From Oceanobacillus damuensis (GTDB taxonomy: Bacteria > Bacillota > Bacilli > Bacillales > Amphibacillaceae), in the NCBI RefSeq assembly GCF_001618145.1, contig NZ_KV392043.1, forward strand, positions 1-64,000: a DNA stretch of 64,000 nucleotides. The letters are read 5' to 3'. Shown here in pieces: positions 1 through 64,000 of this stretch. The notes below the pieces were generated by a model, which worked only from the letters and a program-made list of their open reading frames with translations, was not told where the DNA came from and made no database searches. The position numbers and the translations under genes are program-made. The number at the start of each line of letters is the position of its first letter. Position 1 is the stretch's first letter.

Positions 1-49
1 ATGTCTTGATTCACTCTTATTTAGTCTTCAAGGTATAAATAAAAAAACC

Positions 50-78
50 TTGCATTTTATTATGGAAATGCATATAAT
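50..78 (+). promoter_or_regulatory. Sigma-A-like promoter of the 5S/tRNA unit
   Basis: A TTGCAT box (50-55) and a perfect TATAAT box (73-78) are separated by 17 bases and lie just upstream of the 5S gene. The 5S-tRNA group can therefore be transcribed on its own as well as from any rRNA operon to the left. The promoter call is an inference from the match to the consensus. Confidence 0.65.
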
Positions 79-104
79 AGAACTTGTCCTTGTTTTTAAG
101 GATT

Positions 105-221
105 GTCTGGTAGCAATAGCGAAGAGGTCACACCTGTTCCCATCCCGAACACAGAAGTTAAGCTCTTCAGCGCCGATGGTAGTTGGGGCTTTGCCCCTGC
201 AAGAGTAGGACGCCGCCAGGC
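105..221 (+). rRNA. rrf: 5S ribosomal RNA
   Basis: The sequence carries the conserved 5S core: AGCGAAGAGGTCACACC near the 5' end, CCCGAACACAGAAGTTAAGC in the middle and AGAGTAGGACGCCGCC at the 3' end. The terminal stem pairs TCTGG near 107 with CCAGG near 217. Length is about 117 nt, as usual for Bacillaceae. It is followed at once by two tRNA genes, the usual end of a Bacillus rRNA unit. An open frame running across it is a chance shadow. Ends are accurate to a few bases. Confidence 0.97.
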
Positions 222-260
222 TTTAGTTTATTATTTGTTATTTAACATATTCCCTCATAT

Positions 261-338
<78 letters not shown>

Positions 339-511
339 AATATTTCAATTAACTACGTTGAATAGGCTTCTTTGATAATTGAAAATCAGTAGTACTTGAA
401 GAGTACAACCAAATTATTTCAGTTAACCAATTCGGATAAACTCCTTAGTTAATTGGGATTTAAAAATTCCAGTGTCAATCTTGAAATACTGGATGATTAG
501 CTTATATAATT

Positions 512-588
512 GGTCCGGTAGTTCAGTTGGTTAGAATGCCTGCCTGTCACGCAGGAGGTCGCGGGTTCGAGTCCCGTCCGGACCGCCA
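512..588 (+). tRNA. tRNA-Asp (GTC)
   Basis: A 77-nt cloverleaf with acceptor GGTCCGG pairing with CCGGACC, anticodon GTC at 546-548, T arm GCGGG-TTCGAGT-CCCGT and encoded CCA. It belongs to the same transcription unit as the 5S gene and the initiator tRNA, which ends at the hairpin just downstream. Confidence 0.97.
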
Positions 589-612
589 CTTTATAATATA
601 ACGATGATTATG

Positions 613-648
613 CACATGATTTCGGTAAAGACGAAACGTGTGTTTTTT
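613..648 (+). terminator. Rho-independent terminator of the 5S-tRNA unit
   Basis: CACATG-TTTCG (613-624, with one bulged A) pairs with CGAAACGTGTG (632-642) and is followed directly by six T. It closes the 5S-tRNAfMet-tRNAAsp unit before thiL. Confidence 0.75.
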
Positions 649-790
649 GATTTTTATAGGGAACATTTTTACCATACATACATTACGAAATGATTGACTC
701 CTCGCTTCCATAACATCCTCTTACCCTTTTTATTTTTCCTTTTTTCCTATGTTTTTGCTATCATAGTTGTAGAAAGAATGGTGAATACTT

Positions 791-1756
791 ATGGACGAAT
801 TCTCCTTTATAGATTCAATTAAACAGCATTCATACAGTCAGCCATCATTAGTCAAAGGTATTGGTGATGATGCTGCGGTTTTTAGAACTGAAAATGATAT
901 AATTACAGCAGTGGATACCTTTGTGGAAGATGTTCACTTTTCAAAAGAAACGATGGAACCATTTCATATAGGCTATCGTGCGCTTGCTGCAAATATTAGC
1001 GATCTTGCTGCAATGGGTGCGTTGCCTGCCTTTTATCTTGTATCAATTGTTATCCCGAAAGAATGGAATCAGGAACAACTTATTCAAATTTTTGATGGAA
1101 TGAAAAAGTTAGCAGCAGAATATAAGATGGACCTGATCGGGGGAGACACTGTATCAGGCAGTGAACTTACAGTATCCATTACGGTGATTGGATATACAAA
1201 TCGGGATAAAGCACGTTACAGAAGTAATGCAAAGCCAGGAGATATTGTTTTTGCCACTGGCACACTCGGTGATTCTCAAGCAGGATTTCATATTTTAACA
1301 AATCCCGGTAATTTTATAGAGCCGGAATATTTTATAGAAAGACATCGTATGCCTGTTCCCAGAGTGGAATTTGCAAGTAATTTGAAAAACCTGTCCAGAG
1401 TTGCATTGAATGATATCAGTGATGGAATAGCGAGTGAAGCTAATGAGATTGCTGACATATCAAATGTCAAGCTAACATTGAATGAAGCTTGCCTGCCAAC
1501 AAGTCCTGATTATGATCAGTTCCCATTGGAATTACAGCAACAATGGAAATTATACGGTGGAGAAGATTTTGAATTGATTGGTACAGTCTCAGTTGAAGAT
1601 TGGGAAGAAGTGAAGAAGATTGCTGCCCGCACGAACACAAAGTTGACTAAGATTGGCTATGTTACGGAAACTGAAGGTAAAGGTCAGGTAATTTTACAAC
1701 GAAGTAATAAAACCGATGTAGTCCTGGAGAAGAAGGGTTACACACATTTAAAGTAG
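791..1756 (+). CDS. thiL: Thiamine-monophosphate kinase ThiL
   Basis: ThiL phosphorylates thiamine monophosphate with ATP to give thiamine diphosphate, the active cofactor, in the cytoplasm. The 321-residue product has the normal family length. It carries the N-terminal GIGDDAAVF motif, the metal-binding DTFVEDVHF segment, AANISDLAAMGA, GGDTVSGSE and the C-terminal YGGEDFEL block of the PurM/ThiL fold. The ATG at 791 follows a weak AGAAAG stretch. It is the first gene of the thiL-tsaE-tsaB-rimI-tsaD operon, an order also found as ydiA-ydiE in Bacillus subtilis. The stop abuts the ribosome binding site of tsaE, so translation is probably coupled. Confidence 0.95.
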   Translation: MDEFSFIDSIKQHSYSQPSLVKGIGDDAAVFRTENDIITAVDTFVEDVHFSKETMEPFHIGYRALAANISDLAAMGALPAFYLVSIVIPKEWNQEQLIQIFDGMKKLAAEYKMDLIGGDTVSGSELTVSITVIGYTNRDKARYRSNAKPGDIVFATGTLGDSQAGFHILTNPGNFIEPEYFIERHRMPVPRVEFASNLKNLSRVALNDISDGIASEANEIADISNVKLTLNEACLPTSPDYDQFPLELQQQWKLYGGEDFELIGTVSVEDWEEVKKIAARTNTKLTKIGYVTETEGKGQVILQRSNKTDVVLEKKGYTHLK

Positions 1757-1765
1757 GTGGTTTGC

Positions 1766-2215
1766 ATGGAAAAAATCCAAACGAATACAGAACATGAAAC
1801 AATATCACTGGCAGAGAAGCTTGCATTACTGCTTAAACCAGGGGATGTAATTACTCTGGAAGGAGAATTGGGTGCTGGGAAAACGACATTTACCAAAGGT
1901 CTGGCAAATGGTCTTGGTGTAAAACGAAACATCAGCAGCCCTACGTTTACGATTATTAAGGAATATGAAGGAGAACTTCCTTTGTACCATATGGATGTAT
2001 ACAGGCTGGAGAACTCCGAGGAGGATATTGGTTTTGACGAATATTTTCATGGAAATGGAATCACAGTTGTGGAATGGGCACAGTTTATAGAGGATTATCT
2101 GCCTGAAGAGCGTTTAAATATAAGAATCAGCTATATAGACGAACATAAAAGAGAACTGGAATTTACATCAACTGGTACTCGTTTTAAATGGATTGTCAAT
2201 GAATTGATGAGTTAG
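1766..2215 (+). CDS. tsaE: tRNA t6A biosynthesis ATPase TsaE
   Basis: TsaE is the small ATPase that works with TsaB and TsaD to place the threonylcarbamoyl group on A37 of ANN-decoding tRNAs. The P-loop GELGAGKTT lies near residue 35, and SSPTFTIIKEY and VVEWAQ follow as in the family. I chose the ATG at 1766 because TAGGTGG (1754-1760) sits five bases before it. A GTG at 1757 is also open but has no ribosome binding site. The product is about 149 residues, the normal length. It overlaps no neighbour and is followed 11 bases later by tsaB. Confidence 0.95.
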   Translation: MEKIQTNTEHETISLAEKLALLLKPGDVITLEGELGAGKTTFTKGLANGLGVKRNISSPTFTIIKEYEGELPLYHMDVYRLENSEEDIGFDEYFHGNGITVVEWAQFIEDYLPEERLNIRISYIDEHKRELEFTSTGTRFKWIVNELMS

Positions 2216-2226
2216 GAGTAAATGTA

Positions 2227-2934
2227 ATGAATATACTTGCAATAGATACTTCCAATCAGGTTCTAGGTGTCTCCATACTGAAGGATGACCAAATCATTGG
2301 AGAGATAATGACAAATCTGACAAAAAACCATTCCGTAAGGTTAATGCCTGCAATCGAGAGACTGATGGGTGAGGTTTCAATGGATCCAGACCAGCTGGAC
2401 AGAATTGTCGTTGCTAAAGGTCCAGGGTCATATACAGGAGTCCGGATCGGTATTTCTACTGCCAAAACAATGGCATGGTCCTTAAATATCCCGGTTGTCG
2501 GTGTATCCAGTCTGGAAGTACTTGCATACCAGGGACGGTTCTTTAATGAATATATCTGTCCTTTTTTTGATGCTAGAAGAGGGCTCGTTTTTACAGGCCT
2601 GTATAAATGGGAAAATAATAAGCTTTCGAAAGTCATGGATGAAAATAATCTATTGATGGACAACGTCTTGCAAAAACTTAAGGAAGAGCAAAAGAGAGTT
2701 CTTTTCTTAAGTCCCGATATTGCTGTTCACAAAGAAGCTATACAACAATCCCTTGGAGACCTTGCAGTGATTCCAGAAGGTCCATACCACGTTCCGCAGG
2801 CAGGGCATTTAGGATTGGCAGGGTTAGAAAAAGAAGCAGAAACTGCCCACGAATTAGTACCGAATTATTTGCGTCTTGCGGAAGCAGAGGCAAATTGGTT
2901 AAAGGAACAGAAGGAAAAGGAAAATCATGGCTAA
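2227..2934 (+). CDS. tsaB: tRNA t6A biosynthesis protein TsaB
   Basis: TsaB is the catalytically inactive ASKHA-fold partner that forms a heterodimer with TsaD. The 235-residue product begins with LAIDTSNQVLGVSI and carries the typical VAKGPGSYTGVRIGISTAK block. This is the phosphate-1-like and dimer region of the family, and it lacks the metal-binding histidines of TsaD. AGGAG at 2214-2218 serves the ATG at 2227. The last eight bases overlap rimI, which implies coupled translation. Confidence 0.95.
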   Translation: MNILAIDTSNQVLGVSILKDDQIIGEIMTNLTKNHSVRLMPAIERLMGEVSMDPDQLDRIVVAKGPGSYTGVRIGISTAKTMAWSLNIPVVGVSSLEVLAYQGRFFNEYICPFFDARRGLVFTGLYKWENNKLSKVMDENNLLMDNVLQKLKEEQKRVLFLSPDIAVHKEAIQQSLGDLAVIPEGPYHVPQAGHLGLAGLEKEAETAHELVPNYLRLAEAEANWLKEQKEKENHG

Positions 2935-3376
2935 AGTAATAATAAGGAAAATGGAACTTTCAGATGTTAATCAGGTATTGGAAGTAGAACGGGCATCATT
3001 TGCCACACCGTGGACGACAGATATTTTTTATCAGGAATTAATCGATAATAAGCACGCCCATTATTTTGTACTTGAATTGGATGGTATCGTGATTGCCTAT
3101 ATTGGTATTTGGATTGTTATCGATGATGCGCAAATTACGAATATTGCTGTGATGAAAGATTATCGCGGTAATAAACTGGGGGAGAAGCTTTTCGGCTATA
3201 CGGTGCAGTATGCTCTGGAAATGGGCGTAAAACGTCTCTCTCTGGAGGTCAGGGAATCGAATATTCCTGCACAGCGGCTTTACAGAAAGTTTGGATTCGT
3301 ACCTGGTGGGGTCCGCAAAAATTACTATACAGATAATCAGGAAGATGCTATCGTTATGTGGGTGAATTTAATATGA
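2927..3376 (+). CDS. rimI: Ribosomal protein S18-alanine N-acetyltransferase RimI
   Basis: This is a GNAT-fold acetyltransferase of 149 residues. The acetyl-CoA loop appears as [11 protein letters not shown] (R/Q-x-x-G-x-G/A variant), followed by [20 protein letters not shown], the signature of RimI, which acetylates the N-terminal alanine of S18. In Bacteria rimI is very often embedded among the t6A genes, as here. The start overlaps tsaB by eight bases and the stop overlaps the tsaD start by an ATGA-type junction. Confidence 0.93.
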
Positions 3377-4380
3377 AAAAAAATACATTAATGTTAGGTA
3401 TAGAGACGAGTTGTGATGAAACTGCTGTAGCCATTGTAAGAAATGGTACAGAGATAATTACAAATGTTGTAGCCTCTCAAATTGAAAGTCATAAACGTTT
3501 TGGCGGTGTAGTACCGGAGATTGCTTCAAGACACCATGTTGAGCAAATTACGCTTGTTCTTGAAGAAGCTTTTAAGGAAGCACAGGTGACTTGGGATGAA
3601 ATAGATGCCATTTCGGTTACGGAGGGCCCTGGTTTGGTTGGGGCACTGCTCGTAGGTGTTAATGCAGCAAAAGCGCTCGCTTTTGCTAAGCAAAAACCAT
3701 TAGTGGGCGTTCACCATATTGCTGGACATATTTATGCCAATCGATTAGAAAAGGAATTTGAGTTCCCTTTACTGGCCCTCATTGTTTCAGGCGGCCATAC
3801 AGAACTGGTTTTAATGAAGGAACACGGTGTCTATGAATTAATTGGAGAAACACGTGATGATGCAGCTGGAGAAGCTTATGATAAAGTCGCAAGAATGCTC
3901 GGTTTGCCATACCCTGGTGGTCCGCACATCGACCGTTTAGCAGCTATGGGAGAAGAAACCATTGATTTCCCAAGAGCGTGGCTGGAGGACAGCTATGATT
4001 TTAGTTTCAGTGGACTAAAGTCGGCAGTAATTAATAAAATCCACAATGCAAAGCAACGTGGCGAAACGCTAAAAAGTGAGGATATCGCTGCAAGTTTTCA
4101 GGCAAGTGTTGTGGAAGTGCTGATAGAAAAAACGCTTAGAGCTGCTAAAGAATTCAATGTAAAACAGGTCATTGTTGCAGGTGGGGTAGCTGCCAACAGA
4201 GGGTTAAGAAAAGAATTGGAAGTGAGATTCAGCGAAACGGAAATTCCCTTGCTGATTCCGAACATCAAGCTTTGTACAGATAATGCTGCAATGATAGCTG
4301 CGGCAGGTACAATTGCTTTTGAACAGGGAAGACGTTCAGGAATGGATTTGAATGCAAATGCATCATTACTTCTAAAATAA
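3373..4380 (+). CDS. tsaD: tRNA t6A threonylcarbamoyltransferase TsaD
   Basis: TsaD is the metal-dependent catalytic subunit that transfers threonylcarbamoyl from TC-AMP to A37 of tRNA. The metal ligands are seen in the HxxxH motif HHIAGH, and the nucleotide-binding blocks [17 protein letters not shown] and [10 protein letters not shown] are intact. I placed the start at the ATG at 3373, whose last two bases form the rimI stop (ATGA). The GTG at 3358 is open but lies inside rimI without a ribosome site. The product is 335 residues, normal for the family. A cluster of DnaA boxes follows the stop. Confidence 0.95.
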
Positions 4381-4387
4381 TCACAGG

Positions 4388-4550
4388 TTATTCACAGGTC
4401 TGTGGATAATGACTAGAACTAATGGTAGGGTAAACATTTTTATTGTGGATGAAAACTGTTAATAAACTAGATTTAAGTTGTGGATAATGTGCATAACCTT
4501 GTTAATAACCATATATTCAGCTATTTTTATGCTGCACTGGTTGTGGATAT
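4388..4550 (+). promoter_or_regulatory. DnaA-box cluster in the tsaD downstream spacer
   Basis: Within about 165 bases there are two perfect DnaA boxes (TGTGGATAA at 4401-4409 and 4479-4487). Four more differ at one position: TTATTCACA 4388-4396, TGTGGATGA 4444-4452, TGTGCATAA 4488-4496 and TGTGGATAT 4542-4550. Five of the six point the same way. A box set this dense in a 237-bp spacer is not expected by chance. In B. subtilis the gcp(tsaD)-ydiF spacer is, as I recall, one of the chromosomal DnaA-binding clusters that titrate DnaA. Function here is inferred. Confidence 0.75.
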
Positions 4551-4620
4551 GTTTTCTGATCCTGAAATCCTGAGGAATGGACAATGAAATGAACTGGAAA
4601 GAAGTTTAGGTGATGATGTG

Positions 4621-5793
4621 ATGACTAAAAAACAATCTTATTATATGCAAACGGATTTGATATTTTTATTTGTCCTGTTTGTCTGTGTAAGCCTCCTTGC
4701 GATCTATAATGCGCAACAGCTGGAGCAGTATGAGGGTACAAACTTTGTTTTGAGGCAGATACTGTGGTTCGCTGTTGGGGCGTGTATTGTAGCAGCTATA
4801 CAATTTCTGGATTTGGAGCAGCTTTACAAAGCAAGTATATATATTTATGGTGCCAGCATCTTCATTCTTGTCTTGTTGTTGATAAGTCCAGAATCCATTG
4901 CAAGAACAATCAATGGAGCGAAAAGCTGGTTTACGTTACCAGGGCTGTCCCTCCAGCCGGCAGAGTTCACTAAAATTACGACCATTCTCTACTTGTCTGC
5001 CGTCATAAGCCGACATAAGGCTAAATATGAAGGAAGTAACCTGAAAACGGACACCTTTCTATTAGTAAAGCTGTTGGTGATAACTGCAGTACCGGTATTC
5101 TTAATTTTATTACAGCCTGATTTTGGGACCGCAATGGTTTACTTGTTTATAGTAGGTATGATGATAATATTATCTGGAATCAGCTGGAAAATCATTATGA
5201 GCCTGACCGTGATTATATCTACAGTTTCTGCAGCGGTTATCGGTTTTATTATAAAATTTCCGGAGCTTGCGCAGGATTTGATTGGAATTAAGCAATACCA
5301 AGTAAATCGTATTCTAACGTGGTTTGATCCTACTCAGCAATCCAGTGATGCTACCTTCCATTTTGACCGTGCGTATTTGGCACTTGGATCTGGACAGCTT
5401 TTCGGTAAAGGAATGGGCAGCCTGGAAGTAAACTATCCGGAGGCACATACTGATTTTATTTTTTCGGTCATCGGAGAGAGCTTTGGTTTTATTGGAAGTG
5501 CGCTTGTAATATTTTTATATTTTATGCTCTTATATAAGCTTGTAACACTAGGACTCAGTATATACAAAAATTCAACATTTGGTTCGTATTTCTGTTTCGG
5601 TTTTTTGAGTCTCCTTCTGATCCATGTTTTTCAAAACATAGGCATGACACTAGGAATAATGCCTATAACCGGAATTCCCTTATTACTGATCAGTTATGGA
5701 GGAAGTTCGATATTGTCCACCATGCTCGGGCTGGGGATTGTCTATCGGGTGGCAGTGGAGTATACGATACAAAATGATTATCTATTTAAATAG
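4621..5793 (+). CDS. SEDS family peptidoglycan polymerase, RodA/FtsW-like
   Basis: SEDS proteins polymerise lipid II glycan strands with a partner class B PBP in the membrane. About ten hydrophobic segments are visible. NGAKSWFTLPGLSLQPAEF, LLQPDFGTAMV and HTDFIFSVIGESFGF are family signatures, the last holding the conserved Asp needed for polymerisation. The C-terminal PITGIPLLLISYGGSS motif is intact. The ATG at 4621 follows TTAGGTG with suitable spacing. An adjacent GTG at 4618 is possible. At 390 residues it is closer to RodA than to FtsW, but which division or elongation role it has cannot be told. It sits between tsaD and the ydiF-type gene, which are neighbours in B. subtilis, so it is probably an inserted paralogue. 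Confidence 0.88.
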   Translation: MTKKQSYYMQTDLIFLFVLFVCVSLLAIYNAQQLEQYEGTNFVLRQILWFAVGACIVAAIQFLDLEQLYKASIYIYGASIFILVLLLISPESIARTINGAKSWFTLPGLSLQPAEFTKITTILYLSAVISRHKAKYEGSNLKTDTFLLVKLLVITAVPVFLILLQPDFGTAMVYLFIVGMMIILSGISWKIIMSLTVIISTVSAAVIGFIIKFPELAQDLIGIKQYQVNRILTWFDPTQQSSDATFHFDRAYLALGSGQLFGKGMGSLEVNYPEAHTDFIFSVIGESFGFIGSALVIFLYFMLLYKLVTLGLSIYKNSTFGSYFCFGFLSLLLIHVFQNIGMTLGIMPITGIPLLLISYGGSSILSTMLGLGIVYRVAVEYTIQNDYLFK

Positions 5794-5855
5794 GCTGGTT
5801 TTCGAGGTGGGAACACCATCAGTTTGAAGATAAGTACAATTTAAATCTCTAGATA

Positions 5856-5889
5856 AAAACAGCAGTAGCCCTTGAGCTACTGCTGTTTT
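5856..5889. terminator. Bidirectional terminator between rodA-like gene and ABC-F gene
   Basis: A perfect 14-bp inverted repeat (AAAACAGCAGTAGC 5856-5869 and GCTACTGCTGTTTT 5876-5889) with a six-base loop lies between two convergent genes. T-runs on either strand let it end transcription from both sides. Confidence 0.85.
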
Positions 5890-5897
5890 ACTAAATA

Positions 5898-7823
5898 TTA
5901 CATTTCCTCTTGAAGAGATGTCCATTCCTCCATCATTTGTTCCACCTCTTGTTTGGTGCTGCTCACTTTGTCTGTGAGCTCCAGTGACTTTTCATGATCC
6001 TGATAGACTTCCGGTTTGGTCATTTCTTCTTCCATTTGGGAAATTTCCGATTCCAGCCGATCAATGGTTTCTTCAAGCTCAGTAATCCGGCGCTGGATTT
6101 TACGCTTTTCGCTTTGCTGTTGCTTTCCTTCTTTAAAGCTAAGCTTTTTCTTTTTTGATTCAGTGACCGTTTCTTTCTCCTGCTGAAGTCTTTTCAGTTC
6201 CGCTTCTTCTTCCTTTTTTTCCAAGTAATAGTCATAGTCACCAAGGTAGATGGTGATACCGTTTCGCTGCATCTCTGCAACCTGGTCGGCAATTTTGTTG
6301 ATGAAGTAGCGATCATGGGATACGAAAATGATTGTGCCGGGAAACTCATTAAGTGCGGCTTCAAGGACTTCCTTACTGTCAATATCCAAGTGGTTGGTCG
6401 GTTCATCCAGTATAAGCAGATTCGCTTTTTGCATTTTTAATTTTGCAAGTGCGAGCCGTGCCTTTTCACCACCGCTTAACGTATGAACGGCTTTTAGTAC
6501 ATCCTCTCCCGAAAAAAGGAAATTACCGAGGATTGTACGAATATCCTTTTCGTTAATGGTAGGGTAGTCGTCCCATAATTCCTGCAAAATGGTTTTGGAA
6601 GAATTCAGCTCTGTCTGTTCCTGATCATAATACCCGATTTGTACATTCGTACCGATCTGAATGGATCCGCTGTCCGTTTTCAGTTTGCCCAATATAGCTT
6701 TGAGAAGTGTAGTTTTCCCTACACCATTTGGACCGACAAGTGCAATGCGGTCACCGCGGTTTGCATGTAGCTTTATATTGGAAAAGATAGGCTCTTGTTC
6801 ATCTTCATAGCTAAAACTTAGCTGCTCTATCTTCAGAACATCATTCCCGCTTCTTTTATCGATTTGAAAGGAGAATGATGCAGAAGACTCGTCACCAAGC
6901 GGCCTGTCCATTCGCTCCATCTTCTCCAGCTGTTTTCTTCGGCTTTGGGCTCTTTTGGTCGTTGAAGCTCGTACGATATTACGCTGGATGAAGTCCTCCA
7001 TTTTTTTGATTTCGGTTTGCTGCTTTTCGAATTCCTTCTGTTCCTGTTCATAATTTAAAGCCTTTTGTTCGAGATATTTACTATATGTTCCATGGTATTT
7101 ACTCGTTTTATGCCGTGAAATTTCATAAACAATCGAAACCGTTTTATCAAGAAAATAGCGATCATGTGAAACAATGACAACTGCGCCAGGATAACTGACT
7201 AAATAGTTTTCAAGCCAGGAAAGTGTATCAATATCCAGATGGTTTGTCGGTTCATCCAAAATGAGCAGCTGTGGTTTCTGAAGCAGAAGTTTACCGAGTG
7301 CGAGCCGTGTCTTTTGACCGCCACTAAGCTCCATAATCGGTGTATTGTAATCATAATCTGCGAAGTTAAGTCCGGTCAGTACTGCTTTTATATCTGATTC
7401 ATAGGTGTACCCTCCGCCAGTCTGATATGCAAGCTGAAGTTTATCATAATCCTTCAGCAGCTTTTCATACTCCTCACCAGTCAAATTGGATGTTTGTTCC
7501 ATTTCTTTTTCCATCGAGCGAAGTTGTTGTTCCTGCCGTTTTAAATGTGAGAATACCTCCATCATTTCATCCCAGATGGTTTTGCCGGATTCAAGTGTCA
7601 TATGCTGGGAAAGATATCCGAAAGTAAGATCCTTCGGTTTAAAGAAGTCTCCTTCATCATAAGTCAACTCGCCAGCCATAATTTTAAGCAGGGTCGATTT
7701 GCCAGCGCCGTTCCTTCCGACAATGGCAATTCGTTCGTTATCTTTTATCTCTATTTTTATATTGGATAAAATCTCTTCAGCACCGAAGGATTTTGATAGT
7801 CCGTTTAGTTGCATCAGTATCAT
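5898..7823 (-). CDS. ydiF: ABC-F family ATPase, YdiF type
   Basis: ABC-F proteins bind the ribosomal E site and relieve stalled translation, and some give antibiotic resistance. Two ATPase domains are seen. The first has GRNGAGKS near residue 37, LSGGQKTRLALGKLL and LLILDEPTNHLDI. The second has GPNGVGKTT, LSGGEKARLALAKL and LLILDEPTNHLDI. Between them lies the charged P-site tippling linker. The C-terminal ~100 residues form a Glu/Lys-rich coiled coil, as in YdiF/Uup. The start at 7823 follows GGGGTG. The position next to tsaD and rex matches B. subtilis ydiF. No sign of a drug-resistance subclass. Confidence 0.93.
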   Translation of the reverse strand: MILMQLNGLSKSFGAEEILSNIKIEIKDNERIAIVGRNGAGKSTLLKIMAGELTYDEGDFFKPKDLTFGYLSQHMTLESGKTIWDEMMEVFSHLKRQEQQLRSMEKEMEQTSNLTGEEYEKLLKDYDKLQLAYQTGGGYTYESDIKAVLTGLNFADYDYNTPIMELSGGQKTRLALGKLLLQKPQLLILDEPTNHLDIDTLSWLENYLVSYPGAVVIVSHDRYFLDKTVSIVYEISRHKTSKYHGTYSKYLEQKALNYEQEQKEFEKQQTEIKKMEDFIQRNIVRASTTKRAQSRRKQLEKMERMDRPLGDESSASFSFQIDKRSGNDVLKIEQLSFSYEDEQEPIFSNIKLHANRGDRIALVGPNGVGKTTLLKAILGKLKTDSGSIQIGTNVQIGYYDQEQTELNSSKTILQELWDDYPTINEKDIRTILGNFLFSGEDVLKAVHTLSGGEKARLALAKLKMQKANLLILDEPTNHLDIDSKEVLEAALNEFPGTIIFVSHDRYFINKIADQVAEMQRNGITIYLGDYDYYLEKKEEEAELKRLQQEKETVTESKKKKLSFKEGKQQQSEKRKIQRRITELEETIDRLESEISQMEEEMTKPEVYQDHEKSLELTDKVSSTKQEVEQMMEEWTSLQEEM

Positions 7824-7880
7824 ATTTATTCACCCCATCATTCATAGTGTATCTTATTGTCATTTATGGTGGCAACTTAG

Positions 7881-7898
7881 TTGTGAAAAACATCACGA
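7881..7898 (+). promoter_or_regulatory. Rex operator upstream of rex
   Basis: TTGTGAAAAACATCACGA matches the Rex consensus TTGTGA-W6-TCACAA with one mismatch in the outer right arm and one C in the W spacer. A TAAAAT -10 box (7918-7923) lies 20 bases downstream, so the site would overlap the -35 region. Autoregulation of rex is inferred. Confidence 0.7.
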
Positions 7899-7968
7899 CT
7901 TATCTGTGAATTTCTGTTAAAATAGATTGGAAACGTTATCGAATACAGGATTGAAAAGAGGAAATTTT

Positions 7969-8601
7969 ATGGAACAGAACAAAATCCCCCAAGCCACAGC
8001 AAAACGCTTGCCATTATACTATCGTTTTATAAATAATCTTAATCAGCAAGGGAAGACAAGAGTTTCATCAAAAGAACTAAGTGAAGCAGTTAAGGTGGAT
8101 TCCGCTACAATAAGAAGAGACTTTTCCTACTTTGGTGCACTTGGTAAAAAAGGGTATGGCTACAATGTCGAATATTTGCTTGGCTTTTTCAAAAGCACGC
8201 TGGACCAGCATGAAATTACAGAGGTTGCTTTAATCGGAGTAGGCAATCTTGGTACCGCATTCCTTAATTATAATTTTCTGAAAAATAATAATATCCGAAT
8301 CACTATGGCCTTTGATGCCGATGATGAAAAAGTGGGCACAAATATAGGCGAAATACCAGTTTATCACATTGACGAGCTGGAAGAAAAACTGAATGATATG
8401 AAGGTTGCCATCTTGACTGTACCTGCAGCAGAAGCGGATACGATTGCAAATAAACTTGTTGGAAAGGGAATATCCGGTATTTTGAACTTTACACCCGCCA
8501 GGATTACGGTCCCTGAACATGTAAGGGTACATCATATTGATCTCGCTGTTGAATTGCAGGCATTGGTTTACTTCCTGAAGCACTATTCACTGGAAAAATA
8601 G
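7969..8601 (+). CDS. rex: Redox-sensing transcriptional repressor Rex
   Basis: Rex senses the NADH/NAD+ ratio and represses fermentation and respiration genes when NAD+ is high. The N-terminal winged helix carries [16 protein letters not shown] and [24 protein letters not shown]. The Rossmann domain has [14 protein letters not shown], and the C-terminal domain-swapped helix includes [17 protein letters not shown] chose the ATG at 7969, preceded by AGAGGA. A TTG at 7927 would add 14 residues unlike the family. The 210-residue length is typical. A Rex operator precedes it. Confidence 0.95.
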
Positions 8602-8697
8602 ACTTTTTAAAATAATGCTGTTGAAATTTAAGATTTCAATGGCTTATTTGTTTTGTACTGATCGACTAACAATTTAAGTAAAAAAGGGGGACCAGGA

Positions 8698-9693
8698 ATG
8701 AAAAGGAAAAGTTTTTGGGGCATACTATCTCTATTATTGATCTCATTGTTATTTACCGCTTGTGCAAATGATGCAGACAATGAATCAGTTGCTGTGGAAA
8801 ATGAACAGGAAATTCCAGCAGAAGATGTAAAAGAAGAAAAAGATGTACCTGCCGATGAGAAATTAGTTGCAGCCATTGAAGAGAATATGGAGGCACTGGT
8901 AACCGGAGATTATGAAAAATATAGGGATACAGTACATAAGGAATCTCCGTTATATGATTTGACAGGAGAAACAATTGACCAGTTATCCGATTATCAGCTG
9001 GATATGAAGCTTACAGATGTTTTTGTAGATGAAAAAACAGAAGAAGAGGCAACGGTATCTTTTACACAGACAACAATGAAAGTGGAAGGGCCAGCGTTCC
9101 AAAACAATGAAACTGCAGGTGTACATCTATTAAAGCCGGAAAACGGTGAATGGAAAATCTTTCACACGGAAGCAACTGAAGTCATCGCTCTAGATGTGGA
9201 TGGGAATGTAATGGAGAATGTATTCCCTGAAGAAGCCACAATAGAAGGTTCCTATGCAGCCGCAATTACTAACCTGGAAGTGCCTTTTGAAAGCGATGAT
9301 TGGCAGCTGGCAAATTATCAGGAGGTAGAAGGGGAAGCAATAGCAGAATCTCTTCCAGCTGGAGAGGACTTCAGCAATTTCACCGAAATGGTAACCATTC
9401 ACTATTACCTTGATGGCAATGAACGGATCGGTACGGAAAACTTTATTTCCATGATGGAGACTAACCTTTCGGAGATGACAACAGGTAACTTCATCTTTGA
9501 AACGCTGGAACATTCGCAGGAAGAAGGCTCTTTCCAATTTTCCCTTGCAGGGGATGAAGTGCAGCAGGATCAGGAAGAGGTCGCAACGGTTTTCATACAA
9601 GATAATGACTTGTTTGCCGTACGTTATACGGCGTTGGGGAGAACAATAGAAAATAAAGAAGAATGGCATGAAAAACTGGACAGTATAAATTAA
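8698..9693 (+). CDS. Predicted lipoprotein of unknown function
   Basis: The first 22 residues form a lipoprotein signal with lipobox LFTAC, so the mature protein should be anchored outside the membrane. An acidic linker (to about residue 55) is followed by a segment containing MEALVTGDYEKYRDTVHKES and a beta-rich stretch ending in GEWKIFHTE, suggestive of an NTF2/SnoaL-like fold. A second half of similar size follows without a motif I recognise. A GGGGGA ribosome site precedes the ATG. It stands alone between rex and a bidirectional terminator. Confidence 0.7.
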   Translation: MKRKSFWGILSLLLISLLFTACANDADNESVAVENEQEIPAEDVKEEKDVPADEKLVAAIEENMEALVTGDYEKYRDTVHKESPLYDLTGETIDQLSDYQLDMKLTDVFVDEKTEEEATVSFTQTTMKVEGPAFQNNETAGVHLLKPENGEWKIFHTEATEVIALDVDGNVMENVFPEEATIEGSYAAAITNLEVPFESDDWQLANYQEVEGEAIAESLPAGEDFSNFTEMVTIHYYLDGNERIGTENFISMMETNLSEMTTGNFIFETLEHSQEEGSFQFSLAGDEVQQDQEEVATVFIQDNDLFAVRYTALGRTIENKEEWHEKLDSIN

Positions 9694-9697
9694 AAGG

Positions 9698-9733
9698 AAA
9701 AAGGAGCAGAACGTGAAAATTCTACTCCTTTTT
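9698..9733. terminator. Bidirectional terminator
   Basis: AAAAAGGAG (9698-9706) pairs with CTCCTTTTT (9725-9733), extended by AGA/TCT inside the loop. It follows the lipoprotein gene and also overlaps the 3' end of the convergent ydiK-like gene. Confidence 0.7.
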
Positions 9734-9919
9734 CTTTTTGATTCGAAAATACTGTGATAGCAGTTTGAGGACTAACCAGAAATCCATTGCTGCAACTGCA
9801 GCGAAAATAAGTGTAACGGGATTCCAGACAGTATCGACTTTACTCTGGATTCCAATGTAAATAAACGCCACTCCCATGATGGAATACACGATAGCCTTTA
9901 TTAAAATTGATTTCCCCAT
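9722..9919 (-). CDS. ydiK: YdiK-like small membrane protein (DUF4305)
   Basis: A 65-residue protein with two hydrophobic segments (about 8-26 and 32-54) and a Lys-rich end RIKKKKE. The pattern YSIMGVAFIYIGIQS then TVWNP matches the DUF4305/YdiK family. It lies three bases after ydiL, the same neighbour as in B. subtilis. Function is unknown. Confidence 0.75.
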   Translation of the reverse strand: MGKSILIKAIVYSIMGVAFIYIGIQSKVDTVWNPVTLIFAAVAAMDFWLVLKLLSQYFRIKKKKE

Positions 9920-9922
9920 TCA

Positions 9923-10627
9923 TTAACCTCCAATAAAAATCATCTGTAATTGCTCAAGCTGTCTTTGTATTTCTTCGGGAGAAAGGGAATATTGTGCAAG
10001 CACAACCAATGTATTCATACCTGCATGAACGATGATCGGAACAAGAATCCGTTTTGTTTTCACATATAGGAACGCGAATACAAATCCCATCGAAGCATAT
10101 ATTAAGATGTGCTGTGGCTCGCCGTGTATGAGTCCAAAAATAAGGGCAGAGAGCATCCCGGCGAAAAAGAAATTCATTCGCTTGTACAGGGAGCCAAAGA
10201 TAATTTTTCGGAAAATCAGTTCTTCCAATATCGGGGCAATAATTGCCGGGATGATCATGAACAATGGGGCGGCCCTCGTAATATCCATAATCTGCTGGGT
10301 GTTCTCCGATCCGGGATCAATGCCAAGCAATTCCATCTCGATTGTTGCGGCAATACCTTGTGCAAATAAAGCCATAAATACACCGAGTATGGACCAAAGA
10401 ATAACAGATCCTGCTGATGAAGCATCACGGGTGCTTCCCATTTGCATGTCCGGTTTCATTATATAAAGGATGACAATGAGACCAACGATAAAGCTGAAGA
10501 TCGTCCAATAAACGACAGCGTCAAAAGGTGATATTGGGAATAAATTTAAAAGCAAAGGTGCACCTAGAATTCCCGAGAATTGAACTATTATATAAGTAAG
10601 GATTACATACCAGTATCTTTTAGCCAA
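9923..10627 (-). CDS. ydiL: CPBP family intramembrane metalloprotease, YdiL type
   Basis: The family (CAAX protease/bacteriocin-processing) cleaves or processes substrates within the membrane. Eight or so hydrophobic segments are visible. The catalytic motifs are all present: EELIFRKIIFG (EExxxR), FGLIHGEP (FxxxH) and PIIVHAGMNT (HxxxN). It is 234 residues, normal for YdiL. It forms a two-gene operon with ydiK and is divergent from groES. The substrate cannot be told from sequence. Confidence 0.85.
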   Translation of the reverse strand: MAKRYWYVILTYIIVQFSGILGAPLLLNLFPISPFDAVVYWTIFSFIVGLIVILYIMKPDMQMGSTRDASSAGSVILWSILGVFMALFAQGIAATIEMELLGIDPGSENTQQIMDITRAAPLFMIIPAIIAPILEELIFRKIIFGSLYKRMNFFFAGMLSALIFGLIHGEPQHILIYASMGFVFAFLYVKTKRILVPIIVHAGMNTLVVLAQYSLSPEEIQRQLEQLQMIFIGG

Positions 10628-10779
10628 ATTAAAACGTCTCCTTCTAAATGCAAATCATTTTACTCATAGTAACCATTTTAACATAACTTGGATAAGTAAC
10701 TATAATAGAATGGCGGAGGTTTCAATCTTTTCCTCTGCCTGATTGTATAAAAAAAGTGGAAAAATAAAACATACATTGC

Positions 10780-10808
10780 TTGCATTTTTAGGAGTGATTA
10801 ATTATTAT
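10780..10808 (+). promoter_or_regulatory. groESL promoter
   Basis: TTGCAT (10780-10785) and TATTAT (10803-10808) lie 17 bases apart, and the CIRCE operator starts 12 bases later, around +1. This is the standard HrcA-controlled layout. Confidence 0.6.
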
Positions 10809-10820
10809 ATTAATTAGGAG

Positions 10821-10847
10821 TTAGCACTCACCATGTGAGAGTGCTAA
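10821..10847 (+). promoter_or_regulatory. CIRCE operator for HrcA
   Basis: A perfect CIRCE element: TTAGCACTC (10821-10829), nine-base spacer, GAGTGCTAA (10839-10847). HrcA binds this site to repress class I heat-shock genes. It lies 38 bases before the groES start. Confidence 0.97.
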
Positions 10848-10861
10848 TAAAATAAAAATGA

Positions 10862-11170
<309 letters not shown>

Positions 11171-11212
11171 TTAAGACACAATATAACTACTTATAAAAAT
11201 AAATACTTATGA

Positions 11213-12871
<1,659 letters not shown>

Positions 12872-12949
12872 GTTGTCCCTAGAAACCTTGATATATAAGG
12901 GTTATGTGTAAGAAAAAGGTCATTTGGCTAACATTTGGTGCATTATTGT

Positions 12950-12991
12950 AGGCTTCTCATCAGTTGACCAAACTTTTGAGAAGCCTCTTTT
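12950..12991 (+). terminator. Terminator of groESL
   Basis: AGGCTTCTCA (12950-12959) pairs with TGAGAAGCCT (12977-12986), followed by CTTTTT. The hairpin overlaps the last codons and original stop of the integrase pseudogene on the minus strand. A diverged copy of this hairpin and the adjoining bases is found at 44341-44400. Confidence 0.85.
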
Positions 12992-14146
12992 TCAATTCTT
13001 TTGTTACATGTAAGTAAATATTTCTGGTGGTTTTATCTTCTGTATGACCTAATCTATCCATTATTTATTCTAGACCAACTCTTGCTTCTGCAAGTAAGGA
13101 AGTATGAGTATGTCTTAACGAGTGGGGCGTGAATTCTTGATTTAACCCAGCTATTTTTAATAACCGTTTCATTCTCATTTCTACCGTTTTAATTAAAATG
13201 GGATATCCAGGATACTGGCTCGTCTTTGCAAAGATAAAATCCTTATCATAGTATGAATCCCCAATTTCCATTTTAACGTTATCTTGCATCTCTTTGTGTT
13301 TTTTTAACGCGTTAATTACTATATCTTCGATGATGATTTTTCTTACCGAACCTTTTGTTTTAGGAGGTACTAAATGGTATTTAACCGTATTGTTAGAAGG
13401 GTTATAGTATGTTTTTATAATTCTTATGGTATTTTCTTTAAAATTGATGTCATTCCATTTGAGAGATACTAGTTCGCCTACTCGCATCCCTGTATAAGAT
13501 AGTGTCAAAAAGGCCAAAAAGTCCATTTCTAGCCCTTTATTAACAGCAGTTTCTAAGAATAATGCCAGTTCATCTTTCTCCAAATACCTCGGAACCTCCG
13601 GCATTTCTAATTCCTCAATGGTTTTCTTTGCCTTTTTTATAACAGCGAATTCCGTTGGATCTCTTTTAATGATTTCCATCTCGACGGCTTTTCTAAAAAT
13701 CATCCTACCAGTTCGATGAATTCCATCTAAGGTGTTATCAGCGTATCATTAAGAGCATCTTGATACTGCTTTAAAGTAATGTCCTTTAGTTTTAAGTATG
13801 CAAAATAAGGCATTAATTTATCTGTTTCATGTTTTCTTACTCGAACGGTACCAGGTTTGACATCCCGACTCTGACTATAGATTGTAAGCCATTGCAATGC
13901 AAAATCTTTAAATAAAGTACTTTTTTCCTCAATGTATGTTCCTTGATTTAATTCATAAAGTAATGCGTTTGCAGCTCTTTCTGCTTCTTCCCTTGTTTTA
14001 AATCCACTTCTTTGTTTTTGTTTTCTTCTGCCTGTTTTTGGATTGGGACCAAGATTTATAGTAAAAGCCCATTTAGAACCACAAACACATCTTTTTTTCT
14101 TACAAGTACATCTTCTTCTATAAAATGATCCTTTCATCAAATGCAT
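12960..14146 (-). pseudogene. Broken phage-type tyrosine recombinase (integrase)
   Basis: The N-terminal piece (14146-13727; ATG at 14137 is better spaced from AGGAG) has a Cys/Lys-rich start, the arm-type AP2-like domain SGFKTREEAERAANALL and the SAM-like core domain. At about 13740 the frame breaks: ALNDTLITP then stop. The next frame resumes with DNTLDGIHRTGRMIFRKAV, showing that a short stretch was lost. The catalytic domain (to 13065) has TGMRVGEL and HSLRHTHTSLLAEA. It stops at TAA after VGLE where CAA (Gln) is expected. The same frame then reads IMDRLGHTEDKTTRNIYLHV, including the Tyr region, to a TGA at 12960. The gene has at least two lesions and should be inactive. Confidence 0.9.
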
Positions 14147-14149
14147 CTC

Positions 14150-15067
14150 CTAAATCTTATTGAAATTCTTTGGTCGTTTTTCATGAAAACTTATATCTTT
14201 AATTTCTGTAACCTTTATAATCCTTTTCATTATCAAAATTAAATTTCTAGGATATAAGGGGGTACCAGATTCTGTACAAAATACCAAATTTTGATCTTGA
14301 TATGTTTTTCTTATTTGTCTTTTTAATTCTGCCTTCTTCTCTTTATGAATAAGTAATTCTTTTTCCACTAAGTTTGAAATGGGTATCTTTCTACTCGCAT
14401 TTTTAGTTTTAGGAGTTGAAAATACTTTTTTGAAACATATGAAAAAGAGAACGATTCACTTGAAGATATTTGTCATTGAAGTTAATATCGCTCCATTTTA
14501 ACCCTAGGATTTCTCCCTCACGCAGTCCTGTGTAAATAGCTAGGAGGAATGCTAAGTAATGTTTTTCATTCCTATAAGCTTTAAAAAAACGACTAATTTC
14601 ATCAAACGACCATATTTTCATTTGTTCCTGTTTTACACTCGGTGGGTTAGAAGTGGTAACAGGTTGACAGGTATTTCATTCCATCTAACAGCTTGTTCAA
14701 AAAACTGATGCAACATCTGATGTATTTTTATATATAGCTAGTACTATACCCTTTTTCAAGTTTCATGTTATAAAGGTTATCTATATCATCAGTAGTGATT
14801 TTGATACCACTTTATTAGAAAAAGGGTTTTCTTCAATTAAATGCTTTTTGAGGATGTATTCTCTGTTAGCTATAGTTGTCTCCTTGATACTCTTCCGGTA
14901 GTGAGAAGCAAACCAAAACTCAATAAATGTAGAAAAAATTTTCTTACTTGGTTCAATATATCGGTTTTCATCCATTTCTAATATTACCTTTCTTAGCGCA
15001 GCCTCAGCATCTTTTTCTTTAAAATCCTCCCACTTTTTTGCTTCCTTTTACCAGTTCCTAGATCTTT
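14150..15067 (-). pseudogene. Second, more decayed tyrosine recombinase
   Basis: Four pieces in different frames read like one integrase. They are GKRKQKKW...DAEAALRKVILEMDENRYIEPSKK (about 15060-14940), a core-binding piece with SIKETTIANREYILKKHL (14900-14781), SFDEISRFFKAYRNEKHYLAF with YTGLREGEILGLKWSDI (14621-14430), and LVFCTESGTPLYPRNL (14280-14220). No catalytic C-terminal Arg-His-Tyr region follows intact. It lies directly upstream of the other broken integrase on the same strand. It is a remnant of an independent insertion or of an older island, and codes for no full protein. Confidence 0.8.
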
Positions 15068-15364
15068 TAAGTAAAATGTTCAATCGTTCAAGATGAACAC
15101 TGTTCAAAACATAAATATGCAGTAATACCAGTCATTAGACCTCACACAAGAGGGATTTTTAATTAATTGTCAAAGGTAATTAGTGAGTAATAGTTAACAA
15201 AATAAAAAATAAATGCAACACAGAGCCTATAGCTTAACCAAGGGAAGCAACAAATCGTAAGTTAATTGATGGTAAAGGAGAACTGATGATAGGAGCTTTT
15301 CTTTGTACAAATTAAGTAATCAATTAATATCTAAAAAATTAAAACAATAATAAGATACTGAATG
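15068..15364. other. Spacer between integrase remnants and catabolic cluster
   Basis: About 300 AT-rich bases. I see no open frame of gene quality, RNA gene or clear inverted repeat. The left part may hold the unrecognisable N-terminal end of the second integrase. The right end runs into the promoter of the MaoC-like gene. Confidence 0.5.
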
Positions 15365-15393
15365 TTGACAAAAGATAGAAATTATAATATTAT
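15365..15393 (+). promoter_or_regulatory. Promoter of the maoC-like/CoA-transferase operon
   Basis: A perfect TTGACA (15365-15370), 17-base spacer and TATTAT (15388-15393). The LacI-type operator sequence begins about 18 bases further on, a repressible arrangement. Confidence 0.7.
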
Positions 15394-15410
15394 TCTGAAT
15401 AAGCAATAAA

Positions 15411-15431
15411 AACGATTCAATGAACCGTTCA
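15411..15431 (+). promoter_or_regulatory. Candidate LacI-family operator (site 1)
   Basis: The bases 15411-15421 (AACGATTCAAT) are the exact reverse complement of ATTGAATCGTT at 25491-25501 in front of the DapA-family gene. They abut the palindrome TGAACCGTTCA (15421-15431). The site lies just downstream of a strong promoter. The LacI-family regulator encoded at 31.5 kb is the obvious candidate to bind it. Binding is inferred. Confidence 0.55.
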
Positions 15432-15533
15432 AAAAAAGATAGGAGGTCATTATTTTGATAATCTGAAATAAAAAAAACAAATAATGAAGTTTTCTAAAAA
15501 CATTATTAATACTATTGTAAGGGGGTTGGTTGC

Positions 15534-16484
15534 TTGCTATTTGAAAAAATTGGTGAAAAAGTAGCTTCTCTTGATAATATTCATATTCCTGAGAAATTTG
15601 GTCCTATTAAGCGTTTAGTTGATGAGCATAAGGTGAAAACATATGCTTTTACACAGGATTATTATCACTCATGGACATTTGGTAAATCACCCTTTGGGAG
15701 GAGGACAGCTCAAGCTGGAATTTTATTAAATGATCTAGCAGCACTTTATTATTTAAACTATGATCCCAACACTAACAGAGGACTTCATACAGAAGAAGAG
15801 ATATGGTTTCATAATCCCGTGTTTGTAAACGAAGAAGTTACTCTCTCGGCAGAATATGTAGAAAAATATAATAAAAATAATAAAGGTTACGTGGTTATGG
15901 AAGCAGAGGCAAAAGGTGAAGATGGCAGGAAGATAATTACCCGACGTGGAACAGAGATATTTGGGGATGAAACCGGATTGGAGTCAAAGGGAGCTAAAAA
16001 GGAAAAGAAAAATGCTATAGATAAAAAAAATATCGTAACTGGTGAATATGATAAAAGTCTCGAACCAATAGAAAAAGCGAATGGCGAGATTCGAATCGGC
16101 CGATCATTATTTCCTGTAAAGAAGCAAATCACACCTGAACAAGCAGCTGTTTATTCTTTTGTGGGTGATTATCTTGAGAATATTCATAATAACTTAAATT
16201 ACGCTCGAAAATCAGATTTAGATTTTCCTATAGTTCAAGCCTTACAACAAGTTGGCTATTTAATAGAAATGTTAGTGGATTTCTTTGAATGTAATTGGTT
16301 TAGTACTGGGTGGATGAAGGTTAAATTTATCCGTCCGGTAAGAACGGATGAAAGTGTGTTGGTCCGTGGTGTTATAAAGGATATTATTAATAACGGTGAT
16401 ACCAAAACAATTAAGTTGGAGGTTTGGACAGAGAATAATAAGGGTGAACTGACAACTGTTGGATGGGCAAGTGCTAAGATATAA
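15534..16484 (+). CDS. MaoC-like double hot-dog hydratase
   Basis: MaoC-type enzymes hydrate 2-enoyl-CoA thioesters to (R)-3-hydroxyacyl-CoA. Two hot-dog domains can be made out. The first (about 30-150) contains WFHNPVFVNEEVTLSAEYVEKY. The second (about 200-310) contains YSFVGDYLENIHNNLNYA, the counterpart of the catalytic GD-x-N-P-I-H-x-D motif with one extra residue, then PIVQALQQVGYL. The start is TTG at 15534, eight bases after AGGGGG. The 316-residue length resembles double-domain hydratases such as mesaconyl- or itaconyl-CoA hydratases. The exact substrate is unknown. It forms an operon with the class III CoA-transferase, a logical activation-hydration pair. Confidence 0.75.
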   Translation: MLFEKIGEKVASLDNIHIPEKFGPIKRLVDEHKVKTYAFTQDYYHSWTFGKSPFGRRTAQAGILLNDLAALYYLNYDPNTNRGLHTEEEIWFHNPVFVNEEVTLSAEYVEKYNKNNKGYVVMEAEAKGEDGRKIITRRGTEIFGDETGLESKGAKKEKKNAIDKKNIVTGEYDKSLEPIEKANGEIRIGRSLFPVKKQITPEQAAVYSFVGDYLENIHNNLNYARKSDLDFPIVQALQQVGYLIEMLVDFFECNWFSTGWMKVKFIRPVRTDESVLVRGVIKDIINNGDTKTIKLEVWTENNKGELTTVGWASAKI

Positions 16485-16565
16485 AAGTTAATAGATAGTG
16501 ACTTTGTTTAAAAGGCTACACTTAAGTATATTATTTTATCTACTTTTTTGATAAAAGGAGGAACT

Positions 16566-17753
16566 ATGTTGAATGGGGCTCTAAATGGAATTAAAGTAGT
16601 TGATTTATCTAGACTTATTGCTGGTCCTTATTGTGGTATGTTACTTGCGGATATGGGGGCTGAAGTCATTAAGGTAGAAAAATTAACTGGTGAAGATACT
16701 AGACATGTACCACCGCTTGTAGAGCAAGACAGTCTTTATACTGTTGCTTTAAACCGAAATAAAAGAGCAATTACCTTAGACTTCCGTCACCAAAAATCAA
16801 AGGATGTTTTAACAAGGCTCTTTAAGTGGGCGGATATTATTATAGAGAATTTTCGTCCTGGTACGCTTGAAAAAATGGGGTTTAAAACTGATCAAATTCA
16901 TGAAATTAATTCTAGTGCGATAATTGTACGTTGTTCTGGTTTTGGGCAGACTGGTCCGCTAAAGCACCGTCCTGGTTTTGATCCTATTGCTCAGGCTATG
17001 AGTGGGTTGATGAATATGACTGGAAGAAGTGAAGACCCACCATTATTATCTGGTACATCAATTATTGACTATTCTACGGGAATGCATGCAGCGATTGGAG
17101 CACTTTCCGCACTCCATCACAGAAATAGAACAAATAGGGGACAAGTAATAGATGTGTCATTATATGAGAGTGCTGTATCAATGCTTGTAAGTGCTATACC
17201 TAACTATCATTTGAATCAAAGTATACCAAAACGAACAGGGAACCAGGATAGATATTCAGCTCCAGCAAACACATATCAGACTAAAGATGGCTGGATTTAC
17301 CTAAATGCTTTTAATGATAGACTTTGGTTGAAATTATGTAAAGCGATGCAAATGGAAGATTTGGCAACAGATGAGAGATATGAAAATGTGAGTCTTCGTG
17401 TACAAAATGTGAATGAAATTGATGATATAATTCAGCAATGGTTAGCAGAGTACAATCGTGAAGAGGCCGCTGAATTGTTAGATAAGTACGGTATACCATG
17501 CGGCCCAGTACAGAGTGTGGGAGATTTATTGAGTGATGAGCATTTGAGGGAGAGAGAGCAAATTATTAATGTAAATCACCCAACTGTAGGGGAGATTCCT
17601 GTGAGCGGAATTACTATAAAATTATCAGATACCCCTGGAAAAATTCGTTATGACCCTCCATTAATTGGTCAACATAATCAAGAAGTTTATTTAAATGAGC
17701 TTGGTTTTGAAGAAGAGGAGTTTAATAAACTAAAAGAAGATGGTGTTATTTAA
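16566..17753 (+). CDS. Class III (CaiB/BaiF) CoA-transferase
   Basis: Class III enzymes move CoA between carboxylic acids through an aspartyl intermediate. The 395-residue product begins LNGIKVVDLSRLIAGPYCGMLLADMGAEVIKVE, the family hallmark, and shows IIENFRPGTLEKMG and CSGFGQTGPLKHRPGFDPIAQA. The catalytic Asp would be in the segment GRSEDPP...IIDYSTGMHA. GGAGG precedes the ATG at 16566. It likely activates the acid hydrated by the MaoC-like enzyme 80 bases upstream. Substrate unknown. Confidence 0.88.
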   Translation: MLNGALNGIKVVDLSRLIAGPYCGMLLADMGAEVIKVEKLTGEDTRHVPPLVEQDSLYTVALNRNKRAITLDFRHQKSKDVLTRLFKWADIIIENFRPGTLEKMGFKTDQIHEINSSAIIVRCSGFGQTGPLKHRPGFDPIAQAMSGLMNMTGRSEDPPLLSGTSIIDYSTGMHAAIGALSALHHRNRTNRGQVIDVSLYESAVSMLVSAIPNYHLNQSIPKRTGNQDRYSAPANTYQTKDGWIYLNAFNDRLWLKLCKAMQMEDLATDERYENVSLRVQNVNEIDDIIQQWLAEYNREEAAELLDKYGIPCGPVQSVGDLLSDEHLREREQIINVNHPTVGEIPVSGITIKLSDTPGKIRYDPPLIGQHNQEVYLNELGFEEEEFNKLKEDGVI

Positions 17754-17867
17754 AGTTATTTTTTATAGCTTATTGTTACTAAACGGCTATTTATAATATA
17801 ACAATTAAACTAGAATGGTAAGGTTTTTGCAATCTTTATACAAAGCTTCATATTTTTTTAGATTAAA

Positions 17868-17883
17868 ATGGAAACGCATTCAT
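17868..17883 (+). promoter_or_regulatory. Catabolite-responsive element (cre) for CcpA
   Basis: ATGGAAACGCATTCAT fits the cre consensus WTGNAARCGNWWWCA at every position. It lies 65 bases before the ceramidase-like gene and just after a TTGCAA...TATTTT promoter-like pair (17827-17856). CcpA bound there would block transcription when preferred sugars are present. Binding is inferred. Confidence 0.7.
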
Positions 17884-17947
17884 GTGTTGAGAGCTAAAAG
17901 ATAGCAGACATAAATGGAAGTATACTTAATGAAGGGAATGGATTTTA

Positions 17948-19306
17948 ATGACAAAGTGGAAATCAGGTTTTTACTCGGAGAAATTCACACCGAAACTTGA
18001 ACTTGGTTTGGAGATGGCGGGTTATACAGAACAACGGACTGCAGATAGTGTTTTAGATGATTTATTTATTTCAGCAGTTGTTCTTCAGGAATCAAAGAAC
18101 CTAGTTGCTTTTGTTGGAGTTGATGTATTAGCCGTTACTGGTGAGTCTGTTCGAAATGTTAGGACATTAGTTGAACAGCAAACAGGCATCCCGGGACCTA
18201 ATATCATGATTGCGGCATCGCATTCGCATACAGCACCGACAACTGTTGAAATATTTAATACGGTTCCCGACTTTAATTGGTTGAAAGATTGGGAAGCACA
18301 AATTGCCAATACTATTATAGAAGCTTATAACCGATTAAAGCCTGCTAATGTTTCTGTAGGGGAAGGATCAGATGATTCGTTTATGTTTAATAGACGTCTT
18401 TTGAACTCAGATAATCAAGTAGAAATGACTATTGATCAAAAACACGGAAAAACAGATTTGACCCCTGAAGGACCAATTGATCCGTCCGTTAACGTTGTAA
18501 GAATTGATGATGAAAATGGAAAACCAGTTTCTGTAATTGTAAACTATGGGAATCATTTGGATATCCCAACAGGAAGGCGATATTCTGCAGACTACCCTGG
18601 TGTTATGACAAAGACTATACAAAAACTACTAGGGGAAGATGTAGGAGTAGTATTTCTAAATGGAGCTTGTGGAGATATTCAACATTTAAACTATTTCAAT
18701 TCTGATGATATAAGCACGCGTGGAAGATATTGGGATAGTAAAGGTGAAGAAAAGATGAATAAATACGGAACTGTTCTGGGATGTGAGGTAGTAAAAACTG
18801 CTCTTACAATGAATGATCGTTTACGTGGTGGGTCATTAGTTAGTTATAGCAAGAAGATATCTGTTCCAATCCGAAAAGTCGATGAAGAAACTTTGGCATG
18901 GGCTAATGAAACTATGAACAATCCTAATTCAACTTACCGAGAAAAAACCCTAGCAAAAGAAGCTTTACAAGTTTATTCCTTAGAGGGAACAAATGTAGAG
19001 ATGGAAATACATGCAATTTCCATTGGGGATTCTGCAATTTTAGCAATACCAGCCGAAGTATTTGTGGAAATTGGGTTGCAGATTAAGGAACAATCTCCTT
19101 TTAACAATACGATGATTTCTGAACTAAGTAACGACTGGGTTGGGTATTTACCTACTGAACGTGCTTTTGAACATGGAGGCTATGAAACCAGAGTTGCACG
19201 CTCAAGTAAGTTAACTGAATCTGCAGACAAGATAGTTATTGAAGCTTCATTAAAACTACTACAAGAACTAAAGGAATTAGCTGCAGACAAAGTAGCAAAT
19301 AAATAA
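17948..19306 (+). CDS. Neutral ceramidase-like amidohydrolase
   Basis: The product resembles the N-terminal catalytic domain of neutral/alkaline ceramidases, zinc enzymes that hydrolyse amide-linked acyl chains. Seen are the zinc-binding ASHSHTAPT (residue ~94), NYGNHLDIPTG and SADYPGVM, and the NGACGDIQ motif that corresponds to the oxyanion/Ser region. There is no signal peptide and no C-terminal Ig-like domain, and the length is 452 against about 640 for true secreted ceramidases. It is therefore probably a cytoplasmic relative acting on a small imported amide or ester. A cre site precedes it and the TRAP genes follow. Actual substrate unknown. Confidence 0.75.
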   Translation: MTKWKSGFYSEKFTPKLELGLEMAGYTEQRTADSVLDDLFISAVVLQESKNLVAFVGVDVLAVTGESVRNVRTLVEQQTGIPGPNIMIAASHSHTAPTTVEIFNTVPDFNWLKDWEAQIANTIIEAYNRLKPANVSVGEGSDDSFMFNRRLLNSDNQVEMTIDQKHGKTDLTPEGPIDPSVNVVRIDDENGKPVSVIVNYGNHLDIPTGRRYSADYPGVMTKTIQKLLGEDVGVVFLNGACGDIQHLNYFNSDDISTRGRYWDSKGEEKMNKYGTVLGCEVVKTALTMNDRLRGGSLVSYSKKISVPIRKVDEETLAWANETMNNPNSTYREKTLAKEALQVYSLEGTNVEMEIHAISIGDSAILAIPAEVFVEIGLQIKEQSPFNNTMISELSNDWVGYLPTERAFEHGGYETRVARSSKLTESADKIVIEASLKLLQELKELAADKVANK

Positions 19307-19360
19307 TTTAGTTAAATAGATTATTATTCTATCAAATAAAAAAACTGGGGGTTTTTAAAA

Positions 19361-20398
19361 TTGAGGTTATTAAAAATGATGTTGTTCTCTATTTTAATTT
19401 TGTCATTAGTTGCTTGTGGTGGGGCTGACGAATCTTCTACTAGTGAAGGTTCAAGCGACTCGGGGTCAGAAGAAGAGAAAATTGTAATAAGGGCTGCAAA
19501 TTATAAAAACGAAAAGGAAATAACAAGCCTTGCATTAGATAAGTTTGCTGAAGAAGTGGAGAGGTTATCGGAAGGAAGAGTTGAGATAGATCCTTATCAT
19601 AATGCAGAACTAGGAGACGAGGCTGACAGTATAGAGCGAATTCTCGCTGGATCAATTGAAATGGGGGAGGTTGGAAGTAGTGGCTTATCTCAGTTTGGAA
19701 TGAATGCTACACCAATTAATGAACTACCATATTTGTTTGATGATTTCGCAGATTTTAGGGAAATTCTAAACAATGAAGAAGTAAGAGGGTTACTAAGTGA
19801 AAATTTAGAAAATAATGGGATGAAATTACTTGCTTTTAGATACCATGGCGCGTCACATATAATGTCTACTTCTCCGTTAGAATCCATTGAGGACTATAAA
19901 GGTAGAGATTTTAGAGCGCCTGAATTTGATATAACAATTGAATTGTTAAAATCATGGGGTGGTTCTCCTAATGTTATTCCATATACAGAAGTTTATAATG
20001 CTCTCCAAACAGGTGTTGTTGAAGGGTATACAGCAACTTTAACAGCAACATTATCAGAAAGAACATACGAAGTTGCAAATAATCTAAATATGACTAATCA
20101 CATGTATACTCCGTCATATCTTGTTATGAATAAAGATTACTTTGAGAGTTTTTCTTCAGATGTTCAGGAAATACTGCTTGAGGCGGCGAAAATTTCTGAA
20201 GACTACCAAATAGGATTAGCAGAGGATCAGGAAGAAAAGGACTTACAACAATTGGAAGCTGAAGGTGTAAACATTGTTAAGTATGATGATCTTACTCCAT
20301 TTAAAGAGGCTATAGCTGATAAAAGACAAGGCCTAGCTGAAGCGATGGGACCAGAGGCAGTAGAACTCTATGAAACTATCTTAAAAATAAACGAATAA
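19361..20398 (+). CDS. TRAP transporter substrate-binding lipoprotein (DctP family)
   Basis: DctP-type proteins bind carboxylate ligands outside the cell and hand them to the DctQM membrane pair. A lipoprotein signal ends at LVACGG (lipobox). The body has the family block NALQTGVVEGYTATLTATLSE and an Arg-bearing segment SPLESIEDYKGRDFRAPE. The conserved ligand-carboxylate Arg is expected near this region. The start is TTG at 19361 after GGGGG. An ATG five codons in is also possible. The ligand is likely an organic or sugar acid. It is followed by a stable hairpin, then dctQ and dctM. Confidence 0.92.
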   Translation: MRLLKMMLFSILILSLVACGGADESSTSEGSSDSGSEEEKIVIRAANYKNEKEITSLALDKFAEEVERLSEGRVEIDPYHNAELGDEADSIERILAGSIEMGEVGSSGLSQFGMNATPINELPYLFDDFADFREILNNEEVRGLLSENLENNGMKLLAFRYHGASHIMSTSPLESIEDYKGRDFRAPEFDITIELLKSWGGSPNVIPYTEVYNALQTGVVEGYTATLTATLSERTYEVANNLNMTNHMYTPSYLVMNKDYFESFSSDVQEILLEAAKISEDYQIGLAEDQEEKDLQQLEAEGVNIVKYDDLTPFKEAIADKRQGLAEAMGPEAVELYETILKINE

Positions 20399-20403
20399 TG
20401 AAA

Positions 20404-20426
20404 TCGCCAGGGCAACTCCCTGGCGA
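20404..20426 (+). other. Intercistronic hairpin between dctP and dctQ
   Basis: TCGCCAGGG (20404-20412) and CCCTGGCGA (20418-20426) form a perfect nine-pair stem with loop CAACT and no T-run. Such hairpins after binding-protein genes often protect the 5' mRNA and raise binding-protein level over the membrane subunits. Role inferred. Confidence 0.6.
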
Positions 20427-20499
20427 ATTCAGGTTTATCTTTTGATACGAAAAGACTGTTATATTTTTACCAAAGTCAAGATTAGAAAGGAGCGTTACA

Positions 20500-20973
20500 T
20501 TGAATTACTTTAATAAAATTAAAAGTGTGTATACAACTTTCGTGGAATATAGTGCCTTTATTCTTTTAACTACAATAGTAGTCTCGGTATTATATGGTAT
20601 TTTAAGTAGAACCCTTACCTTTTTACCATTTGTTGTTTGGACAGAAGAGTTATCTAGATTTAGCATCATCACGTTGGTTTTCCTGGTTTCGGGTTTGTCT
20701 ATACGAAAAGGAATACATGTGGGTTTAGATTTACTATTAGAAAAGATAACCGGGGTATGGAATAAAATAATAACGACAATTATAAACATTTTAGTTATCG
20801 CATTACTAAGTATTATAATGATCGTTACATTTGAATATATGGGTACTACAAGTCAAATTTCACCGGCACTTAAAATGCCTATCTCTTACCTTTATATATT
20901 TGTTGTTATCGGTATGGCGCTAATGATCATTGAATTATTCTGTCTTACAACTTTGAAATGGAGGGAGGAGTAG
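20500..20973 (+). CDS. TRAP transporter small permease (DctQ family)
   Basis: A 157-residue protein with four hydrophobic helices (about 14-36, 48-68, 85-107, 124-146) and the family segment FVVWTEELSRFSIITLVFLVSGLSIRKG (read as EELSRF...RKG). It starts at TTG 20500 after AGAAAGGAG. The stop lies five bases before the dctM start and inside its ribosome site, so the two are coupled. Confidence 0.9.
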   Translation: MNYFNKIKSVYTTFVEYSAFILLTTIVVSVLYGILSRTLTFLPFVVWTEELSRFSIITLVFLVSGLSIRKGIHVGLDLLLEKITGVWNKIITTIINILVIALLSIIMIVTFEYMGTTSQISPALKMPISYLYIFVVIGMALMIIELFCLTTLKWREE

Positions 20974-20978
20974 TTTAC

Positions 20979-22262
20979 ATGGAATTATTATTGTTATTTG
21001 GGTTAATGTTAGTGCTTATCTTTTTTGGGATGCCTGTGGTTTTTAGCATTGGATTATCTGCATTTGTTGTAATACTTTTATTGGGTAATATTCCACTATC
21101 AATTATTCCTTCTTTACTTATTTCTGAATTAAATTCATTTACGTTTGTTGCAATACCACTTTTTATTTTAGCTGGAGAATTATTAAATGAAGGTTCACTT
21201 ACGGATAAAATTGTCAGTTTCTCAAAAGCATTAGTTGGAAGTGTGCGTGGAGGACTAGCACATGTTAACGTTGTAGCAAGTATGTTATTTGGTGGAATTT
21301 CAGGTTCTACAACAGCTGATACAGCCGCAATAGGTCCTGTTTTGATTCCTTCTATGGTAAAGTCCGGTTACCATAGAGATTTTAGTGTTTCTCTAACAGT
21401 AACCTCTTCTACTATAGGTGGTATCATACCTCCTAGTATTATGATGATTATACTTGGTGCTCTAACAGGACAATCTATAGGTCAATTGTTTTTAGGTGGA
21501 ATAATACCCGGTATCATAATAGGTGCAGGTTTACTAATTACAAGTTACTTAATCTGTATAAAGAGGGATTATAAAGAGAAAGAACCTTTTTCTTGGCCAA
21601 AAGTCAAGGAGACAGGTAAAAAGGCAATTTGGGCAACATTAGTTCCTTTAGCTATCATTTTAGGAATCACTACAGGGACAACAACCGCATCAGAGGCAGG
21701 GGTCTTGGCTGTAGTATTATCCTTATTTATAGGAGTTTTTATATACAAAGAAATTAATTCCTTTGCTAAATTAAAAAAGGTATGTGTTAATACCGCACTA
21801 ACTTCATCCATGGTTATGTTACTGTTAGCATTCTCTACATTATTTGCAGAGGTCCTATTTAGATTGAGGTTTCAAGAACAAGTATCGGCCTTTTTGCAAT
21901 CTCTTACGACGGATCCATTTCTGATTATTTTATTATTAGTTCTTTTTATTTTCATAATAGGTATGTTTATTGATACAGTAGTCATCCTAATGTTATTTTC
22001 TCTTCCATTTATGCAGATAGCGGTGGACTTTGGATTTGATCCGATTCATTTTGGGTTAATCATGATTATGACGTCTTTTATTAGTGCGTTAACTCCTCCG
22101 GTTGGGGTGCTCTTATTTTTAGGATGTGCAATCGGAGAAATAAGTGTAATGAAAGTGCTGAGAATACATTCAGTATTTATCGCAACACTTTTTATAGTAG
22201 TGTTACTAGTTGTTATATTCCCTGGTCTGGTTACATTTCTTCCTCATAACTTTATGGATTAA
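20979..22262 (+). CDS. TRAP transporter large permease (DctM family)
   Basis: The 427-residue membrane protein has about twelve hydrophobic segments. It carries PLFILAGELLNEG, FGGISGSTTADTAAIGPV, IGGIIPPSIMMII, and PPVGVLLFLGCAIG, all DctM signatures. The ATG at 20979 follows GGGAGGAG. An upstream in-frame start at 20958 lies inside dctQ without a ribosome site. DctM carries the sodium-coupled transport path. A second, truncated dctM 3' end lies after the IlvD gene. Confidence 0.93.
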   Translation: MELLLLFGLMLVLIFFGMPVVFSIGLSAFVVILLLGNIPLSIIPSLLISELNSFTFVAIPLFILAGELLNEGSLTDKIVSFSKALVGSVRGGLAHVNVVASMLFGGISGSTTADTAAIGPVLIPSMVKSGYHRDFSVSLTVTSSTIGGIIPPSIMMIILGALTGQSIGQLFLGGIIPGIIIGAGLLITSYLICIKRDYKEKEPFSWPKVKETGKKAIWATLVPLAIILGITTGTTTASEAGVLAVVLSLFIGVFIYKEINSFAKLKKVCVNTALTSSMVMLLLAFSTLFAEVLFRLRFQEQVSAFLQSLTTDPFLIILLLVLFIFIIGMFIDTVVILMLFSLPFMQIAVDFGFDPIHFGLIMIMTSFISALTPPVGVLLFLGCAIGEISVMKVLRIHSVFIATLFIVVLLVVIFPGLVTFLPHNFMD

Positions 22263-22488
22263 CTTTAAATGCTTCTTAGAGTTACTAATTTATATAGGAA
22301 CACTTTTTTAAGAAATTAATTCCATCTATATATCCCTGTCTCCCAACGTTAAAAATAAAAGGAATATATTGAAAGCAACTAATTAGAGGTAAGGTTAACT
22401 TTACAATAATTGTAATATTAAATCTATAATACAATAAACTATTAAATTAATACTGATACTGTACCTATTCAATATTGGAGGGTGAGTT

Positions 22489-23562
22489 ATGAATGCATTT
22501 AATAAAGTACGTCTTGGAATTATAGGTACTGGTTCAATAGGCACTATTCATATGAAACAATTTAGTGAATTACCTGATGTTGAATTAACAGCAGTAATGA
22601 ATAATACATTATCTATTGCTAGGGAACGTGCAAAGAAATTTGGTATTAAAAAAGTCTATTCCAATAGTAGGGATCTTATTCAAGATGTACATGTAGATGC
22701 TGTTATTATTGCAACGCCAAATAAGTTTCATTCAGAAATGGCGACTCAAGCACTTAAAGCAGGTAAACATGTACTATTAGAAAAACCTATGGGGATGAAT
22801 GCTGATGATTCAAAAGATATTGTACATGTATTAAAGGATTCAAAAAAGGTCTTCATGTTAGGACATCATAGAAGATGGGATCCCTTCATAATGAAAGCAA
22901 AAGAGTTTATTGATAAAGGAGCATTAGGTCATATTTATTATGTCAAGACAGGATACATACGTCGTAAGGGAATTCCGGGGTGGGGAAGTTGGTTTACGCA
23001 GAAAAAAGATTCCGGTGGCGGCGCTTTAATGGATATTGGTGTTCATATGCTTGACCTAGCAATTTGGATGATGGGGGAAATTAAACCTATTTCAGTTTAT
23101 GGTACTGTTTTTTCAGAACTTGGTACTTTTAAAAAAGGAATAGGTTCTTGGGGAAAGCAAAATTGGAATGGTTATTTTGATGTTGATGAATTAGCTTCTG
23201 CTCAAATTAAAATGGATAATGGCTCCGTTTTAAATTTAGAGGTAAGTTGGGCGGCGCATACAGAAACCGATAATGCTCCATTTATACATTTAATGGGAAC
23301 AAAGGGTGGAATCTCCGTGAGAGAACACAAGGGCGTTTTCATGACAGAGTTATTGGACCATAAATCTGACATTAACTTCGAACTCCCCAAATTAGACGAA
23401 GGACCACGAAAAAGAATGAGCCAACATTTCATTGATTGTATTCGTAAAGAGGAAAAACCTATTACATCTGCAATGTCCGGGTTATTGAATAACATGGTTA
23501 TTGACGCAATTTATCGGTCTTCTTATACAGGGAGTGAAGTAAAATTAAATGTGGATATGTAA
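22489..23562 (+). CDS. Gfo/Idh/MocA family oxidoreductase
   Basis: Family members oxidise or reduce sugar or polyol hydroxyls with NAD(P). The Rossmann motif GIIGTGSIGTIH is at residues 10-21. The catalytic-lysine motif LLEKPMGMN is near 95-103, and the C-terminal domain contains GGGALMDIGVHMLDLAIW with the conserved Asp-x-x-x-His. Length 357. GGAGGG precedes the ATG. It is placed directly before the sugar-acid dehydratase, so it may make the acid (via a lactone) that the dehydratase uses. Substrate unknown. Confidence 0.88.
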   Translation: MNAFNKVRLGIIGTGSIGTIHMKQFSELPDVELTAVMNNTLSIARERAKKFGIKKVYSNSRDLIQDVHVDAVIIATPNKFHSEMATQALKAGKHVLLEKPMGMNADDSKDIVHVLKDSKKVFMLGHHRRWDPFIMKAKEFIDKGALGHIYYVKTGYIRRKGIPGWGSWFTQKKDSGGGALMDIGVHMLDLAIWMMGEIKPISVYGTVFSELGTFKKGIGSWGKQNWNGYFDVDELASAQIKMDNGSVLNLEVSWAAHTETDNAPFIHLMGTKGGISVREHKGVFMTELLDHKSDINFELPKLDEGPRKRMSQHFIDCIRKEEKPITSAMSGLLNNMVIDAIYRSSYTGSEVKLNVDM

Positions 23563-23622
23563 GAAGTAACAAAGTTGATTAGTTATTGGAGGGTTTCATA
23601 TTTAATGGGCGGAGGGATAAAA

Positions 23623-25329
23623 GTGAAAAAAAGGCATACTTCATACGGAGATGAAGGCTTTAGTAAATTTATTAAAATGGCTTTTCAGAGAAACCTTGGA
23701 TTTGATAAAAAAGACTTTGACAAGCCGATTATCGGAATTTGCAATACTTACAGTGAAGTGAATCGTTGTCATTCACATGTACAACCAATGGTCCAAGCGA
23801 TAAAAAGTGGGGTATTAATGGCAGGAGGAATCCCTCTTGAATTTCCAACTATCTCTATAGGGGAGATGTTTACAAGTCCGACTACAATGTTATACAGAAA
23901 TTTAGTTGCTATGGATACAGAAGAAATGATCTCTGCTCAACCAATTGACGGAGTGGTATTAATAGGAGGGTGTGATAAAATGGCACCCGCTCAATTAATG
24001 GGAGCTGCTAGCGCGAATAAACCTGCAATTTTATTTACTGGTGGTCCAATGGAAAATGGCGAATATAATGGCACAACTTTAGGGGCGTGTTCGGATTGCC
24101 GTTATTTTTGGCAAGAATACAAAGCAGGTCAAGTTTCAGAAGAAGAAATTAATAATATTAATTCACAATTAGCCCCTACATCAGGTCATTGTATGGTAAT
24201 GGGATCAGCAAGTACTATTTCTACTTGTGCAGAAGCAATGGGAATGATGTTGCCTGGTGCTGCAGCTGCTCCTGCAACGGTAAACGAGAGAATGAGGTTA
24301 GCGAAAGAGACAGGGAAAAGCATTGTGAATTTAGTAGAAAAAAATATCAGACCTTCTCAGATACTGACAAAAGAAGCATTTGACAACGGTATTCGTGCAC
24401 TTATGGCAGTTGGGGGTTCTTCAAACACCGTTATTCATTTAATAGCGATTGCAAGAAGGCTAGGAATTAATTTGAACCTAGAACGTTTTAATAAACTCAG
24501 TGAAACGACACCTTTCTTGGCAAATTTAAGGCCTGCAGGTGAATATCAAATGCAAGACTTTTATCATGCTGGTGGGGTTCAAACTCTACTAAAAGAAATA
24601 TTTTCGTTATTAAATTTAGATGAAATGACTGTAACTGGTTCTGCTTTAAGGGAAAATCTCAAAGATGTAGAAGTCAACCCTGTTTATAGACACATTATTA
24701 AACCTATTGATAAGCCAATACATAAATATGGTGGAATCAAAGTTTTATATGGAAACTTATCACCACAAGGTTCTATTATAAAACCTAAAGCTATTATAGA
24801 TCAAAATTTACTTAAGCATAAAGGAAAGGCTGTTGTTTTTAAATCTATTAACGAAATGGAAAGTCGCATTAATGATCCTAATCTTGATGTAGATAAAGAA
24901 AGTGTACTGGTTTTACAAAATGCTGGTCCGGTTGGTGCGCCGGGGATGCCTGAGGCTGGTATGATTCCAATTCCTGAGAAATTATTAAAAAAAGGTATTA
25001 GGGATATGGTACGCATTTCAGATTGTAGAATGAGTGGTACAGCATTTGGTACTGTCGTTCTTCATGTAGCTCCTGAGGCAGCTGTTGGAGGGGTAATTGG
25101 ATTAGTTAAGGATGGAGATATTATTGAACTAGATATCGATAAAGGGCAATTGAATGTTTTGATTACAGAAAAGGAATTAGAAAGTCGAAAAGACCGTTTC
25201 ATTCCTCCTAACTTCAATGACTTTGATAGAGGATATCCATTGCTATATAGAAAACATGTGTTACAAGCAGACCAAGGTTGTGACTTTGATTTCCTCCTCC
25301 CTCCTCCTTCAAAGATTAAAGGAACTTAA
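23623..25329 (+). CDS. IlvD/Edd-family sugar-acid dehydratase
   Basis: The family removes water from dihydroxy acids using an Fe-S cluster to give 2-keto-3-deoxy acids. The three expected cysteines are present: CNTYSEV (Cys40), GGCDKMAPAQ (Cys117) and SGHCMVMGSAS (Cys190). The 73-residue distance between the last two equals that in pentonate dehydratases. The C-terminal half has APGMPEAGMIPIP and ISDCRMSGTAFG. I chose GTG at 23623, seven bases after GGAGG. The TTG at 23575 is open but gives an atypical start. It resembles pentonate/hexonate dehydratases more than IlvD itself. It follows the Gfo/Idh gene and feeds naturally into the DapA-family enzyme. Confidence 0.88.
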   Translation: MKKRHTSYGDEGFSKFIKMAFQRNLGFDKKDFDKPIIGICNTYSEVNRCHSHVQPMVQAIKSGVLMAGGIPLEFPTISIGEMFTSPTTMLYRNLVAMDTEEMISAQPIDGVVLIGGCDKMAPAQLMGAASANKPAILFTGGPMENGEYNGTTLGACSDCRYFWQEYKAGQVSEEEINNINSQLAPTSGHCMVMGSASTISTCAEAMGMMLPGAAAAPATVNERMRLAKETGKSIVNLVEKNIRPSQILTKEAFDNGIRALMAVGGSSNTVIHLIAIARRLGINLNLERFNKLSETTPFLANLRPAGEYQMQDFYHAGGVQTLLKEIFSLLNLDEMTVTGSALRENLKDVEVNPVYRHIIKPIDKPIHKYGGIKVLYGNLSPQGSIIKPKAIIDQNLLKHKGKAVVFKSINEMESRINDPNLDVDKESVLVLQNAGPVGAPGMPEAGMIPIPEKLLKKGIRDMVRISDCRMSGTAFGTVVLHVAPEAAVGGVIGLVKDGDIIELDIDKGQLNVLITEKELESRKDRFIPPNFNDFDRGYPLLYRKHVLQADQGCDFDFLLPPPSKIKGT

Positions 25330-25330
25330 A

Positions 25331-25390
25331 GTACATTCAATGTTTGTGGAAACACTTTTTGTAGTTGTTTTATTAGTTATGTATTACTGA
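25331..25390 (+). pseudogene. Truncated copy of a dctM 3' end
   Basis: Directly after the IlvD stop, a frame of 19 codons reads VHSMFVETLFVVVLLVMYY and stops. It aligns with the end of the intact DctM at 22172-22225 (IHSVFIATLFIVVLLVVIF) with 11 of 18 identical residues and roughly three-quarters identical bases. There is no start codon, and nothing upstream of it survives. It is a relic of another TRAP permease gene. Confidence 0.7.
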
Positions 25391-25449
25391 ACAATTTGCA
25401 CAATTATTTTTTTCAATAATTTAAAACAAAGAAATAATCAGAAAATTGC

Positions 25450-25478
25450 TTGACAAATAATCCCTAGTATACTAACAT
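25450..25478 (+). promoter_or_regulatory. Promoter of the dapA-like/CoA-transferase/ALDH/ADH operon
   Basis: TTGACA (25450-25455), 17-base spacer and TAACAT (25473-25478). The palindromic operator at 25487-25514 begins nine bases later and would cover +1. Confidence 0.65.
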
Positions 25479-25486
25479 AAAAATTA

Positions 25487-25514
25487 ACCGATTGAATCGT
25501 TTCAATTAATCGGT
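25487..25514 (+). promoter_or_regulatory. Candidate LacI-family operator (site 2)
   Basis: A nested palindrome: outer arms ACCGATT (25487-25493) and AATCGGT (25508-25514), inner box TTGAATCGTTTCAA (25492-25505) centred on CG, as is usual for LacI-family operators. The 11 bases ATTGAATCGTT recur in reverse complement at 15411-15421. It lies at the transcription start of the operon that ends just before the LacI-family gene. Confidence 0.65.
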
Positions 25515-25536
25515 AAAAAGAAAAGGAGAATGTAAA

Positions 25537-26466
25537 ATGAAGAAGTTTAGCTTTAAGGATGGAATTATTGGTGCAACAATTACCCCTTTTGATAATGACT
25601 TTAATGTTGATGAGGTTAGTTTAAGGAAATTAGTTGAGTATAATTTAAAAGGTTCACGTGTTAAAGGTTTAGTATGTAATGCATTTGCGGGTGAAACGTT
25701 TTATTTAACTTCAGAAGAAAGAAAAAGAATTATTGAAATTATGGTAGATCAGGTTGATGGTCGTGTTCCAGTTGTAGCAGGTATTTGGGCGGAAGGAATT
25801 AAAGATGTAATAAGAGAAACTGAAATAGCAGAAGAGGCAGGGGCTGATGTAAGTTTATTATTCCAACCATTCTCTTTTGCAAGAGGGGTAGATCAAACAC
25901 CTGAGGTATCTGTAAGGTTTCACAAGATTATTGCAGAATCTACAAATTTACCAATTATTGCTTTCCAAACTCGTGTTAATTCCGGTACCCATGTAGATTC
26001 TGAAACACTTGCAGAAATAAGTAAAATAGACAAAGTAATCGGTATCAAATATGCACAGTTTGATATGGAAAAATTCAATGCAGATGTTAAGGCGGTTAAA
26101 GAAGTTGGTCATCAAGCAGAAATACTTACAGGTATTGATACAGTTCTAGCACCAAGTATGTATCCATCTGATGGAGGTCTGCTAGGGTTAACGAGTGCGA
26201 CTCCTAACTTTCTTAGTGAATTAATGGATTTAGTAAAAGCTGGGGACATGAAAGCTGCGATGGATTTAGAGGCAAAATATTACGACCTTGTTTCTTCTAT
26301 TTATGTAAATCCAAAAACGGATATCCCGGCAAGATTAAAACAAATTCTTGTTGAGTTAGGAATTATTGAAACATCACATGTTAGAGAACCATTTAATCAA
26401 TTGAGCGAGGAAGAGAAGAGTAAGTTCTCTAGGCTTGTAAAAGAATTAAATAAAGAGGAGCTTTAA
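25537..26466 (+). CDS. DapA/NAL superfamily lyase or dehydratase
   Basis: These class I aldolase-fold enzymes form a Schiff base with pyruvate-type keto acids. The Schiff-base Lys171 is in VIGIKYAQF, 28 residues after position 143, exactly the spacing of Tyr133 and Lys161 in DHDPS. Here position 143 is Phe (IIAFQTR), so the usual general acid/base Tyr is missing. The G-T-T-G-E loop reads NAFAGETF. The 309-residue length is normal. In a sugar-acid pathway it could cleave or dehydrate a 2-keto-3-deoxy acid. It is not DHDPS. It overlaps nothing and lies two bases before the CoA-transferase. Confidence 0.85.
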   Translation: MKKFSFKDGIIGATITPFDNDFNVDEVSLRKLVEYNLKGSRVKGLVCNAFAGETFYLTSEERKRIIEIMVDQVDGRVPVVAGIWAEGIKDVIRETEIAEEAGADVSLLFQPFSFARGVDQTPEVSVRFHKIIAESTNLPIIAFQTRVNSGTHVDSETLAEISKIDKVIGIKYAQFDMEKFNADVKAVKEVGHQAEILTGIDTVLAPSMYPSDGGLLGLTSATPNFLSELMDLVKAGDMKAAMDLEAKYYDLVSSIYVNPKTDIPARLKQILVELGIIETSHVREPFNQLSEEEKSKFSRLVKELNKEEL

Positions 26467-26467
26467 A

Positions 26468-27991
26468 ATGAAACCAAACATTGTTTCTGCCAAAGAAGCT
26501 GCGGAAATGATAACGGATAATTCCACTATTACAATATGCGGATGTAATCAGTACGTTGTTCCAGAAGCGATATTAACCGCCCTTGAAAAACGTTTTTTAG
26601 AAACAGGAAAACCGAATAACCTGGTTGACTTTCATACCGTTGGGGTAGGTAGAGCTCCTGGGGCAGGGCTGGATCACTTAGCTCATGAAGGTTTGATTCG
26701 TAAAACAATTGGTAGTAGTTGGGATGCGGCTAAGCTAACGAAAATGATTGAGGAAGGCAAAATAGAGGGACATCAACTTCCTATGGGTGTTACGTACCAA
26801 CTATTACGAACTTTAGCGAATGGTAGTAAAGGATATTTAACTAAAGTTGGGTTAAGTGTTTTCCCTGACCCTCGAGTAGAAGGAACGGCACTCAATGAAA
26901 AAACCGAAAACAATATGGTTGAGATAGTAGAAGTTGATGGTGAGGAATATTTATTCTACAAGGCAACACCGATAGATTTTGCAATTATTAGAGGTACAAC
27001 AGCAGATACTGAAGGTAACATTAGCATGGAAAAAGAAGTGTTGTCTTTAGGGATTGTAGCACAAGCTCTTGCAACGAAAGCAAGTGGTGGGAAAGTTATT
27101 GTTCAAGTAGAAAGAATAGCTGAAGCTGGAACTATACCTACTAGATTGGTAGAAATCCCTGGCATGCTTGTAGATGCTGTTGTAGTAGATCCAGAGCAAC
27201 GTCAGTTATTAACACATGACGGTTATGATCCTTCTTTTGCTGGAGAAATTAAATCACCAGTTCCTGAAATATCAAAAGTACCTAAAGAAAAGCCTGCTCG
27301 TTACATTTTAAAGAGAGCAGCTAAGGAAATGGAAGGGTATAAGGTTGTTAATTTAGGTGCTGGAATGCCAAGAGAAATGCCACGAATTTCGTACGAAGAG
27401 GGAACTGAAAATGAACATATCTTTACCGTTGAACATGGGGCTTTAGGAGGAGTGAATCCAGGTGGATTATTCTTTGCATTACAACATAATCCAAGAATGT
27501 TAATTGATTCACCATCTCTATTTGATTTATATGATGCAGGTTTTCTAGATATTTCATACTTAGGTTTTGCAGAGATAGATAAAGAGGGGAATGTAAATGT
27601 ATCCAAATTTGGAGGCAGAGTACAGGGCTGTGGGGGGTTTGTAGATATAACGTACAAAACAAGAAAAATAGTATTCTGTGGGACATTTACCGCTGGCGGA
27701 TTAAATGCTAGTTTTGTGGAAGATAAAGTAACAATTAATCAAGAAGGAAAACACCAAAAATTTGTTGATCAAGTAGAACAAATAACATTTAGTGCAAAAA
27801 ATGCAATAGAAAAAGGACAGGAAATTTACTATGTAACAGAAAGATGTGTATTTCAATTAACGAATAAGGGATTCGAATTGATAGAAATTGCACCTGGAAT
27901 ATCTGTTGAGGAAGATATTTTACCTCATATGAGATTTAAACCAATCATTTCAGAACAATTGAAGACAATTGACTCATGTATTTATAGATAA
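26468..27991 (+). CDS. Class I acyl-CoA:acid CoA-transferase (fused alpha-beta, YdiF/PCT type)
   Basis: The 507-residue protein fuses both CoA-transferase halves, as in propionate/acetate CoA-transferases and E. coli YdiF (not the Bacillus YdiF). The N half has TITICGCNQYVVPEAIL. The C half has VVNLGAGMPREMPR and TVEHGALGGVNPGG, which contains the catalytic Glu that forms the glutamyl-CoA thioester. It starts two bases after the lyase and overlaps nothing real. The crotonase gene begins 13 bases after its stop. It is the second CoA-transferase of the cluster, from an unrelated class. Confidence 0.88.
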   Translation: MKPNIVSAKEAAEMITDNSTITICGCNQYVVPEAILTALEKRFLETGKPNNLVDFHTVGVGRAPGAGLDHLAHEGLIRKTIGSSWDAAKLTKMIEEGKIEGHQLPMGVTYQLLRTLANGSKGYLTKVGLSVFPDPRVEGTALNEKTENNMVEIVEVDGEEYLFYKATPIDFAIIRGTTADTEGNISMEKEVLSLGIVAQALATKASGGKVIVQVERIAEAGTIPTRLVEIPGMLVDAVVVDPEQRQLLTHDGYDPSFAGEIKSPVPEISKVPKEKPARYILKRAAKEMEGYKVVNLGAGMPREMPRISYEEGTENEHIFTVEHGALGGVNPGGLFFALQHNPRMLIDSPSLFDLYDAGFLDISYLGFAEIDKEGNVNVSKFGGRVQGCGGFVDITYKTRKIVFCGTFTAGGLNASFVEDKVTINQEGKHQKFVDQVEQITFSAKNAIEKGQEIYYVTERCVFQLTNKGFELIEIAPGISVEEDILPHMRFKPIISEQLKTIDSCIYR

Positions 27992-28004
27992 TGGAGGTGA
28001 TTTT

Positions 28005-28784
28005 ATGTCAGAAAACTTATTAGTTGAGATTCAAGGTTCAGTAGGGATCATTACTATTAATAAAGAAGAACAGAGAAATAGTTTAAACATTGAAACGTTA
28101 AATAATTTAAAAAATGTTTTGCAGTCTTTTTCGGATAATAAAGAGGTTAGGGCAGTTATTATAACTGGAAGTGGACCTAAAGTTTTTGCAGCAGGTGCTG
28201 ATCTTAAAGAAGCTATCAAGTTAACCAAGGAAGATAGAAAAACACAGACTGAATTAGGACATGAAGTATTTCAGATGATTGAAAACTTTAGAGCTCCTGT
28301 CATAGCTGCAGTAAATGGGCATGCTCTTGGTGGTGGGTGTGAACTTGCTTTGGCATGTGATATTCGTATCGTTGAAGAACGTGCAAAAATTGGCTTAGTA
28401 GAAGTGGGAATTGGTACGATCCCAGGATGGGGTGGTACGCAAAGACTATCCAAAATTGTTGGATTAGGAAATGCAAAAGAAATGATATTAACAGGAATTC
28501 CATTATCAGCCCAGGAAGCGAAGGAAGTTGGCTTGGCGAATAAAGTGGCGGAAAGTGGAACAGGATTAGTGCTTGCACTCGAGTTAGCAGAAAAAATAAG
28601 TAAAAATTCGCCATATGCTGTTCAAGTCGCCAAATCTTTAGTTAACCAGTCTAGTTTAGGTACACTACCTACAGGCATTGAGTTAGAGAAGAAGGCAAGT
28701 GATTTAATATTTATATCTCATGACAGAACAGAAGGAATTAAGTCATTTTTAGAAAAGCGTAAACCAAACTTTACAGGGGAGTGA
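28005..28784 (+). CDS. Enoyl-CoA hydratase/isomerase (crotonase family)
   Basis: The 259-residue product has the oxyanion-hole segment FAAGADLKE, NGHALGGGCELALACD with the first catalytic Glu, and KIGLVEVGIGTIPGWGGTQRL, where the second Glu of the hydratase dyad lies. Both catalytic acids are thus present, favouring hydratase over isomerase activity. GGAGGTGA precedes the ATG at 28005. An upstream in-frame ATG lies within the CoA-transferase gene. Crotonases give (S)-3-hydroxyacyl-CoA, opposite to the MaoC-like enzyme. Confidence 0.9.
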   Translation: MSENLLVEIQGSVGIITINKEEQRNSLNIETLNNLKNVLQSFSDNKEVRAVIITGSGPKVFAAGADLKEAIKLTKEDRKTQTELGHEVFQMIENFRAPVIAAVNGHALGGGCELALACDIRIVEERAKIGLVEVGIGTIPGWGGTQRLSKIVGLGNAKEMILTGIPLSAQEAKEVGLANKVAESGTGLVLALELAEKISKNSPYAVQVAKSLVNQSSLGTLPTGIELEKKASDLIFISHDRTEGIKSFLEKRKPNFTGE

Positions 28785-28791
28785 AGGAGTT

Positions 28792-30228
28792 ATGATTACT
28801 AATAAGTTATATATTAATGGTGAGTGGATGGATGCTTTATCTAAAGAAACTTTTCCTTCTATCAATCCATCAACAGGAGAAATTATAGCTGTTGTACCGA
28901 AAGCTGGGGGAGCAGAGACAAAATTGGCAATTGATGCTGCGTATAACGCATCAAAAGAATGGGCTAAAACAACGGTATTCAAACGATCTGAATTGCTCCA
29001 TAAAATTAAAAATCTAATACTTGAAAATTCCGAGAGTCTAACACGCTTATTAACAATGGAACAGGGGAAACCGTTATATGAGGCTGAGATGGAAGTGAAT
29101 GGTTCTGCAAAGATATTTGAGCTGTATGCTGAAGAGGCTAAAAGAATAAATGGTGAAACCCTTCCAAATGTTGATAGTAAGAAAAGAAATTTTGTTAATA
29201 AAGTGCCAATCGGTGTTGTTGCTGCAATAACTCCATGGAACTTCCCTCTACATATTTTATGTAGAAAAATTTCAGCAGCTTTAGCTGCAGGGTGTCCAGT
29301 TCTTGTTAAGCCAGCTAGTGACACTCCATTAATTGCACTTGCACTTGCTAAATTATTTGAAGAAGCTGGATTTCCGAAAGGAGTAGCAAATTTCATCGTA
29401 GGAGACACAAAACAGATTGGTAATGAAATATTTAATAGCCCAAAAGTAGCGGGAGTTTCATTTACTGGTTCGACCGCTGTAGGCAAAAAGATTATTGAAG
29501 CTTGTGCCTCTACGGTAAAACACGTCTCAATGGAACTGGGTGGGCATGCGCCTATCATCGTTTATGATGATGCTGATATTGACTTAGCTGTTGAGGGTAC
29601 ATTAATTAACAAACTAAGAAACTCTGGACAAACGTGCGTATGTGCGAACAGAATCTATGTACACAAAAACGTAGTAGAAGAATATACAACAAAACTAGCT
29701 GAAAAAATGAATAAAAAAACTCAAGGAAATGGTTTAGATAACACTGATTTAGGTAGTTTGGTAAATGAAGAAGCAATCTCGAAAATAGAAACGCATGTAA
29801 AAGATGCCCTTGATAAAGGTGCAACTCTTGTAACAGGTGGATCCAGGAACAAAGAAATGCAAACGGGATACTACTATTTACCTACTATTTTACAAGATAT
29901 TCATGAAGAAATGGAACTAATGAAAGATGAAACATTTGGACCTGTTGCACCAATTATAGAATTTGATGATGATGAAAAAATTATCGAAAGAGTAAATAAT
30001 ACACCAAATGGCTTAGCTGCTTATTTCTATACAAATAACTTGAAGAAAGTTTATGAAGTAAGTGAACAACTTGAATTTGGAGTTGTTGGTGTAAATGATA
30101 CAACACCTGTTGTTGACCATGGTCCATTTGGTGGCGTGAAACAAAGTGGAATTGGAAGAGAAGGCGGAAAAGAGGGTATTGAGGAATTTCTTGATTCAAA
30201 AGCTGTATCTATTCGTCTAGAAAAGTAA
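28792..30228 (+). CDS. NAD(P)-dependent aldehyde dehydrogenase, succinate-semialdehyde type
   Basis: A 478-residue ALDH. The nucleotide-binding PWNFPLHILCRKI, FTGSTAVGKKI, the general-base Glu in MELGGHAP and the catalytic Cys in SGQTCVCANR are intact, and EFGVVGVNDTTPVVDHGPFGGVKQSG ends like GabD (read as VDHGPFGG). The Cys-x-Cys arrangement is common in succinate and 2-oxoglutarate semialdehyde dehydrogenases. In this operon it would oxidise the aldehyde released by the DapA-family enzyme. It follows the crotonase by seven bases. Confidence 0.88.
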   Translation: MITNKLYINGEWMDALSKETFPSINPSTGEIIAVVPKAGGAETKLAIDAAYNASKEWAKTTVFKRSELLHKIKNLILENSESLTRLLTMEQGKPLYEAEMEVNGSAKIFELYAEEAKRINGETLPNVDSKKRNFVNKVPIGVVAAITPWNFPLHILCRKISAALAAGCPVLVKPASDTPLIALALAKLFEEAGFPKGVANFIVGDTKQIGNEIFNSPKVAGVSFTGSTAVGKKIIEACASTVKHVSMELGGHAPIIVYDDADIDLAVEGTLINKLRNSGQTCVCANRIYVHKNVVEEYTTKLAEKMNKKTQGNGLDNTDLGSLVNEEAISKIETHVKDALDKGATLVTGGSRNKEMQTGYYYLPTILQDIHEEMELMKDETFGPVAPIIEFDDDEKIIERVNNTPNGLAAYFYTNNLKKVYEVSEQLEFGVVGVNDTTPVVDHGPFGGVKQSGIGREGGKEGIEEFLDSKAVSIRLEK

Positions 30229-30258
30229 TTTATTTTAAATAAGATGGGGGATTTTTAT

Positions 30259-31455
30259 ATGAATGGAATATACAATGCATCACCAAATCAATTTGAATTT
30301 CAACAAGCATTTCATCAATATATTATTTTAACACGTATTATTTCTGGTCCTGGTTGTGTTAGTGAAGTTGGAGCTCATGCAGAAAAATTAAAAGGAACAC
30401 ATGCCCTAGTTGTAACAGACCCTGTGATCAGCAAATTAGGATTAACGGAACCGATTATTGAGTCTTTACAAAAGAATAATATTGAAACAATAATTTTCAA
30501 TGAAGTAGAAGAAAATCCACATTGGCAAACAATTGATAAAGGTGGACAAATCATTAAAGAAAACAATTGTGATATTGTCATTGCGATAGGTGGAGGTAGC
30601 TCCATTGATGCTGCTAAATCAATGGCAATGATGGGAACTAACGAAGGTTCTATTCTTGATTGGGAAGGTATTGATCTATTTCCTAATGATCCTATTCCAT
30701 TTATGGTAGTCCCGACTACATGTGGTACAGGAAGTGAAGTAACGAGAGGTTCCGTCATTACAGAAAGTTCTCGCTCTAGAAAGTTAAATGTAGGTAGCGA
30801 CAGAATGCGTGCAAATGTAGCATTTTTAGATCCTTTAATGCTTGCTAATATTCCAGCCTCTGTTGCATCTGCAACTGGAGTTGACGCATTAACACATGCT
30901 ATTGAAGGATATGTGTCAAATATTGCAACTCCACTAACAGATTCATTACTAATTGGGGCTATTAAACTCATTTCTGATAATCTTAGATCGGTAGTAGCCG
31001 ACCCTAAAAATGTAACAACAACTTTAAACATGCAGTTTGCAGCAACCATTGCTGGAATGGGATTCAATAATGCGCAGTTAGGAATTGTCCATGCGATGTC
31101 TGAACCACTTTCACCAGTAGCCGGTGTTCCGCATGGTGTTGCAAACGCAATCTTGTTACCACACTGTATGGAATTTAATTTAAATGGACGAATTGAGAAA
31201 TTTGCACAAATAGCGGAAGCGATGGGTGAAAATGTAGAAGGTCTTCCAAAGCATATTGCGGCTGAAAAATCACTAGATGCAGTAAGAAAATTAGTTGAAG
31301 ATGTAGGAATACCATCAGGTCTTGCGGATGTGGGAGTGAAAGAAGAACATATATCCCCAATGGTTGATCAGGCTAAAGTTCATGGACTACTAAACTTTAA
31401 CCCGCGTCGTGTAAATGCAAAGGAAATTGAAGATATATATCGTAAGTCTCTATAG
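30259..31455 (+). CDS. Iron-containing (group III) alcohol dehydrogenase
   Basis: Group III ADHs interconvert alcohols and aldehydes or hydroxy and keto acids. The NAD-binding GGGSSIDAAKSMA, PTTCGTGSEVT and the metal ligands in DALTHAIEGYVS and HAMSEPLSPVAGVPHGVANAI (Asp-His-His-His) are intact. GGGGGA lies before the ATG at 30259, which I prefer over the ATG at 30244. Length 398. With the ALDH it allows an aldehyde intermediate to be oxidised or reduced. It is the last enzyme before the regulator. Confidence 0.9.
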   Translation: MNGIYNASPNQFEFQQAFHQYIILTRIISGPGCVSEVGAHAEKLKGTHALVVTDPVISKLGLTEPIIESLQKNNIETIIFNEVEENPHWQTIDKGGQIIKENNCDIVIAIGGGSSIDAAKSMAMMGTNEGSILDWEGIDLFPNDPIPFMVVPTTCGTGSEVTRGSVITESSRSRKLNVGSDRMRANVAFLDPLMLANIPASVASATGVDALTHAIEGYVSNIATPLTDSLLIGAIKLISDNLRSVVADPKNVTTTLNMQFAATIAGMGFNNAQLGIVHAMSEPLSPVAGVPHGVANAILLPHCMEFNLNGRIEKFAQIAEAMGENVEGLPKHIAAEKSLDAVRKLVEDVGIPSGLADVGVKEEHISPMVDQAKVHGLLNFNPRRVNAKEIEDIYRKSL

Positions 31456-31524
31456 AAATTGCCAAATCACAGAAGATTGGTAAAATGAATGAAGGTGATA
31501 TATTTTAAGAGTGGAGGATAATAT

Positions 31525-32523
31525 ATGGTTACAATTAAGGATGTTGCTGCAGCATCAGGTTATTCTAAAGCGATGGTCTCTTATGCATTAAATAATAAAG
31601 GTAATTTAAAGGAAGAAACAAAACAGAAAATATTACAAGCAGCAAAAGAGTTAGGTTATGTTCCTAATTCTGCTGCTGCAGCATTAAGATCAAAAAGGAA
31701 AAATGTTGTTGGACTAATATTAAGAGATATTTCTAACCCAACCTTCGTACAATATGCAAATTATATTGAAAAAACTTTGGCTGAGTATGGTTACAGGTTA
31801 TCCATTTTCACAACATATGGGCAAAAAAGGGTTAACGATGCAATTATATCGTTCTGTGGAGGGGGAAGGTTAGATGGGTTAATTTATTCTGTTGTTGCTT
31901 TAGATGAGAAAACCCTAACCTCCATTAACCAATATAGCACAAACAGTGTTGTACTTTCAGTTTCTGAAGTGAGTAATGTCGAATACGGGGCATATATCGC
32001 AACAGAACATTTATTGGGACAAAATCATTCTATTGTAGCACACATTGGATCTCCGGGAAACCATCCAAATTCAAACTTTATGATAAATGGCTATAAAAGG
32101 GCATTAAAAGTACACGGGAAAGCATTTTCGCCAGATTTAATTGTACAAGGTGGTTATGATCTTGAAGATGCAGAAAAGGCAGCAGAAAAGCTAATCAGAA
32201 AATGGGGAGTGCCATTAGCAATTTTTACCGCAAGTGATTATGCTGCTTTTGGAGTATTAAATTATTTACGTCGTGCTAAGCTCAAATTAGGAAAGGATGT
32301 TTTTTTAGTTGGATGGGATGATATTCCTTTTGCAGAGTCAGTAGGGTTAACTACGATTGCAATAGACCATGAAGCTATTGCGCGAAAGTCAGTATATGAG
32401 CTATTAAATGAACTTGAACCAAATATAGAATTACCATCCATAAATATACCAGATTATGAACTGATAGTACGGGAATCTTGCCATGAGGAAAGTGGAAATT
32501 TATTAAAAAATGGTTGCCATTGA
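31525..32523 (+). CDS. LacI-family transcriptional regulator
   Basis: The N-terminal HTH reads VTIKDVAAASGYSKAMVSYALNNKG and is followed by the hinge helix PNSAAAALRSKR and a periplasmic-binding-protein-like effector domain. The 332 residues are normal. It lies in the middle of the catabolic cluster, 69 bases after the ADH. It is the natural repressor for the shared palindromes at 15411 and 25487. The effector is probably a pathway intermediate or the substrate. Regulation is inferred. Confidence 0.92.
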   Translation: MVTIKDVAAASGYSKAMVSYALNNKGNLKEETKQKILQAAKELGYVPNSAAAALRSKRKNVVGLILRDISNPTFVQYANYIEKTLAEYGYRLSIFTTYGQKRVNDAIISFCGGGRLDGLIYSVVALDEKTLTSINQYSTNSVVLSVSEVSNVEYGAYIATEHLLGQNHSIVAHIGSPGNHPNSNFMINGYKRALKVHGKAFSPDLIVQGGYDLEDAEKAAEKLIRKWGVPLAIFTASDYAAFGVLNYLRRAKLKLGKDVFLVGWDDIPFAESVGLTTIAIDHEAIARKSVYELLNELEPNIELPSINIPDYELIVRESCHEESGNLLKNGCH

Positions 32524-32554
32524 TTATTGGTATTCCTAAAGAAGGAGATATATA

Positions 32555-33556
32555 ATGTATACCATTATCTTGAGCCACACACCAAAAGAACTAGAAATGC
32601 TTTACCCAGAAAAATCCCTAAATAAGCTTAAGCAATTAGGAAATGTTATACTTAATCCATATGATAGACAGCTAACAACAAAAGAAATGATAGAAAAGGC
32701 GCATGAGGCAAATTTTATTATTACGACAGTAAGATTTGAAGGTAATGAGGAGCTATTTGAAAACTGTCCTAACCTAATAAGCTTTATTCGGTCTGGTGTA
32801 GACATAAGAAATATAAATATGGAAGCAGCTGCTCGAAATGGGGTGTTAGTATGTAATTGCCCCGGCATCTATGAGGCTCCAGTAGTGGAGTTAGTTATTG
32901 GCTACTTATGTGCAATTAGTAGGGGCATCATTAAACACCATACTGAATTAAAAAATGGCGTTGCCCAAAGATATACGTTACCTGATTTATGGAGGAAATC
33001 TCTAGGTTTAATTGGATATGGAGCAATTGCTAGAAAAGTTGCTAAAGTTGCAAAAGCATTAGGTATGAAAATTCTAGTCCACGATCCATTTATTAATGAG
33101 GTTGAATCCGATGAGCAACTTTGCAGTATGGAGGAACTCTTAAAGAACTCTGATTTTGTCTCACTGCATGCCGTTTTAAATAGTGAAACAGAAGGTATGA
33201 TGGGGGAAAAGGAATTTTCATTAATGAAATCAACTGCATGGTTCATTAATTCTGGACGCGGTTTACTTGTTCAAGAGAAAGCGCTATATGAGCATTTAGT
33301 TGAAGGTAAAATTGCAGGAGCAGCATTAGATGTGTTTGCAACAGAACCTAATATTGTAGAAAATCCACTAGTGAAATTGGATAATGTTATCGCTACTCCA
33401 CATATTGGAGGCTGGTCTTCAAGAGTTTATGAAGAACTCTCACTACGCACAGTGGAATTAGTTGAGATGATGATCTCAGGTGAAATGCCAGACTCAACCT
33501 ATAATAAAAATTTAATTAAGGAAAATGGTAGACTAGAAAAACTAATTCATACGTAA
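32555..33556 (+). CDS. D-isomer-specific 2-hydroxyacid dehydrogenase
   Basis: The product has the Rossmann motif LGLIGYGAIARKVAKVAKALG, the catalytic Arg in FINSGRG, Glu in FATEPN and His in ATPHIGGWS, i.e. the full R-E-H triad. It would reduce a 2-keto acid or oxidise a D-2-hydroxy acid with NAD(H). It follows the regulator by 31 bases with an AAGGAGA site and is closed by a terminator at 33606. It may serve the keto acid released by the DapA-family or PLP enzyme. Confidence 0.9.
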   Translation: MYTIILSHTPKELEMLYPEKSLNKLKQLGNVILNPYDRQLTTKEMIEKAHEANFIITTVRFEGNEELFENCPNLISFIRSGVDIRNINMEAAARNGVLVCNCPGIYEAPVVELVIGYLCAISRGIIKHHTELKNGVAQRYTLPDLWRKSLGLIGYGAIARKVAKVAKALGMKILVHDPFINEVESDEQLCSMEELLKNSDFVSLHAVLNSETEGMMGEKEFSLMKSTAWFINSGRGLLVQEKALYEHLVEGKIAGAALDVFATEPNIVENPLVKLDNVIATPHIGGWSSRVYEELSLRTVELVEMMISGEMPDSTYNKNLIKENGRLEKLIHT

Positions 33557-33605
33557 TATGAATTTTTGTTTCCTGATTTTCAAAACTGATATATTGATAG
33601 ATTCT

Positions 33606-33670
33606 TTGTCACAACTCTTTACTTCTGTGCTCTTATAAGCATAAATTACTCAAAGGGTGTGACAAGTTTT
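33606..33670 (+). terminator. Terminator after the 2-hydroxyacid dehydrogenase
   Basis: TTGTCACA (33606-33613) pairs with TGTGACAA (33658-33665), followed by GTTTTTATTTT. CTTT/AAAG inside extends the stem. Confidence 0.6.
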
Positions 33671-33713
33671 TATTTTAGATTGTTATTAAACTAGGAAAGG
33701 ATTAACTAAACAA

Positions 33714-34169
33714 ATGATTGAAAAGAAAATGGAACAATTAGGATATCCGCTACCTAATGCAAGAAAACCATTATATGAATACGTTCCTGTTGTTATTCAT
33801 AATAATTTAGCGTTCGTGAGTGGCCAATTACCGCGCGTTAGCGGTCAACTCAAATATTGTGGAAAAGTTGGTGAAGAGATAACCATTGAAACAGCACAGG
33901 AAGCTGCCCGCATTTGTATTGTGAATGCTTTGACTGTATTAAATTATGAGCTTGGCTCCCTTGATAAAGTGAAGCGGATTGTAAAAATGACGGGTTTTGT
34001 TAATGCGAGACATGGATTTAAAGATCAATCTACTGTAATTGATGGCGCTTCAAATCTTCTTGTTGATATATTTGGAGAAAAAGGTCAACACGCCCGGTCA
34101 GCAATCGGAGCTGGAGATCTACCAGGTCAATCTCCAGTTGAAATTGAACTAATTGTTGCGACTGAATAG
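33714..34169 (+). CDS. RidA/YjgF family enamine-imine deaminase
   Basis: RidA proteins hydrolyse reactive enamine/imine products of PLP-dependent dehydratases. The conserved Arg that anchors the substrate carboxylate is in HARSAIGAGDLPGQSPVEIE, matching the RidA signature. The 151-residue length is slightly above the ~130 of RidA, as in YjgH-like members. It lies 59 bases before a PLP dehydratase gene, which makes the functional link direct: the dehydratase makes the imine, RidA removes it. Confidence 0.88.
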   Translation: MIEKKMEQLGYPLPNARKPLYEYVPVVIHNNLAFVSGQLPRVSGQLKYCGKVGEEITIETAQEAARICIVNALTVLNYELGSLDKVKRIVKMTGFVNARHGFKDQSTVIDGASNLLVDIFGEKGQHARSAIGAGDLPGQSPVEIELIVATE

Positions 34170-34228
34170 ATATACACTTAGATAAAAATAGCTTTTAAGC
34201 TAAAATTTCGAGTTAAGGAGAAAATCTA

Positions 34229-35170
34229 ATGGTAAATCTTAATAAAATAAAGCAGGCTAGAGAAAATATCTCCAAAATTATTAATGAAACCCCTTTGATG
34301 ACATCGGAAAGTATATCATCAGAAGTGGGTAATCAAATATTTTTTAAATGTGAGCACCTACAAAAAACAGGTTCATTTAAGATTAGAGGTGCCTCAAATA
34401 AAATTATAAATGAAGCTAGTAAAGGTGCAAGGTCGATTGTTGCTGCATCATCCGGTAACCATGGCCAGGCTGTTAGTTATATAGCACGTAAATTAGGTCT
34501 TACCCCAACTATTGTTGTGCCTGCCAATGTTGCGGCTTGTAAACAAAAAGGAATTCGGGCTTATCACGGGAACATAGAGTTTTGTGGGGAAAGCTCTGAA
34601 GAAAGGCTTGGAAGAGCTAAGCAAATTTCCAAAGAGGAAAATGCACCATATGTTCCACCTTACGACGACCCTTTAATTATGGCAGGTCAGGGAACAATCG
34701 GCCTTGAAATTTTAGAGCAATTAGATTCAGTAGATGAGGTTTATGTGCCGATAGGTGGAGGTGGACTTATTTCTGGTGTAGCAACAGCAATCAAAGAAAT
34801 AAAACCACATGTTCGCATTATTGGTGTTGAACCAAAACTTGCAAATGATACATACCTTTCCATTCTAAAAGGTGAAAGAGTTAATATTGGGGGTTCTACT
34901 ACGATAGCTGATGGGTTAAGGACTGCAACACCGGGTGAATTAACTTTCCCTATCATTCAGAAGTATGTAGATGAAATTGTATTGGTTGATGAAGAAGAAA
35001 TAAAAACTGCATTTACGATTGTTCTTACAAGAATGAAGCAAGTAATTGAAACATCTGCCGCTGTTGCAGTTGCAGCAGCTATGACAAGGGAAGCAGAAGG
35101 AAAAAAGATTGTTGCACTTTGCTCTGGAGGAAATGTTGACACTTCTGTTGTTTCTTCCATTTTGGGTTAA
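34229..35170 (+). CDS. PLP-dependent serine/threonine dehydratase-like enzyme
   Basis: A fold-type II PLP enzyme of 313 residues. The Schiff-base Lys is in KTGSFKIRGA. The phosphate-binding glycine loop VPIGGGGLISG and SSGNHGQAVSYIA are present. It lacks the C-terminal ACT regulatory domain of biosynthetic threonine deaminase. It therefore resembles catabolic threonine/serine dehydratases, serine racemase or threo-3-hydroxyaspartate dehydratase. These cannot be told apart from sequence by eye. Paired with RidA, it would produce an imino acid and then a keto acid and ammonia. It is the last gene of the cluster. Confidence 0.88.
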   Translation: MVNLNKIKQARENISKIINETPLMTSESISSEVGNQIFFKCEHLQKTGSFKIRGASNKIINEASKGARSIVAASSGNHGQAVSYIARKLGLTPTIVVPANVAACKQKGIRAYHGNIEFCGESSEERLGRAKQISKEENAPYVPPYDDPLIMAGQGTIGLEILEQLDSVDEVYVPIGGGGLISGVATAIKEIKPHVRIIGVEPKLANDTYLSILKGERVNIGGSTTIADGLRTATPGELTFPIIQKYVDEIVLVDEEEIKTAFTIVLTRMKQVIETSAAVAVAAAMTREAEGKKIVALCSGGNVDTSVVSSILG

Positions 35171-35407
35171 TAAGTATTTTATATGTAAAAAGGTTTAAGG
35201 GAGCACTTCGGTTTTATTATTAAACATTACAATGTTTAGAGAATGAAGTTCTTCCTATTTTATTTACAATTAAAGGTTTAAAATTATAGTTTATTTGTCC
35301 CGTCATCATTTAAATTTAACTTAATATTGAAATATATACTCCTTATAACCCATATAATGTCTTAATATTATCGTTGTTTATAAGGATGGTTATACTCATC
35401 TTCTCTT

Positions 35408-35450
35408 TTAATCTCCGGTGTTGACCAATTTTTGATCAAACCGAGATTTT
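35408..35450. terminator. Possible terminator hairpin
   Basis: AATCTCCGGT (35410-35419) pairs with AACCGAGATT (35439-35448) apart from one bulged C, followed by TTTAT. It lies 240 bases after the PLP dehydratase. The rest of 35171-35740 shows no gene or RNA that I can recognise. Confidence 0.4.
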
Positions 35451-35744
35451 ATAACGTTGAGCTCCGTGACTACGTAAATGATTGGCTTTTTTCTATAACT
35501 TTACTTCTCTTATGTCATATTTTCCCCTTTGTGGACAAACCATATAATATATAGTTTGTCCATTATGACATCTCCTTATATGATTTATTGATGGGTATTG
35601 TCTTTTATACATAAAAGTATTTTGAGGATTCATTTTTATTTATGTTGAATCTGAGTACACTTATTTAGAACAAACGGAAATGTGATACTATCAAGCTAAC
35701 GATATGTTCAAATAGACTTGTTCAAAGTGTAGGGTGGAGATTAT

Positions 35745-36220
35745 ATAATTTTTGGTTTTGCAAGAATAAGTTCAAAGGGTAAAAGTTTAAATAGGCAACT
35801 GAAGGAGTTAAAAGCTTATTGAGATCCAAGATGCGATTTTTGTGATGTGTTAGATGTTCATGATCTTAGTTTGTTTTGGTCAGAATAAATAAGAGATTCG
35901 TAAAGATCGTAACGAGTGGTAAAACGCTTATTGATGAAGAGATTGATATTGTAGTATGCCTATTCTTGATACACGAAAATACAAAGATTTAGAAGGAATG
36001 GACAGTTTGGTTTTTAACTTTGCCGTCATGGATGGTTGAAGAGGAAGGGAACGAATTAGAAATGCACAGTGTGAAGGAAAGTTTAAAGCTAGAACGAAAA
36101 AATATCATACTAGGCAACCGGAAAAGATAAAGTTATTTATAATCGAGAAGTTAGGGAGGCACGAAATACAATTTATAGGATTAAAAAGGATGTGGATTTT
36201 GCAGTGAATAATGTATAGTT
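35745..36220 (+). pseudogene. Dead serine recombinase (resolvase/invertase family)
   Basis: Three frame-shifted pieces read like a resolvase. IIFGFARISSKGKSLNRQLKELKAY (start, with the catalytic Ser in ARISS) ends at a TGA. Then comes MPILDTRKYKDLEGMDSLV (about 35957-36013), and then DKVIYNREVREARNTIYRIKKDV, the end of the HTH tail (about 36120-36200). Many stops interrupt it. It is probably the resolvase of a lost transposon. Confidence 0.8.
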
Positions 36221-36270
36221 AGTAAAAAGTGTTTTCGGTTCATTATATTGTGTTTCTCACTAATTGAAAA

Positions 36271-36996
36271 GAGGCTGGGACAAAACCCCAGTAAATAAAA
36301 ATAAGCGCGATACCATTCCATGAAAATTGGAAAAAAGGTATCACGCTTATTTTTCTGTTTCTATTTATTATTTTAGTGAACAAAAGGACACCATTTGATA
36401 AAATTAAAGTGACCAAACAATAACCATCGGAGGTGTCCTTATGTTTAAAGATTATAACATGAATCAAGTAGTTTTGCTTTAGATTTAGAAGTTAAATTAA
36501 AAAAAGATGATGTTGCCTTTTCCATAAATGAATTAGTAGAAAGTATACCTAGTAAAGCTTTCGAAGGCTTTATTCACCAAACTGGTTGTCCCCCATATCA
36601 TCCACGAATGATGATGAAAATTATTTTATGTGCGTATACACAATCTGTTTTCTCTGGAAGAAAAATCGCAGGATTATTAGAAGATAGTGTACGCATGATG
36701 TGGCTATCTCAAGGTTACGAACCAAGCTACCGGAACATCAATCGCTTTCGTTCTAATCCACTAGTTGAAGAAATCCTTCGTGAATGTTTTGTGCAGTTTC
36801 GTAGCCAACTCGTTCAAGAAAATTTAATTGAGGAAGAAGCGATATTTATTGACGGGACAAAGATTAAAGCGAACGCAAATAAATTCACCTTTGTTTGGCG
36901 CAAATCCGTGGAGAAGTATAGTGATAATTTAATGGAGAGGTCCAATCAAATATACGATGAGTTATTGGAAAAGGAAATTATTCCGGCAATCGAACT
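36271..36996 (+). mobile_element. Left part of an IS1182-family insertion sequence
   Basis: The left end reads GAGGCTGGGACAAAA, a terminal sequence common in IS1182-type elements. A hairpin follows (arms 36298-36314 and 36338-36354, one mismatch, then T-rich), which would block read-through into the transposase. The transposase start follows at 36441. Homology ends near 36996 and no matching right end is visible downstream, so the element is truncated. Confidence 0.75.
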
Positions 36997-37015
36997 GTTT
37001 GTATTTATTATTTAA
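36441..37015 (+). pseudogene. Truncated and frameshifted IS1182-type transposase
   Basis: The ATG at 36441 follows GGAGGTG and gives MFKDYNMNQVVLL, then stop. One base missing near 36477 shifts the rest, which reads LDLEVKLKKDDVAFSINELVESIP and HPRMMMKIILCAYTQSVFSGRKI, typical for the DUF772 N-terminal domain. EEEAIFIDGTKIKANANKFTFVW carries the first catalytic Asp. The frame then ends at 37015 in unrelated sequence, so the catalytic C-terminal half is lost. Inactive. Confidence 0.85.
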
Positions 37016-37655
37016 TTTTACTTGTATTTTTCTTTTTTTTATATAACCCATACTTTTATTTATATTTTCTGTCCTAATACTTTAGATGGGCCAATCAGGA
37101 AATTTCAAACCATGATAGACTTAAGTAAATTGATTGAAAAAGAAACACAAAAGATTTACTATACAAACTTCCAAGACCAAGTGATTGAAGTAAAAAAAAT
37201 GGTCCGATGTTCCATGTGTCTCGCAATCGCTATACAGGTAGATATTGCAAACCACCCTAAGGTGCTGTAGTCAAAAGTTATGGTATTGAGCGGTAGGGAA
37301 AAGGTAGGACTAGACTTTGTTAGGTGAGTATTAAGGAGACAAAAACCATTGAACCGCTGAGTAAGTATCGAAAGCGTAACGATGTTTTGCCCCGAGCCCG
37401 TAGATCTTTATTCTCACAAAATCAGGGAATAAATCGTAAGTTTTTATTTTAGTTAGATATAGGGAAAAGAAAAGTTATCTACTTAGTTTTTCTGTTTTAA
37501 TTCTCTTCCTTATATCCCCTTTGTGATAAGCGGTCATTTTCTACTTCTATTAATTACAAAAATTATGGATATTTGCAGGTTTTTCGTTTATCTTAGAGTA
37601 AGATGAATATTAATTGCAATATAACGAAATAATTGCATGGCTTGGAGGGATAAAA
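37016..37655. other. Unrecognised, probably decayed sequence
   Basis: About 640 bases between the IS remnant and the ArsR-type gene. A frame of 82 codons (37022-37270) has no ribosome site and no motif I know. Its first part translates into Phe/Ile-rich residues typical of non-coding AT-rich DNA. Bases 37270-37410 are less AT-rich than their surroundings, with GAGCGG and CCGCTGAG segments able to pair. I cannot assign a gene or RNA. The last 60 bases hold the upstream region of the regulator. Confidence 0.4.
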
Positions 37656-38582
37656 TTGTTAGAACTATCTATAAAGGAACCAGGTAAATTAAAAATAGTT
37701 GCACATGCATTATCTTCTGAAGTTCGTTTAAACATAATTAGTCTCTTAAACAAAGGAAATATGAATGTACATCAGTTGGCTGAGACGCTTAATATTCCTA
37801 TATCTACAACAGCTTCGCATATTAAGGTATTGGAGGAATCTGGTTTAATTTTAACAGAGTTACGCCCAGCAAGTAGGGGAGCAATGAAAGTAGCTACAAG
37901 AAACTTTGATGATATTCACATTGAGTTAAACAGCCAAAATCAATTTTCAAGAAAGTATAAACACTTTCAAATAGAGATGCCTATTGGGCATTATGTTGAC
38001 TTTGAGGTTGCGCCAACATGTGGTATCGCTAATCATGATGGATTTATCATTCCTGAAGATGAACCCGTTCACTTTTATAGTCCCCAACGTTCAAAAGCTC
38101 AATTAATATGGACAAGAAAAGGCTTTTTTGAATATAAATTTCCGATAATAGGGATCCCTCCAAAATCAGAAATTAAAGAAGTGCAGTTTTCAGTGGAGAT
38201 TTGTTCGGAGGCACCGAACTATGATTCTAATTGGCCATCTGATATCACAGTATGGATTAATAATGTTGATATTGGAACATGGACTAGCCCTGGAGACTTT
38301 GGCGATCGCCCTGGTAAGCTAAATCCCAAAAAATGGAGTGAAAAAACTTATACGCAATACGGTAGTTTAAAAACATGGAAAGTGACAAGTGATCAAACTA
38401 CGATAGATGATATTGTACTATCTAATACTACTGTTCAAGATCTTAATATAATGGAAAGAAATTATTTAACGTTTAAGATAGGAATTAAAGAAGACGCAAT
38501 CCATAAAGGTGGAATTAACTTATTCGGCCGAGATTTTGGTGACTATCCGCAAGATATAAAGCTTCATATAGATTTTGAGTAA
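37656..38582 (+). CDS. ArsR-type HTH regulator with large C-terminal domain
   Basis: Residues 10-80 form a winged helix: VAHALSSEVRLNIISLL, then MNVHQLAETLNIPISTTASHIKVLEESGLI. It lacks the metal-binding Cys of ArsR/SmtB. The remaining ~220 residues are beta-rich with many Trp (SDITVWINNVDIGTWTSPG), suggesting a jelly-roll or carbohydrate-binding type sensor. I chose TTG at 37656, six bases after GGAGGG. A TTG at 37614 is also open. It stands directly before a sugar ABC operon and probably controls it, with a sugar as effector. The sensing role is inferred. Confidence 0.8.
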   Translation: MLELSIKEPGKLKIVAHALSSEVRLNIISLLNKGNMNVHQLAETLNIPISTTASHIKVLEESGLILTELRPASRGAMKVATRNFDDIHIELNSQNQFSRKYKHFQIEMPIGHYVDFEVAPTCGIANHDGFIIPEDEPVHFYSPQRSKAQLIWTRKGFFEYKFPIIGIPPKSEIKEVQFSVEICSEAPNYDSNWPSDITVWINNVDIGTWTSPGDFGDRPGKLNPKKWSEKTYTQYGSLKTWKVTSDQTTIDDIVLSNTTVQDLNIMERNYLTFKIGIKEDAIHKGGINLFGRDFGDYPQDIKLHIDFE

Positions 38583-38602
38583 TCGATTTGGTATATTTAC
38601 AT

Positions 38603-38648
38603 AAAGTTGTTAAAAGAGTATGATTCTATATTCTTTTAACAACTTTTT
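38603..38648 (+). terminator. Terminator of the ArsR-type gene
   Basis: AAAGTTGTTAAAAGA (38603-38617) pairs perfectly with TCTTTTAACAACTTT (38632-38646), followed by further T. It separates the regulator from the sugar-transport operon. Confidence 0.85.
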
Positions 38649-38740
38649 TGTTGATTAATAATTTATTTTAAAACAAAATTTACAAAACTTTCATTGATTC
38701 AGATTAGGGAAGTGTATATTCTATCTAGTGTAGTCACAAA

Positions 38741-38780
38741 AATACAGTAATAAAACAGATTTTCTGTATTAAATGATTGC
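38741..38780 (+). promoter_or_regulatory. Inverted repeat upstream of the sugar ABC operon
   Basis: AATACAG (38741-38747) and CTGTATT (38774-38780) lie downstream of a TTGATT (38694-38699) and TATTCT (38717-38722) promoter-like pair. It is a candidate binding site for the adjacent ArsR-type regulator. Confidence 0.4.
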
Positions 38781-38804
38781 GGGAAAATTAAAGGAGGAAT
38801 TGAC

Positions 38805-40106
38805 ATGAGAAAGTGGTTGATTGTTGTAAGCTTAATGCTAGTCGGAGCGTTGTTTTTAACAGCTTGCACTGGCGGATCAGAAGAGCAAGCTGATGGTCAG
38901 TCCGAGAATGATAAAGAAGTTATAGAGGTTGAAATGTGGAATCTCTTTGCTGCTGGTGACGCGCAATACATGCAAAACATTGTAGATAAGTTCAATGAAA
39001 GCCAGAGCGAAATTTTTGTTAACAATGTTACTCAGGAAAATGCTCAGTATTATACAAAGCTAATGACAAGTGTCAGTTCTGGAAAAGGCCCTGATTTAGC
39101 TATATCACATATGCACGTTTTACCGGAGCTAGTTAGTCAAGGCCTTGTAACTGAGTTGAATGACTTAGGGAAAGATGTTGGAATAGTGTGGGAGGATTTT
39201 AATAAAAATATTCTTGATGCTACTATTTATGATGGCGTTCATTACGCGTTACCAATTGATATTCATCCTCAAATCATGTACATAAATAATGAACTTGTAG
39301 ATCAAGCCGGACTGCTAAATGAAGACGGTACTATCAAAATGGACAAATCTCCTGAAGGATATATTGAATTTTTTAAAACTCTAAAGGAAAGACTTCCTGA
39401 AGGTACATTACCATTTGCTTCTTCTTCAGCTGGTGGTAATCCTTATTGGTTATGGTGGGGATTTTATACCCAGCTAGGAGGAGAAAATATTGTATCAGAA
39501 GATAGTCTCGAAAATCCAACATATAATATTGATTTGGATAAAGCAATTCAAGCAGCAAATTTCCTAAAGGACTTATATCATGACGAGGAGATAATTAGGC
39601 TCAATGTAAGTGACTACTACCCAGATTTTCAAGCCGGAAATGCAGCAACAATAACTGCAGGAGTGTGGGCAACAGGCACTTGGGAGATTACGGAGGGTCT
39701 TGATATTACCCCAATGCCGATCCCGAATGTTTTTGGTGAAAAAGGTGCATGGGCAAACTCTCATACATTTGTTTTACCTTACTACCAGGATACAGATCCA
39801 GAAGTTCAAAAAGCAGCTATAGAGTTTATGGACTTTGCTACTGATAATGGTGCTATGTGGGCGCAGGCTGGACACATACCAGCTAAAAAAGCAGTTATTG
39901 AATCGGAAGAATTTAACGAACTTCCATATCGAAATCAGTATGCAGAGGTAGCGAATTATGGAAATTTTGCCGATCGGAATATTTATGCCCGTGGGATAGA
40001 AGAAATATTAATAGGCCACTTGGATACTGTGTGGTCAGGTGAAGTTACAGCAGAAGAAGCTTTTAAAAAAATTGAAACTGAAGTGAAGGAATTAATAGGA
40101 GAATAA
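38805..40106 (+). CDS. Sugar ABC transporter substrate-binding lipoprotein
   Basis: A family 1 solute-binding protein of 433 residues. The signal ends in lipobox LTAC. EVEMWNLFAAGDAQYMQNIVDKFNESQ and SGKGPDLAISHMHVLPELV are typical of oligosaccharide binders. GGAGG precedes the ATG at 38805. It is first in an operon with two permeases and a GH2 enzyme. The ligand is probably a beta-linked oligosaccharide or glycoside, by association. Confidence 0.9.
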   Translation: MRKWLIVVSLMLVGALFLTACTGGSEEQADGQSENDKEVIEVEMWNLFAAGDAQYMQNIVDKFNESQSEIFVNNVTQENAQYYTKLMTSVSSGKGPDLAISHMHVLPELVSQGLVTELNDLGKDVGIVWEDFNKNILDATIYDGVHYALPIDIHPQIMYINNELVDQAGLLNEDGTIKMDKSPEGYIEFFKTLKERLPEGTLPFASSSAGGNPYWLWWGFYTQLGGENIVSEDSLENPTYNIDLDKAIQAANFLKDLYHDEEIIRLNVSDYYPDFQAGNAATITAGVWATGTWEITEGLDITPMPIPNVFGEKGAWANSHTFVLPYYQDTDPEVQKAAIEFMDFATDNGAMWAQAGHIPAKKAVIESEEFNELPYRNQYAEVANYGNFADRNIYARGIEEILIGHLDTVWSGEVTAEEAFKKIETEVKELIGE

Positions 40107-40111
40107 TAGTG

Positions 40112-40163
40112 AAGTAGATGTCTTTAAATTGACTCTCCGATATTTTAGAGGCATCTACTTTTA
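40112..40163 (+). other. Intercistronic hairpin after the binding-protein gene
   Basis: AAGTAGATG (40112-40120) pairs with CATCTACTT (40152-40160), followed by TTAA. It lies between the binding-protein and permease genes and may act as a partial terminator or mRNA stabiliser to favour the binding protein. Confidence 0.55.
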
Positions 40164-40188
40164 ACTTATTAGTGAAAGAGGCCTGGTT

Positions 40189-41064
40189 ATGAATAAAAAT
40201 CTTTGGATGCGCGACATAAAGGTAATACCTTTTCTTCTTCCTTTTTTGGTAGTGTACATAATCTTTACTATTCTTCCAGTATTTAAGGGCTTGGAAATGA
40301 GCTTTTATGATTGGAGTTTAATTAGGAAAATAGAGTTTGTCGGATTTGAGAACTATCAGAAAATGCTTTTTGATCCCCATTTTTGGCGTTCACTTTGGAA
40401 CACAACTCTATTTGTGATTTTAACGACACCAACGATGGTGTTACTTGCTTTAGGGTTAGCGCTACTGGCAAACTTGAATTCAAAGCTAAAAACCTTTTTT
40501 CGTACGGCATTCTTCCTGCCAAGCATTTTATCCGTAGCAGTTATTTCATTTCTAGCTATTTTTATGCTTCAACCATATACAGGACTATTAAATACCGGTC
40601 TGCACAGTATTGGTATTGAAGCGGAACCATTTTGGATGGCAGATAAAATACTTTCATGGGTGAGTATTGTTGTTGTTACGTTATGGTGGTCAGTTGGCTT
40701 TAATATGGTTTTATTCTTAGCTGCCTTGCAGGAAATTCCTGAATCTTTATACGAAGCAAGTGAAATTGATGGGGCAACTCGTTGGGAACAGTTCCGTTAT
40801 ATTACTATCCCACAGCTAATACCGATAGGAAGAGTAGTGATACTACTGCAGATTTTAGCCTCCTATAAAGTATTTGCTCAAATCCTATTAATTACGGGTG
40901 GTGGGCCTGCAGGGGGAACAAGACCATTAATCCAATATATTTATGAAGTAGGGTTTACCCAAAATAATATGGGTTACGCAGCTACAATGTCCTATGCATT
41001 GTTTTACATCCTATTAATTATATCGATTATCCAACTTAGAAGTCAAAGATTGAAGGAGAGTTAA
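40189..41064 (+). CDS. Sugar ABC transporter permease (MalF-like)
   Basis: A 291-residue membrane protein with six hydrophobic segments. The EAA loop that contacts the ATPase reads IPESLYEASEIDGATRWEQFRYITIPQL, fully conserved. It overlaps nothing and is followed one base later by the second permease. No ATPase gene is present, so a shared MsmX-type ATPase encoded elsewhere is expected, as is common in Bacillaceae. Confidence 0.92.
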   Translation: MNKNLWMRDIKVIPFLLPFLVVYIIFTILPVFKGLEMSFYDWSLIRKIEFVGFENYQKMLFDPHFWRSLWNTTLFVILTTPTMVLLALGLALLANLNSKLKTFFRTAFFLPSILSVAVISFLAIFMLQPYTGLLNTGLHSIGIEAEPFWMADKILSWVSIVVVTLWWSVGFNMVLFLAALQEIPESLYEASEIDGATRWEQFRYITIPQLIPIGRVVILLQILASYKVFAQILLITGGGPAGGTRPLIQYIYEVGFTQNNMGYAATMSYALFYILLIISIIQLRSQRLKES

Positions 41065-41065
41065 A

Positions 41066-41911
41066 ATGAAAAAAAACAGTGTGCTTGATCGGAATCGTGA
41101 TCCTTTACGCAATGTTAAAAAAGCAATAGGATTGGTTGTTGCAATAATATTCATATTTCCAATCATTTGGATGTTATTCGTGTCTTTGAAACCAGATGGA
41201 TTTTCTACAACTAATCCATTAGATTGGTTTACACCTCCGTTTACTATTGCTAACTATATTGACTTGCTCTTAAATAGCATGATATTAAGGTGGGTATTTA
41301 ATAGTTTCATTGTAGCGCTGATTACCACGGTTTTAACATTATTCATTACTTCTCTGGCAGCATTTGCGATATCACAAATGAAATTCCGATATAAAAATAT
41401 CATTTATATATTTTTTTTAGTGGGATTGATGATCCCCGGTGAAGCAACGATTATTCCACTCTATGAGATTGCCAAAAATCTTAATCTGATAGACAGTTAT
41501 GCTGGACTCATATTACCAATGATTGCCTCGCCAATTGGTGTAATAATACTAAAGAGCTTTTTTGATAGTGTTCCTAAGGAGGTTATTGAAAGTGCAATAA
41601 TGGATGGATGCTCCTATTTTAAGCTCTATTACAAAATTGTTTTACCCCTGGCTAAGCCTGCGTTGGCAGCAATTGCGATATTTACATTTATCGGGTCGTG
41701 GAATGACTTTTTATGGCCGTATTTATCGATTTTGTCTGAAACATTATATACCTTACCAGTTGGATTGCCGGTATTCAATTCAACCTATTCACAAGCTTAT
41801 GTATTACCTATGACGGCTAACGCAATAGCATCCCTACCTGTAATTATTGTATTTTTATTTTTTGAAAAACAGATTGTAAAAGGGATCAGTTTTACGGGAA
41901 TTAAAGGTTAA
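41066..41911 (+). CDS. Sugar ABC transporter permease (MalG-like)
   Basis: A 281-residue membrane protein with six hydrophobic segments and the EAA loop VPKEVIESAIMDGCSYFKLYYKIVLPLAKP. The motif GSWNDFLWPYL near residue 212 is typical of the MalG group. It starts two bases after the first permease stop, with GGAGAG inside the end of that gene. Confidence 0.92.
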   Translation: MKKNSVLDRNRDPLRNVKKAIGLVVAIIFIFPIIWMLFVSLKPDGFSTTNPLDWFTPPFTIANYIDLLLNSMILRWVFNSFIVALITTVLTLFITSLAAFAISQMKFRYKNIIYIFFLVGLMIPGEATIIPLYEIAKNLNLIDSYAGLILPMIASPIGVIILKSFFDSVPKEVIESAIMDGCSYFKLYYKIVLPLAKPALAAIAIFTFIGSWNDFLWPYLSILSETLYTLPVGLPVFNSTYSQAYVLPMTANAIASLPVIIVFLFFEKQIVKGISFTGIKG

Positions 41912-41934
41912 TACTAGCGGAAAGGAAAACAACA

Positions 41935-43701
41935 ATGAAAACTAATGCAATGTATCAACGAACAGAATACCCACGACCTCAATTTCAACGGCATTTGTGG
42001 GTGAATTTAAATGGAACTTGGGAATTTTCATTTGATGATCAAAATATTGGAGAAAAAGATTTGTGGTATGAGAATTCCTCTTTTTCTAAAGAGATACAAG
42101 TACCTTTTACCTATGAATCAAAAGCTAGTGGGATTGGGGATGAATCCTTCCATCCATATGTTTGGTATCAGAGAACATTTGAAATACCGGAAGAGGAGTT
42201 GGGGAAGCGAGCTATACTAAGGTTTCAAGCGTCGGATTACTTAACAAAGGTATGGGTTAATGGAAACTATATTGGAAATCACGCCGGCGGGAATGCCGCA
42301 TTTTCTTTCCCTATTACCCATGCCATTGATCCCACGAAGGAAAACATATTGGTTGTGAAAGTGGAGGACAGTCAAAGCTGCTATCAACCAAGAGGCAAGC
42401 AACGTTGGAAAGATGAGAATTTTGGATGCTGGTATGTCCAAAATACTGGTATATGGCAAACGGTCTGGATGGAGTTTCTTCAGGAGGAAAGTATAGATAA
42501 TGTCAAAATCACCCCAAATGTTGATCAAAATTCAGTTATTTTTGAATACAAGTTTAATGGTATCGTTAAGGAAGATTGGAAATTAGAAACAATTATTAGT
42601 TATGAAGGTAGGAAGATAAAGCGTTTTTCAATAATTCCTGATCGAGCAAATATTACATTCGAAGTAGATCTGCTTTCAGAATTGCATGAATGGAAAGTGA
42701 TGCATTGGACACCAGAAAACCCACACTTGTATGATGTTACTTTTAAACTTTCTGTAAATAACGAAGTGGTAGACGAAGTAAGATCTTATTTTGGTATGAG
42801 AAAAGTATCTATTAAAGATGGTAAAGTTCTCCTTAATAACATGCCAATTTATCAGAAACTTCTACTTGATCAAGGATATTGGCAAGACACCATGCTTACT
42901 CCTCCATCAGATGAAGCCATGATTGAAGATATAGAGAAGACGATACAGATGGGATTCAATGGTGTTCGTAAGCACCAAAAGATTGAGGATGAACGATTTC
43001 TGTATTGGTGTGACAAAAAAGGTTTAATCGTGTGGTCTGAAATGGCTGCCACATATGAATTCTCCGATGAAGCTGTTGGAAACTTTACCAAAGAATGGAT
43101 AGAGATAATGGAACAACGATATAACCATCCTTCCATTATTACGTGGGTACCATTTAATGAATCATGGGGTGTCCCAAACATATTTACAAATAAAAGACAA
43201 CAAGCTTTTACCGAATCTATATATTATCTGTCTAAAACAATAGACCCAGAGCGGCCAGTTATTGTTAACGACGGTTGGGAACATACCGTTTCCGATATTA
43301 TTGCGCTTCACGATTACGAGGAGGATGGGGAAGTATTTTACGACCGTTATATTAACAAAGAAAAAATACTGACTAATGAAATTCCTCATAATACACGTAA
43401 ATATGCATTTGCAGAGGGTTATGAATATAAAGGTCAGCCTGTTGTTATAACGGAATATGGTGGCATTGCTTTTAATAATGATAGTGGTTGGGGGTATGGA
43501 AACCAAGTGAATACAGAAGAGGAGTTTTTGAAACGGTATCGTAAAATTACAAATGCAATTAAATCAATACCATATATAAGTGGTTATTGTTATACACAAA
43601 CGACCGATGTTCAGCAAGAAATTAATGGTTTATTAAAAGAAGACCGAACACCAAAAATAGCACTAGAAAAAATAAAAGAAATTAATGATTCTATTAACTA
43701 G
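41935..43701 (+). CDS. Glycoside hydrolase family 2 enzyme
   Basis: GH2 enzymes remove beta-linked galactose, glucuronic acid, mannose or similar residues. The 588-residue product starts with a jelly-roll domain (LWVNLNGTWEFSFDD; YQRTFEIPEE), followed by an Ig-like domain and a TIM barrel. The acid/base Glu is in VPFNESWGVPN and the nucleophile in VITEYGGIAF. No signal peptide is seen, so it acts inside the cell on a sugar brought in by the ABC transporter. Lack of the extra C-terminal domains puts it nearer beta-glucuronidase-sized members than LacZ. Specificity unknown. Confidence 0.9.
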   Translation: MKTNAMYQRTEYPRPQFQRHLWVNLNGTWEFSFDDQNIGEKDLWYENSSFSKEIQVPFTYESKASGIGDESFHPYVWYQRTFEIPEEELGKRAILRFQASDYLTKVWVNGNYIGNHAGGNAAFSFPITHAIDPTKENILVVKVEDSQSCYQPRGKQRWKDENFGCWYVQNTGIWQTVWMEFLQEESIDNVKITPNVDQNSVIFEYKFNGIVKEDWKLETIISYEGRKIKRFSIIPDRANITFEVDLLSELHEWKVMHWTPENPHLYDVTFKLSVNNEVVDEVRSYFGMRKVSIKDGKVLLNNMPIYQKLLLDQGYWQDTMLTPPSDEAMIEDIEKTIQMGFNGVRKHQKIEDERFLYWCDKKGLIVWSEMAATYEFSDEAVGNFTKEWIEIMEQRYNHPSIITWVPFNESWGVPNIFTNKRQQAFTESIYYLSKTIDPERPVIVNDGWEHTVSDIIALHDYEEDGEVFYDRYINKEKILTNEIPHNTRKYAFAEGYEYKGQPVVITEYGGIAFNNDSGWGYGNQVNTEEEFLKRYRKITNAIKSIPYISGYCYTQTTDVQQEINGLLKEDRTPKIALEKIKEINDSIN

Positions 43702-43785
43702 TAAGAAGCGAATTCTCTTATTGGATGCCTACCGGACTTTATTGGAATTTGCCGAGAGGATTAAAAGGAGATATTGTGTTAACTG

Positions 43786-43912
43786 TAGGAGGGGGCTGCG
43801 GGTCAAGCAACCCCGCTGGTTATCGGCGAATTTTAGAATTTAACAGCGAATAGAGTTCCCCAAACCCAGGAACCGTGGAAAGGAAGCAGAAGAACCGCCC
43901 CCACGCTTGCTA
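43786..43912 (+). ncRNA. Candidate structured RNA of unknown class
   Basis: A GC-rich stretch in an AT-rich spacer. GGGGGC near 43794 can pair with GCCCCC near 43907 as a closing stem. Inside are GCGGG/CCCGC and CGCTG/CGGCG hairpins. CCCAAACCC near 43861 is the exact complement of GGGTTTGGG near 43982. No ribosome site or long frame is present. I compared it by memory with SRP RNA, RNase P, 6S, tmRNA and common riboswitches and found no convincing match. Strand is a guess. Confidence 0.35.
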
Positions 43913-44340
43913 TTCAGCAGATTGAATCATATTTTCAAAATTACAAATCTATGCTCAGAAAGCTACGTCACTACTGCTTTAGGGTTTGGGTTGGAAAGGA
44001 ATCGGTGGCTTTAGTTTTAGGTACTACTTAATCCATTTGTGCAAACACTTTATAGTTAAAGTCTATTTAATCTTGTTAATAAATTGGAGTAACAAAAGAG
44101 TAACATAATCTTATTAAAATCAATTAATTATCATTAAAGATGTTACAATTCTAATTCTAAAGAATGTCTATAGGACGCGATTAAATAAACCCTCATATAC
44201 TCATATTAAATATATTACAAAGCAGTGGATATATGGGCGGCATTATGTAATCACGCCCCCAAACCCTTTAAATGAGTCGGTTTTAAAGTAAGATGAGAGG
44301 GAAATGCCAACATTTTGTTAACATTGAGGTTATTAATAGA

Positions 44341-44402
44341 GGCTTTTCAAAAGTTCACTGAACTTTTGGGAGGCCTTTTTTGAATTTTTCCGTTACGTGG
44401 AG
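44341..44402 (-). pseudogene. Integrase 3'-end remnant with hairpin (possible att site)
   Basis: Read on the minus strand, 44402 to about 44356 gives LHVTEKFKKGLPK followed by a stop. This parallels the very end of the broken integrase next to groEL (LHVTKELKKRLLKSLVN). On the plus strand the same bases form a hairpin (AAAAGTTC/GAACTTTT plus flanks) followed by six T. Bases 44361-44399 are a diverged direct repeat of 12971-13010. It may mark the right border of an island. Confidence 0.55.
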
Positions 44403-44509
44403 GCATCTTGTAATTCCTTACTTTAAGGATTTGTTAAGTCTTCAAAATCTTCTAAAGACTACTTTACATAAGGTCGTTTCTATGTAAAATAAACATTAAC
44501 ACGGAAGGA

Positions 44510-44800
44510 ATAATTGGTATTACAATCAGAAAAGTCTCTAGTCGCTTAGGAAGCTCTATTGCACCGAATTACGTTAATTTTATGGATGTTGAGGAACTAA
44601 ATGAGGCAGTAGTAATGAAAATTGTCGAGATTAGTAAACAAATGTTAATTGAACAAGATACTGGAAAAACCGTTTCATGACATGGGTGTAGCAAGTATTC
44701 TCAGAAAAATTGAGTGAGCAAATGACAATCGAGTTATTAGACAGTGCTGCTGATGATGTCATAGTCGGTGCCCGTTTTCGAAAAAAGGATATTTGAAATA
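44510..44800 (+). pseudogene. Remnant of a TetR-family regulator
   Basis: The frame from 44516 reads GITIRKVSSRLGSSIAPNYVNFMDVEEL, the recognition helix region of a TetR HTH, and goes on to ISKQMLIEQDTGKTVS before a TGA at 44681. Neighbouring frames continue with FHDMGVASILRKIE. There is no intact start or C-terminal domain. Confidence 0.65.
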
Positions 44801-44842
44801 AACACTTCAAAGTCATTCTTTTACGAAAAGCGCAAGAGAATA

Positions 44843-45041
44843 AGATTGGACAACTCAATCTTTACATCTATTAGATAATATACTTCAAGCGGGAAAGCAG
44901 ATGGCGGACTTAGACCTTCCAATTCTCCTTTGTAGCAAGCACAACATGAAACCTTATTCCACACAATATTGTAATAGTGATGCCTGCCCCCTTCTAAAGT
45001 GGACTGAAGAAGTATTCAAATATGATAGTAGAGGAGAGTAG
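44843..45041 (+). pseudogene. Unrecognised 3' gene fragment with Cys/His pattern
   Basis: An open frame of about 65 codons ends at TAG 45039-45041, six bases before the serine hydrolase start. It contains LLCSKHNMKPYSTQYC and NSDACPLLKW, a C-x3-H-x8-C-x4-C pattern that could bind metal. No start codon with a ribosome site is evident. An internal ATG near 44900 would give about 46 residues. I cannot name it. Confidence 0.4.
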
Positions 45042-45047
45042 CCGCTT

Positions 45048-46993
45048 GTGGTTTGCTTCAAGTTTTTATTAAAAGTCTTATTAATTGTTAGTTGTTTCAC
45101 AGGTTTAACAGTGTTTTCTAATCCCTCCATCGCCTCTGCCATCTTGATAGATTCCCCTGATATAGAGGCATTAATGGATAAGGTTTTACAGGAGAAAATG
45201 GAGAAATCCCACATTCCCAATGCAACAGTTTCCGTTGTGAGCGATGGAAAAGTGATTTTTGAAAAAGGTTATGGACATGCTAATTTGGAAGATCAAAAAA
45301 TGGTTGATGCAGAAAAGACGATGTTTCGGATGGGTTCGGTCTCTAAACTATTTACGTGGACAGCAGTCATGCAGCTTGTAGAGCAGGGGAGTCTTGATCT
45401 GAAAACCGACATCAATGAGTACCTTGATTTTGAAATCCCTTCTAAATTGAAAGGTGGCGGTCTACGTGAGGCAGAGCCGATAACGCTTTTTCATTTAATG
45501 ACACATACACCAGGATTTGAGGACTACGCGGATTCTATTTTCAAACTTTCCGCTGATCAATTGCTTCCCCTTAGAGAATATGTACGGGAATACATGCCAG
45601 CCCGCGTATTTCCTCCAGGAGAAGTAACAGCCTACTCCAATTATGGGACCGCTTTGGCAGGTTATATTGTAGAACAGGTTTCAGGATTACCTTTTCCGGA
45701 ATATGTAGAAAGAAATATATATGAACCATTGGAAATGAAACAAAGTACATTCCGACAACCCCTGTCTGAGGAACTTTCCTCCAACATGGTGCAGGCCTAT
45801 CGGTTTGTTGATGGTGAATACCGTAAAGGCGATTTTGAATTTGTTCCTGGACCAGCAGGGGGTATGAGCAGCACAGCAACGGATATGGCTAAATTCATGA
45901 TAGCTTATTTGCAGGGTGGAAAAAATGAAAATGGTCGAATTTTAGAAGAAAGAACTGTTCAGCAAATGTTTAAGCAACAGTTTACTCAACATCCAGAGCT
46001 GGATGGAATGACCCTCGGCTTCATGGAGAAAACCATCAATAATGAACGGGTCCTATTTCATGGTGGAAGCACTACGCTCTTTGATACTGGGGTTTATCTT
46101 TTTCCGGATAAAAATGTCGGACTGTTCATTTCTTACAGTGGCAGCAATTATCTCACCCACACCGATATTTTTCAGACATTTATGGAGCAATATTTTCCTT
46201 CCGTTCATACAGCAACTCCAATACAAGCAGAAGGTGCGTTCAATCGTTCAAAAGAGTTTGCAGGCGAATACCACCCAAATCGTAAGAGTTTTACTACATC
46301 GGAAAGTCTCGTGAGCTTAACAACAGGAATAATGATTGAAGTGAATGAAAATGGCGATTTATTGGTGACGTATGCTGGTGTAACAAACAGGTTTGTGGAA
46401 ACGGGAGAAGGAATCTACCTCAATACAAGGGAAGGAACCACACCGGATGCATACGGAGAATTCCGGACAATTGCTTTTAAAGAGGATCCTTTTGGCAACA
46501 TTATGCTAGCAGTTGATGGACCTATGACCTATACGAAAGCGCCTTGGTATGCGACAAGCGGATTCACATTCTTATCAATCATTGTTCCTGTATTGTTATT
46601 TGCCGGAAGCTTGATTTTTTGGAGTGTCGCTTCAATTGTACGAAGAATTAAACATAAAAAAATCCAACATCCAAAAGATGCGATAATAGCAAGAAGCGTT
46701 GCCATTGCATTTGGTCTATTTACTTAGGAGTGATTGGCGGAGTTGCAATAACAGGTGAAATAGATCCTGTATATGGATTGCCAAAGACCGCCCTGGGTAT
46801 CTTGCCTTCGTGGAGCCCGATTGTAGACCTATTTCCATATGTACTGTCCCTATTGGGAGCTGTATTAATAATCTTCACTGTGCTAGCCTGGCGGAAAAGA
46901 TACTGGCGAATTCCTGGCCGTATTCACTATACGCTTTTAACGATGGCGGCGTTGAATTTAATTTGGATTTTTTGGTATTGGAATTTAGTTTGA
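45048..46993 (+). pseudogene. Beta-lactamase-family serine hydrolase with frameshift near the 3' end
   Basis: The N-terminal part has a signal-like helix, then a class C beta-lactamase/PBP-type domain: nucleophile motif SVSK in FRMGSVSKLFTW, YSN in TAYSNYGTALAG and a C-terminal HGGST in place of KTG. A DUF3471-like domain and membrane helices follow. The frame stops at TAG 46725 after AFGLFT. The next frame (46730-46993) continues GVIGGVAITGEIDPVYG with two or three membrane helices. Restoring one T (TTTACTTTAGGA) joins them. It begins with GTG 45048 after GAGGAGAG. The catalytic domain is intact, so partial function is possible. A sequencing error cannot be excluded. Confidence 0.75.
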
Positions 46994-47051
46994 ACCATAA
47001 TGGTTTAAATACCACTGTTAAAGCTTGATTATCAGTTAGATAAGCATTATT

Positions 47052-47156
47052 TGGTTATTGTGAATTTCTATGAATAACCATGGGTGAAAATATAAATCCC
47101 TTCGCTTTTCCGCAGTTTATTTTACAGAGCTCAACATGGGGAAAGTGAAGGGAATT
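47052..47156 (+). terminator. Two hairpins after the serine hydrolase
   Basis: TGGTTATT (47052-47059) pairs with AATAACCA (47073-47080). Further on, AATCCCTTC around 47096 pairs with GAAGGGAATT around 47148. Either could end transcription, but neither has a good T-run on the plus strand. Confidence 0.35.
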
Positions 47157-47189
47157 TCAATTAAGTTGGAATAATGCAGCATGGAGCAA

Positions 47190-47495
47190 CTAGTTTTGCT
47201 GCATATTTAGTTGACGGAGTTTTTTTTCATGTTGGACAACCTTGCTGGCTGAAAAATCAACCGTCTCTTGTGTTTCAGTTAATTCAACGCGAAGACCATC
47301 AACCTTTTTCCCTAAATGATCAATCTTTTGGTTAACTTCAGCAAAGCCCTTGTCCATTTTCGTTTCTAATTCAGACTTCATGTTATCCATTTTGGATTCT
47401 AAATCGGATCTCATTGTATCCATCTTTTCATCGATATGATTGGCATGAAGTTTAAAGGCGTTTAAGACTTCTTTTAAAACTGTTTCTTGTTCCAC
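47190..47495 (-). CDS. Small coiled-coil protein of unknown function
   Basis: About 101 residues, almost wholly coiled coil with heptad-like repeats MRSDLESKMDNMKSELETKMDKG. I chose GTG at 47495, six bases after GGAGGTG. An ATG at 47519 lies upstream of that site. A hairpin ATGCAGCA/TGCTGCAT overlaps its stop and may terminate transcription. No membrane segment or domain is recognised. Similar short coiled-coil proteins are common in Bacillaceae and often sit alone. Confidence 0.6.
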   Translation of the reverse strand: MEQETVLKEVLNAFKLHANHIDEKMDTMRSDLESKMDNMKSELETKMDKGFAEVNQKIDHLGKKVDGLRVELTETQETVDFSASKVVQHEKKLRQLNMQQN

Positions 47496-47736
47496 ATTTT
47501 TCACCTCCTTTTGTATCATTATTATAACTGATACGAGGCTTTTTTAGAAGGTGCTGTTCTCTGAGAAATTCGGTGTCAGTCCACTTCTATCAAGAAGGGG
47601 TTCCCATAAATGCTTGTTGATCTAGAAATCCTTCCACACTAGAGGGAGAGGTTCTTAAAATTATGAAACAACTAGAAACTTATAGCTATTTAAGAAGTTT
47701 TGTTGGTCAGCTTTACTGTACACCAGGTTTCATACG

Positions 47737-48327
47737 TTAACGATCTTTGATTCGAAAAGATTCCGTTGAAACCAGCATCAGCTCTACTACTTGCTTGGAC
47801 ATTTCGCTTTGCGGAGTTTTGAAGTCCTCCTCAATCCACCGAATGATCATTCCCGCGATACCGTGGGAGCGGTAAATATATAACCATTTCAAATCAAGCT
47901 CTTTGGAGGAAATGTCGTATTGATATTCTTTAATAAACAATTCTTCAATGGCAAGAGCCAGCTGATACCGGAAATCAACTTGTATATGATCACTTAAAAG
48001 AAGTTTGTACAAATCGGCATGACGCTGGAAGTATTTAAATAATGTAATATCCTCAATATTTAATTGAGATAGATGAACTTCTGTATTTTTTATATATGGG
48101 ACGCGGATTTGCTCAATCATTTCTTGCAGTGTATCATCAATGATTTCCTGCAGCAATTGTTCTTTTGAATCAAAATGTGCGTAAAAGGTGCCACGGTTAT
48201 AATTGGATTCACGAATTATTTCTGTTACTGACACTTTTTGAAACGGTTTTTTGGTTAAGCAATTTATAAAAGCAGCTTTGATAGCCTTTGTAGAACGTTG
48301 AATGCGTTTGTCGGTATAGATTGCCAT
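47737..48327 (-). CDS. TetR-family transcriptional regulator
   Basis: The N-terminal HTH reads SVTEIIRESNYNRGTFYAHFDSKEQLLQE, and the C-terminal ~130 residues form the helical ligand domain, including FKYFQRHADLYKLLL. AGGAGGTG precedes the ATG. It is divergent from an SDR gene. Two inverted repeats lie between them, so it very likely represses both. The inducer is unknown. Confidence 0.92.
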   Translation of the reverse strand: MAIYTDKRIQRSTKAIKAAFINCLTKKPFQKVSVTEIIRESNYNRGTFYAHFDSKEQLLQEIIDDTLQEMIEQIRVPYIKNTEVHLSQLNIEDITLFKYFQRHADLYKLLLSDHIQVDFRYQLALAIEELFIKEYQYDISSKELDLKWLYIYRSHGIAGMIIRWIEEDFKTPQSEMSKQVVELMLVSTESFRIKDR

Positions 48328-48383
48328 ATAGACACCTCCTTCTCTATTATTTCCAAGTGATTCACAGAAAGCAATTTAAATGA

Positions 48384-48428
48384 ACAAAATATCCAATTTT
48401 GTCTGATAATGAACAATTTTGTATGTTC
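48384..48428. promoter_or_regulatory. Candidate TetR operators in the divergent spacer
   Basis: ACAAAAT (48384-48390) and ATTTTGT (48396-48402) form a 7-5-7 palindrome. GAACA (48411-48415) and TGTTC (48424-48428) flank a second CAATTTTGT. The two sites share CAATTTTGT, as expected for repeated TetR binding sites. Confidence 0.55.
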
Positions 48429-48493
48429 TATTGATTGTTTTTTGAAATTTCTTGAACTAAAATCAAGATAGAAAATAAGGGAGGTAGGACATT

Positions 48494-49264
48494 ATGGTAT
48501 TTCCGGTATTAGAAGGTAAAGTAGCAATCGTAACAGGTTCTGCAATGGGTATGGGAGAAGCGACAGCGAAGCTTTTCGCAGAGTCAAAAGCACAAGTTGT
48601 AATAGCAGACTTCAATGAAGAAAAGGGTCAAAAAGTAGTTGATGAAATCAAAAAAGCAGGTGGCGAGGCTGCGTTTGTAAAAGTAGATGTTTCCAACTCA
48701 GAGCAAGTTCAGGCAATGGTGCAATTTGCTGTTGATACATTCGGTAAATTAGATGTTGCGGTAAACAATGCAGCATTAACCCCTGACGATAAACCAGCTG
48801 ATTCATTTGATGAAGAATACTGGGATCGCTTAATGTCTGTTGATTTAAAAGGTGCGGCATTATGCCAAAAATATGAACTGCAACAAATGAAAAAGCAAGG
48901 AAATGGTGGTTCAATCATTAATATATCATCTGTAAGTGGTTACCGTCCCCAACCGAACAACATCGCATATGTGGCAGCAAAACATGGTGTGGTAGGGATA
49001 ACAAAAGTAGCAGCCTTGGAGAACGGTAAATTTAATATCCGCGTCAATTCCGTAGCACCAGGCGCAATTGATACGCCAATGCTACGTGGGGCACTGGAAC
49101 AATTTGGCTTAAGTGAAGAGGAATATGCACCACAATTAAGCTTGCTAAATCGCTTTGGTCAGGCAGAAGAGATCGCACAAGCTACACTTTGGTTAGCATC
49201 TGATGCATCATCATATGTAACAGGTACAACCATACATGCTGATGCTGGTTATACTTCACGTTAA
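48494..49264 (+). CDS. Short-chain dehydrogenase/reductase (classical SDR)
   Basis: A 256-residue SDR. The cofactor motif TGSAMGMGEA, the NNAA motif, the catalytic Ser in IINISSVSG and the YVAAKHG (YxxxK) pair are intact. The basic residue typical of NADPH users is absent after the second strand (VIADFNEE), which points to NAD. GGGAGG precedes the ATG. It is divergent from and probably repressed by the TetR gene. Substrate unknown. Confidence 0.92.
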   Translation: MVFPVLEGKVAIVTGSAMGMGEATAKLFAESKAQVVIADFNEEKGQKVVDEIKKAGGEAAFVKVDVSNSEQVQAMVQFAVDTFGKLDVAVNNAALTPDDKPADSFDEEYWDRLMSVDLKGAALCQKYELQQMKKQGNGGSIINISSVSGYRPQPNNIAYVAAKHGVVGITKVAALENGKFNIRVNSVAPGAIDTPMLRGALEQFGLSEEEYAPQLSLLNRFGQAEEIAQATLWLASDASSYVTGTTIHADAGYTSR

Positions 49265-49275
49265 GGATTAGGAAG

Positions 49276-49421
49276 AACCACGGGGACAGGAACCTCGGTC
49301 CACATTTAGGTAGATTAAATATTATCTGGACCAGTGTTCCTGTCCCCGTGGACCACTCCCGTGGACCGGACCAGTGTTCCTGTCCCCGTGGACCGGACCA
49401 GTGTTCTGTCCCCGTGGACCA
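49276..49421. repeat. Palindromic intergenic repeat, copy 1 (with two extra right arms)
   Basis: The left arm ACCACGGGGACAGGAACC and right arm GTTCCTGTCCCCGTGG form a 16-bp perfect stem. Four more pairs (TCCA/TGGA) are set apart by a constant internal loop (CTCGG against CCAGT). The right arm is then repeated twice (about 49363-49395 and 49393-49421). It lies between the convergent SDR and beta-helix genes. Confidence 0.85.
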
Positions 49422-49427
49422 CTTACT

Positions 49428-50807
49428 TCACAATGTTTTGGCACATTCCCAGTGATTCATGTTCCAATGGTTTTGAAAATGTAACAGCAGTATCTTCGAG
49501 TAAAATAGATTTTCATTAAAGCTGAATGGGTTTTCAGAGCACTTATTAATGGCGTTATTTACGGTAAAATTCTTCGTTTCTGGACCGTCTGAGCCCTCTT
49601 GCGCTGTTTTTACGGGTATAAATTCAGTATGTTCTTTATCGTATTTTTTATATTTCGGATTGATACGGATAAAATCCTCTACATAATTAATAATGGTATT
49701 TGTAGAAAGAGCTTCTTTATTTTCCTCACTTAATTTATTATAAGTTACATCATATTCAGAACCAGAATTACTGTTTTTCCAAGCTATAAATTGCATTGGC
49801 CGCGGTATATCTTCAAACACATTATTTTGGAAGGTAGGGTTGATGGTACCACTTGCCAAGATTCCCCTATTAGCGTTATCTTCCCCAGGGTCAACACTTT
49901 TAAAAATATTGTTTTCTATCGTAGCGTTACTCCAGTTCAACACGCGAACGGCATCCTCACGCATATTCTCTATTCTATTATTCCTGATAATGACTTGGTC
50001 ATGAAATTTCCCCCCAGAATATTTATGTGTGCCGATTGCTCGGTCCAGGTCATAGAATAAGCTTTTTTCTATCGTCATATTGGAGTTAGGTGTTTTATCA
50101 AACTTACTCCACTTAGAGCTCCAGCCATTCGTTAGCTTGTCGGGTGTATCGATATTGATCGCTTCTTTGATTTCGGATGACGAAGGTTTTGAATACATAA
50201 ATTTATTGTTGGTTATAACAGCATCCTTTGTTGCATCAATCTCAATGAAATGGCCGGAATACATGTTTAGAAAATTAATATTTTCGATTCTGATATTTTG
50301 ATTATGGCCAGCAATAATAGCAATACCATCTTTTTCGAAATTCAAATCAATTGTCGCAGTACCGGATCCAATGATGGAGATGTTTTTTTCACCATTGTAT
50401 CCGCCATAGACACCCTCTTCTTTCCCAAGAGAAGGACGGATCAATTGAAAAATCGATTTATCTGCATCGAATTTAGATGTACCTGTTTCATTACCATTTA
50501 CAATCCTTGCACCATCTTCTAATTTAATCGTTACATTTGAAGGTATGAATAATACGTTTGACACCGTATACGTTCCTTTTTCTAATACGAGTGTGCCTCC
50601 ACCTGTTTCTTCAAGTTGTTCAAGATAGGAACGAATTAAATAATAATGTTTCGTATGCTTATTATAGGTTGAAGCATTCATGAAATCGCTATTGTATGTA
50701 TCGCTATTTGGTGTAATCGTATATGTTTCTGTCTTAGCTTCGATTGAATTTGTAGGAAAGATAACCCACAAAGTCAACAAAACTAAAGTCAATAAAAGCT
50801 TTTGCAT
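49428..50807 (-). CDS. Secreted right-handed beta-helix protein (pectate-lyase-like)
   Basis: A signal peptide (residues 1-24, ending IEAKTET) predicts export. The rest shows short repeated rungs such as IRIENINFLNMYSGHFIEID, AVITNNKFMY and IEKSLFYDLDRAIG, the pattern of parallel beta-helix proteins that act on or bind polysaccharides. The segment GGGTLVLEKGTYTVSNVLFIPSNVTI is the usual start of such a helix. The last ~30 residues look unlike the family and the stop lies next to the palindromic repeats, so the end may have been altered. Substrate unknown. Confidence 0.75.
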   Translation of the reverse strand: MQKLLLTLVLLTLWVIFPTNSIEAKTETYTITPNSDTYNSDFMNASTYNKHTKHYYLIRSYLEQLEETGGGTLVLEKGTYTVSNVLFIPSNVTIKLEDGARIVNGNETGTSKFDADKSIFQLIRPSLGKEEGVYGGYNGEKNISIIGSGTATIDLNFEKDGIAIIAGHNQNIRIENINFLNMYSGHFIEIDATKDAVITNNKFMYSKPSSSEIKEAINIDTPDKLTNGWSSKWSKFDKTPNSNMTIEKSLFYDLDRAIGTHKYSGGKFHDQVIIRNNRIENMREDAVRVLNWSNATIENNIFKSVDPGEDNANRGILASGTINPTFQNNVFEDIPRPMQFIAWKNSNSGSEYDVTYNKLSEENKEALSTNTIINYVEDFIRINPKYKKYDKEHTEFIPVKTAQEGSDGPETKNFTVNNAINKCSENPFSFNENLFYSKILLLHFQNHWNMNHWECAKTL

Positions 50808-51041
50808 GATTCAATGTTCCTCCTGATAATTGTTTATAAGTATACTTAGTCGTTTACCTAAGTATTGATTATATAGGTGAGTAAGTTTTTAAACATTCTT
50901 CCTTGTTAGATTAAATCAGGAATTAATTCCGATTTTAATCTATGTTGGCTAGTATTTAATTTCTTTTGCTTTAAAAATGGAGTTTGTTTACTCTCTAAAT
51001 TATTTACCCTAAATAATTTTATGTAAAACTTATTCTGAGTG

Positions 51042-51122
51042 CACCGCGGGGACAGGAACCTCGGTCCACTTTTAAGTAGATTAATTATTATTTGGACCAG
51101 TGTTCCTGTCCCTCTGGACCAC
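51042..51122. repeat. Palindromic intergenic repeat, copy 2
   Basis: The left arm CCGCGGGGACAGGAACC-TCGGTCCAC and right arm GGACCAGTGTTCCTGTCCC surround a 25-base AT-rich loop. The right outer arm has decayed (CCTCTGG). It lies between the beta-helix gene and the SET gene. Confidence 0.85.
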
Positions 51123-51191
51123 CTCTGAACCATAATAGTAAAATTAATGTTATAGTAGAAGGAATAATTAAAAAGTGAGTAGGCGATAAGC

Positions 51192-51569
51192 ATGATTGAG
51201 ATAAAAACATCTTCACTAAGTGATGGGGAATTCAATAGAGGGGTATTTGCTGTACGTGACATAAAAAAAGGAGAGCTTTTACATGAAGCACCTGTGATTT
51301 CTTATCCAAATGATCAGCATCCACACATTGAGAAAACCTTACTTGCAGATTATGCGTTTGAGTATGGGATAAATCATTCTGCTATCCTTCTTGGTTATGG
51401 AATGTTGTTTAACCATTCCTATGAACCGAATGCAACGTATGACATTAATTTTAAGAATCACACATTTGAATTCTATGCTTATACAGATATAAAAGCAGGA
51501 GATGAGATTCTGATCAATTACAATGGGGATACCGATGACAAAGAGCTATTGTGGTTTGATCAGGACTAA
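51192..51569 (+). CDS. Short SET-domain protein
   Basis: SET domains transfer methyl groups from SAM to protein lysines. The 125-residue product is a bare SET domain. It starts with GEFNRGVFAVRDIKKGELL and has the SAM/lysine-site motif MLFNHSYEPNATYD (NHS-x-x-PN) and ends with AGDEILINYNG, all diagnostic. No post-SET Cys cluster is present, as usual for bacterial short forms. The target is unknown. A terminator follows. Confidence 0.88.
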   Translation: MIEIKTSSLSDGEFNRGVFAVRDIKKGELLHEAPVISYPNDQHPHIEKTLLADYAFEYGINHSAILLGYGMLFNHSYEPNATYDINFKNHTFEFYAYTDIKAGDEILINYNGDTDDKELLWFDQD

Positions 51570-51597
51570 AAAAGTGAGTAACTAAATATAGTATATT

Positions 51598-51630
51598 ACA
51601 GGCGCATTTCTTATGAATGCGCCTGTTTTT
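51598..51630 (+). terminator. Terminator of the SET-domain gene
   Basis: ACAGGCGCATT (51598-51608) pairs perfectly with AATGCGCCTGT (51616-51626), followed by TTTT. Confidence 0.9.
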
Positions 51631-51644
51631 AAATGGAATAATTA

Positions 51645-51681
51645 TTAATCTGGACCAGTGTTCCTGTCCCTCTGGTCCACC
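51645..51681. repeat. Palindromic intergenic repeat, copy 3 (right half only)
   Basis: AATCTGGACCAGTGTTCCTG followed by TCCCTCTGGTCCAC matches the right arm of the repeat. No left arm is present, because the SET terminator occupies that place. Confidence 0.75.
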
Positions 51682-51748
51682 TGAAGGTAGATATAGATGA
51701 ACAGTTTCTTGTCTATAATGTATAATAATATTAAAAGGTGGTGCTATC

Positions 51749-51988
51749 GTGCGTTCTGTTAAAAGATCACAGGTTAACGATAATATAGCTGATAATCGGA
51801 AAAAGGTAAATGCAATGCTTTATAAAGAACGGGGTCAGAATCCACGTATTAGACGTTTTCGACCACGTTCTGCGGATGAACGCAGGGCTTTAACTGAAAT
51901 TACAAGGGCAAGCGTGGAGAGGGCAAAAAGGGAAGGCAAAATGAAAATGATCGGAAAGCGGAGAATGTACTATGATCCCTCTGAATGA
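51749..51988 (+). CDS. Small basic protein upstream of a nucleotidyltransferase gene
   Basis: A 79-residue Arg/Lys-rich protein starting at GTG after AAGGTGG. SADERRALTEITRASVERAKREGKMKMIGKRRMYYDPSE ends in a helix-rich basic tail (read as positions ~41-79). The end overlaps the next gene by 17 bases, so the pair is co-translated. The layout of small gene plus nucleotidyltransferase resembles toxin-antitoxin pairs of the AbiE/MNT kind, but I recognise no antitoxin family. Confidence 0.6.
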   Translation: MRSVKRSQVNDNIADNRKKVNAMLYKERGQNPRIRRFRPRSADERRALTEITRASVERAKREGKMKMIGKRRMYYDPSE

Positions 51989-52507
51989 ATTGAAGGATAG
52001 ATTTGATAAACTCAAGCACCTTTCAAAGCATGAAAGAATGGTGCATGTTTGTGGATTGTTAGCTGCTTATTTTCAGAAAGATAATATTCAACCGATCATA
52101 GTCGGTGGATTATCTGTCGAGATCTACACCAGAAATAACTATACAACCTATGATATTGATTTAGTAACGGATGGAAGAGACCAATTTGATAAATTACTTA
52201 CGAATGAACTTGGCTTTACCAAAGAGGGTCGGAGTTGGTATCACGAGGAATTGGAAATTTCTATAGAGATACCAGACAATTATTTAGAAGGAAGTAAGGA
52301 TAAGGTTATTGAAATGGAATTGGAAAATGAACTCGTGATTTATGTTATTGGTGTAGAGGATATAATCATTCACAGGCTGGAGTCCGCTATCGTTTCCCAC
52401 CCAAAAACCCTGAGTGGTCTGATGATTATGATTGGGCTCAGCGTATGTATCAAATCCATCAACACGACCGGGAAATGATGGATTTGAATTTAATTATAGT
52501 TATCTAA
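51972..52507 (+). pseudogene. Nucleotidyltransferase-fold protein, frameshifted
   Basis: PIIVGGLSVEIYTRNNYTTYDIDLVTD shows the GG-S and D-x-D motifs of nucleotidyltransferase-fold proteins of the AbiEii/DUF6036 kind (positions ~38-64). After HRLESA the frame runs into unlikely sequence and stops at 52478. The +1 frame instead reads NPEWSDDYDWAQRMYQIHQH and DREMMDLNFIIVI to a stop at 52507. A single-base loss near 52390 explains this. The catalytic core precedes the break. It may be dead, a sequencing error, or a recoding site. Confidence 0.65.
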
Positions 52508-52601
52508 TTGAATCATTGGATTATAGTCAGATCACACTGCTTTTTACTCCCGCCATAAAGTAGTATCTTAGAATTGAAGATTATTGAAAGGGATGAAACA
52601 A

Positions 52602-52829
52602 ATGGTAAAAAAGAACAATAAGTCTGATTGGGCAGAGGCTAAAAAACGTTGCCGCTTGAATCAAGCAGATATACAAATGGCAAAAGAACTAGGGTTGAAA
52701 CCAAAAAGCTTAATTAAAAATATACCAGCTCCCAATCAACAGTGGAAGGCACCTGTTAAAATATGGATTAGAGATTTATATGAAGACAAGTTTGGAAAGG
52801 TAATTGAAAATGGAATTAACAGTAGATGA
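52602..52829 (+). CDS. Small conserved-type protein preceding the RQC-minor gene
   Basis: About 75 residues starting MVKKNNKSDWAEAKKRCRLN (ATG at 52602, AAAGGG nine bases before). The segment QADIQMAKELGLKPKSLIKN looks like a helix-turn-helix, and APVKIWIRDLYEDKFGK forms a second conserved-looking block. The end overlaps the next start by 20 bases, so both are made together. I know of no assigned function. Confidence 0.65.
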   Translation: MVKKNNKSDWAEAKKRCRLNQADIQMAKELGLKPKSLIKNIPAPNQQWKAPVKIWIRDLYEDKFGKVIENGINSR

Positions 52830-53565
52830 AAAGTTGGCGATATTAAGAGCTGCTGATGAACTCATTGCGCAAGGCGGTCGCAACCTTCTTGCTAAGATTC
52901 TAAAAGGTTCACGTGAGAAAAAAATTCTGGCATTAGGATTGGATAAATGCCCTGTCTACGGTTATTTCAAATCAGAAAAAATAGCTGATATTGTAGATAA
53001 AGTAGATTGGATGATCGATTATGACTTTTTGGACATTCAATACTTTGGAAAGTTACCAAAGATAGTTTTTACGGAACGTGGTTGGAAAATTGAGTCTGAT
53101 CAGCTTTCAGATGAATTTTTAGCGGAATGGGATACATGGATAGAAGAGGATAGACCTTTGCCAAATATGGAATACTTAAAAGACCGTAACCGAAATCTGA
53201 TACTTCTGTTTCTGGAAAAAGTAAAAGAGACTGGAGATCGAAAATATATTCCTTATCTTAAAGCGTGGGAAAAGATAGAATATAAAAAGGTAAGGGCAAA
53301 AATTCGCTCGAGCATAGAAGCCATAGAATCCAATCAAGAAATTGATCATATGGCCATACAAAATAGAGAAGCAGAAATCCAGGAAGCATTATTGGGTTCA
53401 GCACCACAGGATATGCTTCTTAAATGCTGGGAATGTGGCAACAGGTTTACATTCACGGTCGGTGAGCAACAGTTTTATAAACAGAAAGGCTTTGATTTTC
53501 CTAAAAGATGTAAGGAATGTCGAGATAGACGAAAGTATGAAGAGTTTTATGAAGAGTTTTATTAA
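52810..53565 (+). CDS. RQC-minor-type DNA-binding protein with zinc ribbon
   Basis: The N-terminal ~100 residues (LTVDEKLAILRAADELIAQGGRNLLAKILKGSRE, then CPVYGYFKSE and WMIDYDFLDIQYFGKLPKIVFTERG) resemble the winged-helix RQC domain of RecQ helicases. Here it has no helicase, as in proteins called RQC-minor. A helical middle part follows. The C-terminus carries a zinc ribbon, CWECGNRF-x-CKEC, with FTVGEQQFYKQKGFDFPKRC as in zf-trcl domains. The protein may recognise a DNA or RNA structure. The ATG at 52810 follows GGAAAGG. Such genes occur in conflict-system contexts, and the role here is inferred. Confidence 0.7.
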   Translation: MELTVDEKLAILRAADELIAQGGRNLLAKILKGSREKKILALGLDKCPVYGYFKSEKIADIVDKVDWMIDYDFLDIQYFGKLPKIVFTERGWKIESDQLSDEFLAEWDTWIEEDRPLPNMEYLKDRNRNLILLFLEKVKETGDRKYIPYLKAWEKIEYKKVRAKIRSSIEAIESNQEIDHMAIQNREAEIQEALLGSAPQDMLLKCWECGNRFTFTVGEQQFYKQKGFDFPKRCKECRDRRKYEEFYEEFY

Positions 53566-53576
53566 ATGAGAAGGAA

Positions 53577-53650
53577 GAACCACGGGGACAGGAACCTCGG
53601 TCCACCTTTCAGCAGGTTAATTTGGACCAGGGTTCCTGTCCCCGCGGTGT
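53577..53650. repeat. Palindromic intergenic repeat, copy 4
   Basis: The left arm AACCACGGGGACAGGAACC-TCGGTCCAC and right arm GGACCAGGGTTCCTGTCCCC with GCGGTG end enclose a 20-base loop. It follows the RQC-minor gene directly and is nearly identical to copy 6. Confidence 0.9.
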
Positions 53651-53670
53651 TTTTCCTTGTACCTTGCTTT

Positions 53671-53712
53671 AAAGAGTTTGTTTGGCAGAATAATGCCAAA
53701 CAAACTCTTTAA
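53671..53712. terminator. Perfect 17-bp hairpin, probable terminator
   Basis: AAAGAGTTTGTTTGGCA (53671-53687) pairs perfectly with TGCCAAACAAACTCTTT (53694-53710) around a six-base loop. It can end transcription from the RQC-minor operon. Confidence 0.7.
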
Positions 53713-53756
53713 TTATTTCCCCTTGATTCTCCAAATAATCTAGAAATTTCATCACC

Positions 53757-53990
53757 TCAGACATGACTGTAAAAAAATTGTTTTTCATATTTAGCTGGAT
53801 GTCTTTGCTTGGCTATTTTTCTGCCTTCATATGCATGGAAAAGTTCCTTATGTTTTTCAATTTCAATTAGTTTTACCTTCTGCAATGCTAATGCACCAGC
53901 AGTACCTTCAGCAAAAGCTTCCATACCAGCTCTTGAATAGATGAACGCGTCACTTTTCAGCGATTGCTGTCTTATCCATATTTTAATAGC
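53757..53990 (-). pseudogene. Unrecognised remnant frame
   Basis: The minus strand is open without a good start for about 78 codons and reads SDAFIYSRAGMEAFAEGTAG, then GRKIAKQRHPAKYEKQFFYS before TGA. The composition looks like real protein and not chance. It has neither ribosome site nor full length. I do not recognise the family. Confidence 0.4.
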
Positions 53991-54015
53991 CTAGGAAACT
54001 TTGTTATATTTTTCC

Positions 54016-54045
54016 TTGACAGTCACACAAGGTAAGTGATACTAT
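54016..54045 (+). promoter_or_regulatory. Promoter of the ZinT-like gene
   Basis: A perfect TTGACA (54016-54021), an 18-base spacer and TACTAT (54040-54045), followed at once by the Zur box, which would cover +1. Confidence 0.75.
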
Positions 54046-54047
54046 TC

Positions 54048-54068
54048 AAATCGTAATCATTACGATTT
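54048..54068 (+). promoter_or_regulatory. Zur box
   Basis: AAATCGTAATCATTACGATT with a final T is a perfect 21-base palindrome matching the Bacillus Zur consensus TCGTAATNATTACGA. Zur with zinc should repress the ZinT-like gene here. Confidence 0.92.
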
Positions 54069-54085
54069 CTGAGAGGGTGTTATAT

Positions 54086-54850
54086 ATGAAGATTTCATTT
54101 GCAAAATGGTTAAGCGTATTAGCTATCAGTTCACTACTAGTAGGGTGTCAGACTTCAAACTCATCTGAGAGCGATTCTGCTGATGAAACAGAATCATCCT
54201 CATCAGCTGTAGAAGGTTCTTCTGAAATGCAGGAGCAAACCTCTGAAAGTCACACACATGAAAGTGATCATGACCATGAGTCCGATCATAGTCATGCACA
54301 TGATGAAGAAACAGGAAAAATCTATGACGGTTATTTTGAAGACAGCCAGGTGAAAGATCGTTCGCTTTCCGATTGGGAGGGAGATTGGAAATCTGTATAT
54401 CCATATCTTCAAGATGGTACGCTTGACGAGGTGTTTACTTATAAAGCGGAGCATGAAGGTGACATGACAGCTGAAGAATATAAGGATTATTATAATGAAG
54501 GGTATCAAACAGATGTTGATCGCATCGTGATTGAAAAGAATGCTGTAACATTTTTCAAAAATGGTGAAGAATATTCTGGTGTGTACATCGAGGATGGGTA
54601 CGAAATCCTAACATATGAGGCTGGAAATAGGGGAGTAAGATACATATTTAAACTAGCAGAAGAAACGGAGGGGCTTCCTCAGTATATTCAGTTTAGTGAT
54701 CATAGTATCTATCCGACGGAAGCTGATCACTATCACCTGTATTGGGGTGACGATCGTGAAGCTTTATTGGATGAAGTCATCAACTGGCCAACTTATTACC
54801 CATCAGAAATGGATGGACATGATATTGCCCATGAGATGATGGCGCATTAA
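54086..54850 (+). CDS. zinT: ZinT-like zinc-binding lipoprotein
   Basis: ZinT (YodA) proteins bind zinc outside the membrane and pass it to zinc ABC transporters. The signal ends in lipobox LVGC. A Ser/Glu linker and a His-rich stretch (SHTHESDHDHESDHSHAHDE, residues ~77-96) follow. Then comes the ZinT domain: YFEDSQVKDRSLSDWEGDWKSVYPYL (from ~105) through DHYHLYWGDD and PTYYPSEMDGHDIAHEMMAH at the end. The ATG at 54086 follows GAGAGGG. A perfect Zur box precedes it. The last 70 bases are also present in a second copy at 56030. Confidence 0.88.
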   Translation: MKISFAKWLSVLAISSLLVGCQTSNSSESDSADETESSSSAVEGSSEMQEQTSESHTHESDHDHESDHSHAHDEETGKIYDGYFEDSQVKDRSLSDWEGDWKSVYPYLQDGTLDEVFTYKAEHEGDMTAEEYKDYYNEGYQTDVDRIVIEKNAVTFFKNGEEYSGVYIEDGYEILTYEAGNRGVRYIFKLAEETEGLPQYIQFSDHSIYPTEADHYHLYWGDDREALLDEVINWPTYYPSEMDGHDIAHEMMAH

Positions 54851-54955
54851 ATTAGGAACCAAGATTATTATTTTCATAACTATGCATAATTCAAAAGTTT
54901 CCAGTGAGGCTTGGCGAATGCATAATCTAGAGGATGTGAAAATGTTACGTCAACA
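54781..54955 (+). repeat. Direct repeat, copy A (zinT 3' end to COG0523 gene start)
   Basis: About 175 bases matching 56030-56206. They run from CAACTGGCCAACT in the ZinT coding end, through ATTAAATTAGGAA and the GTGAGGCTTGG segment, to AAAATGTTACGTCAACA, the start of a COG0523 gene. The two copies differ by scattered substitutions. This is the trace of a duplication. Confidence 0.9.
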
Positions 54956-55110
54956 ATATTAAAATGTACTGATTGGAATAGAGAAATTAACCAAGGATGG
55001 TAAGTTTGATTATATTCTTATTGAAGCTACAGGTATTATCGAACCTGTAGCCTAACCCTTTTCCTACTTGGACGGTCAATTAGGCATTGAACCATAACTT
55101 AAATACAAAC
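54940..55110 (+). pseudogene. Remnants of a COG0523 GTPase gene
   Basis: After ATGTTACGTCAACA (as in the gene at 56193) the frame ends. Bases 54983-55085 read GIEKLTKDGKFDYILIEATG and then FSYLDGQLGIEP. These match VEKLTKDGKFDYILIESTG and FSYLDDQLGIDL of the intact YciC-type gene at 57254. The P-loop and C-terminal parts are lost. The start comes from one GTPase type and the middle from the other, so it looks like a recombinant relic. Confidence 0.75.
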
Positions 55111-55133
55111 TAAGAAAAAAGGGTGGAATACGG

Positions 55134-55889
55134 ATGACACAAAAATCCAAATCAAGGAATCACCTTTCGATACTTGAAGACAAAATTCAATTAATAAAAA
55201 TGGAGAAGGGCGCCATCTATTTAGTTGGACCTATAAAACTACCTGTTAATTTGTATGGAGAGACAGTTAATTTTCAATGGTACTGTTGGCTGAATTATGA
55301 GGAGGTAACGGAGGACTTCAATCGGCTTATTGAAAAGTTATCTTCAGCTAATTTAGCTGAATTACAGCAATCCAGTGTTTTAACCTACGGTGATTTTAGT
55401 TATGGCGATGATGCCCTCATTAGAATGCATTCTATCTGTCATACAGGAGATATTTTCGGGAGCAAAAGGTGTGATTGTGGATTTCAATTAAAGCAATCAA
55501 TGAAAAAGATTGTCGAACAAGGAACAGGTGCTTTATTTTATATAGCAAATCAGGAGGGAAGAGGAATAGGTCTATTCAGCAAATCGATGGCTTACATTCT
55601 TCAGGAGAATGACTACGATACTGTTGAGGCAAATGAAGCGCTTGGCTTTGTTGATGATTCTAGAGATTACAGTAATGCGATTAATGTTTTAAAAGCATTA
55701 AGAAGTAAACCTGTTACCGTAATGACCAATAACCCCAAAAAATTAGAGGCTTTAAAAAATGCTGGTTTATTGGTATCAGGAAGAGAGCCATTATGGGGAA
55801 ATCGTTCAGAGTTTAATGAAAAATATTTAGCAACAAAAGTAAATCGTTCGGGTCATATTGGAGAAGAGGAGAAAAGCAGTAATGACTAG
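55134..55889 (+). CDS. GTP cyclohydrolase II-like protein (RibA paralogue)
   Basis: GTP cyclohydrolase II opens GTP to start riboflavin synthesis and needs zinc. The zinc ligands Cys102, Cys113 and Cys115 in CHTGDIFGSKRCDCG keep the exact 11-and-2 spacing of RibA. NQEGRGIGLFSK and MTNNPKKLEAL are also intact. The first ~50 residues are extra compared with stand-alone RibA, and no RibB domain is fused. It stands inside a zinc-starvation island, between two copies of a duplicated segment, and away from riboflavin genes. It may be an adapted paralogue that works at low zinc, or serve a different GTP-derived product. That role is inferred. Confidence 0.82.
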   Translation: MTQKSKSRNHLSILEDKIQLIKMEKGAIYLVGPIKLPVNLYGETVNFQWYCWLNYEEVTEDFNRLIEKLSSANLAELQQSSVLTYGDFSYGDDALIRMHSICHTGDIFGSKRCDCGFQLKQSMKKIVEQGTGALFYIANQEGRGIGLFSKSMAYILQENDYDTVEANEALGFVDDSRDYSNAINVLKALRSKPVTVMTNNPKKLEALKNAGLLVSGREPLWGNRSEFNEKYLATKVNRSGHIGEEEKSSND

Positions 55890-56029
55890 TCATTAGTACA
55901 TGGAAGAACTATACAAAACGTAAGGGCAAGGAAAGGGCAGACAGACTCCAATCCTTTAGTTGGACCAGTAATTGTTAATGAGAGATGGCACTGTTTATGT
56001 CACGCTTCAGTCTTATTCCCATTTGTCAC

Positions 56030-56206
56030 CAACTGGCCAACTACTACCCATAAGAAATGGATGGACATGATATTGCCCATGAAATGATGGCACATTAAAT
56101 TAGGAATCACGAAGCTTAATACTTTAACAACTATGCATGATTCCTAAGTTTTCAGTGAGGCTTGGAGAATGCTTATTCTAGGAGGCGCAAAAATGTTACG
56201 TCAACA
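56030..56206 (+). repeat. Direct repeat, copy B
   Basis: The second copy of 54781-54955. Its left part is a non-coding relic of the ZinT C-terminus (ATGGATGGACATGATATTG), and its right part supplies the start and ribosome site of the intact COG0523 gene. Confidence 0.9.
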
Positions 56207-57209
56207 TAAAATTCCCGTTACCATTCTAACAGGGTTTCTAGGAGCTGGAAAGACAACGTTACTAAATCGGTTATTGAGAGATGTTCGGAATCAGCATGCT
56301 GGCGTTATTATTAATGAGTTCGGTGAAACTGGTATAGATGCTGAGCTCGTAATTAAGACGCAAGAAGAAATTATAGAGATCAATAAGGGCTGTATTTGCT
56401 GTAATGTACGAGGAGACTTGATTCAAATACTCAAGGACTTAATTGTCAAGGTTAACAAAAGAGATATACAACTAGATCGCATCATCATTGAAACGACTGG
56501 TCTAGCAAATCCAGGACCTGTTATTCAGACCTTTCTAATGGACGAAGTGATGTCATTTTGGTTTGATATCGACAGTGTTTGTACGGTAGTGGATGCGAAA
56601 CACTTGCCTCTTCATTTAGATCAGGAAGAAGCACAAGAGCAAATTGCCTTTGCAGATTTGATTGTTATGAACAAGACGGATTTAGTTTCTTCTCAGGAGA
56701 TTGAAGATTTAAAGTTTCGGCTAAAACAGATGAATGCGACTGCTGAAATTATCAGTACAACAAACAGTGAAATACCTTTAAATAAACTGTTAGGCATAGC
56801 TTCGTTTCAACTGAGTGAGAAACTAAAAATTCGACCAAACATGCTAACCGACAATCATCACCATCACGATGACAAGATTAATTCTGTTGTTCTAAAAGCA
56901 GATAGAGCCCTCTTAATGGATAGAGTAAATGAATGGTTTTCCTACCTTGTTCAAATAAAAGGAGAGTCTCTGTACCGCTATAAAGGAATATTAAATGTAA
57001 AAGATACGGACTATCGGGTGGTTTTTCAAGGAGTTCATATGCTTTTTGCTGGTACGGAAGATCGGAAATGGAAAAATGATGAAACTAGAAAAAGTGAACT
57101 CGTTTTTATCGGGAGCAAGTTAAATAAGGAAGACTTTAACAAGGGGTTCCGATATTGCATGGGTGAGGATTTCAACCTTCGTAAGGAAGGTAATTTTTTT
57201 AATGTTTAA
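56193..57209 (+). CDS. COG0523 family GTPase (zinc metallochaperone, CobW-like)
   Basis: COG0523 proteins deliver metal to client enzymes with GTP hydrolysis. The P-loop GFLGAGKTT is at 14-22 and the metal-binding CxCC motif GCICC at 66-70. INEFGE, ETTG and NKTD complete the GTPase set. A His run (DNHHHHDDK) near residue 230 may bind zinc. The C-terminal CobW_C domain ends at 338. GGAGG precedes the ATG at 56193. It lies between a RibA paralogue and the YciC-type gene and belongs to the zinc-starvation island. Confidence 0.9.
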   Translation: MLRQHKIPVTILTGFLGAGKTTLLNRLLRDVRNQHAGVIINEFGETGIDAELVIKTQEEIIEINKGCICCNVRGDLIQILKDLIVKVNKRDIQLDRIIIETTGLANPGPVIQTFLMDEVMSFWFDIDSVCTVVDAKHLPLHLDQEEAQEQIAFADLIVMNKTDLVSSQEIEDLKFRLKQMNATAEIISTTNSEIPLNKLLGIASFQLSEKLKIRPNMLTDNHHHHDDKINSVVLKADRALLMDRVNEWFSYLVQIKGESLYRYKGILNVKDTDYRVVFQGVHMLFAGTEDRKWKNDETRKSELVFIGSKLNKEDFNKGFRYCMGEDFNLRKEGNFFNV

Positions 57210-57228
57210 ATCGTAATGATTACGTTCT
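57208..57228 (+). promoter_or_regulatory. Zur box before the yciC-type gene
   Basis: AAATCGTAATGATTACGTTC matches the Zur palindrome in its core (TCGTAATNATTACG) with the outer right arm imperfect. It overlaps the stop of the preceding GTPase gene and lies 26 bases before the yciC-type start. Confidence 0.85.
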
Positions 57229-57253
57229 ATAACTGATAAAGGAGGAGTATTAT

Positions 57254-58453
57254 ATGAAAAAGAAGGTACCAGTCACCGTTTTAAGTGGCTATTTAGGATC
57301 TGGTAAAACAACGCTGCTTAATCATATTCTACATAATAAGGAAGGAATGAAAGTTGCTGTTATTGTAAATGACATGAGTGAGATCAATATTGATGCAGGT
57401 CTCGTCGAAAATGAAGGGACACTATCCAGAGTGGATGAGCAGCTGGTAGAAATGTCTAATGGATGCATATGCTGTACGTTACGTGAGGATTTACTGATTG
57501 AAGTAGAAAAATTAACCAAGGATGGCAAGTTTGATTATATTCTTATTGAATCTACAGGTATTAGCGAGCCAATCCCTGTAGCGCAAACCTTTTCGTATTT
57601 GGACGATCAATTAGGAATCGATCTTAATGAACACTGCACTCTGGACACGATGGTAACCGTTGTGGATGCCAGTCGCTTTTGGCATGATTTTGGTTCTGGC
57701 GAAAGTTTAATAGATAGGAAGGAAGCTATTTCGGAGGAGGATGAACGGGAAATTGCAGATTTATTGATCGATCAGATCGAATTTTGCGATGTACTCATTC
57801 TAAACAAGTGTGATCTTGTTAGTGAAGCTGAGTTAAATAAATTAGAGAAGGTTTTAAGAAAGCTTCAGCCAGAGGCTAAATTTATTAAAACATGTTACGG
57901 AGTAGTTGATCCAAAAGAAATTTTATTGACAAAGTCTTTTGATTTTGAGAAAGCAAGTGCATCAGCAGGCTGGCTGAAAGAGTTAACCAATGGACCAGAA
58001 CAGCACACACCTGAAACGGAAGAATATGGGATTGGTTCGTTTACATATGAACGCAAGCTTCCTTTTCATTCTGTTCGATTAATGGAATTTATAGAAACGA
58101 TGCCTGAAAATATTGTGAGGTCAAAAGGAATTATGTGGTGTGCGACCCGAAATGAATTTGCGTTACTGCTTTCGCAAGCAGGCTTAAATGCAAATATCGA
58201 ACCGGCTACTTATTGGGTGGCAGCCCTGTCGAAACAAAGACAGGAAGAGATTTTACAGGAAAACCCAGAAGTAGAGCAAGCGTGGGATCCCGAGTTTGGG
58301 GATCGTAAGACGCAACTCGTTTTCATCGGCATAGATTTAGATAAAGAAACAATTGTCAGTGAGCTGGATCAATGCCTGTTAACACCGGAAGAGATGGAGA
58401 GTGATTGGAGTTCTCTACCAGACCCATTCAATTGGAATATCCAAAAAGGCTAA
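57254..58453 (+). CDS. yciC: COG0523 GTPase, YciC/ZagA type
   Basis: In B. subtilis the Zur-repressed YciC (ZagA) delivers zinc to enzymes under zinc limitation. The 399-residue product has the P-loop GYLGSGKTT, CICC at 71-74, INDAGL-type switch sequence NIDAGL, ESTG and NKCD. The long C-terminal part with PFNWNI at the end is typical of YciC and not of CobW. GGAGGAG precedes the ATG, and a Zur box lies directly upstream. It probably shares its transcript with rpsN. Confidence 0.93.
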   Translation: MKKKVPVTVLSGYLGSGKTTLLNHILHNKEGMKVAVIVNDMSEINIDAGLVENEGTLSRVDEQLVEMSNGCICCTLREDLLIEVEKLTKDGKFDYILIESTGISEPIPVAQTFSYLDDQLGIDLNEHCTLDTMVTVVDASRFWHDFGSGESLIDRKEAISEEDEREIADLLIDQIEFCDVLILNKCDLVSEAELNKLEKVLRKLQPEAKFIKTCYGVVDPKEILLTKSFDFEKASASAGWLKELTNGPEQHTPETEEYGIGSFTYERKLPFHSVRLMEFIETMPENIVRSKGIMWCATRNEFALLLSQAGLNANIEPATYWVAALSKQRQEEILQENPEVEQAWDPEFGDRKTQLVFIGIDLDKETIVSELDQCLLTPEEMESDWSSLPDPFNWNIQKG

Positions 58454-58514
58454 TAGAAAAGGTTTAGACCGTCAGCACGGGTTTAACTCAATTAAATGAA
58501 GGAGGAAGCTAGCA

Positions 58515-58784
58515 ATGGCAAAGAAATCAAAAATAGCTAAAGCAATGAAGCAACAAGCTATGGTAGAAAAATATGCAGAAATTAGAAGAGAATTGAAGGA
58601 AAAGGGTGATTACGAAGCACTGCGTAAACTGCCACGAGATTCTTCTCCAACACGTTTGAAAAATCGTTGTGCGGTTACCGGCCGTCCTAGAGGTTACATG
58701 CGGAAGTTTGGTATGTCTCGAATTGCTTTACGGGAATATGCGCATAAAGGACAGGTGCCTGGAGTGAAAAAATCTAGTTGGTAA
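58515..58784 (+). CDS. rpsN: Zinc-independent ribosomal protein S14 (RpsN2/YhzA type)
   Basis: The 89-residue form without the CxxC-CxxC zinc ribbon: only one Cys ([17 protein letters not shown]) remains. Under zinc starvation such paralogues replace the zinc-bearing S14 and free zinc for enzymes, known for B. subtilis YhzA. GGAGGAAG precedes the ATG. It follows the Zur-controlled yciC-type gene by 62 bases with no terminator seen between, so it should be under the same Zur box. Confidence 0.95.
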
Positions 58785-58787
58785 GGT

Positions 58788-58861
58788 GAACCATGGGGAC
58801 AGGAACCTCGGACCACTAATAAGCAGGTTAATCTGGACCAGTGTTCCTGTCCCCGCGGTGT
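58788..58861. repeat. Palindromic intergenic repeat, copy 5
   Basis: The left arm AACCATGGGGACAGGAACC-TCGGACCAC and right arm GGACCAGTGTTCCTGTCCCC with GCGGTG enclose a 21-base loop. It follows the rpsN stop by four bases. Confidence 0.9.
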
Positions 58862-58888
58862 ATTCCGGTTTGTACATGGGGAATCAGA

Positions 58889-58922
58889 AAGGGTGTACCA
58901 AAGATAGATTTGATACACCCTT
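58889..58922. terminator. Bidirectional terminator between rpsN and the peroxiredoxin gene
   Basis: AAGGGTGTA (58889-58897) pairs with TACACCCTT (58914-58922) between two convergent genes, followed by ACTTTTGT on the plus strand. Confidence 0.65.
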
Positions 58923-58944
58923 ACTTTTGTATAATTGTAATCGT

Positions 58945-59448
58945 TTATTTTAAATTTTTACTAATGTATTGAATGATTTTTCTTAACTCAGTTGGAGTGG
59001 GTCTTCCAAATGGGCTTGTTTGCCTTTGCTGATACAGAAGATTTCCTAGCTCATCAACTAGGAAGTAGGCCGGTTCCCCGTGAATCCCATGATCTTCATA
59101 AGGTGCGTTCTCACCATGGTAATGTACTTGATACTTTTCTAAGACCTCAAGTTTTTCATCTGCAAGCACCTGGAAGGTATAATTGTGTTTCTCCACCATG
59201 TTCTTTAAAGCATCCAGGTTATCTGTAGAAATCGTTGTGAGATGAATGTTTTTCCCTTCAAAGTATCCTTTACTTTTTTCAAGTTCTTCCAATTCGCCCA
59301 TGCATGCTGGGCACCAAGATCCTCGGAAAAAGATGATTAATTGCCAACCACCTGTTTGTTTTCGGTAATCTTCAAAGTGATAATTGTCTCCAGACACTGC
59401 TGGAAGCGTAAAATCTGGTACCGGTTTACCAAGTTTAAATTCTGACAT
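58945..59448 (-). CDS. AhpC/TSA-family peroxiredoxin (1-Cys-like or BCP type)
   Basis: A thioredoxin-fold protein of 167 residues. It has the peroxiredoxin start LGKPVPDFTLPAVSG and the active site FFRGSWCPACMGELEEL, with a Cys-Pro-Ala-Cys pair that could serve as peroxidatic Cys or redox-active CxxC. I chose the ATG at 59448 because GGGAGGAA lies just before it. The 59478 start has none. It lies between two palindromic repeats and next to the ergothioneine operon on the same strand. A shared role in thiol protection is possible. Confidence 0.82.
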   Translation of the reverse strand: MSEFKLGKPVPDFTLPAVSGDNYHFEDYRKQTGGWQLIIFFRGSWCPACMGELEELEKSKGYFEGKNIHLTTISTDNLDALKNMVEKHNYTFQVLADEKLEVLEKYQVHYHGENAPYEDHGIHGEPAYFLVDELGNLLYQQRQTSPFGRPTPTELRKIIQYISKNLK

Positions 59449-59471
59449 AAAAATTCCTCCCTTAATGAAAT

Positions 59472-59545
59472 GAACCACGGGGACAGGAACCTCGGTCCAC
59501 CTTTCAGCAGGTTAATTTGGACCAGGGTTCCTGTCCCCGCGGTGT
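59472..59545. repeat. Palindromic intergenic repeat, copy 6
   Basis: AACCACGGGGACAGGAACC-TCGGTCCAC, a 20-base loop CTTTCAGCAGGTTAATTT, then GGACCAGGGTTCCTGTCCCC and GCGGTG. Nearly identical to copy 4. It lies between egtD and the peroxiredoxin gene. Confidence 0.92.
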
Positions 59546-59548
59546 ATC

Positions 59549-60514
59549 CTATTCCACCTCTAAATAATGAACACTAAACCATTTGTTTTTGTCGACAAAT
59601 ACTTCCACAGGTTTAAACCCGCATCTCGAACCGATTTTTTGAAAAGAATTAATCGAGTATTTGTAGGAATTTTCTGTATGGATGGTTTCGCTCTCTGCAA
59701 AATCTATTTTTCGGTCTCCTAGATGTACAGTTTGATTAACTTTACTTACCAAATGCATCTCTATTCTACTTTTTGCTGCGTTATAAAATGCATGATGGTA
59801 AAAGTTTTCCACGTCAAAATCGGTGTTGAGCTCTCTATTCATTCGTGTTAACAGATTCATATTGAATGCAGCTGTAATTCCCTGTTTATCGTTATAGGCT
59901 TTTTCTAACATATCCTGGTCCTTTTTCAAGTCCACACCGATTAGTAATCCGTCTCCTTTATTCAGTGTATTGGAAAGTTGCTTTAAGAACATAGCTGCCT
60001 CAAAAGGTTCAAAATTTCCAATTGTTGATCCTGGGAAGAAGACAACTCTTTTATTTCCTCCCAGTTCAGGTAACGAAAAGGATTGTGTGTAATCGGCAAC
60101 AATGCCATGTATTTTCAGCCTAGGATAGTCTTTCTCTAACTGACAAACCGTCTTTGTCAGCATTGTTGAAGAGATGTCAATGGGAATATAGCTGTTCAAG
60201 TTAGTTTCGTCTAATAGGACGTGCGTTTTCGTGCTGCTGCCACTTCCTAATTCAATTAAATCTGCACCTTTTTCCATTAATTTAGCGATAGATGCGTGAG
60301 ATTGATTTAAAATATCAAACTCTGTGCGTGTTTGGTAATATTCTTCTAAGTCCGTAATTCTTTCAAAGAGTTTCGAGCCTGACTCATCATAAAGATATTT
60401 AGCGGCAATCGTTTTTGGATTTGATGTCAGGCCATTAATAATATTCGTAAACATATCATCCTGCTTAGGGGAAAGGTTTGTAATATTGGAAGACTCTTGG
60501 TTTACGACACTCAT
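59549..60514 (-). CDS. egtD: L-histidine N-alpha-methyltransferase EgtD
   Basis: EgtD transfers three methyl groups from SAM to histidine to make hercynine, the first step of ergothioneine synthesis. The hallmark YLYDESGSKLFERI then DLEEYYQTRTE lies at 40-65. The SAM site is LIELGSGSSTKT at 87-98, and FFPGSTIGNFEP follows. Length 321 is normal. Its start overlaps the egtB stop by four bases (ATGA), so the two are co-translated. Confidence 0.93.
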   Translation of the reverse strand: MSVVNQESSNITNLSPKQDDMFTNIINGLTSNPKTIAAKYLYDESGSKLFERITDLEEYYQTRTEFDILNQSHASIAKLMEKGADLIELGSGSSTKTHVLLDETNLNSYIPIDISSTMLTKTVCQLEKDYPRLKIHGIVADYTQSFSLPELGGNKRVVFFPGSTIGNFEPFEAAMFLKQLSNTLNKGDGLLIGVDLKKDQDMLEKAYNDKQGITAAFNMNLLTRMNRELNTDFDVENFYHHAFYNAAKSRIEMHLVSKVNQTVHLGDRKIDFAESETIHTENSYKYSINSFQKIGSRCGFKPVEVFVDKNKWFSVHYLEVE

Positions 60515-61773
60515 TCGCCATCCTCCGCTAAGCGCAATCCGCTAAATTGCCATCTCATTTGTGGATAGAAGAAATTTCGGTAAGTCAGACGTATATGAGA
60601 TTCTGGTGTCGCACAGGAACCACCTTTTAAGACCATCTGGTTTGCCATGAATTTGGCATTGTATTCCCCTAGAGCACCTTTTAGTGGTTTACTTCTTGGG
60701 TAAGGGGAATAGGCGCTTTGGGTCCATTCCCAAACATCGCCAAATCCTTTTGAAAAGGGCTGTTCTCCGTAATTTTCTGCAATTGGCTGAAAATATCCTT
60801 GTTCAGCAAAGTTCCCTTTGATAGGGGTTTGTTTTAATCCGTGTTCCCACTCTTCTTCAGTTGGGAGGCGCTTCCCAGCCCATCTGGCATATGCATCTGC
60901 TTCATAAAAACTGATATGGCTGACCGGCGCGTGCTCGTTGACTGGTAACAAACCTGATAACGTATAAACAAACCACTCACCGTCATGCTTTTCCCAATAC
61001 TGTGGAGCCTGCCATTTATAAGTCTTAACAGCATTCCAACCATCGGATAGCCAATATTCTGCTTGTGTGTAGCCCCCATCCTCGATGAATTGCAGATATT
61101 CACCATTTGTGACAGGACGATTTGCTAAGCGATAAGGGTCCAGCCATTTTTTATGTCTCGGCCCTTCATTATCAAAAGAAAAGCCCTCCCCATCGTTCCC
61201 AATTTCCACTAATCCTCCGTTTATGTCCACAAAATTCAAGTCTTGAGCAGAAGAGTTACCAAACGTGTCATTGGTTATGTAAACAGGGTTAGTTGGATTA
61301 AAAGAGAAATTGTATTTTAAGTCGGTCAGCAGTAACTCCTGGTGTTGTTGTTCGTGGTTTAAACCAATCTCGATCAGCTGTCTGATTTTTTCAGCATCCA
61401 CTTGGTCTATATCTTTTATTAATGAAAGAATATGGTCATCTACATATTTTCGGTAAGAAAAAGTTTCTGAAACAGTCGGACGTGTGATTAGGCCTCTGGA
61501 TTTTTGCGGGTGAAATTTTCCAACGGTTTCATAATACGAATTGAATAAATAATTATAATCCTTATGGAAAACAGTGTAATTTGAGAGATAGTTCTTTAAA
61601 AGGAATGTTTCAAAAAACCAAGTGGTATGTGCTAAATGCCATTTCGTTGGACTGACATGCGTATCGGCTTGGACAATAAAGTCTTCGATCTCTAGCGGCT
61701 CAACTAATTGTTCGGAGTACGAACGAATACGTAGGTACTCATCTTTTAATTTGTCAGCTGTTATAGTCGTCAT
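60511..61773 (-). CDS. egtB: Ergothioneine sulfoxide synthase EgtB
   Basis: EgtB is a non-haem iron enzyme that uses oxygen to join a cysteine-type thiol to hercynine. The DinB-like domain supplies the iron ligands: His49 in HLAHTTWFFE, and His140 and His144 in NHEQQHQELL. The C-terminal formylglycine-generating-enzyme-like domain has GPRHKKWLDPYRLANRPVTNGEYLQF, FGDVWEWTQS and LRLAEDGE. The 420 residues are normal. AGGAGG precedes the ATG. No egtA, egtC or egtE is seen, so the thiol donor (Cys or gamma-Glu-Cys) and the lyase must be encoded elsewhere. Confidence 0.93.
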   Translation of the reverse strand: MTTITADKLKDEYLRIRSYSEQLVEPLEIEDFIVQADTHVSPTKWHLAHTTWFFETFLLKNYLSNYTVFHKDYNYLFNSYYETVGKFHPQKSRGLITRPTVSETFSYRKYVDDHILSLIKDIDQVDAEKIRQLIEIGLNHEQQHQELLLTDLKYNFSFNPTNPVYITNDTFGNSSAQDLNFVDINGGLVEIGNDGEGFSFDNEGPRHKKWLDPYRLANRPVTNGEYLQFIEDGGYTQAEYWLSDGWNAVKTYKWQAPQYWEKHDGEWFVYTLSGLLPVNEHAPVSHISFYEADAYARWAGKRLPTEEEWEHGLKQTPIKGNFAEQGYFQPIAENYGEQPFSKGFGDVWEWTQSAYSPYPRSKPLKGALGEYNAKFMANQMVLKGGSCATPESHIRLTYRNFFYPQMRWQFSGLRLAEDGE

Positions 61774-61901
61774 TACAAAAACCTCCTCTTTGAACTATAA
61801 AAATGTATTCCCTAAATGTTCATTAATCAATCGTAAAAAGAAAGATTGAAATTTTCAGTAAGCTGTCTTCTGTTTACTAGTTTATATTATTTTCAGAAAG
61901 A

Positions 61902-62204
61902 GGTCCACGGGGAAGGTCCACGGGGACAGGAACCTCGGCCACTTTTTGGTAGGAACAAGGGAAAGGTGCGAGAGACCAGAGAAGAAGTCTTCTTCAAGTG
62001 TATGAGGGTGCCAAAATTGGATGCACGAGAAAAGATCCACATCGATGATAATGCTTATTCTGTTAGCCGGGATAGGAAAACTTGTCCACTATTTATATAG
62101 AACAATTGGACCAGGGTTCCTGTCCCTGTGGTCCCTCTCCCTGTGGTCCCCGCGCTATTTAAATAGAATAATTGGACCGACGTTCCTGTCCCCGTGGTCC
62201 GATT
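61902..62204. repeat. Palindromic intergenic repeat, copy 7 (expanded)
   Basis: A left arm (GGTCCACGGGGACAGGAACC, with a partial duplicate just before) and a right arm (GGACCAGGGTTCCTGTCC near 62107) are separated by about 160 bases instead of 20-27. Another right arm (GACCGACGTTCCTGTCCCCG) lies at about 62174-62200. The inserted part contains no gene that I recognise. Confidence 0.75.
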
Positions 62205-62348
62205 GTTTTCTTTGTGCGCATTAAAAAATTAATGATATTATGCTTTATATATGTTCGTCATGGGATTTACACTGAAGAAACTTATTATAAAATATTTCTT
62301 CCCTATATATCTCATTTCTATAATTAAATATTACTGGGGGAAATTAGT

Positions 62349-63620
62349 GTGGGGTTCTTTCGAAATTTTTATTATGGATGGGTAATCGTTTTAATTGCTG
62401 GGCTGGGAGTATTCTTTTCGGGTCCCGGCCAAACCTATTCCAATTCGGCATTTATAGATCAATATATAAATGAATTTGGCTGGTCCCGTTCTCAGGTATC
62501 CGGATTATATTCCACCGCAACATTAATTGCAGGGATAGCAATGATTTTTGTTGGGAAATTTATTGACAGATTCGGTCAGCGGGCCATGATGGTATCAATA
62601 GGTACACTTTTTGGGCTTGCCTGCTTTTTTAATAGCATGGTTTCCAGCATGTGGATGCTGATGATCGGTTTCTTTTTAATCCGCCTGTTGGGGCAAGGCA
62701 GCATGACGCTTATTCCAAATACATTGGTGGCACAATGGTTTGTCAAAAACAGAGGTGTTGCCTTCAGCATTATGACATTAGGGAGCTTTGCGAGTGCCAT
62801 GTCCCTTCCAATCATTAATACGTGGCTGATTAACACCTGGGATTGGCGGTTTGCTTGGCAATTTTGGGGGATTTTATTACTCTTTGTATTTGTGCCGATC
62901 GCTCTTTTCGGTGTGCGTAATAAACCGGAGGACATGGGAATGGAACCAGATGGATGGCCAGCTGATGAGAAAACAGTGAAAAGGCCAGTAACAGGGTTGA
63001 AGGTTAAAGAGGCCGAGCAGGACTGGACATTGCAGGAAGCAAAGAAAACAAAAGCATTTTGGGCGATTCTTGTATGTGTTGGTATACCTGCAATGGTCAA
63101 TACAGGCATTACATTCCATATCATCTCCATATTCGGTACAAATGGTTTATCCCCGGAAATAGCCGCAATGGTCTTAAGTTTAATGGCTGTTGTGGGAATT
63201 CCAATGTCTTTTGTATCAGGTTATATAACGGATAAGATACAGACCAACTATCTGCTGGTGGTTATTTTCCTGATAGAGATTATTTTACTATTGATGTTAC
63301 TGGTGACAAACCGTTTTTGGCTGGCTATATTATTTGGAATTATATGGGGGCTTGCAAACGGTCTGGAACGGATAAGTTTGAATGTCATATGGCCAAACTA
63401 TTTTGGGAGGAAGCATATAGGAAGTATTAATGGTGTTGGTGTAACGATTACTGTAATAGGTTCGTCACTGGGACCACTTCCTTTTGGGATAGGATATGAC
63501 CTATTCCAAAATTATACACCCGTATTGCTCGCTACATTAATATTTCCAATCATTGGGGTGGTTTGTTCCTTGATTGCTAAAAAACCTGAAAAATCCCAGA
63601 TTGCCGAAACGCATAGCTGA
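62349..63620 (+). CDS. MFS transporter, oxalate/formate-monocarboxylate type
   Basis: A 423-residue membrane protein with twelve hydrophobic segments. It begins FYYGWVIVLIAGLGVFFSGPGQTYSNSAF (read as YYGWVIVL...GPGQT), the usual start of OFA/MCT-like major facilitators. The loop after helix 2 carries GKFIDRFGQRAMM. A central cytoplasmic loop lies around residues 195-235. The start is GTG at 62349 after GGGGGAAA. It is probably an organic-anion carrier. The ligand is unknown. Confidence 0.87.
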   Translation: MGFFRNFYYGWVIVLIAGLGVFFSGPGQTYSNSAFIDQYINEFGWSRSQVSGLYSTATLIAGIAMIFVGKFIDRFGQRAMMVSIGTLFGLACFFNSMVSSMWMLMIGFFLIRLLGQGSMTLIPNTLVAQWFVKNRGVAFSIMTLGSFASAMSLPIINTWLINTWDWRFAWQFWGILLLFVFVPIALFGVRNKPEDMGMEPDGWPADEKTVKRPVTGLKVKEAEQDWTLQEAKKTKAFWAILVCVGIPAMVNTGITFHIISIFGTNGLSPEIAAMVLSLMAVVGIPMSFVSGYITDKIQTNYLLVVIFLIEIILLLMLLVTNRFWLAILFGIIWGLANGLERISLNVIWPNYFGRKHIGSINGVGVTITVIGSSLGPLPFGIGYDLFQNYTPVLLATLIFPIIGVVCSLIAKKPEKSQIAETHS

Positions 63621-63627
63621 ACAAATA

Positions 63628-63656
63628 AGACCCTTCATTAGATTGAGGGTCTTTTG
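63628..63656 (+). terminator. Terminator of the MFS gene
   Basis: AGACCCT (63628-63634) pairs with AGGGTCT (63646-63652), followed by TTT. The loop contains TCATTAGATTG. Confidence 0.8.
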
Positions 63657-63660
63657 CTTG

Positions 63661-63693
63661 GCAGACAGGAAAGTATAAAACTTTCCTATCTGC
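63661..63693. repeat. Inverted repeat
   Basis: GCAGACAGGAAAGT (63661-63674) and ACTTTCCTATCTGC (63680-63693) pair with one mismatch around ATAAA. A second palindrome, TGTCACC...GGTGACA, follows at about 63714-63736. These sit between convergent genes and may be terminators for the HTH gene or small repeats. Confidence 0.55.
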
Positions 63694-63750
63694 ATAAGTG
63701 CAACTAAGGCTGTCACCGAAAGGCTTGGTGACAACCAAGTTTTCTAATGT

Positions 63751-63933
63751 TTAGATTCGTTCTGCCTTTTTCAGTTTTTCGATGAACTCATTTAGATCTT
63801 CTTTTTTTACTCTCCAATGCCTTCCGATTTTAAATCCGGGAAGCTTTCCTTCTTGTACTAATTTATATGTCGTCATTTCACTTAACTGCAGATATTCCGC
63901 AACCTGTGAGATGGTCATTATTTCGTGCGTCAT
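63751..63933 (-). CDS. Small excisionase-family HTH DNA-binding protein
   Basis: The 60-residue product is a bare MerR/excisionase-like helix-turn-helix: MTISQVAEYLQLSEMTTYKLVQEGKLPGFKIGRHWRVKKEDLNEFIEK (read as ISQVAEYLQLS...GFKIGRHWRV). The ATG at 63933 follows GGAGG by eight bases. The 63948 start lies at the ribosome site and is rejected. Such stand-alone proteins are common in Bacillaceae chromosomes and are not proof of a prophage. Confidence 0.85.
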   Translation of the reverse strand: MTHEIMTISQVAEYLQLSEMTTYKLVQEGKLPGFKIGRHWRVKKEDLNEFIEKLKKAERI

Positions 63934-64000
63934 AAAGGATGCCTCCAAACTGTTAACTTACGCTAATCATATCATAATTGTTAAGTTTTTTATGAAATTT

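Follow-up and report, generated by a model that had tools for sequence, protein, structure and literature searches.

The 20-kb gene cluster described here, which lies in a 64,000-nucleotide stretch of Oceanobacillus damuensis DNA (the window), is tentatively read as a catabolic regulon that was gained by horizontal transfer, sits in a hotspot at the 3' end of groEL and serves a polyhydroxy (sugar-like) carboxylic acid; a probability of about 0.4 is given to this reading. Seventeen intact open reading frames, all on the + strand, were confirmed at 15534-35170, and the enzyme families listed in the original prediction were all found among them as intact co-directional genes, with Pfam support. 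Genes for CoA chemistry and for sugar-acid chemistry stood side by side, and the analysis, like the prediction, could not match the combination to a known pathway. The features were as follows.

11237..12871, + strand: groEL (Pfam Cpn60_TCP1), with the variable region starting behind its 3' end
13065..14146, - strand: tyrosine integrase split in two open reading frames (open reading frame list, domain matches, six-frame translation)
15365..15430, + strand: promoter TTGACA-17-TATTAT, then an operator-like word (12-mer at 15410-15421 on the - strand)
15534..16484, + strand: MaoC two-hotdog hydratase/dehydratase (Pfam), diverged kin of the MaoC-CaiB module family
16548..17753, + strand: class III CoA-transferase, CaiB (Pfam CoA_transf_3, NCBIfam, PDB sequence comparison)
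17948..19306, + strand: putative Zn hydrolase resembling ceramidases, Ser motif absent (Pfam, alignment)
19361..20398, + strand: DctP, solute receptor of a TRAP importer (Pfam, alignment)
20500..20973, + strand: DctQ, small permease (Pfam)
20958..22262, + strand: DctM, large permease (Pfam)
22489..23562, + strand: Gfo/Idh/MocA oxidoreductase (Pfam; nearest PDB sequence DgpA)
23575..25329, + strand: IlvD/Edd-type hydroxyacid dehydratase, PRK06131 subfamily (Pfam, NCBIfam)
25450..25520, + strand: promoter TTGACA-17-TAACAT, then the operator-like palindrome TTGAATCGTTTCAA (25492-25505)
25537..26466, + strand: divergent DapA-fold lyase (PF00701, DHDPS, 1.7e-45; alignment)
26468..27991, + strand: fused alpha-beta family I CoA-transferase, CoA_trans (507 aa; NCBIfam matches cover the alpha and beta halves)
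27969..28784, + strand: enoyl-CoA hydratase/isomerase, ECH_1 (Pfam)
28792..30228, + strand: aldehyde dehydrogenase, ALDH (nearest NCBIfam model SSADH, 594.7 bits, cut-off 646.35)
30244..31455, + strand: iron-type alcohol dehydrogenase, Fe-ADH (ErcA/lactaldehyde reductase-like, under cut-offs)
31525..32523, + strand: LacI-family regulator (Pfam)
32555..33556, + strand: 2-hydroxyacid dehydrogenase, 2HADH (Pfam)
33714..34169, + strand: RidA-family protein, YjgF/RidA (Pfam; regulon membership uncertain)
34229..35170, + strand: PLP threonine/serine-type ammonia-lyase, PALP (Pfam; regulon membership uncertain)

The cluster was GC-poor and lay behind groEL and the split integrase, whose halves were catalytic (13065-13703) and arm-binding/SAM-like (13727-14146). 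Its GC content was 35.6%, against 39.9% at 1-13000 and 39.5% at 58900-64000, and its 17 genes had a mean third-position GC of 0.24, against 0.34 in six upstream genes. A groEL match was obtained in 24 of 25 genomes of the genus (own genome counted), with different genes downstream in all five congener regions fetched. The 20-kb cluster was probably acquired horizontally, as cargo at a groEL 3'-end hotspot. More decayed integrase-like stretches, seen by inspection of the translation, extended to about 15.2 kb.

The two listed promoters were the only perfect TTGACA promoter sites on the + strand in 15000-34999, and the 12-mer ATTGAATCGTTT started 17 and 13 bases past the -10 boxes of the 15365 and 25450 promoters, respectively. 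This word occurred five times in 4.1 Mb, the other three copies lying within, or at most 20 bp behind, housekeeping-looking open reading frames. A CG-containing 12-mer common to both promoter regions arose in 6 of 5000 shuffles. The length of the shared word by itself was discarded as a measure of operator significance, since shuffles often matched it (54/500 and 420/5000 for this pair of regions; 271/500 for any pair among nine regions). The palindrome, when three mismatches were allowed, and promoter-like sites as a class were both at chance level. As a LacI-type operator-like word stands behind two TTGACA promoters, 15 genes may form one regulon, and the LacI protein is proposed, from sequence, as repressor of both transcription units: MaoC-CaiB-hydrolase-DctPQM-Gfo-IlvD would form the first and DapA-CoA-transferase-ECH-ALDH-Fe-ADH-LacI-2HADH the second. 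Sites matching the promoter at 10 of 12 positions also preceded LacI (31459) and 2HADH (32527), so these genes could be transcribed apart.

Gene content, order, composition and position, together with the operator-like word shared by the two promoters, were read directly from the DNA, and the chemistry is proposed from enzyme families only. DctPQM would import the acid, the Zn hydrolase would open an ester or lactone, and the Gfo/Idh protein would oxidise a hydroxyl. IlvD would dehydrate a 2,3-dihydroxy acid to a 2-keto-3-deoxy acid, which the DapA-fold lyase might cleave or dehydrate via a Schiff base without the usual Tyr mechanism. ALDH and Fe-ADH would deal with the aldehyde, and the resulting acid would be activated by a CoA-transferase before passing to the hydratases. 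MaoC and CaiB may have been recruited from a recurrent MaoC-CaiB-TPP-kinase module; the cluster has neither the TPP enzyme nor the kinase of that module. Candidate substrates considered were quinate/shikimate, branched sugar acids and 6-deoxyhexonates.

Weimberg-type, non-phosphorylative pentonate and hexarate pathways consist of an IlvD or enolase dehydratase, KdaD or KdgD, and a KGSA dehydrogenase. The window resembles them in clustering an IlvD-family dehydratase with a DapA-fold enzyme and a semialdehyde-type ALDH, but differs in its four extra CoA genes and in an ALDH scoring 594.7 to SSADH against 394.0 to KGSADH. IlvD passed the PRK06131 cut-off (791.3 bits, cut-off 539), and its relatives within the genus reached 78% identity. 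In the DapA homolog, the Schiff-base Lys171 was invariant (10/10 alignment rows), and Phe143 occupied the position of the superfamily's catalytic Tyr. That Tyr is conserved in KdgD, DHDPS and NAL (Y141 in AbKdgD) and replaced by Glu in KdaD, according to PMC13398020. The suggested Weimberg-type pentonate route was therefore not supported, the homolog having neither the Tyr of KdgD nor the Glu of KdaD. Among 397 genomes of the order the protein matched only itself at 1e-50, with no close ortholog, and 398 genomes of the phylum yielded only relatives at 34% and 31%.

The hydrolase scored 31.2 bits to Ceramidase_alk, just below the gathering score of 32.1. Neutral ceramidases have the Zn ligands His, His, Glu and Tyr in this order and a GDxS motif with the Ser nucleophile. 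Residues H92/H94, H203, E370 and Y400, the putative metal binders, were invariant (11/11 rows) and fitted the ceramidase ligand order. At the position of the Ser motif the window protein had GDI-Q, and other rows GDIN, GNVN, GNIN, GEIN or GDQA. Since GDI-N/Q or similar stands there throughout the family, the earlier reading as an amidase or ceramidase was not supported; a lactonase or esterase is possible from the sequence. The hydrolase query returned no relative in the genome_contigs collection.

MaoC, CaiB, a TPP enzyme and an FGGY or Dha kinase occurred together at 33 of 44 loci collected by MaoC alone, against 0 of 39 background loci, and CaiB was present at 40 of the 44. The window MaoC adjoined CaiB, as expected of this module. 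It was 51-52% identical to the copies at L094 and L095 and 37-45% to those at other loci; in the MaoC tree it sat on a long branch, weakly grouped with Bacillus copies (85/81), and its predicted structure had a pLDDT of 89.8. Pairing with CaiB was weak at the two nearest-MaoC loci: L094 (7.8 kb) had no CaiB, and at L095 CaiB lay 7.7 kb from MaoC, beside an acyl-CoA-dehydrogenase-like open reading frame. The window CaiB covered the whole CoA_transf_3 profile (444.6 bits, 1-366 of 366) and reached no equivalog cut-off among NCBIfam models; its nearest PDB sequence was succinate-HMG CoA-transferase, followed by YfdE, a CaiB/BaiF protein and formyl-CoA transferase.

Some of the module loci also resembled the window in having LacI regulators, TRAP importers or ALDH. 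The window differs in lacking the TPP enzyme and kinase and having IlvD, DapA, fused CoA-transferase and ECH instead. Six-frame translation of the window, upstream gap included, gave no TPP enzyme and no FGGY or Dha kinase, and the idea of a lost remnant was rejected; elsewhere in the genome, TPP enzymes were only 29-31% identical. At the threshold used, relatives of IlvD, fused CoA-transferase, ECH, 2HADH, RidA and PALP were found at 0 of 44 module loci, and a DapA relative at 4. ALDH was 47-48% identical to module ALDHs, a likeness dropped as evidence because the ALDH of an IlvD locus (L073) was equally close (49%). Window MaoC and CaiB are members of a recurring gene set, and no pathway for this set was described in the titles and abstract beginnings of the open PMC papers retrieved. 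The set might encode an undescribed CoA-dependent route, shared by Actinomycetota, Pseudomonadota and Bacillota, that degrades a polyhydroxy acid of branched or cyclic form: CaiB would activate the acid, MaoC hydrate or dehydrate it, the TPP enzyme cleave it and the kinase trap the released ketose or dihydroxyacetone. That the window cluster is a Bacillota offshoot of it, with IlvD, Tyr-less DapA lyase and fused CoA-transferase swapped in for TPP enzyme and kinase, completes a proposal regarded as rather unlikely. Shikimate-dehydrogenase-like genes occurred at L093, L099, L101, L115, L134 and in Caballeronia, and were absent from the window.

Dispersal of the genes in other genomes, named beforehand as evidence against a single pathway, was found in part, since no neighbourhood examined had the whole set and homologs of IlvD, fused CoA-transferase and hydrolase sat in other contexts. 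Five of nine annotated IlvD regions also contained a 2HADH relative. On a Thioclava plasmid, TRAP genes (DctP 32.8%), fused CoA-transferase (43.5%) and DapA (29.5%) recurred together with genes annotated MaoC, LacI and GntR, in the order LacI-DapA-GntR-MaoC-fused CoA-transferase-acyl-CoA dehydrogenase-hypothetical-DapA-DctPQM, which was the same in a second strain. The MaoC and LacI likeness is by annotation, neither giving a BLAST match to window proteins at 1e-5. In a DapA of this plasmid, as in that of the window, Phe-Gln replaces Tyr-Asn; unlike the window, the 22 kb shown had no IlvD, Gfo, CaiB, ALDH or Fe-ADH annotated. In Shinella, Gfo/Idh, SDR, TRAP, MaoC, CaiB and LacI genes were together, its Gfo being only 20% identical to that of the window.

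These contexts bear on the possibility that the hotspot contains, side by side, two or three small catabolic clusters of independent origin: MaoC-CaiB-TRAP for one acid, Gfo-IlvD-DapA-ALDH-Fe-ADH for sugar acids and RidA-PALP for amino acids. Homologs of each part in separate contexts, gaps of 194, 226, 207 and 157 bp between blocks (at most 69 bp from DapA through 2HADH) and the plausibility of accretion at a hotspot make this quite conceivable, if doubtful, given the single strand, uniform third-position GC, single LacI gene, operator-like word common to the MaoC-first and DapA-first units and the recurrence of TRAP, DapA and fused CoA-transferase in Thioclava.

An ordinary non-phosphorylative deoxyhexonate/pentonate route was judged improbable. 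Gfo dehydrogenase, ceramidase-like lactonase, IlvD dehydratase and DapA aldolase would yield pyruvate and lactaldehyde or glycolaldehyde, finished by ALDH and lactaldehyde reductase-like Fe-ADH, with the CoA genes as side functions. The family set fits, as do sub-cut-off scores of Fe-ADH to TIGR02638 for lactaldehyde reductase (335.8 bits) and of ALDH to PRK10090 (427 bits), but the DapA homolog lacks the catalytic Tyr, IlvD reached 716.5 of the curated 882 bits for L-arabinonate dehydratase (NF009559), and four CoA genes are left unexplained. Still less probable is the originally predicted import of a conjugate, N-acyl or acyl-ester, split by the hydrolase so that one half enters CoA chemistry and the other passes to sugar-acid or amino-acid lyases. 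The hydrolase gene does lie between CoA genes and transporter, and on an Agrobacterium plasmid a homolog has neighbours annotated as tannase and as PHB-depolymerase-type esterase; against this, the ceramidase Ser motif is missing, the hydrolase was at 0 of 44 MaoC loci, and of its 10 annotated loci seven had a Gfo/Idh relative in the neighbourhood, while window CaiB, CoA-transferase, ECH and MaoC had no relative at any of them.

Two other known systems share parts with the window. Itaconate degradation (Ict-Ich-Ccl) likewise combines a CoA-transferase with a MaoC-type hydratase, but no Pfam match to a CitE-type (citramalyl-CoA) lyase was present among the 17 genes. In the known Frc/Oxc pair for oxalate, formyl-CoA transferase is akin to CaiB; the window differs in having no TPP enzyme, and that of the module at L095, the member tested, was nearer to pyruvate oxidase/ALS than to OXC/HACL.

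If sugar-like acids are degraded as CoA thioesters, carbohydrate catabolism would have a branch that belongs to none of the Entner-Doudoroff, Weimberg and inositol schemes. Judged by organism names, module hosts belong to soil, plant-associated and gut lineages, and the substrate may therefore be common. The Tyr-less DapA-like proteins raise a separate question of enzymology that is directly testable. With a transporter and a regulator of its own, the window's cluster is a compact version in which one receptor-binding screen and one lyase assay could reveal the substrate.

In acid-binding TRAP receptors a conserved Arg contacts the carboxylate. This residue was kept in DctP, where R185 aligned to R146 of 7t3e. 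DctM was 39-47% identical to module TRAPs, a likeness mostly no stronger than its 39-40% to DctM of Paracoccus or Sinorhizobium; it was dropped as substrate evidence because other plasmid DctMs scored alike. A GC-rich hairpin (20404-20426) was observed between DctP and DctQ.

Within 15534-35170, the + strand carried all 17 genes named in the original prediction, each an open frame whose family had Pfam support, in the order MaoC, CaiB, ceramidase-like hydrolase, DctP, DctQ, DctM, Gfo/Idh, IlvD, DapA, fused CoA-transferase (family I, alpha-beta), ECH, ALDH, Fe-ADH, LacI, 2HADH, RidA and PALP. The cluster plausibly forms a single regulon that acts on a polyhydroxy acid, with some steps coupled to CoA. 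The ceramidase Pfam match was marginal (31.2 bits vs a gathering score of 32.1). Among the NCBIfam matches listed for the 13 scanned cluster proteins with matches (LacI, DctQ and DctM lay outside the scan), none reached an equivalog cut-off; DctP scored above the cut-off of subfamily models, and IlvD above that of the broad PRK06131 subfamily.

Gaps from DapA to 2HADH did not exceed 69 bp. Promoter-like sites (at least 10/12 matches, + strand) were as a class at chance level (84 found vs 78.2 expected). A perfect TTGACA was carried by two of them, at 15365 (11/12, before MaoC) and 25450 (10/12, before DapA); further 10/12 sites lay at 31459 before LacI, at 32527 before 2HADH, and otherwise inside genes. 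Downstream of both TTGACA sites stood the 12-mer ATTGAATCGTTT, on the - strand at 15410 and on the + strand at 25491, the latter copy inside the palindrome TTGAATCGTTTCAA with a central CG. LacI-family sites have a central CG. The 12-mer occurred five times in the genome (vs 0 for the reversed control); one of the other three copies was inside an ORF and two were at most 20 bp behind one, these ORFs being of housekeeping type by inspection. Shuffling the 15410/25491 region pair 5000 times gave a shared CG-containing 12-mer in 6 cases; word length alone was not rare (54/500 and 420/5000 shuffles for that pair, 271/500 for any pair), and a palindrome with three mismatches allowed was at background level. 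The operator-like word is read as moderate evidence for a candidate 15-gene regulon.

Two flanking features frame the cluster in the 4.1-Mb draft genome:
11237-12871, groEL, upstream of the cluster
36608, IS1182 transposase fragment

The cluster had a GC content of 35.6% (vs 39.9% upstream), and third-position GC was 0.20-0.30 in each of its genes, against 0.34 on average for six genes upstream. An integrase split into two ORFs and decayed integrase-like stretches lay between groEL and the cluster. A groEL match was found in 24 of 25 genomes of the genus (own included), and the genes 3' of groEL differed in all five congeners with a fetched groEL region, one of which was just 9.3 kb long. In G013, a genome with a 98% identical GroEL, a 104-aa ORF with 57% identity to window 12882-13196 stood amid other cargo. 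The cluster is real and probably mobile, and was read as cargo at a groEL hotspot. Behind the IS1182 fragment, 37614-43701 encoded an ArsR-type regulator, a sugar ABC importer and a GH2 beta-glucuronidase-like enzyme, genes that may be the source of a uronic acid. The same low-GC region held a 559-aa Beta-lactamase-family (PF00144) protein (45048-46727). A Methyltransf_33 and FGE-sulfatase-domain pair (59549-61773) resembles the ergothioneine genes EgtD/EgtB.

Two enzyme assignments did not hold. The order of H92, H94, H203, E370 and Y400, invariant in all 11 aligned rows of the hydrolase (17948-19306), matches that of the ceramidase zinc ligands. The ceramidase motif is GDxS, and the alignment placed GDI-Q at that position, so the ceramidase assignment was rejected and the amidase-like role originally proposed was not upheld. 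No signal peptide was evident by eye; a cytosolic zinc esterase or lactonase is the preferred prediction.

The DapA homolog (25537-26466) aligned with Phe-Gln at the position of the canonical Tyr-Asn and with NAFAGE in place of GTTGE-like motifs, while Lys171 was retained; its assignment as a canonical DapA-type enzyme did not hold. Tyr was absent (His or Phe) in the nearest relatives compared (G821, G559, Priestia, Natrinema versiforme, Burkholderia cepacia and one Thioclava copy); six other aligned DapA-family proteins kept Tyr, or had Tyr-Lys in Natrinema zhouii. One paper describes the superfamily Tyr as conserved except in KdaD, which has Glu (PMC13398020). Because the DapA homolog aligned with neither Tyr nor Glu at the catalytic position, the Weimberg-type route first suggested, or an ordinary aldolase role, is unsupported. 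The protein is still likely a Schiff-base lyase. Tyr-less DapA-like proteins also occurred near importer genes at three loci of distant lineages (L157, L158, L159), and the Priestia one had a LacI gene nearby.

As to whether the genes keep together elsewhere, the full set was found in none of the neighbourhoods examined, for which some of the genes served as queries. IlvD had relatives in 10 of 98 related genomes at 1e-180 (own included; identity up to 78%), with a 2HADH relative in five of nine annotated regions (L071-L079; 11 fetched); single scanned regions carried Lar-like, FAH, FAS1-DH and Ldh_2 genes. In L073 (6480-14118) and L074, an IlvD relative (73%) accompanied ALDH and, by inspection, putative phosphorylase-like, two MTA-phosphorylase-like and ECF-type importer genes, a set that suggests a nucleoside or deoxysugar acid route. 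The fused CoA-transferase was found in 7/98 at 1e-120 (own included); one of five regions examined (L082; six fetched) also held TRAP, Fe-ADH, ALDH, ECH and 2HADH relatives, an acyl-CoA dehydrogenase and a RraA-like protein. Hydrolase relatives (best identity 38%) occurred in 4/98 at 1e-3 and, across the phylum, in 17 of 398 genomes at 1e-15, both counts including the own genome; a Gfo/Idh relative was present in seven of ten annotated regions (20 fetched). One genome, G457, had four ceramidase-like copies (L039, L040, L041, L047), each near a Gfo/Idh relative. DapA matched itself alone among 397 order genomes at 1e-50, and relatives of 34% and 31% identity among 398 phylum genomes at 1e-38.

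Two Thioclava plasmids, located via DctP rather than other cluster genes, shared the order LacI-DapA-GntR-MaoC-fused CoA-transferase-acyl-CoA dehydrogenase-hypothetical-DapA-DctPQM. On the first, the fused CoA-transferase was 43.5% identical over 508 residues, DctP 32.8%, and one DapA, with the same Phe-Gln, 29.5%; its MaoC and LacI had no match to those of the window at 1e-5. This recurrence supports TRAP, DapA and fused CoA-transferase as a putative working set. Among six other plasmid neighbourhoods of the fused CoA-transferase, the one in Natrinema zhouii had DapA and Gfo/Idh, and a MaoC or ECH gene was present in four.

Few plasmids carried the MaoC protein, with matches in 5 of 72,556 records at 1e-5. 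A search of genome contigs with an alignment of the window MaoC and two of those records gave 44 loci, chosen by MaoC alone, with a CaiB relative in 40, a TPP enzyme in 39, an FGGY kinase in 29 and DhaK/DhaL in six. CaiB, TPP enzyme and kinase occurred together in 33/44 loci vs 0/39 background loci (20 hydrolase and 19 IlvD/CoA-transferase/DapA regions of similar length, lineage unmatched). Of the four loci that lacked CaiB, three were short contigs. The two loci whose MaoC was nearest showed a weak CaiB link: L094 (7.8 kb) had no CaiB, and in L095 it lay 7.7 kb away, adjoining an acyl-CoA-dehydrogenase-like ORF. No TPP enzyme or FGGY/Dha-type kinase was found in the window, TPP enzymes in the host genome were limited to 29-31% identity, and the window MaoC sat on a long branch weakly joined to Bacillus copies; the cluster is therefore a diverged relative of the MaoC-CaiB-TPP enzyme-kinase module, not a full member.

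This wider module is a more valuable lead than the window cluster, and a literature search found it described in no title or abstract opening of the open PMC papers retrieved. Its hosts were mainly Actinomycetota, Pseudomonadota and Bacillota, its regulators of LacI or GntR type, and its transporters varied (Rbs-type ABC and TRAP; Tct-type and MFS by inspection). A Shinella region also had Gfo/Idh (20% to that of the window), SDR, TRAP, a second MaoC, two CoA-transferase I pairs and a shikimate-dehydrogenase-like gene. The L095 TPP enzyme was nearest in PDB to pyruvate oxidase and acetolactate synthase, with 2-hydroxyacyl-CoA lyase/oxalyl-CoA decarboxylase ranking lower. Among L094-L137, many actinobacterial loci shared the order MaoC-(MaoC)-TPP enzyme-CaiB-FGGY, and DhaK/DhaL replaced FGGY in several proteobacterial ones.
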